Shown piece after piece: positions 1 through 64,000 of a stretch of DNA of 64,000 bases. The notes under the pieces were generated by a model, which made no database searches, was not told where the DNA came from, and saw only the letters and a program-made list of their open reading frames with translations. The DNA is from Sphingomonas quercus (GTDB lineage Bacteria > Pseudomonadota > Alphaproteobacteria > Sphingomonadales > Sphingomonadaceae). The position numbers and the translations under genes were made by a program. Within the stretch, counting starts at the first letter, position 1, and every line of letters begins with the position of its first letter. The stretch is from the NCBI RefSeq assembly GCF_018863195.1, contig NZ_JAHKRT010000011.1:1-64000 (forward strand). Reading direction: 5' to 3'.

Positions 1-2
1 AT

Positions 3-113
3 GCCCAGATCACCGGCGGCCTCGCCGTCTACGCCTCGGGCAACTACCTCGCCCGCTTCCACAATCGCGGACAGACCTACGGCGCCAAGATCGGCGCACG
101 GCTGGCCTGGTAG
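3..113 (+). CDS. C-terminal end of an outer-membrane autotransporter-type beta-barrel protein (partial)
   Basis: Only the last 36 codons are present; the gene begins before the window and stops with TAG at 111-113. The peptide alternates hydrophobic and polar residues (GGLAVYASGNYLARF) and ends GAKIGARLAW. A terminal aromatic residue after an alternating strand is the usual last beta-strand of an outer-membrane barrel and acts as the Bam recognition signal. Autotransporter barrels commonly end this way. The barrel-end reading is well supported; the passenger domain and substrate cannot be seen. Confidence 0.6.
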   Translation, partial: AQITGGLAVYASGNYLARFHNRGQTYGAKIGARLAW

Positions 114-296
114 GGCGGGCCGGCGGCGACAGGAAATTATTTTGATAGAAAAGGTCAAATAATACAATCCATTGTTGATTTGATTGATCTTGTTGTCAAT
201 CCGACCTGTTGGCAATTCTTGGTCGGGCGATCACCGGCAATCGTCAATCGATGCCCCGCTCAACCCCCACGGACCCCTGTTCGAGGAAGTATTGGC

Positions 297-914
297 ATGA
301 AAACATCGATAAAGTTCGCCGCCGTCATGGCTGGCCTGATGGGTCTGGCGAGTTCGGCCGGGGCGGTCACGCTCGTGCTGAACAGCACGCAGGCCGATCC
401 ATTGGGCACGCGCTACAATTATGGCGGCGTCTTCGCCATCGACAGCAATGGCGACACCGCCGAAGGGGTGCTTCCGGGCTCGACGTTCATCATCTACGAC
501 TTCGCCGGCTATGTCGACGGCACCGTCACCAGCGGCAATGCGAATGTCGCAGCGTCGGTCGAAGCACTCAGCAGCCTCTCCCTGCTGCCGCCGGGCATCG
601 TCGACGATCCAACTATCGCCAATCTGGTCTTCACCTGGATCGGAAGCCCGTTCACGCCCCCCGCCGACTACGTGTTTTCCGGCTATAGCGCGGTGTCGAC
701 CTATTCGGACATCGGCAATACTCTGGCCTTCGGATCGCAGACACTGAAGGTCAGCAACAACTCGCCGCTTTACACCGAAGGCTTCGTCGAGGGGCCGAGC
801 GGCTTTGCCAGCCCGGTGCCGGAGCCGGCAACATGGGCGATGATGGCGATGGGCTTCGGCATCATCGGCATCTCCATGCAATCCCGGCGGCGCCAGCGCA
901 TCGCCCAGATTTGA
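297..914 (+). CDS. PEP-CTERM sorting domain protein
   Basis: A 205-residue secreted protein. The ATG at 297 is preferred over upstream in-frame starts because it follows a GAGGAAG ribosome site (283-289) and opens a clean signal peptide (MKTSIKFAAVMAGLMGLASSAGA). The middle is a low-charge, Ser/Thr/Asn-rich beta-type sequence with no family I recognise. The C-terminus carries the exosortase signal: PVPEPATWAMMAMGFG, a hydrophobic helix, then an Arg-rich tail (SRRRQR). In this system the exosortase removes the tail and releases the protein to the surface or matrix. No exosortase gene lies in the window. A second PEP-CTERM protein is at 26728-27330. Confidence 0.85.
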   Translation: MKTSIKFAAVMAGLMGLASSAGAVTLVLNSTQADPLGTRYNYGGVFAIDSNGDTAEGVLPGSTFIIYDFAGYVDGTVTSGNANVAASVEALSSLSLLPPGIVDDPTIANLVFTWIGSPFTPPADYVFSGYSAVSTYSDIGNTLAFGSQTLKVSNNSPLYTEGFVEGPSGFASPVPEPATWAMMAMGFGIIGISMQSRRRQRIAQI

Positions 915-945
915 CCCGCCTCCTCCCCCTCGGGCGGGCCAAAGG

Positions 946-971
946 ACAGCCGGGCCAGCGGGCCCGGCTGT
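946..971. terminator. Hairpin between convergent genes
   Basis: An 11-bp perfect inverted repeat (946-956 with 961-971) around a 4-nt loop, followed on the plus strand by TTC. It sits between the PEP-CTERM gene (stop 914) and the M28 peptidase that ends at 993 on the other strand, so it probably ends transcription from both sides. Confidence 0.6.
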
Positions 972-992
972 TTCATCGTGCCGGCACCCGAC

Positions 993-3068
993 CTATTTCT
1001 TCTGCAGCGTCACCAGGCCCGCCGCTTCGCGCGCCTTGAGCGTCGCCATCAGCTCGGCCAGCGACAGCGGCGTGAACTCGCCCGACAGGAAGTCGCGCAT
1101 CTGCAGGATCGTCATGTTGCCGCGATCGACCAGGATCTGGAACTCGGCCATATATTCGTCCGGCAGATTGGGGCCCGGCGGCGGCGCCCGGCGCGCGCCG
1201 GGGGCGGGCACATTGGGGCCGCGCCTGACGATTATGGTGGCCGCCTCGCGTTCCTCGGCGGTCAGCGTCGGCTCGGCGGCGGGGACGCCGTGCTCGGCGC
1301 TCGCCAGCTGATAGGTCGCCTTGACCTCGGCGAGCAGCGCCTCGGCCCGCCTGTCGATCAACGGGGCGAAGGGGGCGACGCGCTTCCTGCCGGCGGCGGC
1401 ATCCGTCCACATCACCGCGGCGGAGCCGATCACCGCCTTCTCGATCTCCGCCTGATGGCGGATGGCGTTCTGCGCTTCCCGATAAGCGCGCGGAAGATCG
1501 GCCGGGGTGGCGTCGGCGATATAGCCGAGGCCCTTCTCCTGTGCCTCGCCCATGCGACTGGTGCCCCGCGCCAGATTCTCGGCCGCGACCCGCGTCGCCA
1601 GCTCGTCGGTGCCGGTCGCCAGCGCCACCAGCCCGCCCAGCGTCACCACGGCGGCGCGCTTATACTGGGTCGGATCTTGCTTGTCGGGCGTGTCGTCGGA
1701 CGAGTGATACCACATGTCCGGCCACGTATTGTAGATGATCGACGGTATCCCGTGCTGCATATAGGTGACATGATCCGACGAGCCATAATGCTTGTCGACC
1801 GTGATGTAGAAAGCATCCTTCGAACCATGCACCGATTCAACCGGCTGTGCTGCCGCATAGCCGTTGATCGAGCGACGGAACCGCACCCGCTCACGGGTGA
1901 TGTCGGCGACATATTCGAGCATGCTCTGGCCGACGTCGTTCAGATAGGAGGGGAAGGTATCGGGCGTGCGGTGCATCAGCCAGGTGGCGCGGCTGGCGGT
2001 GAGCCTGATGCCCTCCATGTCGAAGTTCAGGTTCCCGATCATTGCCTTGGCTTTGTCGGGATGCTTGTTCAGATATTCGTTGGTGCCCGAGATTTCCTGC
2101 ACGAACTGGAAGTTGATCGTCCGCTTCGGCGGCGGCAACTTGCCTTCCTTGACCAGCTTCATATAGGCGCGACCAACCTCGAGGATCAGCGCGCAGCCGG
2201 AATTGTCGTCATTGGCGCCCTGCTTGATGACCCCTTCGAACAGATGGCAGCTGATGCCGACTTCCTGCTTCGTCGAGCCGTCGCCGAGGATCTCGGCATG
2301 GACATATTCGCTGCGGCCGGACACTTCCGTGCTCTTCGTCACCGAGCGGATGGTGAGCTTCTCGCCGCGCGCCATCAGCGCCTCGAGATAGCCGCGCGTC
2401 TCGGGCGTCAGCGACCATGCCACCGTGCCGGGTCTGGCCGTCACCGTCGAGGAGACGATGCTGCGCGGATAGTCGATCGCCCGCTGCGGACCCATCGTCG
2501 ACAGGCCGAGCACGCCCAGCGCGCCCCGCTCGACGGCGAGATTATAAATCTGCGCGGTCGTGCCGGAGGTGAGCACGAACTTGCCCTTCACATCCTTGCC
2601 GGCGAAATCCTCCGCCCTTCCCGCCCCGACATCGACGAGCTCGCCGGACAGATCGCCATTGGCGTTGAGCGAGACGAGACTCAGCGGGATGTCGTGGATG
2701 TCGAACAGCTTGATGCTCTTCGGCGTGGTCAGCCACAGCTCGCCGACCGTCGGCTGAAAGGCCCGGGCCTCGTCGTTGAATGTCGACACGCTGACATTGG
2801 CGAAGCCATATTCCCTCGCGAAATCGACGATGACCTGCGTCTCGCGGAAATTCCTGTCATAGTCGCCGGGCAGCCGCACCCGCTGATAAGGGACCAGCTC
2901 CAGCACGTGCTGCATCGCGCGATCGCCGGACACCTCGTTGATGATCGAGGTCATCTGCGTCTGGCTGAGCAGGGTGCGATCCTCCCGCTCCTGCGCGAAC
3001 ACCGATGTCGAGGCGACCAGCGCCAGGACGAAGCCGACCCGGCCGGCCCGCTTGAATTGCATCACCAT
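993..3068 (-). CDS. Secreted M28-family zinc peptidase
   Basis: A 691-residue protein with signal peptide (MVMQFKRAGRVGFVLALVASTSVFAQ). The start at 3068 follows an AAGGGGGG ribosome site; a second ATG at 3062 is also possible. The five co-catalytic zinc ligands of M28 exopeptidases can be matched in order: His in SCHLF (about residue 273), Asp in GANDDNSG (about 285), Glu in FVQEISG (about 322), Asp in NFDMEG (about 348) and His in WYHSSDD (about 452). A protease-associated-type insert probably lies before the catalytic part. About 200 residues follow the catalytic domain, including a Pro/Arg-rich stretch, without a domain I recognise. It likely acts in the periplasm or outside the cell as an aminopeptidase. 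It is transcribed alone. Confidence 0.88.
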   Translation of the reverse strand: MVMQFKRAGRVGFVLALVASTSVFAQEREDRTLLSQTQMTSIINEVSGDRAMQHVLELVPYQRVRLPGDYDRNFRETQVIVDFAREYGFANVSVSTFNDEARAFQPTVGELWLTTPKSIKLFDIHDIPLSLVSLNANGDLSGELVDVGAGRAEDFAGKDVKGKFVLTSGTTAQIYNLAVERGALGVLGLSTMGPQRAIDYPRSIVSSTVTARPGTVAWSLTPETRGYLEALMARGEKLTIRSVTKSTEVSGRSEYVHAEILGDGSTKQEVGISCHLFEGVIKQGANDDNSGCALILEVGRAYMKLVKEGKLPPPKRTINFQFVQEISGTNEYLNKHPDKAKAMIGNLNFDMEGIRLTASRATWLMHRTPDTFPSYLNDVGQSMLEYVADITRERVRFRRSINGYAAAQPVESVHGSKDAFYITVDKHYGSSDHVTYMQHGIPSIIYNTWPDMWYHSSDDTPDKQDPTQYKRAAVVTLGGLVALATGTDELATRVAAENLARGTSRMGEAQEKGLGYIADATPADLPRAYREAQNAIRHQAEIEKAVIGSAAVMWTDAAAGRKRVAPFAPLIDRRAEALLAEVKATYQLASAEHGVPAAEPTLTAEEREAATIIVRRGPNVPAPGARRAPPPGPNLPDEYMAEFQILVDRGNMTILQMRDFLSGEFTPLSLAELMATLKAREAAGLVTLQKK

Positions 3069-3485
3069 TCCCCCCTTCCGGCACCGGAGCCCGAACGCCC
3101 CGCACGGCTGATCCCTGCCAATATCGAGGCCACGATCGGACAACAAGCCCGATTGCATGCATATGGCGGCCCCAGCGCTGCGGCGAAGTTGATCAAGTTG
3201 ACAATTGCGGGCGCCTGATCTCGCGGCAGGATCGCGCCCCGATCGAGCGCGGCGATCCGGCACCCCCGGTCGGCGGGCGAGGCGGATCATCCGTCCTGCG
3301 TGACAGGCGCGATCCTGCAAGGGGAGTCGGCTCCGCGGCGCTCCAGGCGGCAACGGGCGCAAAAAAATCCGGGGAAGCCAGTGGCTTGCCCCGGACAAGG
3401 TTCGGCTCGGGAGAGGGGGTGAGCCGTTTGACAGTCGGGCCGGGCGGCGCACCGCCGCCGGCCCTGATTTCGGAAACTGGATCGT
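3069..3485. other. Intergenic region, 417 nt, no gene seen
   Basis: This is the gap between the start of the M28 peptidase and the end of the LuxR-type gene, both on the minus strand. It must hold the peptidase promoter. I see a GC-rich interrupted hairpin at 3437-3464 (GGGCCGG pairing with CCGGCCC, with inner CGGCG/CGCCG) just downstream of the LuxR stop, a plausible terminator. A short AT-rich patch with TTGATCAA lies near 3189-3205. No convincing coding sequence. Confidence 0.5.
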
Positions 3486-3761
3486 TCAGGACTGATGGGC
3501 GGAGGAACCCCAGCCGATCGCCTGCGCGGCGATCGCCACCTGGGTGCGGTTGCGTACCTTCAGCTTGCGCATCAGCGCCGTCATGTGCGCCTTCACCGTC
3601 GCTTCGGCGATGCCGAGATCGAAGGCGATCTGCTTGTTGGGAAGGCCGGAATAGACGCCCTTCATGACCTTGAGCTGCGTCGGAGTGAGCCGGATCATCT
3701 GATTGTCCAGCTCGTCGACCGGCGCGACGTCCATCGCGAAATCCCGCTGCTTCATGATCAT
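3486..3761 (-). CDS. LuxR-type HTH single-domain regulator
   Basis: A 91-residue protein that is almost only a GerE/LuxR DNA-binding domain. LTPTQLKVMKGVYSGLPNKQ begins the helix bundle, followed by IAEATVKAHMTALMRKL, the recognition helix typical of NarL/LuxR proteins. There is no receiver or autoinducer domain, so activity is not controlled by phosphorylation within this chain. Starts at 3761 or 3755 (two ATGs in M-I-M-K) give the compact protein; a longer in-frame reading to 3845 adds a poorly supported N-terminus. No clear ribosome site. Target genes are unknown. Its 5' end faces the GntP gene across 3762-4054. Confidence 0.8.
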   Translation of the reverse strand: MIMKQRDFAMDVAPVDELDNQMIRLTPTQLKVMKGVYSGLPNKQIAFDLGIAEATVKAHMTALMRKLKVRNRTQVAIAAQAIGWGSSAHQS

Positions 3762-3913
3762 AACCTGGCATCCCCGAACGCTTCCGGCGACCCCGGCGCA
3801 CGCGACAGCGGACGCCGGAAACCATTCCGGTGCACTACTTGGCATAAAGCCATCCGCTCCGGTTTGCGCTGCGCGGCGACTCCCGGAATCAGTTGGACAG
3901 GTTCACGCTAAGT

Positions 3914-3940
3914 CCATACAATTTGACAGTCAACCATACA
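3914..3940. promoter_or_regulatory. Probable operator ahead of the gluconate-type permease
   Basis: Two CCATACA direct repeats (3914-3920 and 3934-3940) are 20 bp apart, two helical turns. They flank a perfect 11-bp dyad TTGACAGTCAA (3923-3933). It lies about 115 nt before the GntP start. It could be the binding site of the FadR-type regulator encoded two genes on; this is an inference from position and symmetry. Confidence 0.4.
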
Positions 3941-4054
3941 TTTTTGCTGACGGCCTCCGGCAAGCTGTCCTACAGATAATCCGACAGAGGCGGGCCGTCG
4001 AGAGCGGCACCGGAACCGGGAGGGAATGATGGAAGCGGCACGAGGCGGAGCCCT

Positions 4055-5401
4055 ATGACGCCTGAGGATATTCGGCTGATCCTGTCGGCGCTGCTTGGCA
4101 TCGGAGTTACCATCTGGTTGATCGTGAAGGGGAAATTGCATCCCTTCATCGCACTGCTGTGCGGTGCCTTCCTTGTCGGGCTGGCCGCCGGCCTGTCCGC
4201 CGAGGACACCGCCAAGGCCGTGCAGAAGGGCGTTGGCGACATTCTCGGCGGCACCGGTCTGGTAGTCGCGCTCGGCCTTTCGCTCGGCGCGATGCTGCAG
4301 TTGTCTAACGGCGCCTCGTCGATCGCCCGCGCCGGGCTTGGCCTGACTGGTCCAACAGGTGCGCCCTGGGCGAGCCTGCTCGTTGCGATGATGGTCGGCC
4401 TGCCGCTCTTCTTCGAAACCGGTCTGGTGCTGCTGCTGCCGATCGTTGCCGCCGCTGCTGCCAGCCTGCCGGCGGGGCCGGGGCGGGACGCTGCCAGCCT
4501 GCGCCTGATGCTGCCGGCGCTGGCCGGCCTTTCCGTGGTGCATGCGTTGGTGCCGCCGCATCCCGGACCGCTGCTCGCCGTCAACGCGCTCGGCGCCGAT
4601 CTCGGCCGGACGATCCTCTATGGCCTGATCGTCGCCATTCCCACCGCCATCGTCGCCGGCCCCCTGCTTTCGCGCTTCACGTCGCGCGGCGTGCGGCTCG
4701 ACCAGCCGGTGCTCGAGCCGCAACTGGTGCTGCCGGGCGAGCCGTCCCGCCTCGCCTCGCTGACGGTGATCCTGATGCCGGTGGTGCTGATCGCCATGGG
4801 TCAGGTCCATACCCTGCTGCCCACCGAGATGTCGGGCGGGCTGGGCTGGCTGGCGGTGGCGAGCAACCCGGTGCTGGCGCTGTTGCTAACCAATCTGGTC
4901 GCGCTGCCCCTGCTGTTCGGCGGGCGCATCCGCGACGCCGCGGTGCAGGGCGCGATCTGGTCCGAGACGATGAAGCCGGCCGGCGCGATCCTGCTCGCGA
5001 TCGGCGCCGGCGGCGCGCTGAAGCAGGTGCTGGTCGGCGCCGGCCTGTCGGAACTGCTGGCCCGCCTTGCCTCGTCCGGCGCGGTGTCGCCGATCCTGCT
5101 TTCCTGGCTGATCGCGGTCGGCATCCGCCTCGCCACCGGGTCCGCCACCGTCGCCACCATCACCACCGCCGGCATCGTGCCGGCGCTGGTTCAGGCCACC
5201 GGCACCTCGCCGGAATGGACGGTGCTGGCGATCGGCGCGGGATCGGTGTTTTTCTCCCATGTCAACGATCCGGGCTTCTGGCTGGTGAAGAGCTATATCG
5301 GCACCAGCACCGCCGACACGTTCCGCACCTGGTCGGTGCTGGAGACGGCGATCTCGGTGGTCGGCCTCCTCTGCATCCTCATGGCGAGCGCCGTGCTGTG
5401 A
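4055..5401 (+). CDS. GntP-family gluconate:H+ symporter
   Basis: A 448-residue inner-membrane protein with about 12-14 hydrophobic segments. The N-terminus (ALLGIGVTIWLIVKGKLHPFIALL) and the GLVVALGLSLGAMLQLSNGA and GLPLFFETGLVLLLP stretches are typical of the GntP/GntT gluconate permeases. The family imports gluconate or related sugar acids with protons. The length matches the family (about 440-450). The stop codon overlaps the start of the GntR regulator by 4 nt, so the two are co-transcribed and the regulator probably responds to the imported acid. The exact substrate cannot be read from sequence. Confidence 0.9.
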   Translation: MTPEDIRLILSALLGIGVTIWLIVKGKLHPFIALLCGAFLVGLAAGLSAEDTAKAVQKGVGDILGGTGLVVALGLSLGAMLQLSNGASSIARAGLGLTGPTGAPWASLLVAMMVGLPLFFETGLVLLLPIVAAAAASLPAGPGRDAASLRLMLPALAGLSVVHALVPPHPGPLLAVNALGADLGRTILYGLIVAIPTAIVAGPLLSRFTSRGVRLDQPVLEPQLVLPGEPSRLASLTVILMPVVLIAMGQVHTLLPTEMSGGLGWLAVASNPVLALLLTNLVALPLLFGGRIRDAAVQGAIWSETMKPAGAILLAIGAGGALKQVLVGAGLSELLARLASSGAVSPILLSWLIAVGIRLATGSATVATITTAGIVPALVQATGTSPEWTVLAIGAGSVFFSHVNDPGFWLVKSYIGTSTADTFRTWSVLETAISVVGLLCILMASAVL

Positions 5402-6075
5402 GCGAGGAACGTCTGGCCGATCGGGCCTATTCCGGCATCGTCGAGATCATCAACGCCGGCGAGCTCGGCATCGGCGATCGCCTGCCGTCGGAGACGCGGC
5501 TTGCCGAGATGTTCGGCATGTCCCGCACGGTGGTGCGCGAGGCGCTGGTCCGCCTCGCCTCGGACGGCATCACCGAGGCGCGACGCGGCGCCGGCTCCTT
5601 CGTGATGCGTCGGCCCTCGGCGCGGCTGGTGACGCACATGCCGATGTCCGAAATGTCGGCGACGCTCGGCAATTATGAGGTGCGCTTCGTCGTCGAGGCC
5701 GAGGCAGCGCGCCTCGCCGCGCAGCGCCGCTCCAGCGAGCAACTGGCCGAGATCGAGCGGCGGCTGCGCGTGCTGGTGGCCGCCCTCAGCTCCAACGAGC
5801 CGGCCCATGACGAGGACATGGCGCTTCACCGCGCCATCGCCGAGGGTACCGCCAACCCCGCCTTCGTCGCCGCCTTTGATCACATGCATGTGGAGATGGA
5901 GCGGATCATGCGCGCCGGCATCGACATCTCCCGCTCGCGCCCGCCCGAGGCGATCGGCGCGATGCTGTCCGAGCATGAGATGATCGTCGAGGCGATCCGC
6001 GCCCAGGACGGCGACGGCGCCGCGCTGGCGATGCGCTGGCACCTGTCCCAGGGCCGCAAACGGCTGATGCCGTGA
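5398..6075 (+). CDS. FadR-type GntR transcriptional regulator
   Basis: A 225-residue regulator. The start is the GTG at 5398, whose GTGA overlaps the permease stop, giving tight translational coupling. The N-terminal winged HTH reads LPSETRLAEMFGMSRTVVREAL then GAGSFV. From about residue 90 to the end is an all-helical FCD ligand-binding domain (EVRFVVEAEAARLAA, DEDMALHRAIAEGTANP, SEHEMIVEAIRAQD). The Asp and His residues there are the usual metal/ligand contacts. FCD proteins usually repress sugar-acid or carboxylate genes and release DNA on ligand binding. It likely controls the permease and the beta-helix protein beside it. Confidence 0.9.
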   Translation: MSEERLADRAYSGIVEIINAGELGIGDRLPSETRLAEMFGMSRTVVREALVRLASDGITEARRGAGSFVMRRPSARLVTHMPMSEMSATLGNYEVRFVVEAEAARLAAQRRSSEQLAEIERRLRVLVAALSSNEPAHDEDMALHRAIAEGTANPAFVAAFDHMHVEMERIMRAGIDISRSRPPEAIGAMLSEHEMIVEAIRAQDGDGAALAMRWHLSQGRKRLMP

Positions 6076-6158
6076 ATGCTTACGACCTAGGTCGAGGGTC
6101 ATCACCGGACGCCAGTCCGATATCGACCACCCAAATCAAACCACAAAGCCAGGGGATT

Positions 6159-9100
6159 ATGATGAAGGCGAACCTCACTTCGATGGCGTGGCTGATGTGC
6201 GGCGCGGCCGTGCTCGCCTCGCCCGCCACGGCGGCGACGCCCGCATCCACCTCGGTTTTCGTGCAGCAGCCGCAGGACGGCATCGGCGTCGTCGTCGATG
6301 CGCCGAAGGACGGGCGCGGCGATGCCGGGCCTGCGATCCAGGCGGCGATCGATCGTGCCTATGCCCAGGGCAAGAACCAGGGCATCGTCTTCCTCCCCGC
6401 CGGCCGCTATCGGATCAGCAAGACGCTGTACATCTGGCCGGCGGTGCGTGTGTTCGGCGTCGGCAAGACGCGGCCCGTGATCGTGCTCGGCGACAACACG
6501 CCCGGCTTCGACAAGGGCGTGAAGAACATGGTGATCTTCGCCGGCGGCAACCCGACCAGCGCCGGCGACGCGCCGCGCCGCGTGCCCTTCCCGCCGCCCG
6601 GCAGCGTGCCGTTCAACGAGAAGATCGCCGATGCCAATCCGGGCACCTTCTATCCGGCGATCAGCAATGTCGATTTCGAGATCGGCAAGGGCAATCCGGC
6701 CGCCACTGCGATCCGCTTCCACGCCGCGCAGCACGCCTATCTCAGCCATATCGATTTTCACATCGGCTCGGGCCTTGCCGGCATCTATCATGTCGCCAAC
6801 GAGGCGGAGGACCTGCGCTTCTTCGGGGGCCGCTATGGCATCCTCGCCGAGAAGCCGTCGCCGGCCTGGCAGTTCACGTTGATCGATTCGGTGTTCGAGG
6901 GCCAGCGCGAAGCGGCGATCCGCGAGCATGAGGCCAGCCTTACCCTCATCAACACCCGCATCCGCAACGTGCCGGTCGGCATCGACATCGACGAAGGCTA
7001 TTCGGACTGGCTGTGGGGCAAGAACGTGCGCTTCGAGAATGTCTCGAAGGCCGCCGTCGTCATCTCCAACGAGAACAACCCCTATACCCAGATCGGTTTC
7101 GAGAATGCGCTGGCGACGGCGACGCCGACCTTCGCCCGCTTCCGCGAGAGCGGCAAGACGGTCGCCGGCGCCGGCAAGGCCTATCGCATGAAAGCGTTCA
7201 ACTACGGCATGTTCGTGCCGAGCCTCGGCGCCACCGGCAAATATGACATGAAGGTGGATGCGCAGGCGCTCTCCGCCCTGCCCGCCCCCGGGCCTCGCGC
7301 GGTGCGGCTGCTGCCGGCGACGTCCGAGTGGGTCAACGTCAAGACGCTCGGCGTGGTCGGCGACGACAAGGCCGACGACACCGCCGCCATCCAGAAGGCG
7401 ATCGACACCCATAAGGTGCTCTATTTCCCGAGCGGGCATTACCGCGTCACCGACACGCTGAAGCTGAAGCCGGACACGGTGCTGATCGGCCTCCATCCGG
7501 GCATGACCTGGCTCAGCCTGCCGGACAAGACGCCCGGCTTCGCCGGCGTCGGCGCGCCCAAGGCGCTGGTCGAAAGCGCCAAGGGGGGCGACGCGATCGT
7601 TTCCGGCCTCGGCCTCTTTACCGGCGGCATCAATCCGCGCGCCACCGGGCTGCTGTGGAAGGCCGGCGAGAATTCGCTCGTCCAGGACGTCAAATTCCAG
7701 GGCGGCCACGGCACCATCCTGCCGGACGGCACGCGCATGAACCCTTATGACGCCACGCGCATGGCCGACCCCGATCCGGCCAAGCGCTGGGCCGGCCAAT
7801 ATCCCAGCCTGTGGGTGACCGACGGCGGCGGCGGCACCTTCACCAATGTGTGGACGGTGGACACCTATGCCCAGTCCGGCCTCTACGTGTCGGACACGAA
7901 AACGCCCGGCCATGTCTACCAGATGTCGGCCGAGCATCACGGGCCGGTGGAGATCGCCTTCAACCGCGTCGAGAATTGGGAACTGCTCGCGCCGCAGACC
8001 GAGGAGGAGGCCGGCGAGAGCCAGGACGCGGTGTCGCTGGAGATCCGCAACTCCAGCAACATCCTCGTCGCCAATTACCACGCCTATCGCGTCACCCGCA
8101 CCTTCAAGCCGGTGCGCTCGGCGGTGCGGCTGTTCAATTCGGGCGATATCCGCTTCCGCAACATGCATGTGAACGGCGAGAGCGGCGTCGGCATGTGCGA
8201 CGAGAATGGCTGCACCACCTATCTGCGCCTCTCCAAATTCCCTTATGAGAACGCCATTCATGACCTGACCAGCAAGCTGGAGGTGCGCGAGCGCGAGTTC
8301 GCGGTGCTCGACATTCCGCCGCTCGCCACGCCCGCCCCGGTCGTCACCGCCGATGCCGCGGCGGTGCTGGCGCCGGGCGCGAAGGTCGAGAAACTGGAGG
8401 GCGATTTCTATTCGGTCTCCGGCGGCGCGGTCGACGCCAACGGCAAGCTCTACTTCGTCGATCACCGCAAGCAGACCATCTATGGCTGGTCGAAGGACGA
8501 AGGCCTGTCGGTCGAGCGCGACAACGCCACCGATCCGGTGAGCCTCGCGGTCGACAAGTCCGGCAATCTGCTCGTCCTCTCCAGCCTCGGCCGCAACGGC
8601 ACCGTCTATTCCTTCAAGCCCGGCTCGCCCGAAACCGAGATGACGCTGATCCAGCCGACGCCGGTCGGCCAGCATGCCGGAGCGGCAACGGTGCTGCCGC
8701 TCAATTTCTGGAACAATGGCGAGTTCAAGGATCAGGTCGATCCGGAAACCTATCGCTTCACGACGCTCGCCGAGATGTTCGCCCGCGACATCGCCGTCCC
8801 GCGCCCGACCGAATATGTCTCGCCGGACGGCAGCATCGCGCTGCCGGCCTATCGGGTGATCCAGCAGGGGCCGCCGGATCATCGCGGCCTGCGCTTCTCC
8901 GATTCGCTCGACACTTACGGCTTCACCCTCGCCCAGCCGGGCCAGCGCGTGTTCGTCAGCAACAATTCGGAGAGCAAGGTCTATAGCGGCCTGCTCGGTG
9001 CCGGCGGGGCGATCACGGACCTCAAGATGTTCGCCAATCGCGGCGGCGAAAGCCTTGCCGTGGACGACGCCGGCAATGTCTACGTCGCCAACGGCCAGGT

Positions 9101-9242
9101 CTTCGTCTACGACCCCCAGGGCAAGGAGATCGGCCGCATCGATACGCCGGAGCGCCCGCTCCAGCTGCTGATCGGCGGCAAGGACCGCAAGACGCTGTTC
9201 ATCCTCTCCCACCACTCGTTGCACGGCGTCGCGCTCAAATAG
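6159..9242 (+). CDS. Secreted tandem beta-helix (pectate-lyase-3/GH55-like) protein with C-terminal gluconolactonase-like propeller
   Basis: A 1027-residue protein. The ATG at 6159 follows AGGGG (6151-6155) and opens a signal peptide ending about SPATAA. Residues about 45-400 form one right-handed beta-helix unit (GRGDAGPAIQAAIDRA, GIVFLPAGRYRISKTLYI). Residues about 420-740 form a second (DDKADDTAAIQKAIDTHKVL, YFPSGHYRVTDTL). Two such Pectate_lyase_3-like units in one chain resemble the GH55 beta-1,3-glucanase architecture. Residues about 750-1027 look like an SMP-30/gluconolactonase-type propeller (AVDKSGNLLVLSS, SLAVDDAGNVYVANGQVFVY). It sits 83 nt after the GntR gene, next to a gluconate permease, suggesting release and oxidation-product uptake from a glycan. 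The catalytic class is not established. Confidence 0.8.
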   Translation: MMKANLTSMAWLMCGAAVLASPATAATPASTSVFVQQPQDGIGVVVDAPKDGRGDAGPAIQAAIDRAYAQGKNQGIVFLPAGRYRISKTLYIWPAVRVFGVGKTRPVIVLGDNTPGFDKGVKNMVIFAGGNPTSAGDAPRRVPFPPPGSVPFNEKIADANPGTFYPAISNVDFEIGKGNPAATAIRFHAAQHAYLSHIDFHIGSGLAGIYHVANEAEDLRFFGGRYGILAEKPSPAWQFTLIDSVFEGQREAAIREHEASLTLINTRIRNVPVGIDIDEGYSDWLWGKNVRFENVSKAAVVISNENNPYTQIGFENALATATPTFARFRESGKTVAGAGKAYRMKAFNYGMFVPSLGATGKYDMKVDAQALSALPAPGPRAVRLLPATSEWVNVKTLGVVGDDKADDTAAIQKAIDTHKVLYFPSGHYRVTDTLKLKPDTVLIGLHPGMTWLSLPDKTPGFAGVGAPKALVESAKGGDAIVSGLGLFTGGINPRATGLLWKAGENSLVQDVKFQGGHGTILPDGTRMNPYDATRMADPDPAKRWAGQYPSLWVTDGGGGTFTNVWTVDTYAQSGLYVSDTKTPGHVYQMSAEHHGPVEIAFNRVENWELLAPQTEEEAGESQDAVSLEIRNSSNILVANYHAYRVTRTFKPVRSAVRLFNSGDIRFRNMHVNGESGVGMCDENGCTTYLRLSKFPYENAIHDLTSKLEVREREFAVLDIPPLATPAPVVTADAAAVLAPGAKVEKLEGDFYSVSGGAVDANGKLYFVDHRKQTIYGWSKDEGLSVERDNATDPVSLAVDKSGNLLVLSSLGRNGTVYSFKPGSPETEMTLIQPTPVGQHAGAATVLPLNFWNNGEFKDQVDPETYRFTTLAEMFARDIAVPRPTEYVSPDGSIALPAYRVIQQGPPDHRGLRFSDSLDTYGFTLAQPGQRVFVSNNSESKVYSGLLGAGGAITDLKMFANRGGESLAVDDAGNVYVANGQVFVYDPQGKEIGRIDTPERPLQLLIGGKDRKTLFILSHHSLHGVALK

Positions 9243-9362
9243 GACGCGGTTTCCCCGCTCCATTGCTGTGGCCCTGAACCTGCTTCAACGTCCCCTCACC
9301 GCGGCTGCCGGGCTTGTGGCGGGGTGGAGGTTGAAAGAGGCTCAGGGCGATAGGACAAGAGA

Positions 9363-9431
9363 AATATCGTACGCGATATTATCGTTCGCTTGACATCTCG
9401 CCGACACCCGTCGATATACATCGTACGCGAT
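9363..9431 (+). promoter_or_regulatory. ohr promoter with paired operator sites
   Basis: A good sigma-70 promoter (TTGACA 9390-9395, 17-nt spacer, GATATA 9413-9418) lies between two copies of the 12-mer ATCGTACGCGAT (9366-9377 and 9420-9431, 54 bp apart). The upstream copy extends to a perfect AATATCG-N4-CGATATT dyad (9363-9380). A third related word ATCGTTCGC lies at 9381-9389. The downstream copy covers the expected transcription start, a position suited to repression. Confidence 0.65.
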
Positions 9432-9465
9432 CGAATCGCGCTGGATCGAAAGAAGGAGAAAGCCG

Positions 9466-9894
9466 ATGTCCACCAATGTCCTGTACGAGACCTCCGCCCG
9501 CGCCACCGGCGGCCGCGACGGCCGCAGCCGCACCCTCGACGGCAGCCTCGACGTCAAGCTGACGACCCCGAAGGAGCTCGGCGGCGCGGGCGGCGACGGC
9601 AATAATCCTGAGCAGCTGTTCGCGGCGGGCTATGCCGCCTGCTTCATCGGCGCGATGAAATTCGTCGCGTCCCAGGGTGGTACCGCCAAGGTGCCCGCGG
9701 ACGCGGAAGTCACCGCGACGGTCGGCATCGGCCCGCGCTCCGAGGGCGGGTTCGGCCTTGCCATCGCGCTGGCGGTCAGCCTGCCGGGCGTCGACCGCGC
9801 GGAGGCGGAGGCGCTGGTCGAGCAGGCACATCAGGTTTGCCCTTATTCCAACGCCACCCGCAACAATATCGATGTGAAGCTCAGCATCGTCTGA
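9466..9894 (+). CDS. ohr: Organic hydroperoxide resistance protein Ohr (OsmC family)
   Basis: A 142-residue thiol peroxidase of the Ohr/OsmC family. The two active-site cysteines lie in family contexts: GYAACFIGAM (about residue 60) and VCPYSNATR (about 124). Ohr reduces organic hydroperoxides and fatty-acid peroxides using lipoylated proteins as reductant, in the cytoplasm. Length fits the family (about 140). The start ATG at 9466 follows AAGGAGAAAG. The next gene on the same strand is a MarR-family protein, matching the common ohr-ohrR pairing, but a strong palindrome separates the two. Confidence 0.95.
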   Translation: MSTNVLYETSARATGGRDGRSRTLDGSLDVKLTTPKELGGAGGDGNNPEQLFAAGYAACFIGAMKFVASQGGTAKVPADAEVTATVGIGPRSEGGFGLAIALAVSLPGVDRAEAEALVEQAHQVCPYSNATRNNIDVKLSIV

Positions 9895-9904
9895 GCCGCT
9901 TGCC

Positions 9905-9951
9905 GAGACGGCCTGATGCATATACACGGTGTATATGCATCAGGCCGTCTC
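9905..9951. repeat. Perfect 47-bp palindrome overlapping the marR start
   Basis: Two 23-nt arms (9905-9927 and 9929-9951) are exact reverse complements around one central base (9928). The inner part, GCATATACAC facing GTGTATATGC, looks like a MarR-type operator. The arms continue outward through GAGACGGCCTGAT. Both the GTG (9929) and ATG (9935) start candidates of the MarR gene lie in the right arm, so the element could act as operator, mRNA hairpin over the start, terminator for ohr, or all three. Confidence 0.8.
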
Positions 9952-10378
9952 CCCGGATTCCCGCTGCCTGTGCACGGCGCTCCGCAAGGCGAGCCGTGCA
10001 CTGTCGCGCGTCTATGACGCATCGCTGGAGCCGGCGGGGCTCACCATTACCCAATTCTCGATCCTGCGCACGCTGGCGCGTGAGGGGGACATGCCGCTTA
10101 GCCGGCTGGCCGACCAGCTGATGATGGACCGCACCTCGCTCTATCGCACGCTCGCGCCGCTGGCCCGCGAGGGCAATATCGCCCTCGCCGACGCGCGGAC
10201 CGGCAACGCCAGAATCGCCACCCTGACCCCCGAGGGCCGCGCCGCGATCGAGGCCGCCACCGGCCCTTGGGCTGATGCGCAGGGCCGCATCGCCGGCGCC
10301 TTCGACGCCTCCGGCTGGGCGGCGCTGGAAGACGCGCTGCACCGCCTTGCCGCCATCGCCGCCGAGGCAAGAGACTGA
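9935..10378 (+). CDS. MarR-family transcriptional regulator
   Basis: A 147-residue winged-helix regulator. The core is GLTITQFSILRTLAREG (helix), then MPLSRLADQLMMDRTSLYRTL (recognition helix), then a wing with DARTGNARIATLTPEG. There are two N-terminal cysteines (CLCTALRKASRALSRVYD), in a region comparable to the redox-sensing Cys of OhrR proteins. This fits its position after ohr, but the rest is generic MarR. The start is uncertain: GTG 9929 or ATG 9935, both inside the palindrome, with no ribosome site upstream. A GTG start adds two residues. It ends 12 nt before the MFS gene, so it may control that exporter as well. Confidence 0.85.
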   Translation: MHQAVSPDSRCLCTALRKASRALSRVYDASLEPAGLTITQFSILRTLAREGDMPLSRLADQLMMDRTSLYRTLAPLAREGNIALADARTGNARIATLTPEGRAAIEAATGPWADAQGRIAGAFDASGWAALEDALHRLAAIAAEARD

Positions 10379-10390
10379 GGGGAAAGCTCC

Positions 10391-11662
10391 ATGCCGCTCC
10401 GCCTGCCTGCCCGCGCCTATGCGCCCACCGTCGTCGCGGTGACCTTCGTCGCCCTGCTCGTCGCCGCCGGCCTGCGCGCCACGCCGGGCGTGCTGATGCT
10501 GCCGCTGGAGATGCATTTCGGCTGGGATCGCGCCACCATCTCGTTCGCGGCCGCGGTCGGCATTTTCCTTTACGGGCTGGTCGGCCCTTTCGCCGCCGCG
10601 CTGATGCAGACGATCGGCATCCGGCGCACGATGATCGGCGGACTGGCGCTGATGTCCGCCGCGACCTTCGCGAGCCTGTGGATGAGCGAGCCGTGGCATT
10701 ATGTGCTGAGCTGGGGGGTGATGTCCGGCATCGGCTCCGGCGCGGTCGCCTCGGTGCTCGGCGCGGCGGTGGTCAATCGCTGGTTTGCGACGCGGCAGGG
10801 GCTGGTGATGGGCATGCTCAGCGCCAGCACCGCAACCGGCGCGCTGATCTTCCTGCCGATCCTCGCATGGCTGTCGCGCGAGGGAGCGTGGCAGCCGGTG
10901 GTGATGACGGTGAGCGTCGCCTGCGCGCTGCTCATCCCGGTAGTGCTGCTGCTGGTGCCGGAGCGTCCCGCCGACGTCGCCATGCGCCGCCACGGCGATA
11001 GCGACGACAGCGCGCCGCCGCCGCCGATGAAGCAGGCGGCGAGCCCTGCGCTCGCCTTCTCGGCGCTGGCGCGGGCGGCGCGCCAGCCGGTCTTCTGGCT
11101 TTTGTTCGGCACCTTCTTCGTCTGCGGGCTGACCACCAACGGGCTGGTCGGCACGCATATGATCGCGTTCTGCGGCGATCACGGCATCGCGCCAGTGCAG
11201 GCGGCCGGGCTGTTGTCGCTGATGGGGCTGTTCGATCTGGTCGGCACCACCGCGTCCGGCTGGCTGACCGACCGCCACGATCCCCGCCGGCTGCTGTTCG
11301 TCTATTACGGCCTGCGCGGCCTGTCGCTGATCGCGCTGCCCTTCCTCGATTTCGGGGCGATGAGCCTGACCGTGTTCGCGGTGTTCTACGGTCTCGACTG
11401 GATCGCGACGGTGCCGCCGACCGTGAAGCTCGCCAACCAGTCATTCGGCGAACGCGACGCGCCGATCGTGTTCGGCTGGATCGTCGTCGGCCACCAGATC
11501 GGCGCCGCCGTCGCCGCCTTCGGCGCCGGGGTGATCCGCGAGCAGACCGGCACCTATCTGCCCGCCTTCATCATCGCCGGCGCCTTCGGCCTCGTCGCCG
11601 CGGTGGCGATCCTCATGGCCGGCATCCGCGCCACCCCCGCCCTCCGGCCAGCCGGCACCTGA
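10391..11662 (+). CDS. MFS transporter
   Basis: A 423-residue inner-membrane protein with about 12 hydrophobic segments and the MFS loop between TM2 and TM3 (YGLVGPFAAALMQTIGIRRT). The second half starts near PVFWLLFGTFFVCGLTTNG and carries GWLTDRHDPRRLL, the matching loop of the C-half. It resembles the oxalate/monocarboxylate or CynX-like MFS group, but the substrate cannot be read from sequence. The gene starts 12 nt after the MarR stop behind GGGGAAAG, so the two form an operon and MarR probably controls it. Confidence 0.88.
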   Translation: MPLRLPARAYAPTVVAVTFVALLVAAGLRATPGVLMLPLEMHFGWDRATISFAAAVGIFLYGLVGPFAAALMQTIGIRRTMIGGLALMSAATFASLWMSEPWHYVLSWGVMSGIGSGAVASVLGAAVVNRWFATRQGLVMGMLSASTATGALIFLPILAWLSREGAWQPVVMTVSVACALLIPVVLLLVPERPADVAMRRHGDSDDSAPPPPMKQAASPALAFSALARAARQPVFWLLFGTFFVCGLTTNGLVGTHMIAFCGDHGIAPVQAAGLLSLMGLFDLVGTTASGWLTDRHDPRRLLFVYYGLRGLSLIALPFLDFGAMSLTVFAVFYGLDWIATVPPTVKLANQSFGERDAPIVFGWIVVGHQIGAAVAAFGAGVIREQTGTYLPAFIIAGAFGLVAAVAILMAGIRATPALRPAGT

Positions 11663-11728
11663 AATTGTAACGGACCCGGTTCGCGCGACAGGCGTTCGGC
11701 GCCCGTAACCGTGAACAGGAGCGTCAAG

Positions 11729-13156
11729 TTGGGGGCAAGGAGCTGGCGGACCGAACGCGCGGATCGCGCGGCGGTGATCGTCGATGCCGATGATTATTTC
11801 CGGCATGCCCGCGCGGCGATGCTGCGCGCCAGGCGGCGCATCCTCATGATCGGCTGGGACTTCGACGCGCGCATCGCGCTCACCAACCAGGATCGCCTGC
11901 CCGGTGAGCCCGGCGCGCTCGGCGGCTTCATCCCGTGGCTGGTCCGGCGCACGCCGAGCCTCGAAGTCTATGTGCTGCGCTGGGACAAGGGGGTGCTCAA
12001 GACGTTGCTGCGCGGACCGACCGCCTTCACCGTGATGCGCTGGATGGCCAATCGCCGCATCCATACCAAGCTCGACAGCTTCCACCCGACGGCGGCCTCG
12101 CATCACCAGAAGATCGTAGTGATCGACAACAGCGTCGCCTTTTCCGGTGGCATCGACATGACCGGGGACCGCTGGGATACGCGCCTGCATCTCGACGATG
12201 AGCCCGGCCGGGTGGACCCGGCCGGCCGCCCCTACAAGCCGTGGCACGACGCCGTGATGGCGGTGGACGGCGCGGCGGCGGCGGCGATCGCCGAGCTTGC
12301 CGAGGAGCGCTGGCACGCCGCCAACGGCCGTCCGATCCCGTTGCTGGAGGGCGGCGCCGACTGCTGGCCCGACGGGCTGGCGCCCGATATCGAGGCTGTC
12401 GACATCGACATTGCCCGCACCCGCGCCGCCATGCCCGGCTATCCGGAGGTGCATGAGGTGGAGGCGCAGTTCCTCGCCCAGATCGCGGAGGCGCGCCGCT
12501 TCCTTTATATTGAAAGCCAATATGTCGCCTCGCGCCGCATCGCCGAGGCGATCGCGCGGCGGCTCGACGAGCCGGACGGCCCGGAGATCGTCATCGTCAA
12601 TCCGGAAAAAGCGCAGGGCTGGCTGGAGCCGCTGGCCATGGACACCGCGCGCGCGCGGCTGATGGAGGCGCTGGCCCGGCGCGACAAGCACGGCCGCCTG
12701 CGCCTTTATCACCCATATACCGCCGCCGGCCAGGCGATCTATTGCCATGCCAAGATACTCATCACGGATGATCGGGTGGTGCGCGTCGGCTCGGCTAATC
12801 TCAACAACCGGTCGATGCGGCTCGACACCGAATGTGATCTGACGATCGACGCCGAGCGTCCGGGCAACGGCCATGCCGCCGCGCTCGCGCAGACGGTGCG
12901 CGACGGGTTGCTGGCCGAACACCTCGGCGAAACGCCGGCACGCGTCGGCGCGAAGCTGGCGGAGACGGGCTCGCTGATCGCGACCATCGAGGCATTGCGC
13001 GGGCCCGGCCGCTCGCTTCGTCCCTATCAGCCGCCCACGCTCAGCGCCGCCGAGAAATGGCTGGCCGATGGCGAGGTTCTCGACCCCGAAGGCCCGGACG
13101 AGATGTTCGAGCCGCTCAGCCGACGCGGCCTGTTCCGGCGCCTGCGCCGCCCGTAA
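11729..13156 (+). CDS. Phospholipase D / cardiolipin-synthase-like protein
   Basis: A 475-residue protein with two HKD motifs: HHQKIVVIDNSVAFSGG (about residue 124) and YCHAKILITDDRVVRVGS (about 339), the paired half-sites of the PLD superfamily. Such enzymes transfer phosphatidyl groups through a phospho-His intermediate. No N-terminal membrane helix or signal peptide is visible, unlike ClsA, so it is closer to the ClsB/VTT-less PLD-like group. The TTG at 11729 is preferred because AGGAG lies 7 nt upstream (11717-11721); a GTG at 11711 is possible but lacks a ribosome site. It stands before the NRPS-acyltransferase gene on the same strand. Confidence 0.88.
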   Translation: MGARSWRTERADRAAVIVDADDYFRHARAAMLRARRRILMIGWDFDARIALTNQDRLPGEPGALGGFIPWLVRRTPSLEVYVLRWDKGVLKTLLRGPTAFTVMRWMANRRIHTKLDSFHPTAASHHQKIVVIDNSVAFSGGIDMTGDRWDTRLHLDDEPGRVDPAGRPYKPWHDAVMAVDGAAAAAIAELAEERWHAANGRPIPLLEGGADCWPDGLAPDIEAVDIDIARTRAAMPGYPEVHEVEAQFLAQIAEARRFLYIESQYVASRRIAEAIARRLDEPDGPEIVIVNPEKAQGWLEPLAMDTARARLMEALARRDKHGRLRLYHPYTAAGQAIYCHAKILITDDRVVRVGSANLNNRSMRLDTECDLTIDAERPGNGHAAALAQTVRDGLLAEHLGETPARVGAKLAETGSLIATIEALRGPGRSLRPYQPPTLSAAEKWLADGEVLDPEGPDEMFEPLSRRGLFRRLRRP

Positions 13157-13241
13157 CGCACGATGTGCACGAACCGGCCAGGATTGAACCCGCCGCCGCC
13201 CTGTGCGATGGCCAGCCGGCCGGACGATGAAGAGGTCGATT

Positions 13242-16200
13242 GTGAATTTCGTTTCGAAACCTGACTTCGCCGGGCGGCGCTGCTCGTCCAACCAGGAAAG
13301 ATATGTCAAGGCCTCTCTTACCAGTGACAACAGCTATTATCTTCCAATAACTTTCCTCGTCGAGCAATCAACGGATATAGATCGAACTGTCCAGGCAGTT
13401 CATCGCGTCGTCTTGGCGGAGCCGGCCCTAAACGTCACGATCCGTGCCGCCGGGGGGCATTTCGTTTGTGCGGCGCCGTCCAGCTCGCCGGTCGCCTGCC
13501 AGATTGAAAGCGGCCCTGTCGATGCCGAAGGGCTGGCCGAGCGCATCGCCGCATTCGTCTACGCCCCCCAGAACATCCTCGGCGCGCCGACCTGCAAGCT
13601 CCACGTCGCCCGGCTCGACGAGCCGGAGCGCCGAACCGCGATCACCATCGCCCTGCATCACGCCGTCGCCGACGCGATCAGCCTCGGCCTGTTCGCAGAG
13701 CGCGTCTCGCAGGCCTGTGCCGGGCTGCCGGCCGCGGCACCGGCCGGGCGGGATTATTTCAGCCTGTGCGACCATTATGGCCTGATGCCCGGCGAGTGGC
13801 ATCCGGCCGACGTCCATTACTGGGCAGGCGCGCTGCGCACCGCGCCGGACGATTGCGGCCAGTTGCCGCTGTTCGCGGGCAGCGGCTCCGCCGGCGGCCA
13901 GCGCGCGCGGGTGCAGCACCGGCTCGGCGCCGACGACATGACGGCGACGGCCGCGGCGGCGGCGCGGGCCGGCGTCACCGTCTTTCAGTTCCTCTTCGCA
14001 GCCTATCTGCTCACCCTCGCCCGCCAGACCGGCGCCGCGGCGGCCTGCGCCACCTTCCAAAGCTCCGGCCGGCACGGCAAGCCCGACATGGATGGCGTGA
14101 TCGGCGAATTCTCCAACGCCCTCCCGCTGTTCGCGGCGCCGGATGCGGATCACGGGTTCGACGATTTCGCGGCGACGATTCGCGCCCATGTCCGCGCCGC
14201 GCTCGCCCATGAAAAGCTGCCCTATGACGAGATCATCCGGCAGACCGGCTTCCATCCGCGCTTCGGCATCAACTGGTATCCGGGCACCGAGACGCTGACG
14301 CTCGACGGGCGCGCCTATCCGGCCCGCCACATCGTCGAGTGGCAGTCCGATTACGACCTCAACCTGCACTGCATCCGCGACGGCGACGGGCTGAGCCTAG
14401 AAATGTCCCACCCGGCCGGCGCCGCGCGCGGCGAGCGGGCCGCGCTCGTCCTCAGCCAGATGGCGGCGCTGCTGGCGCAGGTCGCGCGGGATGGCGCCAC
14501 GCCGCTGCGCGATATCCGGCTGCCTGGCCCGGCGCTGCCCCCAGCGGCGGTGAAGGCGAGCATCCCCGAGACGCTGTGGGACAGGTTCGCCGGCACCGCC
14601 ACGCGCCAGCCGGACGCCGAGGCGATCTCGGCCGGCGGCCGCGCCATCAGCTATGGCGAACTCCTCGCCCTGGTCGAAGCGGTGGCCGCGGCGCTGGCCG
14701 CGAACGGCGTCGGCCCGCGGACGAAGCTCGCCATCCTCGCCGATCGCGGGCCGGAACTGATCGCGCTGCTGCTCGCCGCGAACCGGCTCGGCGCGGTTTT
14801 CGCCATCTACGATCCCGCCTATCCGCAGGCGCGCATCGAGGTGATGAACGAGGTGTTCCGGCCGGATTTCCTGCTGCACGCCGACGCGCCCGCCGCAGCG
14901 GCGCGGATCGTCGGCGATATCGGCCTCCAGCCGCTCGATGCCGCCGGCGCCGCCCCGCTCGCGCCGGGCGTCGATTATGTGCTGTTCACCTCCGGCACGA
15001 CCGGCCGGCCGAAATGCGTCGCCACTGCCGCGCACGGGCTGTTGTCGTTCATCGGCTGGCATATCGCCACCCACGGCTTTGGCCCCGGCTCCCGCTTCTC
15101 CCTGCTCGGCGGGCTCGGGCATGATCCGATGCTGCGCGATGTCTTCACCGGGCTGTTGTGCGGCGGCACGATCTGTGTGCCGCCGGCGGAGTTCCGCGAC
15201 GATCCGCGGCGGCTGTTCGACTGGCTGGCCGAGGAGCGCGTCACCGCCGCCCACCTTACCCCGCAGATGAGCAAGCTGATCGCGATGGGACGTCGCGACC
15301 GGGTGCTGGCCGACCTGGCCCATGTCTTCCTCGGCGGCGACAAGCTGCACCGGGCCGAGGCCGAGGCACTGTTCGAGGCCGCGCCCAATGCCCAGGCGAG
15401 CGTGTTCTACGGCCTCACCGAGACTCCCCAGGCCGCGGCGATGTGGCCCGTCGAGCGCACGGCGAACTGGCAGGATGCGCCGATCGGCCGCGGCGTCAAC
15501 GGCCGGCGGGTCACCGTGCGGCGGGCGCACGCGGACGCTGGCTATGGGGAGGTGGGCGAGATCACCGTCGAGGGTTCGGACCTGTTCCTCGGCTATTACG
15601 ACGCCGGGGCCGGCATGACCGGCCTCGCCGACGGTCCGATCCGCACGCTGGCGACCGGCGACACCGGCTATTTCCTGCCCTCCGACGAGATCGCCATCGT
15701 CGGCCGCAAGGACGATCAGGTGAAGATCCGCGGCTATCGCGTCGAGCCTGGCGAGATCGCCGCCTTCCTCCGCGCGCAGCCCGACGTCGATCAGGCGGCG
15801 ATTCTCGTCGAGCCGATGGCCGGCGGGGAGAACAAGCTGCTCGCCTATGTCACGCCCAAGGCCGGCGCCGCGCCTGATCAGGCCCGGCTGACCGACGCCT
15901 GCGCGCGGCAGCTGCCCAAGCATATGATGCCGCACGCGCTATTCGTCCTCGAGGCGCTGCCGCTGACCATCAACGGCAAGCTCGACAAGGCGCGGCTGCC
16001 GCGCGAGCCCGAGACGGCGGCCGATGGCGACGTGGTCGATCCGGCGACGGAGACCGAACTCGCCATCGTCGCCGAGGTGCGCCGCACGCTCGGCGCCCGC
16101 ACCGTGTCGATGACGAGCAACGTGCGCGATCTCGGCGCGGACTCGCTCTCCTATCTCAACCTGATGCTGGCGCTGGAGAAAGTGGTCGGCACGCTGCCGG

Positions 16201-17159
16201 ACGATTGGGACGAGCGGCCGCTGCGCGATCTTGCCGACGGCGCCGGCGAGCAAGGGCGCTTTTCCGCGGTCGAATCGACGATCCTGATGCGCGCCATCTC
16301 GATCATGGCGGTCGTGGCGGGGCATTTCGGACTGATCGCGTTCGGCGGGGCGACCTCCGCCCTCTATTTCATCGCCGGCCACAGCTTCGGCCGCTTCCAG
16401 GTGCCGTCGGTGCTGCGCGAGAACAGCGTTCGCTCGATCCTCAAGACCATATTCCAGGTGGCGCTGCCGACGCTGGCGGCGATGCTGGTCCAGCAATTCT
16501 TCTTCAGAAAGCCGACGCCGATCACCTGGCTGTTCCTCGGCAATTTCGTCGGCCCGAACGTGGCGGGGGGCTTCTCCTACTGGTTCGTCGACGTGCTGAT
16601 CCAGATGATGCTGGTCATGGCCCTCCTCTTCGCGCTGCCGGCGATGCGGGAGGTGACGCGACGACGGCCGTTCGAGACCGCCTTCCTGTTCACCGTGGCG
16701 AGCTTCGCCATCGCCGCCCTCGTCGAGGCCGTCTGGGATACCTCGCCGCTCTACGATCGCGTGCCGACCAGCAAGATCTGGCTGATCGGGCTCGGCTGGT
16801 GTCTCGCGCAGAGCCACGGCACCGGCCAGCGCATCGCCGCCACCGCCCTCGTCGTGGCGCTGCTGGCGGTCGACTGGATGCTGGGACGGGAAGCGCAGCC
16901 GCTGACCCTGGCCGCCTTCGCGGTGATCCTGCTCGTCGACCGGATCAGGATGCCGCGACCGATCAGCAAGGCCGTGGCGATGACCGCCGCCGCCTCGCTG
17001 TTCATCTATCTGGTGCATTTCCAGCTGCGTTCGCTGAGCGCGAAGCTGGGCGGGCATCCCTATTCGGACTGGGCGGCAGCGGCCGTCGCGATCATCGTCG
17101 GTATCGTCTGCCAGAAGCTGTGGGATGCCGTCGTCGGGCGCGTGCGACGCCCGGTCTAG
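13242..17159 (+). CDS. One-module NRPS (C-A-T) fused to an integral-membrane acyltransferase-3 domain
   Basis: A 1305-residue protein. GTG 13242 is chosen for the AGAGG site 6 nt upstream; ATG 13227 is an alternative. Domains: condensation-like, about 20-425, with HHAVADA in place of HHxxxDG; adenylation, about 435-905, with FTSGTTGRPK (about 580), YGLTET, GDTGYF, KIRGYRVEPGE and INGKLDK; carrier domain, about 925-995, with LGADSLSY providing the phosphopantetheine Ser. From about 1013 there is a run of about 9-10 membrane segments beginning RAISIMAVVAGHF, which matches the R-x10-H signature of acyltransferase-3 proteins. There is no thioesterase or reductase. The protein probably loads an amino acid and passes it to a membrane acceptor. 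The PLD-like gene lies upstream. Substrate unknown. Confidence 0.85.
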   Translation: MNFVSKPDFAGRRCSSNQERYVKASLTSDNSYYLPITFLVEQSTDIDRTVQAVHRVVLAEPALNVTIRAAGGHFVCAAPSSSPVACQIESGPVDAEGLAERIAAFVYAPQNILGAPTCKLHVARLDEPERRTAITIALHHAVADAISLGLFAERVSQACAGLPAAAPAGRDYFSLCDHYGLMPGEWHPADVHYWAGALRTAPDDCGQLPLFAGSGSAGGQRARVQHRLGADDMTATAAAAARAGVTVFQFLFAAYLLTLARQTGAAAACATFQSSGRHGKPDMDGVIGEFSNALPLFAAPDADHGFDDFAATIRAHVRAALAHEKLPYDEIIRQTGFHPRFGINWYPGTETLTLDGRAYPARHIVEWQSDYDLNLHCIRDGDGLSLEMSHPAGAARGERAALVLSQMAALLAQVARDGATPLRDIRLPGPALPPAAVKASIPETLWDRFAGTATRQPDAEAISAGGRAISYGELLALVEAVAAALAANGVGPRTKLAILADRGPELIALLLAANRLGAVFAIYDPAYPQARIEVMNEVFRPDFLLHADAPAAAARIVGDIGLQPLDAAGAAPLAPGVDYVLFTSGTTGRPKCVATAAHGLLSFIGWHIATHGFGPGSRFSLLGGLGHDPMLRDVFTGLLCGGTICVPPAEFRDDPRRLFDWLAEERVTAAHLTPQMSKLIAMGRRDRVLADLAHVFLGGDKLHRAEAEALFEAAPNAQASVFYGLTETPQAAAMWPVERTANWQDAPIGRGVNGRRVTVRRAHADAGYGEVGEITVEGSDLFLGYYDAGAGMTGLADGPIRTLATGDTGYFLPSDEIAIVGRKDDQVKIRGYRVEPGEIAAFLRAQPDVDQAAILVEPMAGGENKLLAYVTPKAGAAPDQARLTDACARQLPKHMMPHALFVLEALPLTINGKLDKARLPREPETAADGDVVDPATETELAIVAEVRRTLGARTVSMTSNVRDLGADSLSYLNLMLALEKVVGTLPDDWDERPLRDLADGAGEQGRFSAVESTILMRAISIMAVVAGHFGLIAFGGATSALYFIAGHSFGRFQVPSVLRENSVRSILKTIFQVALPTLAAMLVQQFFFRKPTPITWLFLGNFVGPNVAGGFSYWFVDVLIQMMLVMALLFALPAMREVTRRRPFETAFLFTVASFAIAALVEAVWDTSPLYDRVPTSKIWLIGLGWCLAQSHGTGQRIAATALVVALLAVDWMLGREAQPLTLAAFAVILLVDRIRMPRPISKAVAMTAAASLFIYLVHFQLRSLSAKLGGHPYSDWAAAAVAIIVGIVCQKLWDAVVGRVRRPV

Positions 17160-17173
17160 GCTTGTGCCCAGGT

Positions 17174-18178
17174 CTAGTCTTTGAAGACGATGTCGGCGGC
17201 GCTGCTGCGGCGGAGCTGGAAGCGCACCTTCTTGTCGCGGAAGTCGAGCAGGACGCGGCGGAAGCCCTGCAACACGTCGGTGCCGATCAGCATCGCCGGC
17301 ACCTTGGAGACGCCGAACAGCGCGAACGGCGGCGCGTCGGTGAAGGCGACCGGGACGTTGCGCATGTCGACCCCGCCGATGCGGATGCGCGGCATCACCG
17401 CGAGATCGGCCACCGTCGCCTGCCCGGTGACGCTGATCAGCGTGATCGGCACGGTCGGCGGCGGGTTCTTGCGCTTGGCGAACACCTTCTCGCGCAGCGC
17501 GGTGTTGCCGATCGTCACCTGCGATCCGGTGTCGATGATCGCGTAGATCTTGTCGCGGTCGATATCGGCCTCGGCAAGGATCAGCTGGCCGAAGCGGCGC
17601 CGCGCCGTGACGACGATCTCGTCCTCGTCCACCGGCGGGGCGCGGCGGCCGGCCAGCACCGTCATCGTCGTCTTCTCGAAATCGAGCAGCACGCGCTGGT
17701 TGACGAGCGCGTCGACGCCGAGCAGCCCCTGCGCCCCGATATAGGTCTCGCTGAGCGCCGGGGCGTGGATGCCCTGGATGGTGTTCGAGCCGACCTGCAG
17801 GCTGGATAGCTGCACCGTGTTGACCGAGCGCGCGCCGGCCATGCCGTGCAGCCGGACGGTCTTTCCCGGCGGCAGGGACAGCCGTTCGGCCAGCGCATCG
17901 CCGATCACCGAGCGATCGGCGCCGCTGTCGATCAGGAAGCGGAACGGCCCCTTGCCGTTGACGCTGACCGACACCGCCATGCGATTCATGATCTCGCGCA
18001 GCTTGATGCTCTCGTCATCGGGGCTGAGCGCGTCGGCAAGGTCCGAGCCGGTCGGGTTCAGGGCGGACATGTCGCCGGGGGCGACAGGCACGGCCTCGCC
18101 GGGCTTGCCGGCCAACACCGGTGGAGCCGCCAAAATCAGCGCTAATGCTGCACCGATGCTGCACCAGGAACGGACCAT
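17174..18178 (-). CDS. Secreted aspartyl protease with two retropepsin-like domains
   Basis: A 334-residue protein with signal peptide (ALALILAAPPVLAG). It has two retropepsin/gag-asp motifs: FLIDSGADRS (about residue 85) and AIIDTGSQVT (about 214), each followed by a hydrophobic G-x-D/L stretch (LLGVDAL, LIGTDVL) as in pepsin-like halves. Single-domain retropepsins dimerise; here both halves are in one chain. A short Asp/Glu-rich linker with DEIVVTARRR, a sequence normally seen at the start of TonB-receptor plugs, joins the halves. Probably periplasmic. It is divergent from the TonB receptor at 18423. Confidence 0.85.
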   Translation of the reverse strand: MVRSWCSIGAALALILAAPPVLAGKPGEAVPVAPGDMSALNPTGSDLADALSPDDESIKLREIMNRMAVSVSVNGKGPFRFLIDSGADRSVIGDALAERLSLPPGKTVRLHGMAGARSVNTVQLSSLQVGSNTIQGIHAPALSETYIGAQGLLGVDALVNQRVLLDFEKTTMTVLAGRRAPPVDEDEIVVTARRRFGQLILAEADIDRDKIYAIIDTGSQVTIGNTALREKVFAKRKNPPPTVPITLISVTGQATVADLAVMPRIRIGGVDMRNVPVAFTDAPPFALFGVSKVPAMLIGTDVLQGFRRVLLDFRDKKVRFQLRRSSAADIVFKD

Positions 18179-18422
18179 GATCCATGATACGCCGAGTCCG
18201 TGCGGTGCAAAAGCGAATTACGCACTGTCCGCGCGGGCATGCTGCCGTTCCCGCGCGCTTTTATGCCAGCCATGGGTCGCGGACGGCGCCACGCCGACCC
18301 CGCCGCGCATTCGCGACAGGCTGGATTCATGAGCGCCCCGCCAGAAAAGTTTCGGCCCTGAAATCCGCGGACGCATCGCCGCGCTAACGGGGACGGACGA
18401 GGCGAGTAAGCGGGTGACGGCA

Positions 18423-21299
18423 ATGCGTTTGTATCGCGGTGGGATGTTGACGGGCGGTCTGGTCATGGCGGCGCTGCCATGGGCGGCGCTCAACGCGCAG
18501 ACGCCGCCGGCCGCATCGCCGCCGGCCCAGCCGGATCGCGCCAGCCAGAGCCCGCCCGAGCTGGACACCGGCGGCGAGGAGGATGTGGAATCGATCGTCG
18601 TCCAGGGCCAGCGCCCGCCCGGCTCGGTGATCGGCGATATCCAGCCCGAGGTGACGCTGTCGCCGGCCGACGTGCGATCCTATGGCGTTTCCAATGTCGC
18701 CGACCTGCTCAACGAGCTTTCCGCGCAGACCGGCCAGGCGACGAACGGGCCGCCGGTGGTGCTCCTCAACGGCAAGCGCATTTCCGGCATGTCGGAAATC
18801 CGCAACATCCCCACCGAGGCGATCCTGCGCACCGAGATCCTGCCGGAGGAGGTGGCGCTCGAATATGGCTACAACCCCGACCAGAAGGTGGTGAACATCG
18901 TGCTCCGGCGGCGCTTCCGCGCTGTCACCGGCGAACTCGAAGGGGCCGCGACCACCGATGGCGGCGGCGCCCGCGGGGAAGGCGATGCCGATCTGTTCCA
19001 CGTCCGCGGCGACACGCGGCTCAACCTCGACGTGGAATATACGCGCAATGCCGGGCTGCTGGAGAGCCAGCGGGACGTCACCTCCCGCGCCGTCGGGCGA
19101 CCCTATGATTTCGCCGGCAACGTCACCAGCCCCGACGGCCGCAGCGAGCTCGATCCGGGGCTGAGCGCTCTGGCCGGCACGCCGGTGACGATTGCCGGCG
19201 TGCCGGCCGGCGCCGCTGCCGGAGCGCCGGCGCTCGGCGATTTCGTCGGCGGGGCGGGCGTCGCCAACGTCAGCGACGTCTCGCCCTATCGCTCGCTCAG
19301 CCCACGCTCCGACGCGCTCTCGATCAACGCGGTGCTGGCCCACCCGATCGGCAATGTCTCGGCGACGCTGAACGGCACGTTCGACGCCACCGGCAGCCGT
19401 TCGCTGCGCGGGCTGCCCGGCGCCGGGCTGACGCTTCCGGCGGGCAACCCCTTCTCGCCCTTCTCCGACGACGTGATGCTTTATCGCTACCCGATGGGCA
19501 TCGATCCGCTGACCCAGCGGACGAGCGGCGAGACCGGACATATCGGCACCACCCTGAATGGCCAGATCTCGTCCAGATGGCGGTGGACCTTCACCGGCAC
19601 CTATGATCGCGCCGCCTCGCGCACCAGCACGGAGCGCGGCATCGACGTTTCCGCCATCCAGGCCGCGCTCGACGCGAATGATCCGGCGCTCAACCCGTTT
19701 GCGGCGCTCCCTGCCGGCATGATTCGCACCACGGCGCCGGATCGTGCCCGCTCGCTATCCAACGCCGGCGATGTCGAGCTGATGATCAACGGCCAGTTGT
19801 GGCGGCTGCCGGCCGGCCCGATCACCACCACCGTCCGGGTCGGTGGCACCGTGACCGGCTTCGATTCCACCTCGACGCGCGCCGGCCTCGCCAGCAGCGC
19901 CAGCCTGTCGCGCAGCCAGGGCGAGGCGCGCATTCATTTCGACCTGCCGATCCTGAAGCGCGAGAGCCCGATCGGCGCCTTTACCGCCAACGTGAATGCC
20001 GGCGTCGTGCCGGTGTCGGGCTTCGGTACGCTCGACATGCACGGCTATGGCTTCAACTGGCGGCCGCGCACCGGGCTGAGCGTGATCCTGTCCGTCACCG
20101 ATACCGGCAGCGCGCCGAGCATCCAGCAGCTGGGCAATCCGCAAGTGCTGACGCCCGGCGTGCGCGTGTTCGACTATCGCACCGGCACCACGGTGGAGGT
20201 GACGCGGCTCGACGGCGGCAATCCCGATCTCGAGGCCGGCAACCGCAACGTCTTCCGGCTCGGCCTGAACTGGAAGCCGATCCAGAACACCGACCTGACC
20301 ATCGTCGCCAATTATCAGCGCATCGTCACCCGCGACACCGCCTCCTCCCTGCCAGCCCCGACCGCGGCGATCGAGGCGGCATTCCCGCAGCGTTTCGTGC
20401 GCGACGAGGACGGCGCGCTTATCCGCATCGACAACACCCCGATCAATTTCGACCGCGAGACGCGCACCCAGCTGCGCTGGGGCTTCAACTTCTCCCATCG
20501 GCTGCGGTCGGACACGCAGAAGCTGATCGCCGCTTATCGCGCCGCCGGCATCGCCCCGCCTGGGCGGCGGCAATTCCCCGGCGCCGCCGGGGGCCAGCGC
20601 CCACGGGGCGAGGACGGCGCGCCTGCCCAGGGCCAGCAGCAGCAGCAGGCTCAGGCGCAGGGCGATCAGGCGCCGGTCAGCCGCCCGGCGGGCGACGGCG
20701 CCCCGGGCGCGCCGGGTGCGGGCGGCGGTTTCGGCGCAGGGCCGGGCGGCGGCGGCCGTCCGGGGGGCGGCTTCGGCGGCGGGCGCGGCGGCTTTGGCGG
20801 CGGACAGGGCGCGCAGGGCGGCCGATTGCAGTTCGCGCTCTATCATACCTGGGTATTCCGCGACGACATCCGCATCCAGCCGGGCATGCCGGAGCTGGAC
20901 CTGCTCGGCGGCGACGCGCTGGGCAGTTCCGGCGGCATCGCCCGCCACAAGCTGGAGGGGCAGGCCGGCTATTCCAACAATGGCCTGGGCTTCCGCCTCA
21001 CCGCCAACTGGCAGAGCGCCACGTCCGTTCGCGGCGGCGCGGGCAGCGTCGGCAATCTCGATTTCTCGGACCTGACGACGCTCAACGCGCGCCTGTTCGC
21101 CGATCTTGGCCAGATCCCGTCGCTGGTGAAGCATCGCTGGGCGCGCGGCATGCGGCTGACCCTGTCCGTCGACAATATCTTCAACCAGCGGCAGGATGTG
21201 CGCGACGAGGCCGGCAACACGCCGCTCGCCTACCAGCCCGCCTATCTCGACCCGATGGGCCGAACGGTGAGGCTGACTATTCGCAAGCTGTTCTTCTGA
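18423..21299 (+). CDS. TonB-dependent outer-membrane receptor with Gln/Gly-rich insertion
   Basis: A 958-residue protein. The signal peptide ends near ALNAQ, followed by a Pro/Ala linker and the receptor start ESIVVQGQRPPGSV. A plug domain (VADLLNELSAQTGQ, VVLLNGKRISG, EILPEEVALEYGY) precedes a long beta-barrel ending in an aromatic strand (RLTIRKLFF). The start could also be GTG 18414. At about residues 712-802 there is a low-complexity block: poly-Gln/Ala, then repeated Gly-Gly-Phe/Gly-Arg units, inside what should be a barrel loop. The plug differs from the other two receptors here, with a plug closer to a PPVVLLNGK subgroup. Ligand unknown. Confidence 0.88.
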   Translation: MRLYRGGMLTGGLVMAALPWAALNAQTPPAASPPAQPDRASQSPPELDTGGEEDVESIVVQGQRPPGSVIGDIQPEVTLSPADVRSYGVSNVADLLNELSAQTGQATNGPPVVLLNGKRISGMSEIRNIPTEAILRTEILPEEVALEYGYNPDQKVVNIVLRRRFRAVTGELEGAATTDGGGARGEGDADLFHVRGDTRLNLDVEYTRNAGLLESQRDVTSRAVGRPYDFAGNVTSPDGRSELDPGLSALAGTPVTIAGVPAGAAAGAPALGDFVGGAGVANVSDVSPYRSLSPRSDALSINAVLAHPIGNVSATLNGTFDATGSRSLRGLPGAGLTLPAGNPFSPFSDDVMLYRYPMGIDPLTQRTSGETGHIGTTLNGQISSRWRWTFTGTYDRAASRTSTERGIDVSAIQAALDANDPALNPFAALPAGMIRTTAPDRARSLSNAGDVELMINGQLWRLPAGPITTTVRVGGTVTGFDSTSTRAGLASSASLSRSQGEARIHFDLPILKRESPIGAFTANVNAGVVPVSGFGTLDMHGYGFNWRPRTGLSVILSVTDTGSAPSIQQLGNPQVLTPGVRVFDYRTGTTVEVTRLDGGNPDLEAGNRNVFRLGLNWKPIQNTDLTIVANYQRIVTRDTASSLPAPTAAIEAAFPQRFVRDEDGALIRIDNTPINFDRETRTQLRWGFNFSHRLRSDTQKLIAAYRAAGIAPPGRRQFPGAAGGQRPRGEDGAPAQGQQQQQAQAQGDQAPVSRPAGDGAPGAPGAGGGFGAGPGGGGRPGGGFGGGRGGFGGGQGAQGGRLQFALYHTWVFRDDIRIQPGMPELDLLGGDALGSSGGIARHKLEGQAGYSNNGLGFRLTANWQSATSVRGGAGSVGNLDFSDLTTLNARLFADLGQIPSLVKHRWARGMRLTLSVDNIFNQRQDVRDEAGNTPLAYQPAYLDPMGRTVRLTIRKLFF

Positions 21300-21347
21300 G
21301 GCCGGGCGGCCCCTATATCGCGCGGGCTGACGAGGAGCCGCCCCTTC

Positions 21348-22091
21348 ATGAATGCCCCGCAACGCCGTACCGCCACCGTCTATCGGATGGTGCTGCCCGA
21401 CCATGTCTGCCCCTATGGCCGCAAGGCGCTGCACCTGCTCGCACGCAAGGGTTTCGCCGTCGAGGATCGCCCGCTGCTGACGCGGGCCGAGACGAACGCC
21501 TTCAAGGCCGAGCATGACGTCGGGACGACGCCGCAGATCTTCGTCGATGGCCAGCGCATCGGCGGCTATGATGACCTGCGGCGCTGGTTCGGCCAGCGCC
21601 TGCCCGAGCCCGGCGCTACCAGCTATCGCCCGGTGATCGCGATCTTCGTGATGACGGCGCTGATGGCGATGGCCGCCAGCCTCGCCACCCTGGGATCGGC
21701 CTTCACGCCGCGCGCCGCCTTCTGGTTCATCGCCTTCAGCATGTGCGTGCTCGCGATCCTCAAGCTGCAGGATGTCGAGCGCTTCTCGACGATGTTCCTC
21801 AACTATGATCTGCTCGCCCGGCGCTGGGTGCCCTATGCCTCCATCTATCCCTTCGCCGAGGCGCTGGCCGGCGTGCTGATGATCGCCGGCGTGCTGCCCG
21901 GGCTAGCCGTCGCGGTGGCGCTGGTCATCGGCTCGATCGGCGCTGTCTCGGTGTTCAAGGCCGTCTATATCGACCGCCGGCAACTCAAATGCGCCTGTGT
22001 CGGCGGGTCGTCCAACGTGCCGCTCGGGCTGGTGTCGCTGATCGAGAATGTGATGATGGTCGGCATGGCGCTGTGGATGCTGGCGATGTGA
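21348..22091 (+). CDS. Glutaredoxin fused to a MauE/DoxX-type membrane protein
   Basis: A 247-residue protein. Residues about 10-88 are a glutaredoxin fold with the CPYG redox motif (HVCPYGRKALHLL), a cis-Pro segment (VGTTPQIFVDGQRIGGYDDL) and the usual length. From about 95 to the end are about four transmembrane helices of the MauE/methylamine-utilisation type, with a second dicysteine CACVGGSSNVPLG between the last helices, probably on the redox-active side. The fusion suggests electrons move between the soluble CPYG and the membrane cysteines, a role in periplasmic thiol redox. It follows the receptor by 48 nt. RBS GAGGAG at 21332-21337. Confidence 0.88.
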   Translation: MNAPQRRTATVYRMVLPDHVCPYGRKALHLLARKGFAVEDRPLLTRAETNAFKAEHDVGTTPQIFVDGQRIGGYDDLRRWFGQRLPEPGATSYRPVIAIFVMTALMAMAASLATLGSAFTPRAAFWFIAFSMCVLAILKLQDVERFSTMFLNYDLLARRWVPYASIYPFAEALAGVLMIAGVLPGLAVAVALVIGSIGAVSVFKAVYIDRRQLKCACVGGSSNVPLGLVSLIENVMMVGMALWMLAM

Positions 22092-22176
22092 GCGGCACGC
22101 GCGCCGGGCGGCGCGGACAAGCGCGGCCCGAGATTGGCGATTGCGGATGCTGCCTCCGGCAGGCACAACCCCACGG

Positions 22177-23469
22177 ATGAACAATCCCGACATCGGCGAA
22201 CGGACCCTCTCGCGGATCAGCCGGCAGCTCATGCCGCTGCTCTGCCTGATGTACCTGATCGCCTATATCGACCGGCAGAACGTGTCCTTCGCGAAGCTCG
22301 AGATGGTCGACGCGCTCGGTCTGTCCGAGGCGGCCTATGGGCTGGGGGCGAGCCTGTTCTTCCTGGGCTATTTCCTGTTCGAGGCGCCGGCCAATATGAT
22401 CCTCGCCCGGGTCGGCGCGCGCGTGTGGTTCGCGCGGATCATGGGCAGCTGGGGCCTCGTCACGCTGGCGCTCGGCTTCACCCAGAACGCGGCGATGTTC
22501 TATGTGCTGCGCTTTCTGCTGGGCGCGGCGGAGGCGGGCTTCTTCCCGGGTGTGCTCTACGTGCTGACGCTCTGGTATCCAAAGGCGCGGCGCGGACAGA
22601 TGGTCGGCTGGTTCATGAGCGCCAGCGCGGTGGCGAGCGCGGTCGGCTCGCTGATCGGCGGCGCCTTGCTGGAGCTGGATGGCGTGGCCGGGCTCGCCGG
22701 TTGGCAGTGGGTCTTCGTGGCGACGGCGCTTCCGGCGCTGCTGCTGGTGCCGCTGGTGCTTGCCAAGCTGCCGAGCGGGCCGGGGGAAGCGCGCTTCCTC
22801 AGCGCCGACGAGAAGGCGTGGCTCGCCGCCGAGCTTGCCGCCGAGGCCGGCGCCGCGGCGCCGATGAAGGGCGCGGCGTGGCGGGCCCTGCTCGACAGGC
22901 GTGTGCTGCTGCTCGCCGCGCTCTATTTCGGGCTGCCCCTGGGTGCCTATGGGCTGAGCTACTGGCTGCCGACGATCGTCAAGGGCTTCGGCGCCACCAA
23001 TCTGCAAAATGGCGCGATCAACGTCATCCCGTGGGCCTGTGTCGCGCTCGCGCTGGTGCTGGTGCCGCGTCATGCCGCCCGCCATGGCGCGACGCGCTGG
23101 CATATCGTCGGGCCGATGCTGATCGCGGCTGCCGGGCTGATGGGCAGCGTGCTGCTGCCCGGCGTGATCGTGAAATTTGCCTGCCTGTGCGTGGCGGCGG
23201 GTGCGGTGTTCGCCGCCCAGCCGGTGTTCTGGACGGTGCCGCAGCGGCTGCTGACCGGCCCCCATGCCGCGGCCGGGCTCGCCGCGATCAACTCGATCGG
23301 CAATCTCGGCGGCTTCGTGGCGCAGAATGCGGTGCCGGCAATCCACGACGCCACCGGCAGCAACCTCGCGCCGATGGCGGTGCTGTCGCTGGCGCTGGTG
23401 ATCGCCGCGGCCGGGTTCTTCTTCACGCTCGGGCGGATCGGGGACCTCGGCGGAGGGACGCGCCGCTGA
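22177..23469 (+). CDS. MFS transporter of the anion:cation symporter (ACS) family
   Basis: A 430-residue 12-TM protein. The N-terminus (LMPLLCLMYLIAYIDRQNVSFAKL) is the highly recognisable ACS/phthalate-glucarate transporter signature, with FEAPANMILARVGARVWFARI as the following loop. The family imports organic anions such as tartrate, glucarate and aromatic acids with protons. The ATG at 22177 fits this N-terminus; an extension to 22147 lacks support. It begins 85 nt after the glutaredoxin-MauE gene. No catabolic genes next to it identify the substrate. Confidence 0.9.
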   Translation: MNNPDIGERTLSRISRQLMPLLCLMYLIAYIDRQNVSFAKLEMVDALGLSEAAYGLGASLFFLGYFLFEAPANMILARVGARVWFARIMGSWGLVTLALGFTQNAAMFYVLRFLLGAAEAGFFPGVLYVLTLWYPKARRGQMVGWFMSASAVASAVGSLIGGALLELDGVAGLAGWQWVFVATALPALLLVPLVLAKLPSGPGEARFLSADEKAWLAAELAAEAGAAAPMKGAAWRALLDRRVLLLAALYFGLPLGAYGLSYWLPTIVKGFGATNLQNGAINVIPWACVALALVLVPRHAARHGATRWHIVGPMLIAAAGLMGSVLLPGVIVKFACLCVAAGAVFAAQPVFWTVPQRLLTGPHAAAGLAAINSIGNLGGFVAQNAVPAIHDATGSNLAPMAVLSLALVIAAAGFFFTLGRIGDLGGGTRR

Positions 23470-23520
23470 ACGACGAAGCGCGACGCGCCCCCCCCCGGAG
23501 CGCCAGCGATCGCGAATGGG

Positions 23521-23568
23521 CCGCTGTCGTTCGCAAGGCGGCGGCGCCGCCGCTGCGAACGACAGCGG
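23521..23568. terminator. Strong bidirectional hairpin terminator
   Basis: Perfect 15-bp arms (23521-23535 and 23554-23568) enclose a second perfect 8-bp palindrome GCGGCGGC/GCCGCCGC (23538-23553), leaving only a 2-nt bulge. It sits between convergent stops at 23469 and 23577. There is no T-run, but the stem is very stable. Confidence 0.7.
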
Positions 23569-23576
23569 GGCGGTGC

Positions 23577-24245
23577 TCAGCGCTCGGCGAAGCAGAAGAT
23601 CAGGCCGTCGCCACCGGTCGAGATGAGATCGGGCTGGGAGCAGCTCTTGCTGCTGTGCGCCGAGTTCCACGAGGTCGGATAGTCGCCGCCGCCGGTGCGG
23701 TCGAAATGGCCGACGCGGGTCTGGCCGGCGCCGTTGCTCGTCCAGTTGCCGCAGGTGAGGTCACCGGCGAGCGTGCCGTCGCGGTTGCTTCCGGTCATGA
23801 TGTCATGCTTGTTGGGGGTGTCGCCGCGGCCGTTGACGCTGTTGCCGCGCTCGTCGAGGCCGGTGGCCTTGTTGATCGGGCTGCCCTCGCGATGCAGATC
23901 GGCGACGTCGCGGCCAACCTGCTCGCCACGGGCATTGTACCATGGCCCCTTGCCGATACGGTCACGGGCGTTGACGGCGGGCTGGCCATTGGCGGCGGTG
24001 GCGCTGAGATAGGCGCGCCACACGCGCGAGGCCGGCGCGCCGGCAGCGGTGGCGCGATCCTTGCAGAGCTTGTCGGCGCCCGCGAGGCCGCCGAGATTGC
24101 CGCCCTGCCCGCTGCCGGTGCTGGTGATGAAGAAGCTCATCTTGGCCGGATTGGCCGGCGGCTGGGCGTTGCCCTGGGCCAATACCGTCGTCACGCCCGC
24201 AAGGGCGGCGGCCGTTGCCGCCGCAATCAGGATCGCCTGCTTCAT
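23577..24245 (-). CDS. Secreted protein of a DUF1554/lectin-like (C-type-lectin/endostatin-type) family
   Basis: A 222-residue protein with signal peptide (AILIAAATAAALAGVTTVLAQ). The body carries a conserved pattern I have seen annotated as lectin or DUF1554 in Alphaproteobacteria: SFFITSTGSGQGGNLGGLAG, then VWRAYLSA, NARDRIGKGPWYNARG, DLTCGNWTS and LIFCFAER at the end. The paired cysteines (LCKD, LTCGNW, KSCSQ, FCFAE) suggest disulfides and periplasmic or extracellular location. No enzymatic residues recognised. It is transcribed alone and divergently from mntH. Confidence 0.8.
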   Translation of the reverse strand: MKQAILIAAATAAALAGVTTVLAQGNAQPPANPAKMSFFITSTGSGQGGNLGGLAGADKLCKDRATAAGAPASRVWRAYLSATAANGQPAVNARDRIGKGPWYNARGEQVGRDVADLHREGSPINKATGLDERGNSVNGRGDTPNKHDIMTGSNRDGTLAGDLTCGNWTSNGAGQTRVGHFDRTGGGDYPTSWNSAHSSKSCSQPDLISTGGDGLIFCFAER

Positions 24246-24299
24246 CCTCTTTCTCCTTTTTTTTGTCGAGCCCGAACATAGCCTAACACGCCCCGCCGC

Positions 24300-24337
24300 C
24301 CCTGTGACGTTTTGTTGCTGCGGCCGCCGTCACAGGG
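24300..24337. promoter_or_regulatory. Hairpin in the mntH upstream region
   Basis: Perfect 10-bp arms CCCTGTGACG (24300-24309) and CGTCACAGGG (24328-24337) with an 18-nt loop lie 79 nt before the mntH start and 55 nt from the divergent secreted-protein start. It could be a leader hairpin or an operator. I do not see a yybP-ykoY-type manganese riboswitch. Confidence 0.4.
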
Positions 24338-24415
24338 AAATTCCTAGAACGCTCTCGGGAACACTTGCACCGCGAGGCAGGCCAGCGCAGGATAATTCCT
24401 CTCCGGGGAGGGGCG

Positions 24416-25735
24416 ATGCGTTTCCGACTGCCACAGGTGGCGACCGCGCCCTTCTGCCCGTCCGAGGTGCGGGGGAGCGTCGTCGTGCCGGCGGGGCTGT
24501 CCTTTCTCGGCAGGGCGCTGCGCTCCGCCGGGCCGGGGCTGCTGGTCGCGGTCGGCTATATGGACCCGGGGAATTGGGCGACCGATATCGAGGCCGGCGC
24601 GCGCTACGGCTATGACCTGCTATTCGTGGTGGCGCTGTGCGGGGTGTCGGCGATCCTGCTGCAATGTCTGGCGATGCGGCTCGGCATCGTCGCCGAGCGA
24701 GACCTCGCCCGCATGGCGCGGGAACGCTACAGCCCGGCCGCCTGTCGCGCGCTCTGGATCCTCGCCGAGATCGCGATCATCGCCACCGACGTCGCCGAGG
24801 TGCTGGGCAGCGCGCTCGCCTTCAAGCTGCTGCTCGGCGTGCCGCTATGGGCGGGCGTGCTGCTGACCGGGCTCGACACGGTGATCGTGCTCGGCCTGAA
24901 GGGCAGCGGCTTCCGTCAGGTGGAGGCGATCATCCTCGCGCTGGTGACGACGATCGCCTTGTGCTTCGCCGCCCAGCTGGTCATCGCGCCGCCGGATGCT
25001 GCCGGCATCCTCGCCGGGCTGACGCCGGACCTCGGCCGGCTCGGCGAGACCCATGCCCTCTACCTCGCCATCGGCATCCTCGGCGCGACGGTGATGCCGC
25101 ATAATCTCTATCTCCACTCCTCGATCGTGCAGACGCGGGCGGCGGGCCCCGGCGCCCCCGCGCACCGCGAGGCGATCCGCTTCGCGACGATCGACATCGT
25201 CGTCGCGCTGCTGCTCGCCACGCTGGTCAACGGCGCGATCCTGACGCTGGCGGCGACGACCTTCCACGCCAGCGGCCATGCCGGGGTCAACGACATCGAG
25301 GACGCCTATCGCCTGCTCGCGCCGATCACCGGGGCGGCGGCGGCAAGCCTGCTGTTCGGCATCGCCCTGTTCGCCTCCGGCCAGAGCGCGACGTTCACCG
25401 GCACCATCGCCGGGCAGATCATATTGGAGGGCTTTCTCGACCTCAAAATCCCGTGCTGGCAGCGCCGCGTGATCACGCGCGGGCTGGCGCTGGTGCCGGC
25501 GCTGATCGGGGTGGTCTGGCTGGGCGATCATGCCGTCGGCCGGCTGCTGGTGCTGACGCAGGTGATCCTGTCGGTGCAGCTGCCCTTCGCGATCTATCCT
25601 TTGATCCGCTTTACCAGCGACCGCGGGATCATGGGCGAGCATGCCAATGGACCGGGCATGAGGATCGTCGCATGGACGCTTTTCGGCGTGATCGCGGCGG
25701 CCAATGTCTGGCTGCTGCGGGGCCTTCTGGTCTAG
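24416..25735 (+). CDS. mntH: Nramp-family Mn2+/Fe2+ transporter MntH
   Basis: A 439-residue, 11-TM divalent metal-proton symporter. The metal-binding motifs are intact: MDPGNWATDIEAG in TM1 and MPHNLYLHSS in TM6. The ATG at 24416 follows GGGGAGGGG. The family imports manganese, and in Alphaproteobacteria is usually repressed by Mur/Fur or MntR. No clear Fur-type box is visible upstream, but a hairpin at 24300-24337 precedes it. The SBF-like transporter begins 9 nt after the stop, so the two are probably one operon. Confidence 0.95.
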   Translation: MRFRLPQVATAPFCPSEVRGSVVVPAGLSFLGRALRSAGPGLLVAVGYMDPGNWATDIEAGARYGYDLLFVVALCGVSAILLQCLAMRLGIVAERDLARMARERYSPAACRALWILAEIAIIATDVAEVLGSALAFKLLLGVPLWAGVLLTGLDTVIVLGLKGSGFRQVEAIILALVTTIALCFAAQLVIAPPDAAGILAGLTPDLGRLGETHALYLAIGILGATVMPHNLYLHSSIVQTRAAGPGAPAHREAIRFATIDIVVALLLATLVNGAILTLAATTFHASGHAGVNDIEDAYRLLAPITGAAAASLLFGIALFASGQSATFTGTIAGQIILEGFLDLKIPCWQRRVITRGLALVPALIGVVWLGDHAVGRLLVLTQVILSVQLPFAIYPLIRFTSDRGIMGEHANGPGMRIVAWTLFGVIAAANVWLLRGLLV

Positions 25736-25744
25736 AGCCGCGGC

Positions 25745-26722
25745 GTGCAGAGGCTCCTGAAAACCTATCTCGATCCATTCCTGGTCGCGCTGATCGTGAC
25801 GGTGGCGCTGGCCTCGGTGTTGCCGTGCCGCGGACAGGGCGCCGTGGTGGTCGACCATGTCGCCGACGCCGGCATCATGCTGCTGTTCTTCCTCCACGGC
25901 GCCAAGCTGTCGCGCGAGGCGATCCTTGCCGGACTGCGTAACTGGCCGGTGCATCTCGCCGTGCTCGGCTCAAGCTTCGTGCTGTTCCCGCTGCTCGGAC
26001 TGGGCATCGCCAACATGCCGTTCGTTCCCCCCCTCGTGGCGAGCGGCATGCTGTTCCTGACATTGCTGCCGTCGACGGTGCAATCCTCGATCGCGTTCAC
26101 GGCGATGGCCGGCGGCAATATCGCCGCGGCGGTGTGCAGCGCGTCGCTCTCCAACCTGCTCGGCATCATCATCACGCCGCTGCTGGTGTCGCTGTTCATG
26201 CACCTGTCGGGAGGGGGGATCAGCGCGGGCGCGATCGAGACGATCGCGATGCAGCTCCTCCTGCCGTTCCTGCTCGGCCATGCCTCGCGCCGGTGGACGA
26301 TCGGATTGCTGAGCCGGTACAGGTTCGTCCTCGGCTTCGTCGATCGCGGCGCGATCCTGATCGTCGTCTATTCGGCGTTCAGCGCGGCCGTGGTCCAGGG
26401 CCTCTGGCACCGGCTGTCGCCGGGCATGCTGGCGGCGATCGCCCTGCTCTGCGCGGCGCTGCTCGCGCTGGTGCTGGCGGCGACCTGGGCGATCGGGCGG
26501 CTCGGCGGCTTTTCACGCGAGGACGCCATCGTCATCCAGTTCTGCGGATCGAAGAAGAGCCTGGTGTCGGGGGTGCCGATCGCCGGCGTGCTGTTTCCGG
26601 CCAGCCAGGTCGGCATGGTGATCCTGCCGCTGATGATCTTCCACCAGATCCAGCTCATCGCCTGCGCGATGCTGGCGCGGCGCTACCGCGTCCGGCAGGG
26701 GCCGGACGCGATAGCGGGATAG
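25745..26722 (+). CDS. SBF-like (DUF4137/PF13593-type) bile acid:sodium symporter family transporter
   Basis: A 325-residue protein with about 10 hydrophobic helices. TYLDPFLVALIVTVALASVLP and ADAGIMLLFFLHGAKL are typical of the SBF-like CPA/AT group, and CGSKKSLVSGVPIAGVLFP is the conserved crossing-helix region of these transporters. The family's bacterial substrates are mostly unknown. It starts with GTG at 25745, 9 nt after mntH, and is likely co-transcribed. There is no clear reason from sequence for it to be metal-related. Confidence 0.88.
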   Translation: MQRLLKTYLDPFLVALIVTVALASVLPCRGQGAVVVDHVADAGIMLLFFLHGAKLSREAILAGLRNWPVHLAVLGSSFVLFPLLGLGIANMPFVPPLVASGMLFLTLLPSTVQSSIAFTAMAGGNIAAAVCSASLSNLLGIIITPLLVSLFMHLSGGGISAGAIETIAMQLLLPFLLGHASRRWTIGLLSRYRFVLGFVDRGAILIVVYSAFSAAVVQGLWHRLSPGMLAAIALLCAALLALVLAATWAIGRLGGFSREDAIVIQFCGSKKSLVSGVPIAGVLFPASQVGMVILPLMIFHQIQLIACAMLARRYRVRQGPDAIAG

Positions 26723-26727
26723 CCGCC

Positions 26728-27330
26728 TCAGGCGGTGACGGCGCTCAGCGCCTTGCGACGGCCACGCACGGTGGCGCCGACGAGGCCGAAGCCGAGCATC
26801 AGCATCACCCAGGTCGCCGGCTCCGGCACGGCGGAGGTGGTCGGCGCGCCGGATGCGAACAGATAGCCGCCGGAATATGCCTTTCCGCTATTCGCCGCGA
26901 TGGCGCTGACGCCACCGGCGTCGGCGAGGATATGGAGATAGACGGTATCATTGGCGAGGTAGCCGGCATTCTTGCCCTTGCCGCCGCCGAAGTGCAGGCC
27001 GACATAGATGTCGCCGTACAGATTGCCGCCGGTGGTGAAGCTGGTCGGCGTGTAGCCTGACCCGACCGACTGGATCGCCGACTGCAGGCTGGCGCCGTTG
27101 AGGCCGAGGGCGGCGAGCGCATCGGCGGTGTAGACGGCGTTGCTGTTGTTCAGGTGATTCTGATCGTCATTCTTCCAGTAGGCGCCGACGACGGTACCGC
27201 CGGTGACGCTGATGCCGGCGTTCTGAACGAACTGGGCGACCTCAGCGCCGGTGAGATAGGTCGCGGCCTGCGAGGGGCTGGCGGCGAGAGCGGCGGCGGC
27301 GGCAAAAGCGGTGAAAGCAACTTTCTTCAT
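26728..27330 (-). CDS. PEP-CTERM sorting domain protein
   Basis: A 200-residue secreted protein with signal peptide (VAFTAFAAAAALAASPSQAA), an Asn/Gly/Ser-rich middle with a possible collagen-binding or ice-like pattern but no family I recognise, and the exosortase signal PVPEPATWVMLMLGFG followed by a hydrophobic helix and RGRRK. The gene is convergent with the SBF-like transporter (5-nt gap). It is preceded by a near-perfect sigma-54 promoter (27371-27387), a known arrangement for PEP-CTERM genes in PrsK/PrsR-type systems. The exosortase is outside the window. Confidence 0.88.
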   Translation of the reverse strand: MKKVAFTAFAAAAALAASPSQAATYLTGAEVAQFVQNAGISVTGGTVVGAYWKNDDQNHLNNSNAVYTADALAALGLNGASLQSAIQSVGSGYTPTSFTTGGNLYGDIYVGLHFGGGKGKNAGYLANDTVYLHILADAGGVSAIAANSGKAYSGGYLFASGAPTTSAVPEPATWVMLMLGFGLVGATVRGRRKALSAVTA

Positions 27331-27370
27331 GATACCCTAATCCAACCAGAGTCCTGAGATACCCCTTTCC

Positions 27371-27387
27371 AGCAAGAGGCGTGCCAA
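27371..27387 (-). promoter_or_regulatory. Sigma-54 (-24/-12) promoter of the PEP-CTERM gene
   Basis: Read on the minus strand the site is TTGGCACGCCTCTTGCT, an exact match to TGGCAC-N5-TTGC. The -12 GC lies about 40 nt before the start codon at 27330. Further upstream, GACAT/ATGTC half-sites (27447-27464) could bind the activator. The match is seen directly; the use of RpoN is inferred. Confidence 0.65.
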
Positions 27388-27612
27388 TTGCCGTTTTCAC
27401 AGCCTAGCCCACCAGAATGAAGACAAAGTTGCGATGATGCCGCCTGACATATGTACAGATGTCTGACATTCGCGGAAAATCGCCGTCGCTATTAACCATG
27501 GGTGGTAAGATTGACTTGCCCGGCGGCGCGGCCTCTCCTCCCGAGGGCCGGACGAAATCCCGAATTGGGGCGTAAGATTTCCCGACAAACCGCCAAAAAG
27601 TAAACGCGCGGG

Positions 27613-28782
27613 TCAGTTGTCGTAGTTGATGCGGACGCGGCTGGCGGCCTCCGCGGCAAGGCGGCGGGCGGCGTCGGTGTCCCCTGCCCGCGCCAGCGCC
27701 ACGCCCATCCGCCGCCAGGGCCGCGTCACCGGCTTGCCGAACAGGCGGACGTCGATATCGCCGCCGGCAACCGCCAGCGCCTCGGCGAGGCCGGCATAGC
27801 CGAACGCCGTGGCGTCGCGATCAGCGAGGATGACGGCGGAAGCAGAGGCGCCGAGCAGGCGCGGCTGCGGCACCGGCAGGCCGAGGATCGCGCGGGCATG
27901 GAGATCGAACTCGCTCAGATCCTGCGAGATCAGCGTGACCATGCCGGTATCGTGGGGGCGCGGCGAGAGCTCCGAGAAGATCACCTCCTCGCCCTTCACG
28001 AAGAACTCGACGCCGAACAGGCCGAAGCCGCCGAGATTGTCGACGACCTTGCGCGCCATGTCCTGCGCGGCGGCGAGCACGGGCGCGGCCATCGCCGCCG
28101 GCTGCCAGGATTCCTGATAGTCGCCACGCTCCTGCCGATGGCCGATCGGCGGGCAGAAGCGGATGCCGTCGCGGGTGCGCACCGTCAGCAGGGTGATCTC
28201 ATAGTCGAAATCGACGAACTGCTCGACGATCACCCGCCGCCGGTCGCCGCGCATGTTGGCGACGGCATAGTCCCAGGCGCGCGCCAGCTCCCCGGCGTCG
28301 CGGACCGTGCTCTGGCCCTTGCCCGAGGAGGACATCACCGGCTTGATCACGCAGGGAAAGCCGGTGTGCGCGGCGCCGGCCTCTGCCTCCGCCAGGCTTT
28401 CGGCGTAGCGATAGCGCGAGGTGTGCAGGCCGAGTTCCACGGCGGCGACCTCGCGGATGCGATCGCGGTTCATCGTCATCTGCGTGGCGCGAGCCGAGGG
28501 GACGACGACATGGCCCTCGGCCTCGACCTCGGCCAGCACCTCGGTGCGGATCGCCTCGACCTCGGGGACGATGAAATCGGGGGCGTGGCGGGTGATGGCG
28601 GCACGCAGCGCGTCCCCGTCCAGCATCGCGAACACTTCGGCCTCGTCGGCCATCTGCATCGCCGGCGCGCCGGCATAGCTGTCGCAGGCGACGACATGGC
28701 AGCCGAGCCGCTTGGCGGAAATGGTGAACTCCCGGCCGAGCTCGCCCGAGCCGAGCAGCAGGATCTTGGCGATGGCGGCCAT
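27613..28782 (-). CDS. purT: Formate-dependent phosphoribosylglycinamide formyltransferase PurT
   Basis: A 389-residue ATP-grasp enzyme (E. coli PurT is 392). ILLLGSGELGREFTISAKRLG is the N-terminal nucleotide-fold opening. CVIKPVMSSSGKGQS is the ATP-grasp loop, and FGVEFFVKGEEVIFSELSPRPHDTGMVTL carries the metal-binding Glu residues and the family tail motif. It makes formylglycinamide ribonucleotide from GAR, formate and ATP in purine synthesis. The start at 28782 follows AAGGGAG. It lies 34 nt after the FAD monooxygenase gene on the same strand, possibly in one transcript. Confidence 0.95.
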   Translation of the reverse strand: MAAIAKILLLGSGELGREFTISAKRLGCHVVACDSYAGAPAMQMADEAEVFAMLDGDALRAAITRHAPDFIVPEVEAIRTEVLAEVEAEGHVVVPSARATQMTMNRDRIREVAAVELGLHTSRYRYAESLAEAEAGAAHTGFPCVIKPVMSSSGKGQSTVRDAGELARAWDYAVANMRGDRRRVIVEQFVDFDYEITLLTVRTRDGIRFCPPIGHRQERGDYQESWQPAAMAAPVLAAAQDMARKVVDNLGGFGLFGVEFFVKGEEVIFSELSPRPHDTGMVTLISQDLSEFDLHARAILGLPVPQPRLLGASASAVILADRDATAFGYAGLAEALAVAGGDIDVRLFGKPVTRPWRRMGVALARAGDTDAARRLAAEAASRVRINYDN

Positions 28783-28816
28783 GGTGTCTCCCTTTCGTCG
28801 GCCCCTTAGTGGCCAA

Positions 28817-30025
28817 TCACCGCGTTGGGAATGCATCCGGCGAACGGACATGCTCAGGCCGGAAGCCGAGCCCGATGACGCGCGCCGGCAGCCGGCGCAG
28901 CAACCCGACACGGCCGAGCAGGCGGACGAGGAAGGGCGGTTCATCCATCGGCGTTTCGCCGGCCAGCGTCGGCGCGATGATCCTGTCCTGCGCCAGTTTC
29001 TGCATCGACTGGGTGAGCCGGACGGCGCCGATGCGGCGATCGCGCACGCCGTGAAGCAGCGGGTCGATATCCGCCCCGTCCAGCATCGGCGCGGCGAGGA
29101 GATTGGCGGCAGCGACAGCGTCCTGAACGGCGAGGTTGATGCCGACCCCGCCGATCGGCGACATGGCGTGAGCGGCATCGCCGATGACGAGCAGGCCCGG
29201 CCGATCCCACCGTTGCAGCCGATCGACCGTCACCGTCAGCAGCTTGACGTCATCCCAGCTCCTGACGGTCTCGCCCACGGCCTGCGTCTCCGGGCCGACG
29301 GCACGGACGCGGGCGAGGAAAGCGTCGAGGCCCTCGGCGCGAATGCGGTCGGCGCCGCCCTTGGGGAAGAGAAAGGCGCATTGCCAATAATCGCCGCGGT
29401 CGATCAGGACGAAGATGCGGCCGGTGTCGAACACGCCCATGCTGTCGTTCGCGGGCTGCATCTGCTTGGGGATGCGGAACCAGAACACGTCCATCGGCGC
29501 ACCGATGACGCGGGCGGGGAAGCCGGCCCGGAAATGCGAATCCCGCCCGTCGGCAGCGATCACCAGACCGGCGCGGAATTCGCGTCCGTCCGCGGCGCGC
29601 CCGCCCCGCACCCGGCCCTGCTCCTCGATCAGGGCCGCCGCCTCGCAATTCTGGTGGAGGGCAAACACCGGATAGCGGCGCGCGGCATCGGCGACGAAAT
29701 CCAGAAACTCCCATTGCGGCATCAGCGCGATATAGGGAGCGGCCACCGACAGGTGGCGGAAATCGGCGATCCTCACATAATGGCCGGCGATGCGCCCGCC
29801 GATCTCGTCGACACGATTATGCGGCCGGCGAAGCAGCGCGTCGAGCAGGCCGAGCTCGTGGAACAGCTCCAGCGTCGAGGGGTGGACGGTGTCCCCGCGA
29901 AAGTCGCGCAGGAAATCGCCATGCTTTTCCAGCACGATGGTGCGCAGGCCCGCGCGCGCGAACAGCAGCCCCGCGACCATGCCGGCCGGGCCGCCGCCGA
30001 TGATGCAGATGTCCGCCGCGCTCAT
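28817..30025 (-). CDS. FAD-dependent monooxygenase (UbiH/PHBH-type)
   Basis: A 402-residue flavoprotein. The N-terminal ADP-binding motif is CIIGGGPAGMVAGLLFARAG. The middle AADGRDSHFR is the DG motif, and LLVIGDAAHAMSPIGGVGINLAVQDA is the second FAD motif of group-A aromatic hydroxylases. The family hydroxylates aromatic rings or epoxidises small organics using NAD(P)H and O2. It lies between chaA (16 nt upstream) and purT, with no linked pathway, so the substrate is unknown. Related proteins are often labelled simply FAD-dependent oxidoreductase. Confidence 0.88.
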   Translation of the reverse strand: MSAADICIIGGGPAGMVAGLLFARAGLRTIVLEKHGDFLRDFRGDTVHPSTLELFHELGLLDALLRRPHNRVDEIGGRIAGHYVRIADFRHLSVAAPYIALMPQWEFLDFVADAARRYPVFALHQNCEAAALIEEQGRVRGGRAADGREFRAGLVIAADGRDSHFRAGFPARVIGAPMDVFWFRIPKQMQPANDSMGVFDTGRIFVLIDRGDYWQCAFLFPKGGADRIRAEGLDAFLARVRAVGPETQAVGETVRSWDDVKLLTVTVDRLQRWDRPGLLVIGDAAHAMSPIGGVGINLAVQDAVAAANLLAAPMLDGADIDPLLHGVRDRRIGAVRLTQSMQKLAQDRIIAPTLAGETPMDEPPFLVRLLGRVGLLRRLPARVIGLGFRPEHVRSPDAFPTR

Positions 30026-30040
30026 GCGGCGATGATAGGA

Positions 30041-31114
30041 TCAGGGCACCAGAGTCGTGAAGACGAATACGCCGAAGATCACGAGATGCACCGCGCCCTG
30101 CAGCACGGTGGTGCGCGCCGCCGCGAGCGAGGTGCCCGCGACGAGCAGGGTGAGGAACAGCAGGACGGTGCTGCGCGCGTCGAGGCCGAGCGCGAGGTGG
30201 AAACCGCCGACCAGCGACAGGCCGGCCACCGCCGGGATGGTCAGCCCGATCGTCGCCAGGGCCGAGCCGAGCGCGAGATTGAGGCTTGTCTGCAGCCGGT
30301 TGGCGAGTGCCGCGCGCGTCGCCGCCACGCTTTCAGGCAGCAGCACGAGCCCGGCGATGACCACGCCGACCACCGCATGCGGCGCGCCCGCCGCTGCCAC
30401 CGCCCGCTCGATCGCCGGCGCCAGCGCCTTGGCGAGCAACACCACCTCGGCCAGGCAGGCGACGAGCAGGATCGCCGAGATCAACGTCGCGCGATCGTCC
30501 GGCGGCGGCGCATGGGCGTCGAGGTCGGCGGCCGCGTCGTGCGGCGGCAGGAAATAATCGCGGTGCCGGATCGTCTGCACCGACACGAAGGTGAGATAGA
30601 GCAGCAGCGAGACGATGGCGACGAAGGCAAGCTGCGACGGCGCGTAGAAGGGGCCTCCCGCCGAAATGGCGAAATTGGGCAGCACCAGCGTGAGCACGGT
30701 GAGCGTGCTCAGCGTCGCCAGCGATGCGCTGACCCCGGCCTGCTGGAATGTCTGTTCGCGATGGCGCAGCGCGCCGATGAAGATGCAGATGCCGACCAGT
30801 CCGTTGAGGATGATCATCACCGCCGAATAGACGGTGTCGCGCGCCAGCGTCTCCGAGCCGGCCTTTCCTTGCAGCATCAGCGTCAGGATCAGGCCGACCT
30901 CGATCACCGTCACCGCCAGCGCGAGCAGGAAGGTGCCGAACGGCTCGCCGACCTTGTGCGCGATCAGTTCGGCATGATGCACCGCCGCCAGCACCGTGGC
31001 GATGAGCACCAGGCCGAGCAGCGGCGCCGGCAGCGCTACCACCCCGCCGAGCAGGAGGCAGAACAGACCAGCGAGCGGCGCCGCCCACACCCAGCTTGAG
31101 ATGAGGTTTTTCAT
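30041..31114 (-). CDS. chaA: Ca2+(Na+,K+):H+ antiporter ChaA
   Basis: A 357-residue, about 11-TM protein of the CaCA superfamily. Two inverted alpha-repeat motifs are visible: HHAELIAHKVGEPFGTFLLA in the first half and VLLPESVAATRAALANRLQTSLNLALGSA in the second, split by an acidic/Pro-rich loop (about residue 195). ChaA exports Ca2+, Na+ or K+ in exchange for protons at alkaline pH. Length matches the family (about 366). It diverges from the serine hydrolase at 31300; the TCAGGA operator lies in the gap but 85 nt from chaA, so shared control is possible, not shown. Confidence 0.92.
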   Translation of the reverse strand: MKNLISSWVWAAPLAGLFCLLLGGVVALPAPLLGLVLIATVLAAVHHAELIAHKVGEPFGTFLLALAVTVIEVGLILTLMLQGKAGSETLARDTVYSAVMIILNGLVGICIFIGALRHREQTFQQAGVSASLATLSTLTVLTLVLPNFAISAGGPFYAPSQLAFVAIVSLLLYLTFVSVQTIRHRDYFLPPHDAAADLDAHAPPPDDRATLISAILLVACLAEVVLLAKALAPAIERAVAAAGAPHAVVGVVIAGLVLLPESVAATRAALANRLQTSLNLALGSALATIGLTIPAVAGLSLVGGFHLALGLDARSTVLLFLTLLVAGTSLAAARTTVLQGAVHLVIFGVFVFTTLVP

Positions 31115-31198
31115 CGACGCACAGTTTCAGGCCCGGCCGGGGATTACAACGGCGGTTTCGTGACAGCCCGCGTGTCCGGTCGCGGCTCATTTTCCCGA

Positions 31199-31215
31199 CA
31201 GGATGAATTATCCTG
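31199..31215. promoter_or_regulatory. TCAGGA operator, site A
   Basis: CAGGAT (31199-31204) and ATCCTG (31210-31215) form an inverted repeat around GAATT. The minus-strand half-site reads ATCAGGATAATT. It is 85 nt before the serine hydrolase at 31300 and the same distance from divergent chaA. Confidence 0.65.
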
Positions 31216-31299
31216 ATTGGGCTTGCAAACGCCCTGGACTGGCTTCAATCTGCCATCAAGGCCCGGTGCGTGGGCGCCGCCGCCACCAAAGGGGATAAG

Positions 31300-33300
31300 A
31301 TGATGCGCAAGCTCAGCGCCGCTGTGGCCGCAGCCATGGCATGTCTGACGAGTTTCGCCCTCGCCCAACAAAGTCCCAGCCTGTTGCCGCCGGCCTCGCC
31401 ACCGACTGCGCCGACTGCCGTCGCCGCGCCGCCGGCGACGCCGGGCGGGCCCGCGCAGCTGAGCCGCCAGGACGCCGAGACGTGGCTCGACGGCTTCATG
31501 CCTTATGCGCTCCAGCGCGGCGACGTGGCCGGCGCGACGATCATCATCGTCAAGGATGGCCAGGTGCTCCTCGAAAAGGGCTATGGCTTTTCGGACGTGG
31601 CGAAGCGGGTGCCGGTGGATCCCCGGCGCACGCTGTTCCGGCCGGGCTCGGTCTCCAAGCTGTTCACCTGGACGGCGGTGATGCAGCAGGTGGAAGCGGG
31701 CAAGCTCAACCTCGATGCCGACGTGAACCAGTATCTCGATTTCAAGATCCCGCCCTATCAGGGCAAGCCGATCACGCTGCGCAACATCATGACCCACACG
31801 GCCGGCTTCGAGGAGCGTATCCGTGGGTTGATCACCAGCGACGAAAGCAAGATCGGGCTGGAGAAAGCCGTCAAGGCGTGGATTCCGGAGCGGGTCTATG
31901 CGCCGGGCACAACGCCTGCCTATTCCAATTATGCGACGGCGCTGGCGGGCTATATCGTGCAGCGCGTCTCGGGCGAGCCGTTCGAGACCTATCTCGACAA
32001 TCACATCTTCCGGCCATTGGGCATGGCGGATTCGAGCTTCCATCAGCCGCTTCAGGCGCCTCTTCTGGCGCGCATGTCCAAGGGCTATCCGCGCGCCTCG
32101 GTGCCGGCCAAGCCCTATGAATTTGTGGGCCTGTCGCCGGCGGGGAGCCTGGCGACGACGGCAACCGACATGGGCCGCTTCATGCTCGCCCATCTCGGCG
32201 ACGGCGCGATCGGTGACGCGCGCATCCTGCGGCCGGAGACAGCGCGGATGATGCACACCACCGCGCTGACCGTGGTGCCGCCGCTCCACCGCATGCTGCT
32301 CGGCTTTTACGAGCATGACATCAACGGCCATCGCGTCATCGCCCATGCCGGGGATACCACCCTGTTCCACAGCGAGCTGAACCTGTTCATGGACGACCAT
32401 GTCGGCATGTTCGTGTCGCTGAACAGCACGGGCGCGCAGGGCGCGGCGGCGACGATCCGCTCGGCCTTGTTCGAGGGTTTTGCCGACCGCTATTTCCCCG
32501 GCCGGCCGGCGGATGGGGCGGTCGACGCCGCGACTGCTGCCGATCATGCCCGCGCCATGGCCGGCCTCTACGACGCGTCGCGCCGATCGCATGGCGGCTT
32601 CACCGCGGCGCTCGGCTTTCTCAGCCAGACCCGCATCGCCGAGGACGGCAAGGGCAGCATCGTCATCCCCGATTTCCGCACCTTCGGCGGCGCCACCAAG
32701 ACCTGGCGGGAGATCGCGCCCTTCGTGTGGCGCGAGGTCGGCGGCCAGGAACGCATCGCTGCGACGCTGGTCGACGGCAAGGTGGTGCGCTTCAGCATGG
32801 ACGCGATCTCGCCTTTTACCGTCTTCGATCGCGCGCCGTGGTGGCGCTCGACCGGGTGGCTGTCGCCCGCCGTCTACGCGGCGCTGGGTGCGCTGCTGTT
32901 GACGGTGCTGCTGTGGCCGACGGCGGCGATCGTGCGGCGGCGATTTGGTCAGCCGCTGGCGCTGTCGGGCCGGCCGCTGGTGGCGCGGCGCGCTGTGCGC
33001 GTGGCAGCCTTGCTGGCGCTGCTGGTGCCGGTGGGGTGGATGATGATCGTCCAGTCCCAGCTGAACTTCGCGCCGGAAGGCGCGCTCGGCGCCGAGCTGA
33101 TCGGCATGTACCTCCTGACGCTGGTCGCCTTCCTCGGCGGGCTCGGGCTGGCGGCGTGGAACGCGTGGCTGATCTGGCGCGGCGGGGCGCAGCGAGGCTG
33201 GTTCGCCAAGGCGTGGAGCGTCGTGCTCCTCCTCTCCTTCTTCGTGCTGCTGTGGCTGGGGTGGGTGTTCGGGCTGCTCAGCTTCCACACCGAATTCTGA
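31300..33300 (+). CDS. Secreted serine hydrolase (beta-lactamase/penicillin-binding fold) with C-terminal membrane helices
   Basis: A 666-residue protein with signal peptide (LSAAVAAAMACLTSFALAQ). The start follows AAGGGG. Catalytic motifs of the class-C beta-lactamase/D-peptidase group are present: SVSK (about residue 116), YSNY (about 207) and a late HAGD (about 349) in place of KTG/HxG. From about residue 520 there are about four transmembrane segments, so the catalytic domain is held at the inner membrane facing the periplasm. This fold includes DD-peptidases, D-aminopeptidases and esterases. It is 11 nt ahead of a second serine hydrolase and behind operator site A. Confidence 0.88.
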   Translation: MMRKLSAAVAAAMACLTSFALAQQSPSLLPPASPPTAPTAVAAPPATPGGPAQLSRQDAETWLDGFMPYALQRGDVAGATIIIVKDGQVLLEKGYGFSDVAKRVPVDPRRTLFRPGSVSKLFTWTAVMQQVEAGKLNLDADVNQYLDFKIPPYQGKPITLRNIMTHTAGFEERIRGLITSDESKIGLEKAVKAWIPERVYAPGTTPAYSNYATALAGYIVQRVSGEPFETYLDNHIFRPLGMADSSFHQPLQAPLLARMSKGYPRASVPAKPYEFVGLSPAGSLATTATDMGRFMLAHLGDGAIGDARILRPETARMMHTTALTVVPPLHRMLLGFYEHDINGHRVIAHAGDTTLFHSELNLFMDDHVGMFVSLNSTGAQGAAATIRSALFEGFADRYFPGRPADGAVDAATAADHARAMAGLYDASRRSHGGFTAALGFLSQTRIAEDGKGSIVIPDFRTFGGATKTWREIAPFVWREVGGQERIAATLVDGKVVRFSMDAISPFTVFDRAPWWRSTGWLSPAVYAALGALLLTVLLWPTAAIVRRRFGQPLALSGRPLVARRAVRVAALLALLVPVGWMMIVQSQLNFAPEGALGAELIGMYLLTLVAFLGGLGLAAWNAWLIWRGGAQRGWFAKAWSVVLLLSFFVLLWLGWVFGLLSFHTEF

Positions 33301-33311
33301 AGGACACCGGA

Positions 33312-34901
33312 ATGAAGACTTTACTCCTCGCCGCGACGGCCGCCCTCGCCTTCGTCGCGGCGCTCCCCGCTAACGCCGCGCCGCCCCCAGGCTTCGATGC
33401 GCGGGTGGAGGCGCTGCGCAAGCAGTTCGGCGTGCCCGGCGCCTCCATCGCCATCGTCGAGAACGGCAAGACGACGCTCGCCAAAGGCTATGGCGTTCGT
33501 CGGCTGGGCTCGCCCGAGCCGGTGGGCGCGGACACGATCATGACGATCGGCTCGACGACCAAGGCATTCACCGCGGCCGACCTCGCGCTGCTCGTCGACC
33601 AGGGCAAGATCCGCTGGGACGACAAGGTGGTCGACCACATGCCCTGGTTCCAGATGTACGACCCGTGGGTGACGCGCGAGATGACGATCCGCGACCTGCT
33701 CGTCCATCGCAGCGGGCTGGGCACCGGCCAGGGCGACCTGTTGTTCGTGCCGCGCAGCAATCGCACCCGCAAGGAAGTCGTCACCGCGCTGCGGAACATG
33801 AAGCCGAAGAACAGCTTCCGCGGCGGCTATGCCTATGACAACATCCTGTACATGGTCGCCGGCCAGCTCATCGAAGAGGTGACGGGCGAAACCTGGGAAA
33901 AATTCACCCGCGATCACCTGTTGCGCCCGGCCGGGATGGCGAAATCCACCAGCGACGATGACGGCTTCGTCGCCAGCCCCGATCACGCCCAGCCGCACGC
34001 GCGGATCAACGGCGCGATCCGCGGCGTCGGCGATCAGCAGGTGCTCGACGAGCGCTCTACGCTGGCGCCGGTCGCTTTTCCTGCCGGCGGCCTGTCGGTC
34101 AGCGCCAATGATTTCGCGCGCTGGCTGACCATCCAGCTCGGCCAGGGCGCGCTGCCCGAAGGCGGGCGGCTCTACAGCGAGGCGGTGGCGAACGACATGT
34201 GGCGGCCGGTGGTGCTCACCGGCGGCGGCGGGCGGCGGCCGACCGGGCCGCTCGGGGTGCTGCAGCCGATGTTCAGCGGCTATGCGCTCGGCTGGAACGT
34301 TCAGGATTTCCGCGGCGTCAAGATGATCTCGCACAGCGGCGCTGTGTTCGGGTTCCTGACAATGGTCGTACTGGTGCCGGAGAAGAATATCGGCTTCTCG
34401 ATCGTCATCAACAGCGAGGACGGCGTCTTTGTCCGTGGCCTCATGTACGAGCTGCTCGATCACTATCTAGGCTTTCCCAAGACGGACTGGGCGGCCATCT
34501 ACGCGAAGAATTCGCAAGATCAGCGCACGCGCGCCATCGCCGCGCTCCAGACCACGCAGGCGACGCCGGCCAAGGTCGGCCCTTCCCTGCCGCTGCAATC
34601 CTATGCCGGCGATTATGTCGATCCCTGGTACGGGCCAATGACGATCCGCTACGCGGACGGCAAGCTGCGCGTCGATTTCACGCGGACGCCGGGCATGACC
34701 GGCACGCTCGACCATTATCAGTATGACAGTTTCCGCGCGGTGCTCGACGACAAGTCGATCGAGGCGCCCTATCTCAATTTCGGCATCGGCCCGGACGGCA
34801 AGGTGGAGCGGATCACGCTGAAGGCGATCTCGCCGCTCGCCGATTTCAGCTATGATTATCAGGATCTGCTGTTCACCCCCGTCGCGGCGAAGCGGCCCTG
34901 A
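33312..34901 (+). CDS. Secreted serine hydrolase (beta-lactamase fold) with C-terminal DUF3471-like domain
   Basis: A 529-residue protein with signal peptide (LLLAATAALAFVAALPANA). Catalytic SxxK is STTK (about residue 80), the Tyr motif is YDN (about 174), and HSGAVFG (about 340) is the third box. The last about 100 residues (SYAGDYVDPWYGPMTIRY and after) form a lipocalin-like domain often labelled DUF3471, which follows this fold in many D-amino-acid peptidase-like proteins. No membrane tail, unlike its neighbour, so it is probably free in the periplasm or secreted. Likely co-transcribed with the gene 11 nt upstream. Confidence 0.9.
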   Translation: MKTLLLAATAALAFVAALPANAAPPPGFDARVEALRKQFGVPGASIAIVENGKTTLAKGYGVRRLGSPEPVGADTIMTIGSTTKAFTAADLALLVDQGKIRWDDKVVDHMPWFQMYDPWVTREMTIRDLLVHRSGLGTGQGDLLFVPRSNRTRKEVVTALRNMKPKNSFRGGYAYDNILYMVAGQLIEEVTGETWEKFTRDHLLRPAGMAKSTSDDDGFVASPDHAQPHARINGAIRGVGDQQVLDERSTLAPVAFPAGGLSVSANDFARWLTIQLGQGALPEGGRLYSEAVANDMWRPVVLTGGGGRRPTGPLGVLQPMFSGYALGWNVQDFRGVKMISHSGAVFGFLTMVVLVPEKNIGFSIVINSEDGVFVRGLMYELLDHYLGFPKTDWAAIYAKNSQDQRTRAIAALQTTQATPAKVGPSLPLQSYAGDYVDPWYGPMTIRYADGKLRVDFTRTPGMTGTLDHYQYDSFRAVLDDKSIEAPYLNFGIGPDGKVERITLKAISPLADFSYDYQDLLFTPVAAKRP

Positions 34902-34910
34902 CCTGAAAAA

Positions 34911-34942
34911 GGGCGGGATGGCGCGCTGCCGCCATCCCGCCC
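34911..34942. terminator. Intrinsic terminator between convergent genes
   Basis: A 13-bp perfect stem (34911-34923 with 34930-34942) and 6-nt loop. On the minus strand the stem is followed by TTTTT (complement of 34906-34910), so it is a textbook intrinsic terminator for the TonB receptor transcript and a barrier for the plus-strand operon. Confidence 0.8.
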
Positions 34943-34966
34943 AACCGGGCCAAGTCCCCCCGGGTT

Positions 34967-37783
34967 CTAGAAAGTGACGCGCGCTCCCACCGAAAAATAG
35001 GTGCCGATCGCATCATAGAAGAGCGGGCCGGTCGGGCTGATCGGCGGCTGCTTGTCGAAGACATTGTTGACGTTGGCCGTCAGCCGCAGCCGCTCCGTGA
35101 CCTTATAGGATGCGCCGAGGTCGAGGTAGGTGAACGCCTTGATCTTGTTGTTGACGAGCACCGCATCGAGCAGATGGTCGTACTTGCCCTTGCCGACATA
35201 GCGGACGCGGGCGTCGATGCCGAGCGCCGAGCCCTGATAGTTGACGATCAGGTTGCCGCGCCAGCTGGGGATGGCGTTGGTGGTGGCGCTGCCGACGTCG
35301 CCGGCGCTGTCAACGCGGGTGATGCCGGTGTCGTAGACGAACTTCTTCACATAGGTGGCGAGCGCGCGGATGTTGAGCGTGCCCGACAGCGCGTTGCTGA
35401 GATCTGACAAGGGCACGCGCTGCGACAGCTCGATATCGAGGCCGGAAGTCTCGAACCGGGCGACGTTCTGGGCATTGGCGCGCACCACGCTGACGGTGCC
35501 GGTGGCGTCGCGGGTGATGCTGCCGCAGGCGGCTGCGTTGCCGTTGGCGCAGGCCAGCGTCAGCTGCGTGCCGGAGAGCGTGGCGATCGCCCCGTCGATC
35601 TTGATGTCATACCAGTCGACCGAGGCATTGAAGCCGGGCAGGAAGCGCGGCGAGAAGGTCGCGCCGAGCGTGGTCGTGTGGCTGATCTCGGGCACGAGAT
35701 CGGGATTGCCGCCGCTGAACGTCGTCACCGCCTGCGGTGTCGGATTATAGGCCGGATTGGCGGCGGCGCGGCCGGCGGTGTCCTGGTCGACGAGCGGGCG
35801 GACGTTGAGCGAGCTTACCGAGAACAGATTGCCGATGCTCGGCGCGCGGATGTCGCGCGAGCGGGTGCCGCGCAGCAGCAGCTGGTCGAACAGGTCGACG
35901 GTGGCGCCCCCCTTCCACGTCCACACGCCGCCGCTGCGGCTGTAATCCGAATAGCGCGCGGCGCCGTTGAGATCGATCTTCACCTTGTCCTCGATCTCGA
36001 AGAACGGCACGGCCACCTCCGCAAACCCCTCCTTGACGTTGAACTTGCCGGAGACGGGATTGCCGTAAAGATTGACGCCGCCGAACGCGCCGGCGAGGTC
36101 GAGCGCGCCCGCGGTGGCATGCTGGCTCTCCCAGCGTGCCTCGGCGCCGAAGGCGATGGTGATGGGCTGGCTGCCCCACAGCTTGAACAGGTCGCCCTGC
36201 ACCTCGGCGGCGGCGGCGTCGAGCTTGTTGGTAGAGTCGCTGCGCTGCGTACCCATGACGTAGCCGAGCGCGTCCGCCGAGGCGTTCCACGTGCCGAACG
36301 GATTGATCGGCCGGCAGGCGGCATCGTCATTGGCGGCGCTGGCGTCGGCGTTGATCGCGCAGACCGGGCCGTTGGCGCCGGCCACCGCGTTGAGCGCGTT
36401 GGTGAGCTTCGCGGCAATCGGCGTGTTGGGATTGCGCGTGCGGTTCTTCACCTCGCCGTGGCTATAATGGGCGCGCACCGTCCAGCTGCCGCCGAGATCG
36501 GCGTCGATGCCGATCGCGCCCTCGAGATTGCGGCGGCGCGCATCGAGGCCGAGCATGAACGGCCCGTCATAGAATTTGCCGAGCGTGAAGCTGGTCTGCC
36601 CGGCCGCCGCCAGTCGAGCCCTGATCGCGGGCGACAGGAACGGATTGGTGGCCTGGATGGTGAGGCTGGCAGGCCCGGCGATATCGGGCAGGAAATCATA
36701 TTGCGAGCGCGACTGTCCGAAGCTGCCGTCTACCCAGCCGGTGATGCCGGCGCCGAATTCATAGCTCGCCCGCGCGAAAGCGCTGATCCGCTCGACCGGC
36801 GTGCTGACCACCACCCGGTCATAAAGGCCGACGGCATCGGCACCGCCGATCGACTGGGCGGGGAACGGCGTCGTCACCGGATTGGCCGCCAGCGACTGGC
36901 CGGCGCGATAGGTGCGCAGCGTGCCGTCCTCGTTGAACATCTGCCCGGCGAGGGCGCCGCTGGTGATCAGGCCGGTAGACGTGACATTGCCGTAATTGAC
37001 GTCGCGCACGAGCACCTGGCGCGGATCGGTGGCCACCGTCGGATTGAGGCGGACGATGCCCGCGCTGCCGAGGTTGCGGCGGGAATTGCGGTCGGGGATC
37101 GACCGATCCTTCATATATTCGGCGCTGGCCATGATCTGGCCGCGGTCCTCCGCGAAGCCGGTGCCGAGCGTGATGTCGCCGCCATAGCGCCCGCCGTCCC
37201 CGCGCGACGAAATGCCGGTGGTGGCGCCGACGGTGATGCCGGTGACCTTGGTCTTGAAGATGATGTTGACGACGCCGGCGACGGCATCGGAGCCATAGGC
37301 GGCGGACGCGCCGCCGGTCACGGTTTCGACGCGGTCGACGAGGCCCATCGGGATGTAGTTCAGATTGTCGTTGCCGACGAAGCGGCGGCCGTTCAGCAGC
37401 GTCAGCGTGCGTCCGCCACCAAGACCGCGCAGGTCGATCGGCGCGCTGCCGCTGGAAGTGTTGCCGACCGACACCTGCGGCGTCGTCGTCGGGCGGAAGG
37501 CGGGGGAATCGTTCAGCACCTGCTGCAGATTGGGCCGGTTGCCCTGACGCAGATCGACCGCGCCGATTACCGTCGTCGGCGTCGGCGCGTCGAAGCCCGC
37601 GCGCTCGATGCGCGATCCGGTGACGGTGATCGTCTGCTCATCCTGGGCCAGCGTATCGGTCTGGTCGGGAGCGGCGGCCGGCTGGGCATGGGCGGCGCCG
37701 ACATGGAGCAGCGCGGCGGCCAGCGCGACCGCGCTCGGCCCACGGAATCGACGGATGATCGGATTGCCTGACGTGGCGTGCAT
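34967..37783 (-). CDS. TonB-dependent outer-membrane receptor
   Basis: A 938-residue protein. The signal peptide (VALAAALLHVGAAHAQ) is followed by the TonB-box/plug start QTITVTGSRIERAGFDAP. The plug has LNGRRFVGNDN and VETVTGGASAAYGSDAVAG, typical of sphingomonad receptors with very large barrels. It ends FSVGARVTF, an aromatic-terminated barrel strand. Placed in the TCAGGA regulon, among peptidases, it most likely imports peptides or peptide-like compounds across the outer membrane. The start at 37783 follows AGGGGGA. Operator site B lies about 95 nt upstream. Confidence 0.92.
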   Translation of the reverse strand: MHATSGNPIIRRFRGPSAVALAAALLHVGAAHAQPAAAPDQTDTLAQDEQTITVTGSRIERAGFDAPTPTTVIGAVDLRQGNRPNLQQVLNDSPAFRPTTTPQVSVGNTSSGSAPIDLRGLGGGRTLTLLNGRRFVGNDNLNYIPMGLVDRVETVTGGASAAYGSDAVAGVVNIIFKTKVTGITVGATTGISSRGDGGRYGGDITLGTGFAEDRGQIMASAEYMKDRSIPDRNSRRNLGSAGIVRLNPTVATDPRQVLVRDVNYGNVTSTGLITSGALAGQMFNEDGTLRTYRAGQSLAANPVTTPFPAQSIGGADAVGLYDRVVVSTPVERISAFARASYEFGAGITGWVDGSFGQSRSQYDFLPDIAGPASLTIQATNPFLSPAIRARLAAAGQTSFTLGKFYDGPFMLGLDARRRNLEGAIGIDADLGGSWTVRAHYSHGEVKNRTRNPNTPIAAKLTNALNAVAGANGPVCAINADASAANDDAACRPINPFGTWNASADALGYVMGTQRSDSTNKLDAAAAEVQGDLFKLWGSQPITIAFGAEARWESQHATAGALDLAGAFGGVNLYGNPVSGKFNVKEGFAEVAVPFFEIEDKVKIDLNGAARYSDYSRSGGVWTWKGGATVDLFDQLLLRGTRSRDIRAPSIGNLFSVSSLNVRPLVDQDTAGRAAANPAYNPTPQAVTTFSGGNPDLVPEISHTTTLGATFSPRFLPGFNASVDWYDIKIDGAIATLSGTQLTLACANGNAAACGSITRDATGTVSVVRANAQNVARFETSGLDIELSQRVPLSDLSNALSGTLNIRALATYVKKFVYDTGITRVDSAGDVGSATTNAIPSWRGNLIVNYQGSALGIDARVRYVGKGKYDHLLDAVLVNNKIKAFTYLDLGASYKVTERLRLTANVNNVFDKQPPISPTGPLFYDAIGTYFSVGARVTF

Positions 37784-37876
37784 TCTGTGTCCCCCTGGCT
37801 GGACGCGTGGTGCAGATTCTCGAGGTCGCGTCTCTCGAGTCCCCCCGTTTGGGTCGTGGATGCGGGAAGCTTACAC

Positions 37877-37914
37877 ATTATCCTATTCAGGACAATAGAA
37901 CCCGTTCAGGATAA
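37877..37914. promoter_or_regulatory. TCAGGA operator, site B (three half-sites)
   Basis: ATTATCCT (37877-37884) faces CAGGACAAT (37888-37896), and a further TTCAGGATAATC begins at 37905. The 11-mer CAGGACAATAG here (37888-37898) is identical to one in site D, before the regulator. The site lies upstream of the TonB receptor, which starts at 37783 on the minus strand. Confidence 0.65.
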
Positions 37915-37963
37915 TCGTATCAATATATGCCGATCGCCGGCAAAGGCTCATCCCGATCGGAAA

Positions 37964-39457
37964 TCAGGGCTTTACGAGGCGATAGAGCATGTGCGGCTCG
38001 GACGCGAAGGAGAGCTTGGGCTCCTCTGCCGTGCCGTAGAATTCAACGCGCTCATAAGGCCCGCCGTCGCGCGCGCCCGTGACACGCTCGTAGAGGCGCG
38101 GGCCGATCTGCTCCCAGTAGCTTTTCGCGCCGTCGCGCTCGATGGTCAGCGCGTGCGGGCCAGCCGCGGCGACCTTGAGGTCGTAGCGGGGATTGGCGGG
38201 GCGGCTATAGTCGCGCCGGTCGGAGCGATAAGCGCCCATCGGCGACGGCGTTTCGGTGCCCGTCCAGCGCGGCGCCCGCTCCGTCGGGAACACACGGCCG
38301 ACGATTGCGGCGACGAGATCGGTGCGCGCATCGCTGCTCGCCGCGCCGCCCGTGAAGGACATGAAGAAGCCGAACTGCGCTTCCGGCGCGAGCAGCAGAT
38401 AGCTGTGCTGATCGCCGGTATTGCCGCCATGCTCGATCATGCGCGGGCCGGCCTCGCGCAGCACCATGAAGCCATTGGCGAAGCCGGGCAGGTTCGGCGC
38501 GTTCTTGAAGCCGTCCATGCCGAGGAAGCGCACCGATGCCGGCGAGAGGATGCGCGCCGGGCCGAGCTGGCCGCCATTGAGCATCGCCTGGATGAAGCGG
38601 GCCATGTCGGGCGCGGTCGCCGTGGCGGAGCCGGCCGGCGCTATGTTGCTGAACAGCTCGAAGGGGCGGGCGACGAGCCGGCCGTCGACCAGCCGGTAGC
38701 CGGTCGACATCCGCCCGGCGAGGCGCGCGGGCAGCGGCTCCCGGAAAGTCGTGTCGGGCATGCCGAGCGGCTGGAAGATGCGCTGCTCGGTATAGTCGTA
38801 GAAGGACATGCCCGAGACGCGCTCGACGATATAGCCGGCAAGCGCGGCGCCATAGTTGGAATAGGCGGATTCGGTGCCCGGCTCCCACATCTGCATGGGG
38901 ATGTGGGCCTTCAGCCACGCGCCATAGGGCACGAGATCCTCGACCTTGCCGGCCGAGATGCCGCCCTGATCGCCGAAGCCCGGCGTGTGCGACATCAGGT
39001 CCCGCACCCGGATCGGGCGGGTTTTGGGATCCGGGATCTTGAAGTCGAGATAGCGATTGACCGGGGCGTCGAGATCGACCTTGCCGGCCTCGACTTGCTG
39101 CATCAGCGCGACCCAGGTGACCAGCTTCGACACCGAGCCCGGGCGAAACAGCGTGCGCTCAGGATCGACCGGCAGGCGCCTGTCGAGATCGGCATAGCCA
39201 TAGCCGCGCGTGAACAGCACCCGGCCCTGGTGCACCACCGTCACCACCGCGCCGGCGACGTCGCGGGTGGCGATCTGCTGGGCGACGACGCCGTCGATGA
39301 AATCGGCGAGCCCGTTGAGGCGGGCGGCGGGGATCGCGTAGGCGGCCGGCGCCGACGGCTGGGCGACGACGGCGGGCAGCGGCAGCCCGAGCAAGGCCAG
39401 CGCAAGCGTCGCGGCGAGCCCCTTACGGACACGCGGTCCACGGTGCACATCAACCAT
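37964..39457 (-). CDS. Secreted serine hydrolase (beta-lactamase fold)
   Basis: A 497-residue protein with signal peptide (LAATLALALLGLPLPAVVAQ). Motifs: SVSK (about residue 108), YSNYGAAL (about 198), and HGGNTGD (about 340) as the third box. It is most like the gene at 31300 (same RGYGYADLDRRLPVDP, TLFRPGSVSKL and DFKIPDP-type segments) but lacks its membrane tail, so the two are paralogues. The start follows GGAGG (spacing about 9). Operator site C lies directly upstream, and the regulator gene is next on the same strand. Confidence 0.9.
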   Translation of the reverse strand: MVDVHRGPRVRKGLAATLALALLGLPLPAVVAQPSAPAAYAIPAARLNGLADFIDGVVAQQIATRDVAGAVVTVVHQGRVLFTRGYGYADLDRRLPVDPERTLFRPGSVSKLVTWVALMQQVEAGKVDLDAPVNRYLDFKIPDPKTRPIRVRDLMSHTPGFGDQGGISAGKVEDLVPYGAWLKAHIPMQMWEPGTESAYSNYGAALAGYIVERVSGMSFYDYTEQRIFQPLGMPDTTFREPLPARLAGRMSTGYRLVDGRLVARPFELFSNIAPAGSATATAPDMARFIQAMLNGGQLGPARILSPASVRFLGMDGFKNAPNLPGFANGFMVLREAGPRMIEHGGNTGDQHSYLLLAPEAQFGFFMSFTGGAASSDARTDLVAAIVGRVFPTERAPRWTGTETPSPMGAYRSDRRDYSRPANPRYDLKVAAAGPHALTIERDGAKSYWEQIGPRLYERVTGARDGGPYERVEFYGTAEEPKLSFASEPHMLYRLVKP

Positions 39458-39478
39458 TGCCGGATCCTCCTTGGCGCG

Positions 39479-39502
39479 ATCAGGATGAATTTTCTGATCA
39501 GG
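39479..39502. promoter_or_regulatory. TCAGGA operator, site C
   Basis: ATCAGGATGAATT, then a facing TTCTGAT and a further ATCAGG. On the minus strand the 14-mer CCTGATCAGAAAAT is identical to one in site E (43641-43654). The site ends 22 nt before the serine hydrolase start at 39457, close enough to block its promoter or ribosome site. Confidence 0.65.
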
Positions 39503-39559
39503 TCATAGGCGCGAAGGAAAGAGCAGGTCAATTCCTCTCATCGAGGGCGCCCGGGAGGA

Positions 39560-40273
39560 TTATGCGACCTTGCGCTCCGGCTTTTTCGCGGCACGGCGGC
39601 GGGCGGCCGGCGCAGTGGCGCTTTCGACTTCCTGCACCCGCTCGCCGTGGAGATTGATGAGCTCCGCCATCAGATCCTCGTCGGCACTCGACATCACCGC
39701 CATGACCACGGCTTCGTCACATCCCTCGCCGGCAAGATAGGCATGGCCCATCGACGAATCGATATAGATGAACTCTCCGACATTCAGGATCACCGGATCG
39801 TAGAATTCACTGTGAACGATGATCCGGCCCTCGACGACATAGATGAATTCCTCACCCGGATGCCGAACGAGTTCACCAAATTCCTCCAGAGATTTGGCAC
39901 GGATGCGTGTGACGCTGGGGATCATACGTTTGTGGCGCAATTCGGTGCACAGATAATAATAGTCGTAATTCTGGGTGTTGACATGGACGGACTGGGCAAG
40001 CGTGCCGATGCTGCGCCGCCCGGTCGGCACCGCGCCGGCAGCCGGCGCCGTCTCGCCCTCTGCAAACAGGTCCGACATGCGGATGTTCAGGCGCGCGCTG
40101 AGCTGCTGAAGCTTGTCATAGGTCAGCGTCAGCCGGTCATGCTCGACCTTGGACAGCGTCGAGATCGGGATGCCGCTATGCTGGCTCATCTCCTTGAGCG
40201 TCCATCCGTTACGGCTGCGGAGCCCCCGCATCACGGCGCCCAGGGTAAGTTGCCGACCCAATGCCACAGCCAC
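39560..40273 (-). CDS. XRE-family regulator with C-terminal cupin domain
   Basis: A 237-residue protein. GTG 40273 is preferred because GGGAGAG lies just upstream; the longer ATG at 40303 would lie inside operator site D. Residues about 8-65 are a Cro/C1 helix-turn-helix (LRSRNGWTLKEMSQHSGIPI then STLSKVEHDRLTLTYDKLQ). Residues about 130-205 form a cupin (HPGEEFIYVVEGRIIVHSEF, NVGEFIYIDSSMGHAYLAG), the ligand or metal sensor. The C-terminus is Lys/Arg-rich. XRE-cupin proteins usually repress catabolic genes until a small molecule binds the cupin. Its own promoter carries site D and five more sites lie within about 9 kb on either side, so it is the best candidate regulator. Confidence 0.9.
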   Translation of the reverse strand: MAVALGRQLTLGAVMRGLRSRNGWTLKEMSQHSGIPISTLSKVEHDRLTLTYDKLQQLSARLNIRMSDLFAEGETAPAAGAVPTGRRSIGTLAQSVHVNTQNYDYYYLCTELRHKRMIPSVTRIRAKSLEEFGELVRHPGEEFIYVVEGRIIVHSEFYDPVILNVGEFIYIDSSMGHAYLAGEGCDEAVVMAVMSSADEDLMAELINLHGERVQEVESATAPAARRRAAKKPERKVA

Positions 40274-40300
40274 GTCTCTCCCGTTGATGCCCGCTTGACG

Positions 40301-40316
40301 CATCCTGATCAGGACA
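40301..40316. promoter_or_regulatory. TCAGGA operator, site D (autoregulatory)
   Basis: A perfect 12-bp palindrome TCCTGATCAGGA (40303-40314) extended by CAATAG. It lies about 28 nt from the likely regulator start (minus strand) and 164 nt before the racemase gene (plus strand). A weaker TTAGGACAAG half-site lies at 40467-40476, just ahead of that gene. Confidence 0.7.
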
Positions 40317-40479
40317 ATAGCGTCCGCAGCAGGATTGGATGGCAGGCCGATGGATGCCAGGAATGGCCGTTTCTACCATCGCGGGGCCGGCCAGCGCAAT
40401 CGCGGCGAGAGACGAACCCGCCCCGGCCGGTCAAAAGCCGGTCGGCCGGGACCGGGCATTTCGGATTTAGGACAAGAGC

Positions 40480-41502
40480 ATGATCGACGAGACGGCCTGC
40501 ACGCTGACGGTGGAGCGCAAATCGTTGCCGCTCGCCAATCCGTTCCGCATCTCCGGCCATGTCTTCACCAGCTCGGATGTGATCGAGGTGGCGCTGTCGG
40601 ACGGCCGCCATGTCGGGCGGGGCGAGGCGGCGGGCGTCTATTATCTGGCCGACGGCGTGCCGCAGATGCTGGCCGCGGTGGAGAGCGTGCGCGACGCGGT
40701 CGAGCGCGGCGTCGATCGCGCCGGATTGCGCGCGCTGCTGCCGGCGGGCGGTGCGCGCAACGCACTCGACGCAGCCCTGTGGGAGCTGGAGGCCAAGCGC
40801 AGCGGCAAGCCGGTCTGGCAGCTGGCCGGCCTCGATGCCGCGCCCCGGCCGATCGTCACCACCTTCACGCTCGGTGCCGAGGCGCCCGGGCTGATGGCCG
40901 AACGCGCCCTCGCCTTCGCCGACCCGCAGGCGATCAAGATCAAGCTCACCGGCGATCTCGCGCTCGATCTCGCCCGCGTCGGCGCCGTGCGCGCGGCGCG
41001 GCCCGAATGCTGGATCGGCGTCGATGCCAATCAGGGCTTCGCCATCGGTGAGCTTGACACGTTGGTCGAGGGACTGGTCGCGCTCGACGTGAAGCTGCTC
41101 GAGCAGCCGCTGGCGCGCGGGCGGGAGGCGGATCTCGACGGCTATGCCTGCCCGATCCCGATCGCCGCCGACGAAAGCGTGCTGACGCTGGACGACGTCG
41201 CCGGGGCGGTCGGCCGCTTCCAGGTGATCAACATCAAGCTCGACAAGTGCGGCGGGCTGACCGAGGGGCTGGAGATGGCGCGCGCCGCCCGCGCGCTGGG
41301 GCTGGGCGTGATGGTCGGGAACATGGTCGGCTCCAGCCTGTCGATGGCCCCGGCCTTCATCCTCGGGCAGCTGTGTGACATCGTCGATCTGGACGGGCCG
41401 ATCTTCCTTGCGGAGGATCGCGTGCCGGCGATCGTCTACGACCGCGGCACCGCCTGGTGCGGCGAGGATCTCTGGGGGCGCGACAGCATCGACGCCGGAT
41501 AA
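40480..41502 (+). CDS. dgcA: Enolase-superfamily racemase/epimerase, DgcA-like (dipeptide epimerase type)
   Basis: A 340-residue protein of the muconate-lactonising subgroup. The catalytic and metal residues are in order: KIK (about residue 150; general base), VDAN Asp (about 181), LEQP Glu (about 206), ADES Asp (about 229), and KLDKCGG Lys (about 252; second base). This fits 1,1-proton transfer between D and L forms. Dipeptide (L-Ala-D/L-Glu) epimerases and the N-acetyl-D-glutamate racemase DgcA share this pattern. The DgcN-like gene at 44930 in the same regulon favours the DgcA reading. The gene starts an operon with the S9 peptidase. Substrate is an inference. Confidence 0.78.
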   Translation: MIDETACTLTVERKSLPLANPFRISGHVFTSSDVIEVALSDGRHVGRGEAAGVYYLADGVPQMLAAVESVRDAVERGVDRAGLRALLPAGGARNALDAALWELEAKRSGKPVWQLAGLDAAPRPIVTTFTLGAEAPGLMAERALAFADPQAIKIKLTGDLALDLARVGAVRAARPECWIGVDANQGFAIGELDTLVEGLVALDVKLLEQPLARGREADLDGYACPIPIAADESVLTLDDVAGAVGRFQVINIKLDKCGGLTEGLEMARAARALGLGVMVGNMVGSSLSMAPAFILGQLCDIVDLDGPIFLAEDRVPAIVYDRGTAWCGEDLWGRDSIDAG

Positions 41503-41514
41503 AGGGGTGACGAT

Positions 41515-43614
41515 ATGTTCAAGCATCTGTTTCTGGCCGGAATTGCCGGACTCTCGCTCGCGACGCCGGTGCTCGCCGCCGATCCGCCGCCGCCGGCCCA
41601 GCTCGCCGACTTCATCGGCTACAGCTATGCGAGCCACCTCGCCGCGCCGCACCGGGGCGACCGCATCGCCTGGGTGGAGATGCGAAAGGGGGTGCGCAAC
41701 GTCTGGTCCGCCGCCGCGCCGGATTTCGCACCGCGCAAGCTGACCGACGGCACCCGGGACGACGGGCAGGACCTGACCTTCGTCACCTGGTCCCCAGACG
41801 GCCGCATTCTCGCCTGGGTGCGCGGCGAGGTCGAGCATAATGGCTGGGCCACCGGCGCGCCGGCCAACCCGGCCTCCGCCCCCGGCCAGCAGCAGGAAGA
41901 GCTGTGGGCTTCGGTGAACGGCGCGCCCGGCGTGAAGATCGCCGAGGGCTCCGAGCCACTCTTCTCGTCGAAGGGACAGCTCGTCTTCATCCGTGATTAT
42001 CAGGTCTATACCGTCGATCCGGCGAACCCGGGCAAGGCGACACGGCTGTTTTACGATCGCGGGCGGGTGGGCGGCCTCGCCTGGTCGCCGGACGGCAGCA
42101 GGCTCGCCTTCGTGTCACGGCGTGGCGACCATAGTTTCATCGGCATCTATAATGGTGCGGACACGCCGATCACCTGGGTCGCGCCGGCCACCGCCTATGA
42201 CGACAATCCGGCCTGGTCGCCGGACGGCACGCGCATCGCCTTCTCGCGCCGGACGGGCACGTTCGACATCCTCGCCGCCTCGGCGGGCGAGAAGCCGAAC
42301 CCCTTCTCGATCTGGGTGGCCTCGGCGGCGGACGGCAGCGCGCGGCAGGCGTGGAAAAGCCCGGCGACGCTCAACGGCTCCTTCCCGAGCGTGCCGGACG
42401 GGCTGTTCCTGATGTGGGGCGCGGGCGACCGCATCACCTTCCGCGCCGAGCTGGATGGCTGGGCGCATCTCTACGCGCTGCCGGCGGCGGGCGGCGAGCC
42501 GGTGCTGCTGACGCCGGGCGAGTTCATGGTCGAGCATGTGACGATGACGCCGGACGGCACGGCGCTGCTCTACAGCGCCAATGCCGGCAGCGTCGCCGGC
42601 GACATCGATCGGCGGCATGTGTTCCGGGTGGCGGTGGACCGGCCGGGACCGGCGGCGCTGACCCCGGGCTCTGGCCTCGAGTGGACGCCGGCGCCGCTCG
42701 CCGGCGGCCGCATCGCCTATATCTCGGCAACCGCGCAGACGCCCCCGCGCGTCGCCCTCGCCGGTGCCGACGGCAAGGGCGCACGGCTGATCGACCCGGA
42801 GCCGGCGCCCTTTCCTTCGCAACAGCTCGTGGTGCCAAAGCCGGTGACGTTCACCGCCGCGGACGGCACCGTCGTTCACGGCCAGCTGTTCCGGCCCAAT
42901 GGCGGCAAGGCGAAGAAACCGGCACTGGTGTTCGTCCATGGCGGGCCGCCGCGGCAAATGCTGCTCGGCTGGTCCTACATGGATTATTACACCCACAGCT
43001 ATGCGATGAACCAGTATCTGGCGTCGCGCGGCTATGTCGTGCTGTCGGTCAATTACCGGCTCGGCATCGGCTATGGCCGCGCCTTCCAGCATGCCGCGAA
43101 GGCCGGCGCCAGCGGCAATTCGGAATATCAGGACGTGGTCGCCGGCGCTCGCTACCTCCAGGCGCTCGCCGATGTCGATCCGGCCCGGCTCGGCATCTGG
43201 GGCGGTTCCTATGGCGGGTTGCTCACCGCGCAGGGGCTGGCGCGCAACAGCGATATCTTCAAGGCCGGTGTGGACCTGCATGGCGTGCACGACTGGACGC
43301 TCTATCAGAATCTCGGCGGGGGTACGCGCTACGAGCAGGGCGATGTTGCGGCGATGAAGAAGATCGCCTTCGAAAGCTCGCCCGAGGCGGCGATGGCGAC
43401 GTGGCGCTCGCCGGTGCTGCTGATCCATGGCGACGATGATCGCAACGTCCCGTTCAACCAGACGGTCGATCTCGCCCGGCGGCTGGCGGCACAGAACATC
43501 CCGTTCGAGGAGATGATCCTGCCGAATGAGGTCCATGGCTTTCTTCGCTACGACAGCTGGCTGCGGGCCGATGCGCGGATGGTCCGTTTCCTGGACGAAC
43601 GGCTGAAGCCATGA
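41515..43614 (+). CDS. Secreted S9-family (prolyl-oligopeptidase-type) serine peptidase
   Basis: A 699-residue protein with signal peptide (LFLAGIAGLSLATPVLA). The N-terminal half is a beta-propeller of PD40/WD40-like repeats (WSPDGSRLAF, WSPDGTRIAF). The C-terminal half is an alpha/beta-hydrolase: Ser in WGGSYGG (about residue 563), Asp in HGDDDRNVPF (about 639), His in NEVHGF (about 672). The family cleaves short peptides, often dipeptidyl- or acylaminoacyl-type. It begins 12 nt after the racemase behind AAAGGGG, so it is co-transcribed with it, and it is probably periplasmic. Confidence 0.92.
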   Translation: MFKHLFLAGIAGLSLATPVLAADPPPPAQLADFIGYSYASHLAAPHRGDRIAWVEMRKGVRNVWSAAAPDFAPRKLTDGTRDDGQDLTFVTWSPDGRILAWVRGEVEHNGWATGAPANPASAPGQQQEELWASVNGAPGVKIAEGSEPLFSSKGQLVFIRDYQVYTVDPANPGKATRLFYDRGRVGGLAWSPDGSRLAFVSRRGDHSFIGIYNGADTPITWVAPATAYDDNPAWSPDGTRIAFSRRTGTFDILAASAGEKPNPFSIWVASAADGSARQAWKSPATLNGSFPSVPDGLFLMWGAGDRITFRAELDGWAHLYALPAAGGEPVLLTPGEFMVEHVTMTPDGTALLYSANAGSVAGDIDRRHVFRVAVDRPGPAALTPGSGLEWTPAPLAGGRIAYISATAQTPPRVALAGADGKGARLIDPEPAPFPSQQLVVPKPVTFTAADGTVVHGQLFRPNGGKAKKPALVFVHGGPPRQMLLGWSYMDYYTHSYAMNQYLASRGYVVLSVNYRLGIGYGRAFQHAAKAGASGNSEYQDVVAGARYLQALADVDPARLGIWGGSYGGLLTAQGLARNSDIFKAGVDLHGVHDWTLYQNLGGGTRYEQGDVAAMKKIAFESSPEAAMATWRSPVLLIHGDDDRNVPFNQTVDLARRLAAQNIPFEEMILPNEVHGFLRYDSWLRADARMVRFLDERLKP

Positions 43615-43636
43615 CGCCCGGCCTGGACGGCAAATC

Positions 43637-43656
43637 TTGTCCTGATCAGAAAATAT
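43637..43656. promoter_or_regulatory. TCAGGA operator, site E
   Basis: CTTGTCCTGATCAGAAAATA: two facing half-sites (minus-strand ATCAGGACAAG, plus-strand ATCAGAAAAT). It shares a 14-mer with site C. It is 90 nt before the M19-type gene at 43747, in the gap after the S9 peptidase. Confidence 0.65.
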
Positions 43657-43746
43657 TCTCTTCCATGCCCCGTCCGATGCTGTAAAAGCTGTCGATGAGG
43701 ATCGGGCGGGCGTGAGGCCGCCCGCAATGCCAGCGGGGGTTCGCAC

Positions 43747-44889
43747 ATGACGCAAGGCCCGATTTCGCGACGGCGTGTGCTCCGCGGCATCGCCGCCGCC
43801 GGGGCCGTCGCGTTCCCGATGATCAACACCGGCCTTTACGCCGTGCATGCCCAATCTCCGAAACGCTATGCCAGGCGGGTCGTCGATCTCGTCAAGCAAT
43901 CGATCATCATCGACATGCTCGGGCCGCTGACGCTCGACTTCCGCCCGTCATCCTATGCGGGCCAATTGAGCGAGCAGCAGACCGACGACTTCCGGGCGAG
44001 CGGCATCACCGCCTTCCACAATGCGGTCGGCGTCGGCGGACGCGACGCCTATGCGTCGGTGATGACGTTCCTCGCCTCCTGGTCGGGGTTTGTCGGGCGC
44101 AACACCCACCTCTTCCGCCTCGCCAGCCATGCCAGCGACATCGACGAGGCCAAGAAACAGGGCCGTATCGCCGTCATCCAGGGCTTGCAGGATTCCGATC
44201 ATTTCCGTCGCCCGGCCGATGTGAAGGCGTTCTACGAGATCGGCCAGCGCTGCTCCCAGCTCACCTATAACAGCCAGAACCTGCTCGGCTCGGGGTCGAC
44301 CGATCGGGTCGACGGCGGCCTCAGTGACTTCGGCGTCAGCATCGTCAAGGCGATGAACGAGGTCGGCATGCTCGTCGACGTTTCGCATTGCGGCGACCGC
44401 ACGACGCTGGACGCCATCGCCGCCTCGACGGTGCCGATCGCCATCACCCACAGCAATTGCCGCGCGCTCAACAACCATCCGCGCACCAAGACGGATGAGG
44501 CGATCAAGGCGCTCGGCGCGAAGGGCGGCGTGATGGGCATTACCGGCGTGCGCATGTTCGTCAGCGCCAAGGAGCCGACGACGATCGCCGACCTCGTCGA
44601 CCATATCGATCACGTCGCCAGGCTGATCGGCGTCGATCACGTCGGTATCGGCACGGATGCCGATCTCTACGGTTATGACAAGATGCAGCCGGATCAATAT
44701 GCCGCGTTGAAGGCCGGCTATAAGGACAGCTACGGTTTCCGCGACAAGATCGACATCGAAGCCTTTTCAGGCCCGATGAAGATGTACAACCTCGTCGAGG
44801 AGCTGGTCCGCCGCAATTACTCCGACGACAATATCCGCGCGGTGCTCGGCGGCAATTTCCGCCGATTGCTCGGGGCGACCTGGAAATGA
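43747..44889 (+). CDS. M19 (renal-dipeptidase-type) protein with Tat signal and altered metal site
   Basis: A 380-residue protein. ISRRRVLRGIAAAGAVAF is a twin-arginine signal, so it is exported folded. The M19 C-terminal half is clear: VSHCGDR (His, about residue 213), ITHSNCR (His, about 234) and DHVGIGTDAD. The N-terminal half differs: the usual DGHND is replaced by IIDMLGPLT, and the bridging Glu (VEGG) by VIQGLQD. The first metal pair and bridge therefore appear missing. It may bind one metal, act on another substrate, or bind only. The true dipeptidase paralogue is at 47633. It is likely co-transcribed with the DgcN-like gene. Confidence 0.82.
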   Translation: MTQGPISRRRVLRGIAAAGAVAFPMINTGLYAVHAQSPKRYARRVVDLVKQSIIIDMLGPLTLDFRPSSYAGQLSEQQTDDFRASGITAFHNAVGVGGRDAYASVMTFLASWSGFVGRNTHLFRLASHASDIDEAKKQGRIAVIQGLQDSDHFRRPADVKAFYEIGQRCSQLTYNSQNLLGSGSTDRVDGGLSDFGVSIVKAMNEVGMLVDVSHCGDRTTLDAIAASTVPIAITHSNCRALNNHPRTKTDEAIKALGAKGGVMGITGVRMFVSAKEPTTIADLVDHIDHVARLIGVDHVGIGTDADLYGYDKMQPDQYAALKAGYKDSYGFRDKIDIEAFSGPMKMYNLVEELVRRNYSDDNIRAVLGGNFRRLLGATWK

Positions 44890-44929
44890 CGGCCGCCATC
44901 CCTCCCCTTTCAATGGATATGCTATCATC

Positions 44930-45967
44930 ATGCACGCGCTAACCGGCCACACGCGCACCCTGCAGATACCTTCTCCCTATCTGCTGTTCCTTGGCGACGT
45001 GGAGCTTGCGGGCTTCGCCAAGACCGCGCTCGGCCTGCGCGACTGGGCACCGGAGAAATGCCTCGGCGAACTGGCGCTGCCGACGGCGCGCGTCACCACG
45101 GGGCTTGCCGCGATGACCCCCGCCGAGGCCGCGGCAAAGGGCGCCAAATCACTGGTGATCGGGATTGCCTCGGTCGGCGGGGCGATCAAGCCGGAGTGGA
45201 TGCCGTCGCTGATCGCGGCGCTGGAGGCGGGGCTGAACCTTGTCAACGGCATGCACACCCGCCTCAGCGACCAGCCGGAGCTGGTCGCCGCGGCCGAGCG
45301 GCTCGGCCGGCGCCTGATCGACGTACGCGTGCCGCCGGCCAACATCCCGATCGGCACCGGCATCAAGCGTCCGGGCAAGCGCCTGCTGACGGTCGGCACG
45401 GATTGCGCGCTCGGCAAGAAATATACCGCGCTGGCGCTGACCCGCGCCTTTGCCGAGCGCGGGCTCGACGCCGATTTCCGCGCCACCGGCCAGACCGGGA
45501 TCATGATCGCCGGCGGCGGCATGCCGATGGACGCGGTCGTCGCCGACTTCGAATCCGGGGCAGCGGAAATCCTCAGCCCGCCTGCTGCACCCGATCATTG
45601 GGATGTGATCGAGGGCCAGGGATCGCTGTTCCATCCCGGCTATGCGGCCGTCTCGCTGGGCCTGCTGCACGGCAGCCAGCCGGACGTCATCGTGATTTGC
45701 CACGAGCCCGGACGCGATGTCGTGCTCGGCTGCGATGGCTTCGCCATTCCCAGCATCGAGGAGGCGATCGCGCTCAACCTCACGCTCGGCAGGCGGACCA
45801 ACCCGGCGATCCGCTGTGCGGGCGTGTCGCTCAACACCAGCGCGCTGTCGGACGTCGACGCGCTCGCGCTGTGCGCGGCGGAAAGCAAGCGACTAGGCCT
45901 CCCCGTCGCCGATCCGCTACGCGGCGGCGAAGCGTTCGCGGCGCTGGTCGAGAGCTGTCTGGCCTAG
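44930..45967 (+). CDS. dgcN: DUF1611 protein, DgcN-like N-acyltransferase of D-glutamate catabolism
   Basis: A 345-residue two-domain protein. The N-terminal Rossmann-like part contains YLLFLGDVEL and AKSLVIGIASVGG. The C-terminal part has a P-loop-like VGTDCALGKKYT (about residue 156) and IEGQGSLFHPGY. DUF1611 proteins named DgcN acetylate D-glutamate, and the product is converted to the L form by an enolase-superfamily racemase (DgcA). A DgcA-like gene sits 3.4 kb upstream under the same operator. It is downstream of the M19 gene by 40 nt. No good ribosome site is visible; translation may be coupled. The enzymatic role is inferred from family and context. Confidence 0.78.
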   Translation: MHALTGHTRTLQIPSPYLLFLGDVELAGFAKTALGLRDWAPEKCLGELALPTARVTTGLAAMTPAEAAAKGAKSLVIGIASVGGAIKPEWMPSLIAALEAGLNLVNGMHTRLSDQPELVAAAERLGRRLIDVRVPPANIPIGTGIKRPGKRLLTVGTDCALGKKYTALALTRAFAERGLDADFRATGQTGIMIAGGGMPMDAVVADFESGAAEILSPPAAPDHWDVIEGQGSLFHPGYAAVSLGLLHGSQPDVIVICHEPGRDVVLGCDGFAIPSIEEAIALNLTLGRRTNPAIRCAGVSLNTSALSDVDALALCAAESKRLGLPVADPLRGGEAFAALVESCLA

Positions 45968-45986
45968 TCCGTTCGCTTCGAGCCTG

Positions 45987-46023
45987 TCGGGAAGCGGCCA
46001 CCAGCGTCGCGGCCGCTTCCCGA
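45987..46023. terminator. Hairpin between convergent genes
   Basis: Perfect 13-bp arms (45987-45999 and 46011-46023) with an 11-nt loop, between the DgcN-like gene (stop 45967) and the permease that ends at 46053 on the minus strand. No T-run. Confidence 0.65.
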
Positions 46024-46052
46024 TGGGTTCGGCCCCGACGCGCCGGATTGCT

Positions 46053-47156
46053 TCAGGCGCCCGCCGCCGCGCGGCCGCGCAGCAGCCTGGCCACCCCGAT
46101 CGTGAACAGCGGCAGCAGGAATAGCAGCAGCACGCCCAGCGCCATCAGGCGATATCCCTTGGCGATCAGATCGACGAGGCCGATCGACGATGCGATGAAC
46201 ACCGAGCCGAACGTGATCACCGCCGGCACAGCGACGCGCATCGCCTTGGGCGTCACGCGGTTGCGACGGGCATTATAGGCGGCGATCCGGGCATTGAAGG
46301 CCTGCACGAAGCCGACGCTGCATTCGAGCAGGGCAAAGAACACCATCGTCTGAAACACATAGTGGAATAGCGGCCGGCCGAGCGCGCGAAGCACGTAGTC
46401 GGACGGCAGCGCCTCGTTCAGCACCGCCGGATAAAAGGCGACGAGGCAGACGAAGAAGGCGATCGCCGGCAGCATCGCCAGCGGTCCGGCGAACAGGCCG
46501 GAGATCACCGCGTCCCGCTCGCTGCGCAGGTGGCGCAGCACCGGCAGGATCAGCACCGCGCCCATGACATTATAGGCGGCATAGGTAAGACCGCCCGAAA
46601 TCCAGCCATCGGTCGGCACCGGCTTGGCGAAGCCGGCGGCGATCTCCGGGCTGAACGACCACAGGCTGAGCGCTACGAATGCCGCATAGACGGTGTAGAG
46701 CAGCACGGAGACATATTTGAACACCGCCTCGGCCGCGGTCTGCCCCGCTGCACAGACCAGCAACACGAGCAGGATCAGGCCGAGCGTTCCGACGATCAGG
46801 GGCAGGCCGAGCAGTGCCGCGCCGATATTGCCGGCGGCCGAGCCGAACACCGACAGGATCAGGATGAGATCGGCGAAATAAGCGATCTCGAAGGCGATGC
46901 CGAAGCGCCCGAGCAGGCCCTGGAAGAAGCTTTGATAGTCCAGCGCGCGCATGCGAAAGGCCAGCACGAAGGTGAGCGTGCACACCACGCTCCACACCGC
47001 CATCGCCAGGATCATCCCCCACAGGCCGCCCGTCGGTCCGGCGGGCATGAAGAACTCGACCAGCTCGCGCCCCGTCGCATAGCCCCCGCCGATCACCACC
47101 GCCTTGAAAGCAAGCCCGGGCAGCAGGAAGCGGTTGATCGACGACATCAGGCGCAT
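46053..47156 (-). CDS. YkvI-type inner-membrane permease (APC-superfamily-like)
   Basis: A 367-residue protein with about 10 transmembrane helices. AVVIGGGYATGRELVEFFMP in the first helix and hairpin is characteristic of the YkvI membrane family, which is related to amino-acid/nucleobase transporters of the LeuT/APC fold. AAYNVMGAVLILPVLRHL lies in the middle. No member of this subgroup has a substrate I can name. Its position in the regulon suggests it carries the amino acid or dipeptide into the cytoplasm. The start at 47156 follows AAGGGAC. Operator site F lies about 29 nt upstream and is shared with the divergent ACT-like gene. Confidence 0.85.
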   Translation of the reverse strand: MRLMSSINRFLLPGLAFKAVVIGGGYATGRELVEFFMPAGPTGGLWGMILAMAVWSVVCTLTFVLAFRMRALDYQSFFQGLLGRFGIAFEIAYFADLILILSVFGSAAGNIGAALLGLPLIVGTLGLILLVLLVCAAGQTAAEAVFKYVSVLLYTVYAAFVALSLWSFSPEIAAGFAKPVPTDGWISGGLTYAAYNVMGAVLILPVLRHLRSERDAVISGLFAGPLAMLPAIAFFVCLVAFYPAVLNEALPSDYVLRALGRPLFHYVFQTMVFFALLECSVGFVQAFNARIAAYNARRNRVTPKAMRVAVPAVITFGSVFIASSIGLVDLIAKGYRLMALGVLLLFLLPLFTIGVARLLRGRAAAGA

Positions 47157-47184
47157 GCAACGTCCCTTGACAATTATTGCAAGA

Positions 47185-47204
47185 TCAGGACATTTTTATC
47201 CTGA
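47185..47204. promoter_or_regulatory. TCAGGA operator, site F
   Basis: Perfect inverted repeat TCAGGA (47185-47190), 8-nt AT-rich spacer, TCCTGA (47199-47204). It is 29 nt from the permease start (minus strand) and 65 nt from the ACT-like gene (plus strand). Confidence 0.7.
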
Positions 47205-47268
47205 ACGGAAAACATCACAAGCGGAATCGGTGCCGTTCCCGCGCACCCCCCCGCCGAGCGGATAGCCT

Positions 47269-47619
47269 ATGCATATCGCCGCATTTCACCAGCCGAACGC
47301 GGCCTCGCCCGGGCCGGCCTCCTGCAAGGTGGGGCGCGATCGTCTCGTCCGGCTGCGCGTCCTCGCCGAGGTTTCGCCGCAGATATGCCTGCGCGTGCTG
47401 AACCTGATCGCGCAACAGGATCTCGTGCCGCACGCGATCGACTATGCCCGCGGCGAGCGATTCCTGCTGATGGAGGTGGCGGTCGACGATCCCGGCGAGG
47501 CGCGATCGGAGACGATGCTTCACAGGGTCGCCGGCTTGCCGCATGTACGGCAGGCCCGGCTCTATAGCGGATCGCGGAAGATCTTCCCGACCTGCCGGGG
47601 AATATTTCCGCATCGCTGA
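47269..47619 (+). CDS. Small ACT-like domain protein
   Basis: A 116-residue protein. Residues about 23-100 (LVRLRVLAEVSPQICLRVLN, FLLMEVAVDDPGEARSETML, HVRQARLYSG) have the beta-alpha-beta-beta-alpha-beta pattern of ACT domains, as in the small subunits of acetolactate synthase. ACT domains bind amino acids as regulators. It has no catalytic partner in the window. It overlaps the ribosome site of the next gene (stop 47617-47619), so the two are translationally linked. The ribosome site of this gene is poor and the assignment moderate. Confidence 0.55.
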   Translation: MHIAAFHQPNAASPGPASCKVGRDRLVRLRVLAEVSPQICLRVLNLIAQQDLVPHAIDYARGERFLLMEVAVDDPGEARSETMLHRVAGLPHVRQARLYSGSRKIFPTCRGIFPHR

Positions 47620-47632
47620 GGATCGCAAGAAC

Positions 47633-48919
47633 ATGCTCAAGACCGGTTCGCTGATTTCCGCCCTGGCCCTGGTCGCCGGCCTCGGCACGCCTGCCCAGGC
47701 CCAGGATTATGCCGCGCGCGTCCAGCGCATCCTCAAGGCGACGCCGTTGATCGACGGCCATAATGACTGGCCGGAAGTGCTGCACGAGCGCGAGGGCGAG
47801 AAGCGCTGGACCAAGGATCTGCGCCAGGGCCTCGACAAGGATCCGGTCCCCTACAACACCGATATCGCGCGGCTCAGGCGCGGCATGGTCGGCGGGCAAT
47901 TCTGGTCGGTCTATGTCTCGGCCAACCTGCCCGGCAAGGAGCAGGTCGAGCAGACCCTCGACCAGATCGACCTCGTCAAGAACATCGTCGCGCGCTACCC
48001 GAACGACTTCGCGCTGGCCCGCACCGCCGACGACGTGGTGCGCGCCCATCGCGCCGGCAAGATCGCCTCGATGATCGGCGTCGAGGGCGGTGGGCAGATC
48101 GACAAGGACCTGTCGGTGCTGCGCGCCTATGCCGCGCTGGGTGCCGGCTATCTGACGCTGACCCATTCGAAGACCATCGAATGGGCCGATTCGGCGACCG
48201 ACAATCCCAAGCATGGCGGCCTCACCCCGTTCGGCGAGGCCGTGGTGCGCGAGCTCAACCGGCTCGGCATGCTCGTCGATCTGGCGCATGTGAACGAGGA
48301 TACGATGCGCGACGCGCTGCGCGTATCGAAGGCGCCGGTGATCTTCTCCCATTCCAGCGCGCGCGGCGTCACCGAGCATCCGCGCAACGTATCGGACGAG
48401 GTGCTGAAGCTGGTCGCGGCCAATGGCGGCGTGGTGATGGTCAATTACGCGCTCTTCTACGTCAACGACGCCTATCGCATCTGGTCGGCGGACTTGCAGG
48501 CGGAGCGCACGCGGCTCAATGCGCCGCCGTTCGGCGGGCTGCTGATCGGTCAGCCCGAAAAGGCCGCGGCCGCCCTCGCCGAGTGGCAGAAGGCGCATCC
48601 GGCGCCGCGCGTCACCCTGTCCGACGTCGCCGATCATATCGATCATGTCGCCAAGGTGGCAGGGTATGACCATGTCGGGATCGGCTCCGACTTCGACGGC
48701 ACCGGCAATGATCTGCCCGAGGGGCTGGAAGATGTCAGCACCTATCCGGCCCTGCTCGCCGAGCTGATGCGGAGGGGCTGGAGCGACGCGAACATCGCCA
48801 AGCTGGCCGGTGGCAATGTGCTCAGGGTGATGGCCGCTGCCGAGAAAGTCGCAGCGTCGCTGGCCGGGACGGCACCGGAGACGGTGAGCCAGCCGGTGGC
48901 GGATGCCGGCGTGAAATAG
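47633..48919 (+). CDS. M19 membrane-type dipeptidase
   Basis: A 428-residue secreted zinc dipeptidase with signal peptide (ISALALVAGLGTPAQAQ). All metal ligands are present: LIDGHNDWP (His and Asp, about residue 40), VEGGGQ (bridging Glu, about 149), LAHVNED (His, about 217) and FSHSSAR (His, about 238). The family (renal dipeptidase) hydrolyses dipeptides with either L or D residue at the C-terminal position, which makes it well suited to D-amino-acid peptides. It follows the ACT-like gene by 13 nt. The altered paralogue is at 43747. Confidence 0.92.
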   Translation: MLKTGSLISALALVAGLGTPAQAQDYAARVQRILKATPLIDGHNDWPEVLHEREGEKRWTKDLRQGLDKDPVPYNTDIARLRRGMVGGQFWSVYVSANLPGKEQVEQTLDQIDLVKNIVARYPNDFALARTADDVVRAHRAGKIASMIGVEGGGQIDKDLSVLRAYAALGAGYLTLTHSKTIEWADSATDNPKHGGLTPFGEAVVRELNRLGMLVDLAHVNEDTMRDALRVSKAPVIFSHSSARGVTEHPRNVSDEVLKLVAANGGVVMVNYALFYVNDAYRIWSADLQAERTRLNAPPFGGLLIGQPEKAAAALAEWQKAHPAPRVTLSDVADHIDHVAKVAGYDHVGIGSDFDGTGNDLPEGLEDVSTYPALLAELMRRGWSDANIAKLAGGNVLRVMAAAEKVAASLAGTAPETVSQPVADAGVK

Positions 48920-49219
48920 CAAGGACCGTCCCGGCGATAGCCACGTCACCCTGACGCCGATTGACAAGGTGGCGCGATTGGGGAGCGGCGCCGCTCCCCC
49001 GGCGCGGTCGAGCCATCCGGGATCGGCGACTGTCTTCGATTTGCCGGCAATGCCACACGGCGCGCCATCGCGCACAGTTCGCATCCGCCGCGGAACATCC
49101 GCTCGAACCGTCGCGCCGGCTGGTCGCGGCGCTTTGCTGCTTGGTCGCGCCGGATCGGACAAATCCCCGCTCCCCTCCGAAAGTAGAACGGCTGCTCAGA
49201 ATTGCAGGGGAGAGGTTTC
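48920..49219. other. Intergenic region, 300 nt, no gene seen
   Basis: Between the M19 dipeptidase and the heme peroxidase. It holds the palindrome at 48980-48999 and, nearer the peroxidase, GGGGAGAGG as ribosome site. No TCAGGA site and no convincing ORF were found. Confidence 0.5.
48980..48999. terminator. 20-bp perfect GC palindrome
   Basis: GGGGAGCGGC followed directly by GCCGCTCCCC. It lies 60 nt after the dipeptidase stop and probably folds as a hairpin in RNA; there is no T-run. Confidence 0.4.
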
Positions 49220-50707
49220 ATGGCTCGTCACGGCGTCTATCCGCACGATATCGTTCCGCCGCGGTCAAGATATTATAATTCCGGTCGCTTCGGCCGCATG
49301 TTCGGGGAGCTGCCGCCCTTCGCGGCCGATACGCCCGATGTCCGCGCGTCGCTGATCGAGATCGGCAAGCCCGGCGGGATCATGGACGCCAAGGACGATC
49401 TGTCCAAGGGCCCGCAGAAGCTGATCACCGATCCCAGCCTCGGTGCCAGAAACCGCGACAATCCCAATCTCACCGCCGGCTTCACCTTTCTCGGCCAGTT
49501 CCTCGATCACGACATGACCGCGGACCCGACCTCCAGTCTGGAGCGACAGGCCGATCCGGAGCAGGTCGCCAATTTCCGCACGCCGAGCTTCGGGCTGGAC
49601 AATGTCTATGGCGCCGGCCCCGGCGGCAGCCCCCATCTCTACGACCAGGTGGGCGGCAAGGGCATCACCTTCCTCGTCGAGCCGATGGGCACGCCGGGCA
49701 AGTTCGATCTGCCGCGCAACAGCCAGAATGTCGCGCTAATCGGCGACCCGCGCGACGACGAGAATATCATCATCGCCCAGCTCCAGCTCGGCTTCCTCAA
49801 GTTCCACAATGCGGTGGTCGATTATGTCAGGACCAGGATCAAGCTGACGGCGCCGGGGGAAATCTTCGCCGAGGCGCAGCGCATCGTGCGCTGGCATTAT
49901 CAATGGATGATCGTCCACCAGTTCCTGCGCAAGACGTGCGGCGACGCGGTGGTCGACGACGTGCTCCAGAACGGCGGCAAATTCTTTAAGTGGTCGAACG
50001 AGCCGTTCATCCCGGTGGAGTTCTCGGTGGCGGCCTATCGCTTCGGCCACAGCCAGGTGCGGCCATCCTATCGCGCCAACTTTACCGGCGGTGCCGGGGG
50101 AACCCCGTTCTTCGCCATGATCTTCACGCCGACCCCCTCGACCCCGACCGATCCCGACGATCTTTCCGGCGGATGCCGGGCGCCACGCCGGTTCGTCGAC
50201 TGGCCGACCTTCTTCGATTTCGGCGACGGCAATGTGAAGCCGAACAAGAAGATCGACACCACGCTGTCGACGGCGCTGTTCCATCTGCCCGGATCGGTGG
50301 TGGCCAATCCTGACGCGCGGACCAACCCCGCGTCGCTGGCGCAGCGCAATTTGCTGCGTCACCTGACCTTTTCGCTGCCCTCGGGCCAACGGGTGGCGCG
50401 GTCGATGCAGCTGCCCGAATTGTCGAGAGGCGACCTCGCCGACCTCAAGCCGCACGGCTTCGACGATCGCACGCCGTTATGGTTCTACATATTGCGCGAG
50501 GCGGAAACGATGGAGAATGGCGAGCGGCTCGGCCCGGTCGGCGCGCGCATCGTCGCCGAGGTATTCCTCGGTTTGCTGCAGGGCGACAGCTCTTCCTATC
50601 TGGCCCAGGATCCGGAGTGGAACCCGTTCCTGCCGACCGTCGACGGCTCGAAGACCGGCGATGATTTCTCGATGATCGACCTGCTTCGCTACGCAGGCGT
50701 CGCCTGA
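49220..50707 (+). CDS. Animal-type heme peroxidase (peroxidase-cyclooxygenase superfamily)
   Basis: A 495-residue protein. The distal His lies in GQFLDHDMT (about residue 91), LKFHNAVVD follows (about 195), and the proximal His is in YRFGHSQVR (about 273), the signature of myeloperoxidase-like enzymes. The N-terminus (MARHGVYPHD) is not a signal peptide. Such bacterial peroxidases oxidise halides or phenols with H2O2, and some are exported by type I secretion through a C-terminal signal; no RTX repeats are visible here. The start follows GGGGAGAGG. Confidence 0.88.
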   Translation: MARHGVYPHDIVPPRSRYYNSGRFGRMFGELPPFAADTPDVRASLIEIGKPGGIMDAKDDLSKGPQKLITDPSLGARNRDNPNLTAGFTFLGQFLDHDMTADPTSSLERQADPEQVANFRTPSFGLDNVYGAGPGGSPHLYDQVGGKGITFLVEPMGTPGKFDLPRNSQNVALIGDPRDDENIIIAQLQLGFLKFHNAVVDYVRTRIKLTAPGEIFAEAQRIVRWHYQWMIVHQFLRKTCGDAVVDDVLQNGGKFFKWSNEPFIPVEFSVAAYRFGHSQVRPSYRANFTGGAGGTPFFAMIFTPTPSTPTDPDDLSGGCRAPRRFVDWPTFFDFGDGNVKPNKKIDTTLSTALFHLPGSVVANPDARTNPASLAQRNLLRHLTFSLPSGQRVARSMQLPELSRGDLADLKPHGFDDRTPLWFYILREAETMENGERLGPVGARIVAEVFLGLLQGDSSSYLAQDPEWNPFLPTVDGSKTGDDFSMIDLLRYAGVA

Positions 50708-50716
50708 TCGGATCGG

Positions 50717-50743
50717 CGCCGGGGGCAAATGCGCGCCCCGGCG
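50717..50743. terminator. Hairpin after the peroxidase gene
   Basis: 8-bp arms CGCCGGGG (50717-50724) and CCCCGGCG (50736-50743) with an 11-nt loop, directly after the peroxidase stop. Confidence 0.5.
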
Positions 50744-50811
50744 TCGTCATCCATGGATCAGATCAGTCTCAGCGAAGTTACCTGTTGGACGCGTCGGAAC
50801 GGGTGATCGAC

Positions 50812-50949
50812 ATGACCAGCATGAAACGCATCGAAGAGAGTCTCGGCGTGCCGCTGCGCAGGCTGGTCAGCCCCGTCCAACGCATCTTCGGCACCGGCAT
50901 ATTGGCGACCGGCGCGATCGCGATGATGGCCGAGCTGATCGGCCACTGA
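50812..50949 (+). CDS. Possible small membrane protein (hypothetical)
   Basis: A 45-residue ORF starting MTSMKRIEESLGVPL and containing one hydrophobic helix (FGTGILATGAIAMMAELIG), stopping at TGA 50947-50949. Amphipathic-positive head and a single membrane span suit a small membrane protein, but there is no clear ribosome site and short ORFs in high-GC DNA are often spurious. It is convergent with the acetyltransferase (7-nt gap). Confidence 0.3.
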   Translation: MTSMKRIEESLGVPLRRLVSPVQRIFGTGILATGAIAMMAELIGH

Positions 50950-50956
50950 CCGCGGC

Positions 50957-51493
50957 TCAGGCCGGCCGATCCAGCGCATAGACGATCATCGCCCCGAACG
51001 GATCGCCGGGCGCATAATCCGGATGCCGGAAATCGAGATCGGCCCGCCGGCGCATGCCGAGCCGATCCATCAGCCCCCATGACCGGCTGTTGCCGATCAC
51101 CGTCCACGCGGCGATACGCGGGCGATCGGTATTCGCCCAGCCCCATGCGATGCTCGCCTCGGCCGCCTCGCGGGCGATGCCCTGGCCCCACCATCGCTCG
51201 CCGATGCGCCAGCCGATCTCCAGTTCCTCCGGCACCGGCGTGCCCGGATGGCCGCCGATGCGCACGCCGCAAATACCGGCGAGCGCGCCGCTATCGCGCA
51301 TTTCCACCGCCCACATGCAGTGGCCGTGTACGGACTGCTGGGCGATCTGCCGGTCGATGATCGCATCGTGGCGGGCGCGCGCTACCGGGCCGCCGAAATG
51401 CGCCATCATCCGCGGCGTGTTGGCGAGCGCATGGAATGCGGGCTTGTCCTCCTCGCGCCACGGGCGAAGCAGCAGGCGCTCTGTCTCGATCAC
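50957..51493 (-). CDS. GNAT-family N-acetyltransferase (RimJ/RimL-like)
   Basis: A 178-residue protein. ETERLLLRPWREEDKPAF is the typical N-terminus of the RimJ/L-type acetyltransferase_3 group. EIGWRIGERWWGQGIAREA is the acetyl-CoA-binding motif A. The substrate may be a ribosomal protein N-terminus or a small amine and cannot be read from sequence. It starts with GTG at 51493 and has no obvious link to its neighbours. Confidence 0.88.
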   Translation of the reverse strand: MIETERLLLRPWREEDKPAFHALANTPRMMAHFGGPVARARHDAIIDRQIAQQSVHGHCMWAVEMRDSGALAGICGVRIGGHPGTPVPEELEIGWRIGERWWGQGIAREAAEASIAWGWANTDRPRIAAWTVIGNSRSWGLMDRLGMRRRADLDFRHPDYAPGDPFGAMIVYALDRPA

Positions 51494-51544
51494 GCGGCAA
51501 GCATGATGCGCGTGACACGGACTTGTCTAGGCCGTTATTAAGAA

Positions 51545-51558
51545 ATACCGTATACGAT
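51545..51558. promoter_or_regulatory. TATACG-type operator, site 1
   Basis: ATACCGTATACGAT contains the palindrome CGTATACG (51549-51556). ATACCGTAT recurs in site 2 and TATACGAT in site 3. It lies 20-30 nt before the gene at 51579. Confidence 0.5.
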
Positions 51559-51578
51559 TATGGTTCAGGGGGTGGGCG

Positions 51579-53081
51579 ATGGATCAATCCCGGCGCGATA
51601 TTCTCGGCGGGCTGGCCCTGCCACTGGCGATGTCACCGGCGGTCGCGCAGCCGCTCCGGCCGCTCCCGCAACGCCGAGCCCCGGCGAAGAAATTCGTCGC
51701 CTTGCAGATCGGGGCGAGATCCTTCGTCGACGAAGGAGTCGACGATACGCTCGACACACTACAGCGCGTCGGCGGCGTGAATGTGGTGATGGCGGCGGTG
51801 TTCACCTATGGTGGCGGGCTGGCCGGCCGACAATCGCGCGGGCAGCCCTTTCCGGATCACGGCCCGCAGGAGCCGGATCGCATCCATGGCGGAAGCTATG
51901 CGGCGGTCCACCCGGAATTCTATGCCGGGTCCGTCATCAAGGACGTGCGCGCGCCCGATCTCGGCGACTTCGACATTCTGGCCGAGGTCATTCCCCGCGC
52001 CAAGTCCAGGGGCATGCAGACCTACGCCCTGTTCGAGGAGAATTACAACCCGCGCTACATCCCCAATTTCGAGCAGATCGCCGAGATCGACATCTATGGC
52101 CGGGTGGGCCGCGCGACCTGTTTCAACAATCCCAATGCGCGCGCTTATCTTGCCTCGATGGTCGCCGACTGGGTGACCAGCAACGACCTTGACGGGCTGA
52201 TGTGGGAATCCGAGCGGCAGGGTCCGTTCAACGCGATGATCGGCGCGCATTTCGGCGATATGGCGCCCCGCCGCGCCGCCATCTGCTGTTTCTGCGACCA
52301 TTGCATCGCCAAGGCGGCGCATCAGGGACTGGACGGCAATCGCGCGCGCGAGGGCTACAAGCTGTTCGACCGCTGGGTGACGGCGCTGCTCGCCAACCGG
52401 CCGCTCGGGGCGGAGGGCAGCTTCATGCCGTTCTGGCGACTGATGACCGATTATCCCGAGATCCTCGGCTGGCATCGTTTCTGGGTGGCCAGCCAGGAGG
52501 AGATGTACGCCCACCTCTACGGCACCGCCAAGCGCATCAAGCCAGCGCTACAGGTCGGCTGGCATATCATGCACCTGATCTCGATGAGCCCGTTCTTTCG
52601 CGCCGACAATGATTACGCGCGGCTGATGAAGTTCTCCGACTATCTGAAGCCCTCGACCTACAATAATTGCGGGGGGCCTCGCTTCGCCGACTATATCCGC
52701 AACGTGCAGGCCGTGATGTATCGCGACTTCACGCCGGAACAGCTGCTCGACATGCATTATCGCCTGCTCGGCCTGGAGGGGGAACCGACGCTGGCCCAGT
52801 TGCCGACGCGCGGGATGTCGGCCAACTCCGTAAAGGTGGAAACGGCACGCGCCGTGGATGGCGTCGGCGGCGCCATCCCCATCTATCCGGGCATCGACAT
52901 CGACATCCCCACCCGCCGCGACGAGAAACGCACCCGGCCCGAGGATGTGCGCGACGCCACGCTCGCCGCCTATGCAGGCGGGGCGGCGGGCGTGGTGCTG
53001 TCGCGCAAATATGCCGAGATGAACCTGTCCAACATCGCCGGCGCGGGTGAGGCGCTGCGCCGCATGGGCATCAGCGCCTGA
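51579..53081 (+). CDS. Tat-exported TIM-barrel-like protein, glycoside-hydrolase-like (unrecognised family)
   Basis: A 500-residue protein. SRRDILGGLALPLAMSPAVA is a twin-arginine signal. The body alternates beta and helix segments as in a TIM barrel. ICCFCDHCIAKAA resembles the FCxxC cluster of hypothetical glycosyl-hydrolase families and may bind metal. GLMWESERQGPFN holds a possible catalytic Glu, and FEENYNPRYIPNF another acidic patch. I do not recognise the exact family. It faces a GH127/aldehyde-dehydrogenase operon and lies behind an operator shared with it, so a role in the same glycan pathway is likely. Confidence 0.8.
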   Translation: MDQSRRDILGGLALPLAMSPAVAQPLRPLPQRRAPAKKFVALQIGARSFVDEGVDDTLDTLQRVGGVNVVMAAVFTYGGGLAGRQSRGQPFPDHGPQEPDRIHGGSYAAVHPEFYAGSVIKDVRAPDLGDFDILAEVIPRAKSRGMQTYALFEENYNPRYIPNFEQIAEIDIYGRVGRATCFNNPNARAYLASMVADWVTSNDLDGLMWESERQGPFNAMIGAHFGDMAPRRAAICCFCDHCIAKAAHQGLDGNRAREGYKLFDRWVTALLANRPLGAEGSFMPFWRLMTDYPEILGWHRFWVASQEEMYAHLYGTAKRIKPALQVGWHIMHLISMSPFFRADNDYARLMKFSDYLKPSTYNNCGGPRFADYIRNVQAVMYRDFTPEQLLDMHYRLLGLEGEPTLAQLPTRGMSANSVKVETARAVDGVGGAIPIYPGIDIDIPTRRDEKRTRPEDVRDATLAAYAGGAAGVVLSRKYAEMNLSNIAGAGEALRRMGISA

Positions 53082-53091
53082 CCCGGGGGTC

Positions 53092-54678
53092 TCAGCCGGC
53101 CAGCACCGGCTTGCCGTCGACGGTGCGGAGCAGCTTCCACGGATTGCCGTCCGCCAGCGCCTCGGGAAGCAGGCTCGACGGCAGGCCCTGATAGCAGACC
53201 GGGCGGAGGAAGCGCTCGATGGCCAGCGTCCCGACCGACGTCGTCCGACCGTCGGACGTTGCCGGATACGGGCCCCCATGGACCATGGCATGGCTGACCT
53301 CGACGCCGGTCGGCCAGCCATTGGCGAGGATGCGGCCGGCCTTGCGGGCGAGCAGCGGGACGAACGGGCGGGCATCATCCTCGTCGGCAGCGTCGAGGTG
53401 GAGCGTGGCAGTGAGCTGCCCCTCAAGGCTCTGCACCAGTTCCGCCATCTCGGCGAAGTCCGCGCAGCGCACGATCACCGACGACGCGCCGAACACCTCA
53501 TGGCCGAGCGCCGCATCGGCCTTGAAACGGGCGACATCGGTTGCGAACAGCGCGCCGCGGCCCTGATTGATCCCCTCCCCCACGCAGCCGCGCGCGATCG
53601 TCTCCACCGACGGATGGCCGGCGAGCGCCGCGACGCCCGTCTCATAGGCGGAATAGATGCCGGGGCTGAGCATCGGCGTGGCGCGGCTTTCCGCCAGCGC
53701 CGCCGCCGCGGCGGCGGTGAAGCGATCGAGGTCCGGGCCGCTGAGCGCGATGACGATACCCGGATTGGTGCAGAACTGCCCCGCCCCCATCGTCAGCGAC
53801 TGGATGAACGCCGCGCCGAGCGCCTCGGCGCGGGCGGCCAGCGCGGCCGGAAACAGCAGCACCGGATTGACGCTGCTCATCTCGGCATAGACCGGGATCG
53901 GCTCCGGTCGGGCGGCGGCGATGCCGACCAGCGCGAGGCCACCGCCGCGCGAGCCGGTGAACCCGACTGCCTTGATGCGCGGATCGGCGACCAGCGCCGA
54001 GCCCAGCGCGTTGCCGACGCCGGGCAGATAGGAGAAGACGCCTTCCGGCAGGCCGGTGCGACGGACCGCGGCCTGCACCGCGCGGGCGACGAGTTCGCCG
54101 GTGCCGGGATGGGCCGGGTGGCCTTTCACCACTACCGGACAGCCGGCAGCAAGCGCCGAGGCGGTGTCGCCGCCCGCCACCGAGAAGGCGAGCGGGAAGT
54201 TGCTGGCGCCGAATACCGCCACCGGGCCGACGGCGACATGGCGACGGCGCAGATCGGGACGCGGCAGCGGCGCGCGATCGGGCAGCGCGCTGTCGAGCGT
54301 GGCATGAGCCCAGTCGCCCGAGCGCACGAAGCTGGCGAACAGGCGCAGCTGGCCGGTGGTACGTCCGCGTTCGCCTTCGAGGCGGGGACGCGGCAGGCCG
54401 GTCTCCTGCATCGCACGCACAATCAGCGCGTCGCCGATCGCCTCGATCTCCTCGGCGATCGCCTCGAGCAGGCCGGCGCGGACTTCCGGCGCGGCATCGC
54501 CATAGGTCGCAAATGCCTGATCGGCGAGCGCGCAGGCGCGATCGACATGGCCGGCATCGGCATTGGCGAACCGCGGCGCCAGCTCCGCGCCGCTCGACGG
54601 ATCGACGGCGGCAAAGTCGCTCGCGCCCTTCTCGTTCGTGCCGCCGATCAGAATCGAACCATCAATCTCGTTAGCCAC
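53092..54678 (-). CDS. Aldehyde dehydrogenase, alpha-ketoglutarate-semialdehyde dehydrogenase (KGSADH) type
   Basis: A 528-residue NAD(P)-dependent enzyme. The start is GTG 54678 behind AAGGAG, overlapping the GH127 stop by 8 nt. FGASNFPLAFSVAGGDTASA and GFTGSRGGG are cofactor-binding parts. The catalytic Glu is in YAEMSSVNP (about residue 263) and Cys in GQFCTNPG (about 301). The FGASNFPLAFS and AGGDTASALA segments are typical of the KGSADH group, which oxidises alpha-ketoglutaric semialdehyde, the last step of oxidative pentose and hydroxyproline pathways. With GH127 upstream, L-arabinose (Weimberg-type) oxidation is the natural reading. Confidence 0.88.
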   Translation of the reverse strand: MANEIDGSILIGGTNEKGASDFAAVDPSSGAELAPRFANADAGHVDRACALADQAFATYGDAAPEVRAGLLEAIAEEIEAIGDALIVRAMQETGLPRPRLEGERGRTTGQLRLFASFVRSGDWAHATLDSALPDRAPLPRPDLRRRHVAVGPVAVFGASNFPLAFSVAGGDTASALAAGCPVVVKGHPAHPGTGELVARAVQAAVRRTGLPEGVFSYLPGVGNALGSALVADPRIKAVGFTGSRGGGLALVGIAAARPEPIPVYAEMSSVNPVLLFPAALAARAEALGAAFIQSLTMGAGQFCTNPGIVIALSGPDLDRFTAAAAAALAESRATPMLSPGIYSAYETGVAALAGHPSVETIARGCVGEGINQGRGALFATDVARFKADAALGHEVFGASSVIVRCADFAEMAELVQSLEGQLTATLHLDAADEDDARPFVPLLARKAGRILANGWPTGVEVSHAMVHGGPYPATSDGRTTSVGTLAIERFLRPVCYQGLPSSLLPEALADGNPWKLLRTVDGKPVLAG

Positions 54679-57127
54679 GCGCAGTCACTCCTTTTGCGCC
54701 TATATCGACATCAACCGGCCCGGCCGCAACATCAACCGGCCCGGCCGCAACCGCCGGCGTGAACAGGCGCACGCCAAATACCGGCCCGGCGGTGTGGCCG
54801 GTGTGCGGCTGGAAACGGATGACGACATCGCCCTTGCCGCGCGTCGCCGCTTCCGGCACCGGATAATCGATGTCGACGAACTCGCCGGGCTTCTCCGCCT
54901 CCAATGTCTGCGTCGCGATGCGCTGCCCGTCGACCAATATGTCGAAGGCGCGGTTGCGTTCCTCGCCCCAATAGGTCGCCTGCAGCACGAGCGCGCCGGG
55001 CTTCACCTTCATGCGGAACTGGAAGAAGCCGCCGGTGCGCGCGTCACGCCCGTTGCGTCCGCGATAGACCACCGGATACGAGATGCTGGAGCTGAGCTGG
55101 TGATCGCGCTCGGGCTGCATCTCCCCGAGATACATCACGTCCACGGATCGCGCGGCGAGATCGGCGAGCCGCGCCTGCTCGGCAGCGAAGGCGATCTTCT
55201 CCTGCTCCCACTGGGCATCGGTGAAGCGCTTGAAATAGACGGCGCTTCGCCGCTGGTAATTGCGATAGAAGGGGCCGAACGCCATGTCGGCGGGGCGGCC
55301 GACGCCCTGAGTGCGGTAGACGGCCGGTTCCGCCACCGGGCGAAAACCGGCGAGGATGTCGCTGCCGACCAGCGCCGGCGCCGCGGCGTTGCGATCGGGC
55401 CCGTCCACCGGGCCGAGATCGGCGGCCAGCACCAGCGGTCCGCGCAGGATCGCGATCGTGCCGGGATCGTCCGGCGTGGGCTCGATACGCAGGTCCATCG
55501 GCAAAGTGAGGGTAAGCGTGTCGCCGGCCCGCCAGTGCCGCCGCACCACCGCATAGCCGGCGCCATGCTCGGCAGCGACGGGCCCGCCATTGAGCAGCAA
55601 GGCCGCCCGGCCCGCCGCCCAGCCCGGAATGCGCAGCGCCACCGCGAAGACACCCGGCCGCTTCATTGCGCCCAGCGCCACCTTCACCTCGCCGTCATAG
55701 GGGTAGCCGGTGGTGAGCTCGACATCCGCGCCGCGCGCCGCCCAATGCGCGCGCGACGGGATGAAAAGGTTGACGAGGAGCGTGTCCGCACCCTGCCAGT
55801 AGATGCTCTCGCCATGCTTGGCGTGGCTTTCCATGCCGGAGCCGACGCAGCACCAGAAATCGTCCGTTGGCGTGGAGAATGCCCGTTTGATGCCGGACAT
55901 CAGTGGCGTCATGTAAGTGAACATGCCCGTCGCGGGATCCTGCGCCGCCAGAATGTGGTTGAAATGGGTGCGCTCATAATAATCGAACAAGGCCCCGTCC
56001 GGCTGCCAATTGTAGAGATGGCGGGTCAGCTTGAGCATGTTGTAGCTGTTGCAATGCTCGCAGGTCTGCTCGGTGATGTGCTTCGAGATCGCGTCGGACG
56101 CGAAGAAATATTCGCGGTCGGCGTTGCCGCCGATCACATAGCTGTGGTGACGCGTGACGATCTCCCAGAAATAGCGGGCGCCGATCCCGGCTGCCTCGCG
56201 GCCGGTCAGTTCGTGGATGCGGGCGAGGCCGATGATCTTCGGAATCTGCGTGTTCGCATGGACATTGGCGAGCACGTCCTGGCGACGCTCGAGCGGCGAC
56301 AGCAGCTTGTTGTCGCGCACCCGCTCGGCCAGCAGCATCCATTGGCGATCGCCGGTGCGCGCCGAAAGCTCGGCGAAGCTTTCGTTGAGGCCGCCATATT
56401 CGCAGGCGAGCACCGTCTGTAGCTGATCCTCGGAAAGCGCCGCGAACACGCGCTGGAAATAGCCCGCGAAATCGACCGCGACGGCCAGCGCCTGACGATT
56501 GCCGCACAGTTGCTCGGCGTCGAGCAGGCCGGCGAAGGTCTTGTGGACATTGTACAGAGGCGACCAGGCGCCGTTCAGATCGAAGCCGCCTGAGCGGATA
56601 TCGCCAGCCCTGATCTCGCCGAAAATCTCTTCGCCGTCGACCAGCGACCCGTCCTTGCGCTTGCGCAGCAGTCCGGCGACATAGCCATTGCCGCGTGCCT
56701 TCTGGCACTCCGCCAGTTCAGCGACGATATAATCGACGCGCCGCTTCGCCTCGTCGTCGCCGGTCTGGGCGTGGAGCAACGCCAGCGCCGAGAGATAATG
56801 GCCGAGGGTATGGCCGGCGATGGTGTCACCCTCCCACCCGCCATAGGCCGCACCCTTGGGCCGGAGTCCGGCGCCGGTGCGAAAATTATGGAGCAGTCGG
56901 TCGGGCTCGAGGCTGAGCAGATAGCGACGATTGGCGGCAACCGCGTCGAGGAAGGGGGACGGCAGCAAACGAACGTCGGCGAGCGGCAGCGGCTCGGGAT
57001 GTGCGGGCAGCAGGGCCGGCCCCGCCACAGCCCGCGCCGCGCCGCGCGCGACCCCGCTTGCGGCCAGGGCCATCATCCCGGCACCAGCCAGCCATTCCCG
57101 CCGCGTGCCGACCAGTTGCGCGCTCAT
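54671..57127 (-). CDS. GH127 beta-L-arabinofuranosidase-like protein (DUF1680)
   Basis: An 818-residue protein with a Tat-like start (RREWLAGAGMMALAASGVA). The GH127 (alpha/alpha)6 core has GAAYGGWEGDTIAGHTLGHY. The zinc-cysteine centre is TCEHCNSYNML (about residues 355-362; Glu and Cys) and WCCVGSGMES (about 424; catalytic Cys pair), matching the family's Cys3-Glu site. It releases beta-L-arabinofuranose from glycans or glycoproteins. The C-terminus carries a 7-residue tandem duplication (AAGPVDV twice). It leads an operon with KGSADH. Operator site 3 lies about 30 nt upstream. Confidence 0.9.
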   Translation of the reverse strand: MSAQLVGTRREWLAGAGMMALAASGVARGAARAVAGPALLPAHPEPLPLADVRLLPSPFLDAVAANRRYLLSLEPDRLLHNFRTGAGLRPKGAAYGGWEGDTIAGHTLGHYLSALALLHAQTGDDEAKRRVDYIVAELAECQKARGNGYVAGLLRKRKDGSLVDGEEIFGEIRAGDIRSGGFDLNGAWSPLYNVHKTFAGLLDAEQLCGNRQALAVAVDFAGYFQRVFAALSEDQLQTVLACEYGGLNESFAELSARTGDRQWMLLAERVRDNKLLSPLERRQDVLANVHANTQIPKIIGLARIHELTGREAAGIGARYFWEIVTRHHSYVIGGNADREYFFASDAISKHITEQTCEHCNSYNMLKLTRHLYNWQPDGALFDYYERTHFNHILAAQDPATGMFTYMTPLMSGIKRAFSTPTDDFWCCVGSGMESHAKHGESIYWQGADTLLVNLFIPSRAHWAARGADVELTTGYPYDGEVKVALGAMKRPGVFAVALRIPGWAAGRAALLLNGGPVAAEHGAGYAVVRRHWRAGDTLTLTLPMDLRIEPTPDDPGTIAILRGPLVLAADLGPVDGPDRNAAAPALVGSDILAGFRPVAEPAVYRTQGVGRPADMAFGPFYRNYQRRSAVYFKRFTDAQWEQEKIAFAAEQARLADLAARSVDVMYLGEMQPERDHQLSSSISYPVVYRGRNGRDARTGGFFQFRMKVKPGALVLQATYWGEERNRAFDILVDGQRIATQTLEAEKPGEFVDIDYPVPEAATRGKGDVVIRFQPHTGHTAGPVFGVRLFTPAVAAGPVDVAAGPVDVDIGAKGVTARG
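54708..54749. repeat. 21-bp tandem duplication in the GH127 C-terminus
   Basis: Two identical in-frame 21-bp units (54708-54728 and 54729-54749) encode AAGPVDV twice near the end of the GH127 protein. Likely a slippage or recent duplication in the tail. Confidence 0.8.
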
Positions 57128-57154
57128 GCCGCCTCCTTATTCCAATCAGAATAT

Positions 57155-57170
57155 GTTATACGATCCGTGT
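57155..57170. promoter_or_regulatory. TATACG-type operator, site 3
   Basis: GTTATACGATCCGTGT shares TATACGAT (57157-57164) with site 1. It lies about 28 nt before the GH127 start at 57127. Confidence 0.45.
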
Positions 57171-57228
57171 AAGTTCTGCAAATAACCTTGATGTCCGGGC
57201 AGGCGGACCGGGCGCCGCGGCATCATGA

Positions 57229-58716
57229 TCATGATCCGGCCACCCCTTCCGGCTTACCGTAGAACAGCGGATGTTCGGGCAGCCTGCCGAGATCGACCGG
57301 CTTGCCGCGCGCGATCACCGCCTCGACTTTCTCGATATTGCGGATGTCGGCCAGTGGATTGGCCGAGACGAGGACCAGGTCGGCGATCTTGCCGGGCTCC
57401 ACTGTACCAAGATCCTCGCCCATTCCCGCCGCGATGCCGCCGTTGCGCGTCGCCGACACGATCGCCTGCATCGGAGTCATGCCCAGCTCGACCAGCCCTT
57501 CGATGGCGCGGATGGTGCCGATGCCGGGCTCGGCCTCGTCGGTCTTGTGAGCGCGGCGGAATTCGGGGGCGTCGCCATAATAGCTGTCGGTCGCCGGCGT
57601 GACGCGGCAGCCGGCCCGGATCAGTCGCTCGGCGTTGCGGCGTTGCACATCCTCATTGTCGGCGAGCATGTCCAGCCGGCGCCATTTCTCGGCGCTGGTC
57701 AGCGCCGGCGGCATTCTGTCGATCCGCGCCTGGGCCTCGGCACGTTGGCTGATGTGGCGCTGGCGATAGGCGCCGGTGATGTAATTGGCGCGGATGCCGC
57801 ACAGCGTTCCTTTGTCGACGATAAGCCGGATGAGATCGTCCGGAAGATCGCGGCTCATCAGTTCGGGATGCTGGATGAGGTCGATCCCGGCCTCTACGGC
57901 CAGCCGCAGCCCCTCTGAACTGGTGGCATGGGTTTCGACCCGCTTTCCGCGCTTGTGCGCCTCGCCGACGATCACCGCCTGCTGGCGCGGCGAGAAGCCG
58001 ATCAGCGAGGGGCGCATGAAGTGGCTGGTGCCGCCATATTTGATGAAGTCGACGCCCTTGTCGAGATAGGCGTCCATGGCGACGCGGAGCTCGTCCGGCG
58101 TCATGTCCATGATCTCCTCGCCCATGCCCTGGGCGAGGAGATCGTTCCATCTCTCTTGGAATAGCGACAGGTCGGCGTCCCTGGTCAGGGAGAAGGTGAG
58201 CGAAAACGGACCGCTCCAGCCGAGGATATTGCCGGCCGCCTTGATCCGCGCGCCGACCACCTCGCCGCGCTCGATGCGATCGCGCACCGCCAGCGTCGGC
58301 GGCAGCACGCCGTAGCTGTCGCGAATTGTGGTGACCCCATATTTCAGTGCGCGCTGGGCGAATTCGAGCATCAGCTCGGCGTTGCTGTCGGCATATTTGA
58401 GCGACGTGTCGCGGCGCGCCGGCTGGCCATAAACGGTGCCGTGGACGTTGCTGTCGACAAAGCCCGGCAGCAGGTAGCGGCCCTGCCCGTCGATGAAGGT
58501 GACGCCCTTCGCCGGCTTGCGCACGCCGGCCGGGACGATCGACCGGATGCGCTCCCCCTCGATGCGCACCGTCACCCCCGGGCGTGGGGGCGCACCTGTT
58601 CCGTCGATCAAGATAACGTTGGCTATTTCAACCACTGCGGATGATGCCGACGCGCCACTCGTGCCACCCACTACGATCAGCAGGAGGAACAGCCTGAAAT
58701 AGTTCGATATTGCCAC
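57229..58716 (-). CDS. Secreted amidohydrolase-family protein (imidazolonepropionase-like)
   Basis: A 495-residue protein. GTG 58716 is chosen because CCTCCTCC on the plus strand gives GGAGGAGG just upstream, and a signal peptide follows (YFRLFLLLIVVGGTSGASA). Family segments: ILIDGTGAPPRPGV, LLPGFVDSNVHGT (about residue 89), HATSSEG (about 262), IQHPELM (about 281), and TPATDSYYGD (about 375; late Asp). In place of HxH the first motif reads NVH, so one usual metal ligand is missing. Related secreted members cleave cyclic or N-acyl amino-acid compounds. It is divergent from the TonB receptor and its partner amidohydrolase. Confidence 0.87.
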   Translation of the reverse strand: MAISNYFRLFLLLIVVGGTSGASASSAVVEIANVILIDGTGAPPRPGVTVRIEGERIRSIVPAGVRKPAKGVTFIDGQGRYLLPGFVDSNVHGTVYGQPARRDTSLKYADSNAELMLEFAQRALKYGVTTIRDSYGVLPPTLAVRDRIERGEVVGARIKAAGNILGWSGPFSLTFSLTRDADLSLFQERWNDLLAQGMGEEIMDMTPDELRVAMDAYLDKGVDFIKYGGTSHFMRPSLIGFSPRQQAVIVGEAHKRGKRVETHATSSEGLRLAVEAGIDLIQHPELMSRDLPDDLIRLIVDKGTLCGIRANYITGAYRQRHISQRAEAQARIDRMPPALTSAEKWRRLDMLADNEDVQRRNAERLIRAGCRVTPATDSYYGDAPEFRRAHKTDEAEPGIGTIRAIEGLVELGMTPMQAIVSATRNGGIAAGMGEDLGTVEPGKIADLVLVSANPLADIRNIEKVEAVIARGKPVDLGRLPEHPLFYGKPEGVAGS

Positions 58717-58761
58717 CGGACACCTCCTCCCTTTTTGGGATTGACTCAGCCACAGCCTCAG

Positions 58762-58780
58762 ATACCGTATTTCGTATACG
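58762..58780. promoter_or_regulatory. TATACG-type operator, site 2
   Basis: ATACCGTAT (58762-58770), TT, then CGTATACG (58773-58780), in the divergent gap between the amidohydrolase and the TonB receptor, 46-64 nt from the former. Both parts also occur, overlapped, in site 1. Confidence 0.5.
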
Positions 58781-58962
58781 TTACACCGAATCAAGGGCGG
58801 TGTATTGTCGCGCATGGCTGATCGGCGTTGGGCAGGCCCCGGTCGGACCTATGGAAGGGGTACCGGACAATTGGCACGGCTCTGCGCATCCGATGAACCG
58901 TCCCGCCGGAGAGCGGCCCGACAAGTCTTTGGCGTGAAACAATAAAGACCAGGGAGCATAGC

Positions 58963-61881
58963 ATGGAATTCCGAGGCTTCATCCGCTCTTCCGCGCACGT
59001 TCGCCGTGCCTTGCTGGCAACCACATTGCTTGGAGCACCACTGGCGCTGCAACCGGCATTTGCCCAACAGGCCACGCCGTCCGAACAGACGCAGGAAATC
59101 GTCGTCACCGGATCGCGCCTGCTGCGCACCGATCTTACCGCGCCGAGCCCGGTGTCGGTGGTGAGCGAGCAGAACGTCAAGCTGTCCGGCAACGTCACGC
59201 TCGAACGCACGCTGAACCAGATGCCACAGCTCGGCCAGGGCAATACCAGTTCGGTCAACAATGGCGGCGGCTCCGGCATCTATGCCGCCAATCTGCGCGG
59301 CCTCGGCTCAACCCGCACGCTGACGCTGGTCAATGGCCGCCGCTTCGTCGCCGCCAATTCTTCCGGCGATGTCGACATGTCGAGCATCCCCGACGCGCTG
59401 ATCAGCCGCGTCGACGTGATTTCGGGCGGCGCGTCGGCCGTCTATGGCTCGGACGCGATCGCGGGCGCCGTCAACTTCATCCTCAAGGATAATTTTCAAG
59501 GGATAGAGGCGACCGCCAATTACGGCATCAACGAGCGCGGCGACGGCGCGCAGCGCAAGTTCGACGTAACCATCGGCATGAATGCGCCGGACGATCGCGG
59601 CAATGTCGCGATGAGTTTCTCCTACACCAAGGTCGACGGCTTCACTCAGGACGATCGTTCCTGGTCGCGCACTCCGCTGGCCGACAACAGCGCCCACACC
59701 GCCTTCGTCTATTCGGGCTCTGGCAACATCCCCTACACCCGCATCCCACTCAGCGCGGCGCAGATCGCCTCGCTCCAGGGACTGGCGCCGGCAACGACAC
59801 CGGGCTGTTCGGTAACCAGCGTGCGCTTCCAGGCCAATGGCACGCCGACCCGCTATTGCTCCCCGGAAGACAGCTATAATTACGCCGCCTATAATTATCT
59901 GCAGCGACCGCTGACGCGCTTCAACGCGACGGCGCTCGGCCATTATGATCTGAGCGATCACATCACGGCCTTCATGGAGGCCTATTACGTCAATGTGCAG
60001 AACAATTCGGTGCTGGCGCCGGATTCCCTGACGCCGCTCACCCCGGATCCCGCCAACCCGCTCACCACCACCCTCAAGGTGCGCTATATCAACAATCCGG
60101 CGCTGCCGACGGTGGTGTCGAATTTCTTCAACAATAACCAGCAGGTGTTCGATCCGCGGCATACCGGCATCGCCTCGATCACCGGGGCTGGACTGCGTAC
60201 CGAGGATTTCGGCACCCGCCGCAGCTATTATGAACGCAACAGCTTTGACTTCACCGGGGGCCTGCGCGGCGACATCGATCTCGGCGGCCGCAACTTCAAG
60301 TGGGAAGTTTTCGGCCAGTATATGCGCAACCGCGAGGACACGCGCAATCTCGGCTTCGTCAACTCCGCGCGCCTGACCCAGGCGCTGGATGCAACCACCA
60401 GCGCCAATGGCAGCGTGGTGTGCGTATCGGGCAGCACCGGCTGCGTGCCGCTCAACATCTTCGGTGCGATCAATCCGGCGGCGGCGGCCTTCGTCACGCC
60501 CGAGCGCGACAGCCGCAGCACCTTCACCCGCTCGGTGGCGGGCGCCTCGATCGCGGGGTCGCTGTTCGATCTGCCGGCCGGCCCGGTTTCGGTGGCGGTG
60601 GGCGCCGAATATCGCCGCGACTATTATCAATCCAACCCGAGCCCCTATGACCTCAACAAGGAATATGGCAGCGCGTCCAACAATCCGCTGGCCGGCGGCT
60701 ATAATGTGAAGGAGGTTTTCGGCGAAATCGGCGTGCCGATCCTTGCCGATATGCCTTTCTTCCATCGCCTCGAACTCGAGGCGGCGATCCGTTATTCCAA
60801 ATATTCGTCGATCGGCGGCGTGGTCGCCTACAAGGGCGGGGTGCAGTACGCGCCGGTGAGCTGGGTCCGCTTCCGCGGCGCCTATAACCGCGCGGTCCGC
60901 GCTCCCAATGTCGGCGAACTGTTCGTCCAGCCCGGCACCGGCTTCACCGGCGGCACCGATCCGTGCGACATCACCGCCCGGCCGAGCTCCGCCGTCCAGC
61001 AGCTGTGCGTGGCCCAGGGCGTGCCTGCCGGCGATATCGCCACGTTCCGCCAGTCGGCTCTCGGCCTGACCTCGCTCACCACCAATAGTGGTGCGCTGAA
61101 GGCAGAGAAGTCCGACACTTATACAGTTGGCGCGGTGATCTCGCCGCCGTTCGTGCGCAACCTCAACTTCACCGTCGATTATTTCAACGTCACCGTCAAC
61201 GACGCCATCACCCGCCCCAACGTGCAGCAGGTGATCAACGACTGCCTCACCTCGCTCGATGCCGCCGGGCAGAGCTGCCAGTCGATCATCCGCGATTCCT
61301 CCGGCCAGATCGCCTATATCCAGACCAACTATCAGAATATCGGCTATCTCAAGGTCTCGGGCATCGACGCTCAGGCCGATTACCGCATCGGCCTGCCAAG
61401 CTTCTTCGAGCTTGGCGGCGAGCGCGCCCAGCTGTCGTTAACGGCGGTCGCGAGCTGGCTGTTCAACAAGACGCAAAAGGCGCTGAGCCAGTCCGTGCCT
61501 CAGGATTGCGCGGGCTATTATGGCGGTGGCTGCTCGTCCGGCACGGGCGGCTTCATCCTCCCGGACTTCAAGCTGAACCTGACCGGCGCCTATTCGAGCG
61601 GGCCTGTGTCCTGGCGCGTGGTCGGCCGGATGATCGGCGGGCTCGATGTCTACAAGAACGTCGCCGCCTATGTCAGCCATGTGCCGGCCGTGTGGTATGT
61701 CGACTCGACGCTGACCTTCGATGTGGACAAGCGCCTGCGCCTGTTCATCGGCGTCAACAATATCGGCGACCGCAAGCCGCCGGTACTCGGCACCACCTTC
61801 GTCGGCGACGCCAATGTCGACGTCTCCCTCTACGACGTGCAGGGCCGCCGTTACTTTGGCGGCGTCACCTTCAAGTTCTGA
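58963..61881 (+). CDS. TonB-dependent outer-membrane receptor
   Basis: A 972-residue protein. Signal peptide (ALLATTLLGAPLALQPAFAQ) then EIVVTGSRLLRTDLTAPSPV, the plug with LVNGRRFVAANSS and VISGGASAVYGSDAIAG, and a barrel ending RRYFGGVTFKF. Closest in style to the receptor at 34967, which has the same TLTL(L/V)NGRRF pattern. Paired with two amidohydrolases and a DUF885 gene, it probably imports a peptide-like or cyclic amide compound. RBS AGGGAG (spacing about 8). A strong terminator follows. Confidence 0.93.
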   Translation: MEFRGFIRSSAHVRRALLATTLLGAPLALQPAFAQQATPSEQTQEIVVTGSRLLRTDLTAPSPVSVVSEQNVKLSGNVTLERTLNQMPQLGQGNTSSVNNGGGSGIYAANLRGLGSTRTLTLVNGRRFVAANSSGDVDMSSIPDALISRVDVISGGASAVYGSDAIAGAVNFILKDNFQGIEATANYGINERGDGAQRKFDVTIGMNAPDDRGNVAMSFSYTKVDGFTQDDRSWSRTPLADNSAHTAFVYSGSGNIPYTRIPLSAAQIASLQGLAPATTPGCSVTSVRFQANGTPTRYCSPEDSYNYAAYNYLQRPLTRFNATALGHYDLSDHITAFMEAYYVNVQNNSVLAPDSLTPLTPDPANPLTTTLKVRYINNPALPTVVSNFFNNNQQVFDPRHTGIASITGAGLRTEDFGTRRSYYERNSFDFTGGLRGDIDLGGRNFKWEVFGQYMRNREDTRNLGFVNSARLTQALDATTSANGSVVCVSGSTGCVPLNIFGAINPAAAAFVTPERDSRSTFTRSVAGASIAGSLFDLPAGPVSVAVGAEYRRDYYQSNPSPYDLNKEYGSASNNPLAGGYNVKEVFGEIGVPILADMPFFHRLELEAAIRYSKYSSIGGVVAYKGGVQYAPVSWVRFRGAYNRAVRAPNVGELFVQPGTGFTGGTDPCDITARPSSAVQQLCVAQGVPAGDIATFRQSALGLTSLTTNSGALKAEKSDTYTVGAVISPPFVRNLNFTVDYFNVTVNDAITRPNVQQVINDCLTSLDAAGQSCQSIIRDSSGQIAYIQTNYQNIGYLKVSGIDAQADYRIGLPSFFELGGERAQLSLTAVASWLFNKTQKALSQSVPQDCAGYYGGGCSSGTGGFILPDFKLNLTGAYSSGPVSWRVVGRMIGGLDVYKNVAAYVSHVPAVWYVDSTLTFDVDKRLRLFIGVNNIGDRKPPVLGTTFVGDANVDVSLYDVQGRRYFGGVTFKF

Positions 61882-61888
61882 TCGTCGT

Positions 61889-61922
61889 AAACGCCGCGGG
61901 TAAACCGAAGCCCGCGGCGTTT
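61889..61922 (+). terminator. Intrinsic terminator after the TonB receptor
   Basis: A 12-bp perfect stem (61889-61900 with 61911-61922), 10-nt loop, then ATTTTTTC. It lies 8 nt after the receptor stop and 27 nt before the next gene, so part of the transcription must read through or the next gene has its own promoter. Confidence 0.85.
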
Positions 61923-61948
61923 ATTTTTTCGGATATGCGGGGGCCGGC

Positions 61949-63598
61949 ATGACTATCGCGATGCGTAAATTGCTCCTGTCGGCGGCGGCCCTGGTAGCGC
62001 TCGCCCCCGGCATGGCACCGGGCCGGGCCCAGCCGGCCCGCACCGCGCCGTTTGCCGCCAACGCCATTCCCCGGCGCAGCGAAGGTATCGGCCCGTTTGC
62101 GCGCACGGTGCTGCGCAACGTGACGATGATCGACGGCACCGGGGCGCCACCGCAGGGGCCCGTCGATATCGTGCTCGCCGGAGACCATATTGCCGAAATC
62201 CGCACGATCGGGGCGCCCGGCGCGATCAATCCACGCGCGCGCGCCGCCAGCGGCGATCACGAGCTGGACCTCACCGGCTATTATGTGCTGCCGGGCTTCG
62301 TCGACGCGCACACCCATCTCCACGACATGGACGACGCCCAGCATGTGCCGTCGGACTATATCCTCAAGCTGTGGCTGGCGAACGGCGTCACCTCCGTGCG
62401 CGAGCTGGGCAGCAGCCGGCCGATCGAGTGGCTGGCCGACATCAAGGCGCGCAGCGCCCGCAACGAGATCGCGGCGCCCCGCATCGACGTCTATCCCTTT
62501 TTCACCTCGATCCAGAAGAGCCCGCCCAACACGCCCGAGGAGGCGCGCATCGCCATGCGCGAGGCGAAACGGCGCGGCGCCGACGGCGTCAAGTTCATCA
62601 ACTATGTGCCCGAAGACGTACTCTGGGCGGCGCTGGACGAAGCCGGCAAGCTCGGCCTGCACACCACGATGCATCATTCACAGCAGAGCGTGGCCTGGGC
62701 AAATGTGTTGACCACCTCGGCGCATGGCATGCAATCCATGGAGCATTGGTACGGGCTGCCCGAGGCGATGTTCACCGACAAGACGGTGCAGAGCTGGCCG
62801 GGCGGATTCATCAACAATGACGAGCAAATGCGCTTCGGTGAATCCGGCCGGCTGTGGGCGCAGACGGCGGCGCCCGGGTCCAGAAAGTGGGAAGAGGTGA
62901 TGCAGACCCTGCTCGACCGCGGTTTCGCGCTCGATCCGACCTTCACCGCCTATCTCACCAGCCGCGATTTCATGCGGATGAGCCGCGCCACCTGGCATGA
63001 TGATTATACGATGCCGGAGCTGTGGGATTATTACCGCCCCAGCCGCGTCAATCACGGCTCCTATTGGTATGACTGGTCCACCGAAGACGAGGTGGCGTGG
63101 AAGCAGAATTATCGTCTGTGGATGCAGTTCGTGAACGAATATAAGAACCGTGGCGGCATGGTCACGGTCGGTTCGGATTCGGGCTATATCTATAACCTCT
63201 ACGGCTTCGGCTATATCCAGGAGATGGAGCTGCTGCGCGAGGCCGGCTTCTCGCCGCTGGAAGTGATCCACGCCGCGACCCAGCAGGGCGCCCGCCTGCT
63301 CGGGCATGAGGACCAGATCGGCACCGTTCGCGTCGGCCGCAAGGCCGATCTGGTGGTGGTGAAGGGCAATCCCCTCGCCAATCTCAAGATCCTGTTCGGC
63401 ACCGGCACGCTGCATCTCGACGACGCCACCGGCCAGGTCGAGCGCGTCGGCGGCATCGCGTGGACGATCAAGGACGGGATCCTCTACGACGCCAGGGCCT
63501 TGCGCGAGGAACTGCGCCAGATGGTGCTCAAGTCCAAGGCGGCGCGCGGCATGCCGGCCGGTCCGATGCCGATCGAATCCGTCGACACCACCCACTGA
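61949..63598 (+). CDS. Secreted amidohydrolase-family protein
   Basis: A 549-residue protein with signal peptide (LLLSAAALVALAPGMAPGRAQ). The metal site is complete: VDAHTHLHD (about residue 120; HxH), TTMHHSQQS (about 241), SMEHWYG (about 264) and VGSDSGY (about 408; Asp). It shares the overall plan and MIDGTGAPP segment with the protein at 57229 but keeps HxH. Family members hydrolyse amide or lactam bonds, often of cyclic dipeptides or N-acyl amino acids. Start at 61949 or 61961. It is followed by the DUF885 gene after 37 nt. Confidence 0.9.
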   Translation: MTIAMRKLLLSAAALVALAPGMAPGRAQPARTAPFAANAIPRRSEGIGPFARTVLRNVTMIDGTGAPPQGPVDIVLAGDHIAEIRTIGAPGAINPRARAASGDHELDLTGYYVLPGFVDAHTHLHDMDDAQHVPSDYILKLWLANGVTSVRELGSSRPIEWLADIKARSARNEIAAPRIDVYPFFTSIQKSPPNTPEEARIAMREAKRRGADGVKFINYVPEDVLWAALDEAGKLGLHTTMHHSQQSVAWANVLTTSAHGMQSMEHWYGLPEAMFTDKTVQSWPGGFINNDEQMRFGESGRLWAQTAAPGSRKWEEVMQTLLDRGFALDPTFTAYLTSRDFMRMSRATWHDDYTMPELWDYYRPSRVNHGSYWYDWSTEDEVAWKQNYRLWMQFVNEYKNRGGMVTVGSDSGYIYNLYGFGYIQEMELLREAGFSPLEVIHAATQQGARLLGHEDQIGTVRVGRKADLVVVKGNPLANLKILFGTGTLHLDDATGQVERVGGIAWTIKDGILYDARALREELRQMVLKSKAARGMPAGPMPIESVDTTH

Positions 63599-63635
63599 GG
63601 GCCTTTCCCCGCCCAGGATGAGGAGACCAGCGATC

Positions 63636-64000
63636 ATGAAGACCTATCTGGCCGTCAGCACCGCGGCGCTGGCCCTGCTGGCCTCGGCCTGTGGGCCGAG
63701 ATCGTCCGATCAGCCGCAGGCCAGCGCCGCCGACCGGAAGCTGCAGGCGCTTTATGAACGCGAATGGGCGTGGCGCCAGCAGGAGGGGCTGCGCGGCAAT
63801 CGCGGTGCCGACGAGGCCGGGCTCGATCACCTTCCCCGCGTCGACGCCAAAACCCAGGCCGCGCATCTCGATTACTGGACCAAGGCGCTGGCCGAGCTCG
63901 ACGGCATTCCGGCAAACGAGCTTTCGGCGGAAGAGAAGATCAACGCCGCGGTGTTCCGCCGCTCGATCCAGACCCTCGCCGACGAGGTACGCTTCAAGAC
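63636..64000 (+). CDS. DUF885-family lipoprotein (partial, continues past the window)
   Basis: The first 121 codons. The signal peptide ends in a lipobox (ALLASAC), so the protein is lipid-anchored. LYEREWAWRQQEGL and the following helix pattern match the start of DUF885 proteins, secreted helical enzymes of about 580-620 residues, several of which are metallo-carboxypeptidase-like (HExxH later in the chain, not visible here). RBS AGGAG. Likely co-transcribed with the amidohydrolase. Confidence 0.85.
   Translation, partial: MKTYLAVSTAALALLASACGPRSSDQPQASAADRKLQALYEREWAWRQQEGLRGNRGADEAGLDHLPRVDAKTQAAHLDYWTKALAELDGIPANELSAEEKINAAVFRRSIQTLADEVRFK

Follow-up and report, generated by a model that had tools for sequence, protein, structure and literature searches.

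The 64-kb window analysed here, 64,000 nucleotides from Sphingomonas quercus, contains TCAGGA-type sequences scattered among genes for hydrolases, peptidases and a TonB receptor, and raises the question of whether these sequences serve a single XRE-cupin regulator, and to what end. We consider it likely that this regulator (REG) represses genes for peptide uptake and cleavage together with DgcN/DgcA-like recycling of D-glutamate, and that it is released by a D-glutamate-related metabolite.

REG (39560-40303, minus strand, 247 amino acids as called) has an N-terminal HTH_3-type domain (28.4 bits, cut-off 23) and a C-terminal Cupin_2 domain (36.1 bits, cut-off 27.2), both above the Pfam cut-offs. 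A palindromic operator lies beside its own gene, which places REG, on sequence evidence, in the XRE-cupin class. The true start is perhaps an internal GTG near 40267-40273, where most aligned orthologs begin and in front of which a GGGAGAG stretch was seen by eye. H148, E152 and H187 were invariant in 22/22 and 30/30 aligned REG sequences. The predicted fold (mean pLDDT 71.6, pTM 0.48) matches HppE and the V. cholerae regulator 1y9q, with TM-scores by query length of 0.33-0.43.

The genes around REG encode mainly hydrolytic and uptake functions. On the plus strand, the beta-lactamase-fold (S12-type) hydrolase SerA (31270-33300; PF00144, 201 bits) is accompanied by the SerB ORF (32727-34901), an S12-type hydrolase with DUF3471 whose translation probably begins near 33.3 kb, given that the domain match starts at residue 223. 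A TonB-dependent receptor (34967-37783; PF00593 and PF07715) and a third S12-type hydrolase (37964-39457; PF00144, 212 bits) lie on the minus strand. SerA, SerB and the third hydrolase scored 86.7, 67.8 and 75.4 bits, respectively, against the class C beta-lactamase model NF033085, far below its cut-off of 415. The plus strand continues with a DgcA-like racemase/epimerase of the enolase superfamily (40480-41502), an S9 peptidase (41515-43614; PF00326), the M19 dipeptidase M19a (43747-44889; PF01244, 253.9 bits) and a DgcN-like protein (44930-45967; DUF1611). A minus-strand gene (46053-47156) named a membrane permease in the original prediction has conserved synteny and no Pfam or NCBIfam match. 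It is followed on the plus strand (47269-48919) by a small ORF of 116 amino acids, earlier called ACT and without a Pfam match, and a second M19 dipeptidase, M19b (PF01244, 375 bits).

The S12-type, M19, DgcN-like and DgcA/L-Ala-D/L-Glu epimerase-like families are known for D-residue substrates. The DgcA-like protein reached 357.7 bits over the full NF042940 model, under the cut-off of 400 (one relative, 350), and 212 bits with the L-Ala-D/L-Glu epimerase model (cut-off 343); its second-best PDB match is the L-Ala-D/L-Glu epimerase 1jpd. The DgcN-like protein scored 443.6 bits over 319/326 positions of NF041892, under the cut-off of 480 (three relatives, 441.7-452.2). Within the fetched stretches of 40 loci, DgcN-like genes were found in 36, SerA in 35 and DgcA-like genes in 33, and some relatives also have POT peptide transporters and an X-Pro peptidase. 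The substrate might instead be ordinary L-peptides or something else, such as proline-rich or cyclic peptides, with the DgcN/DgcA-like genes having no part in D-glutamate recycling. The scores under both curated cut-offs, the generality of S9 enzymes and the POT and X-Pro genes of those relatives would fit such a substrate, but families associated with D-residues sit together here and recur together elsewhere, and we regard this alternative as unlikely, although it deserves to be taken seriously.

To define the operator, a motif was trained on the DNA upstream of 40 orthologous regulators, with the window sequence left out and one site assumed per sequence; this model replaced a search without a limit on site number, which had drifted to plain AT-richness. 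Comparison of the orthologs gave an 18-bp back-to-back palindrome, TTRTCCTGATCAGGAYAA-like, scored as a unit at a threshold of at least 12. Eight matches in the window reached this threshold, and seven of them are sites that the original prediction had listed from WTCAGGAYAA half-sites, at 31199-31215 (A), 37877-37914 (B), 39479-39502 (C), 40301-40316 (D), 43637-43656 (E) and 47185-47204 (F). Direct reading confirmed these six positions, the transcription unit that each was said to precede, and the words common to B and D (CAGGACAATAG) and to C and E (CCTGATCAGAAAAT). The half-sites had been described as mostly facing each other; the unit is a back-to-back palindrome, and for A, C and F the earlier geometry does not hold.

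Sites A, B, C and F are paired units 18-20 bp apart, as seen in orthologs, and the weaker units of A, C and F fall below the threshold. Site A (31189-31225), before SerA-SerB, consists of units at 31189-31206 (8.2) and 31208-31225 (13.5) and is weak as an operator; visual comparison aligns it with the REG-SerA operator found in orthologs. Site B (37878-37914), before the TonB receptor, has units at 37878-37895 (21.5) and 37897-37914 (14.6) and, by eye, a candidate promoter TTGATA-N17-TTCTAT pointing to the receptor. Site C (39471-39506), before the third S12-type hydrolase, has units at 39471-39488 (6.6) and 39489-39506 (18.8); it lacks the exact half-site and resembles, by eye, the S9 operator of an unlinked locus described below. 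The single unit of site D (40300-40317; 14.0) lies between REG and the DgcA-like/S9 operon, immediately behind a TTGACG -35-like box, and that of site E (43637-43654; 23.8) precedes M19-DgcN. Site F (47176-47213), between the permease and the small ORF/M19b operon, has units at 47176-47193 (10.8) and 47196-47213 (18.0), and a TTGACA was seen by eye in front of it.

The window had been said to hold no further sites. This is correct for the exact half-site, whose six occurrences all lie inside the locus, but the best palindrome match in the window (26.6, with no mismatch to the degenerate palindrome) is at 57137-57154, 9 bp upstream of a GH127 ORF. This possible seventh site is an uncertain member of the regulon; the GH127 gene has no evident link to it. 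With at most one mismatch, WTCAGGAYAA occurs 15 times in the window against 3.5 expected, a count reached by none of 100 shuffles. Genome-wide there are 33 exact occurrences, 27 of them outside the window, and none of these 27 coincides with a palindrome of at least 12. The exact half-site was therefore dropped as a genome-wide predictor and is not diagnostic alone, even though the locus is enriched in it.

The position of the palindromes in orthologous loci suggests how REG may act. Of the 36 loci that have a site, 33 show the first palindrome 6-8 nt behind a TTGACA-like -35 box (5/6 letters), which suggests that REG is a repressor. A second unit (at least 6) lies exactly 20 bp downstream in 24/36, while every other offset within 12-60 bp occurs at most three times. 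REG could also activate transcription, or act in both directions, instead of being a pure repressor. At site C a possible -10 box precedes the operator, and sites often come in pairs, so that there is more than one geometry; in excerpts of PMC12724383, NceR is grouped with the XRE-cupin regulators and appears in the references as an activator of ompA. A protein bound directly behind the -35 box should block the polymerase, however, and the P. aeruginosa XRE-cupins described in excerpts of PMC7901475 bind palindromes and inhibit neighbouring genes. Activation or dual regulation seems improbable.

The operator accompanies the regulator in other genomes. It was found upstream of REG in 20/21 genomes labelled outside sphingomonads, and the pairing spans alpha- and gammaproteobacterial genomes. 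A site was also present in 57/59 sphingomonad REG upstream regions, a set that partly coincides with the training genomes, so that this count is not treated as independent. Orthologs of the TonB receptor occur in 17 genomes, 16 of which also have REG, against a base rate of 64/397. Of 22 receptor places found, L155, which ends at a contig end, was left out; 15 of the remaining 21 upstream regions carry a site (13/19 with the own genome left out) and six do not. The receptor search took two candidates per genome, so receptors may be missed. Although none of nine other genus genomes searched gave a REG match at E<=1e-50, the idea that the rest of the genus lacks REG was dropped, as genome G008 holds, next to SerA, a REG fragment truncated by the contig end, with a site of 15.9 bits.

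The original inventory of sites was incomplete, as the unlinked locus L137 carries the same operators before a paralogous TonB receptor (59-61% identical to that of the window), an S9 peptidase and an S12-type hydrolase. It is the one further cluster of these sites that was examined in this genome. A gene for a MarR-type protein lies near L137. The degenerate palindrome occurs at 20 places in the genome, 10 of them outside both loci and the window. Five such matches on contig C11, four of them spaced about 450-470 bp (stretch L138), were set aside, as was C12:283413 (score 16.3), where a scan of three neighbouring ORFs gave no Pfam match.

Similar palindromes also accompany distant XRE-cupins of 36-44% identity in 10/13 cases (permuted maximum 9/13), and the operator class is therefore not private to REG orthologs. 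Together with the MarR-type gene, this leaves some room for another transcription factor that binds the palindromes, with REG adjoining by chance. Yet REG is the sole close relative in its genome, the second match spanning the HTH part only, and the operator tracks REG across both proteobacterial classes. Moreover, four DgcN loci from three REG-less genomes, a small control in which two of the three genomes do hold distant XRE-cupins, gave no match of at least 12. We consider a second factor very improbable.

The motif was compared with shuffled sequence, permuted motifs and held-out regions. Its log-likelihood was 257 against 91 for shuffled sequence (120 versus 60 starts). The 16.2-kb locus contains seven matches of at least 12, a number reached by none of 1000 column-permuted motifs; one of 1000 reached the four of L137, and none reached both. 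The density in the locus exceeds that in the rest of the window plus a 160-kb own-genome control (Fisher 2.6e-6). Held-out upstream regions of cluster genes in the 40 loci gave 23 matches in 11.5 kb (2.0/kb), whereas permuted motifs gave a mean of 0.9 and a maximum of 12 in the same regions (0/200 reaching 23) and the coding DNA of these loci gave 8 in 282 kb (0.028/kb). With training regions left out, sites were found before M19a in 6/7, DgcN in 7/30 and TonB in 2/5 held-out regions, and in none for DgcA-like (0/3), M19b (0/2) and permease (0/1) genes; operon-internal genes are expected to lack a site of their own, and these counts pool genes of any operon position. The motif is AT-rich, like promoters in general, and single permuted motifs reached at most 11/21 TonB upstream regions, 15/21 REG upstream regions from outside the sphingomonads, 55/59 from sphingomonads and, in 200 permutations, 12 matches in the whole window versus 8 real ones. 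Scattered matches exist in the genome, and a single site, at about 18 bits, carries less information than a 3.6-Mb genome requires, but the permutation and held-out tests speak against chance matches in AT-rich promoters, which we find scarcely credible. Comparison thus lends strong support to the predicted regulator and operators, and support to the operator sequence, its conservation, its promoter position and the proposed regulon content. The claim of one regulon around the XRE-cupin regulator is upheld by the recovery of its sites with an ortholog-derived motif, the failure of permuted motifs, the enrichment in promoters beyond the training set, the co-occurrence of REG and TonB receptor, and the paralogous second cluster.

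For the preferred reading, repression by REG, we infer DNA binding, dimerisation, repression, ligand and substrate. A REG dimer would bind the palindromes, which frequently form tandem pairs spaced by about 20 bp, overlapping the promoters of REG itself and the divergent DgcA-like/S9 operon, of SerA-SerB, the TonB receptor and the third S12-type hydrolase, and of M19-DgcN, the permease and the small ORF-M19b unit; in trans, it would also control L137. TonB receptors would import peptides, the S9, S12-type and M19 enzymes would cleave them, partly at D-residues, and the DgcN/DgcA-like enzymes would convert freed D-glutamate to L-glutamate. D-glutamate, N-acetyl-D-glutamate or a D-glutamate dipeptide in the cupin, which probably holds a metal, would release the repressor. 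More tentatively, and with rather less confidence than even, we propose as a whole that the system is a dedicated metal-cupin switch through which peptides containing D-glutamate, of peptidoglycan or other D-peptides, are scavenged, that one operator unites S12-type and M19 enzymes, TonB receptors, the DgcN/DgcA-like route and unlinked loci, and that the regulator-operator unit moves between alpha- and gammaproteobacteria, perhaps also Verrucomicrobiota. The operator, regulator and genes named here can be put to the test as a system for scavenging peptides and D-amino acids, one that is found repeatedly in sphingomonads and xanthomonad relatives. The analysis also points to a role for hydrolases of the beta-lactamase fold, of a kind that automatic annotation could take for resistance genes, and it predicts distant targets beyond the reach of neighbourhood analysis alone.

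An earlier description of this regulon was not found in the open-licence PMC literature, with which the label "previously unremarked" is compatible; the type of switch is known, while the gene set and the DNA tag look new. According to excerpts of PMC7901475, PsdR of P. aeruginosa is likewise an XRE-cupin with palindromic operators near its own gene, and it represses peptide uptake and a dipeptidase, much as proposed for REG. PsdR has two sites there (dppA3 and mdpA), whereas the REG regulon has six local sites and a remote locus, and adds TonB receptors, S12-type and S9 enzymes and DgcN/DgcA-like genes. PauR of P. aeruginosa and PuuR of E. coli are XRE-cupins with several scattered sites, 12 locations for PauR in the same excerpts, but belong to the polyamine pathway, and the PuuR equivalog NF007408 of NCBIfam matches REG weakly (33.4 bits, cut-off 211). 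DbuR of P. putida, as described in part of PMC12724383, is a divergent XRE-cupin repressor beside a D-amino-acid operon, and its protected stretch comprises a 20-bp palindrome and a predicted -10 box; it differs in serving D-branched-chain amino acids, in controlling one operon and in its palindrome sequence. With the DgcN-DgcA D-glutamate pathway this locus shares DgcN-like and DgcA-like enzymes, but their scores here lie below the cut-offs, and genes for peptide uptake and cleavage are attached.

The six TCAGGA-type candidate operators of the original prediction, sites A to F (31199-47204), were all found where they had been placed, and direct reading of the sequence confirmed that the longer words shared among them are real. 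The half-site WTCAGGAYAA occurs 15 times in the window with at most one mismatch, against 3.5 expected; its exact form occurs 6 times in the window and 33 times in the 3.64-Mb genome. A genome search for the 18-bp palindrome TTRTCCTGATCAGGAYAA, allowing three mismatches or fewer, gave 6 places, of which 3 (37878, 40300 and 43637) are inside the 16.2-kb locus holding the six sites. A motif search (palindromic, one site per sequence) on 40 orthologous upstream regions of the XRE-cupin regulator gene REG (39560..40303, minus strand), from which the window sequence was excluded, returned an 18-bp palindrome, with a log-likelihood of 257 versus 91 on shuffled sequence (120 and 60 starts, respectively). 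In the window, this ortholog-derived motif gave 8 matches scoring at least 12, 7 within sites A-F and one new match at 57137, which contradicts the claim that the window holds none elsewhere. The matches are concentrated in the locus, with 7 in its 16.2 kb, 1 in the rest of the window and 3 in a 160-kb control from the same genome (locus versus rest of window plus control, Fisher 2.6e-6). The 7 locus matches were reached by none of 1000 column-permuted motifs. Over the whole window, permuted motifs averaged 1.3 matches, but one of 200 gave 12 where the real motif gave 8; therefore, the argument rests on the locus and not on the window total. The palindrome at 57137-57154 is the best-scoring one of the window; 9 bp downstream of it is a GH127 glycosidase ORF, followed by an amidohydrolase gene and another TonB receptor gene. 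This palindrome may represent a further regulon member or the site of another regulator.

The half-sites had been described as mostly facing each other; instead, they stand back to back in a palindromic unit. Two such units, 18-20 bp from each other, make up each of the sites A, B, C and F. The weaker of the two scored under the threshold of 12 in A (8.2), C (6.6) and F (10.8) and was called by position. A first unit scoring at least 12 was present in 36 of the 40 orthologous upstream regions, and in 24 of these 36 a second unit (at least 6) lay exactly 20 bp downstream, while no other offset from 12 to 60 bp on either side occurred more than 3 times. In 33 of the 36, a TTGACA-like box agreeing in at least 5 of 6 letters precedes the first unit, which begins 6-8 nt behind it. 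By eye, site D has the same arrangement, with TTGACG followed by the palindrome and then the DgcA-like operon.

REG orthologs (E ≤ 1e-50) were found in 64 of 397 family genomes, own genome counted. From the 74 places listed in other genomes, we picked 40 to spread over genera and retrieved up to 20 kb around each; G025 and G030 contributed one fragment and one less similar protein. Within these stretches, SerA was present in 35/40, the DgcN-like gene in 36/40 and the DgcA-like gene in 33/40. Typically, REG is divergent from SerA, followed by the DgcA-like gene, often M19, the DgcN-like gene, the permease and SerB; the own window differs in that REG and SerA are not adjacent. In the same genus, a REG fragment cut by the contig end lies beside SerA with an operator-like site (G008:C165:1-1618), in an assembly of about 880 contigs with 7% contamination. 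POT-family peptide transporters occur in the cluster relatives L074 and L068, and in L074 the DgcA-like and DgcN-like genes flank an additional TonB receptor (L074:13211-14752, L074:14886-17156 and L068:5209-6771 for transporters and receptor together). Another ortholog (L190) belongs to Sphingosinicella microcystinivorans, a degrader of microcystin, which is a D-Glu-containing cyclic peptide.

Across the 40 loci, 73 matches scoring at least 12 fell in 19.2 kb upstream of cluster genes, and 282 kb of coding DNA held 8. After exclusion of the training promoters, 23 matches remained in 11.5 kb (2.0 per kb versus 0.028 in coding DNA), a number reached by none of 200 permuted motifs (mean 0.9, maximum 12). 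These held-out sites preceded M19a (6/7), DgcN (7/30), the TonB receptor (2/5), S9 (1/1) and SerB (1/1), and none was found upstream of the DgcA-like gene (0/3), M19b (0/2) or the permease (0/1); the genes without a site presumably lie mostly inside operons. TonB receptor orthologs (E ≤ 1e-200) were detected in 17 of the 397 genomes, 16 of which also carry REG (hypergeometric 5e-13, ignoring phylogeny and linkage). Their upstream regions contained a site of at least 12 in 15 of 21 cases (13/19 with the own genome left out; permuted mean 1.3, maximum 11 of 21), and those without one were from G226, the one of the 17 genomes that lacks REG, and five from REG-bearing genomes. Four DgcN loci were checked in three genomes that lack a REG ortholog, two of these genomes having distant XRE-cupins, and none of the loci had a match of at least 12.

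With up to two mismatches allowed, the genome contains 20 occurrences of the degenerate palindrome: 5 within the locus, the one at 57137, 4 in C1:213-218 kb and 10 elsewhere. The unlinked locus L137 (G000:C1:206500-225500) encodes a paralogous TonB receptor (59-61% identical), S9 peptidase (39% identical) and S12-type hydrolase, each with a predicted operator upstream; by eye, the TonB promoter resembles site B and the S9 promoter site C. Its 4 matches of at least 12 were reached by 1 of 1000 permuted motifs. Ten L137 ORFs were scanned and included one MarR-type protein and no XRE-cupin. A search of the own genome for REG gave one close relative and, on C12, a second match spanning the HTH part only. 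An apparent repeat array at G000:C11:173781-175183 (in L138) consists of four palindromic matches at intervals of about 450-470 bp.

A GTDB scan confirmed 302 REG relatives, of which the best 80 were examined. Twenty-one of these 80 were titled outside the sphingomonads, and the operator was upstream in 20 of the 21, genomes that are not independent by descent and whose MAG labels may be wrong; none of 200 permuted motifs reached 20 (mean 0.9, maximum 15). The titles were Luteimonas, Pseudoxanthomonas, Stenotrophomonas, Lysobacter, Lysobacterales, Rudaea, Steroidobacter relatives and Niveispirillum, with two Chthoniobacterales MAGs and two MAGs with broad labels. The remaining 59, which overlap with the training genomes, had the operator in 57. 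Similar palindromes were found at 10 of 13 more distant XRE-cupins (36-44% identity), and the operator type therefore belongs to a wider clade.

REG contains HTH_3 and Cupin_2 domains. Its predicted fold resembles those of HppE and the regulator 1y9q from Vibrio cholerae; overall TM-scores, normalised by query length, are modest (0.33-0.43). H148, E152 and H187, invariant in the aligned sequences, are the counterparts of the HppE iron-binding triad. The DgcN-like (443.6 bits, cut-off 480) and DgcA-like (357.7 bits, cut-off 400) proteins score below their cut-offs. The S12-type, M19, DgcN-like and DgcA-like enzymes belong to families known for D-residue substrates, and the enzyme set points to peptides with D-residues. 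One paper names dgcN as the key gene in a route that racemises acidic D-amino acids and their amides (PMC12363236), and another describes conversion of D-Glu to L-Glu by DgcN-DgcA (PMC10845958). We infer that the inducer of REG is D-Glu-related.

A term search of the main text of an XRE palindrome survey gave no 'sphingo', 'TCAGGA' or 'TCCTGA' (PMC12565409). Searches of open-licence PMC papers gave no description of the REG regulon, which is of a kind already known. Apart from PauR, the XRE-cupins of P. aeruginosa are described as acting locally, inhibiting one or two targets, and they bind palindromes, which the authors read as dimer binding (PMC7901475). DbuR, a divergent XRE-cupin, represses an operon for D-amino acids, and the stretch it protects comprises a palindrome and a predicted -10 box (PMC12724383).
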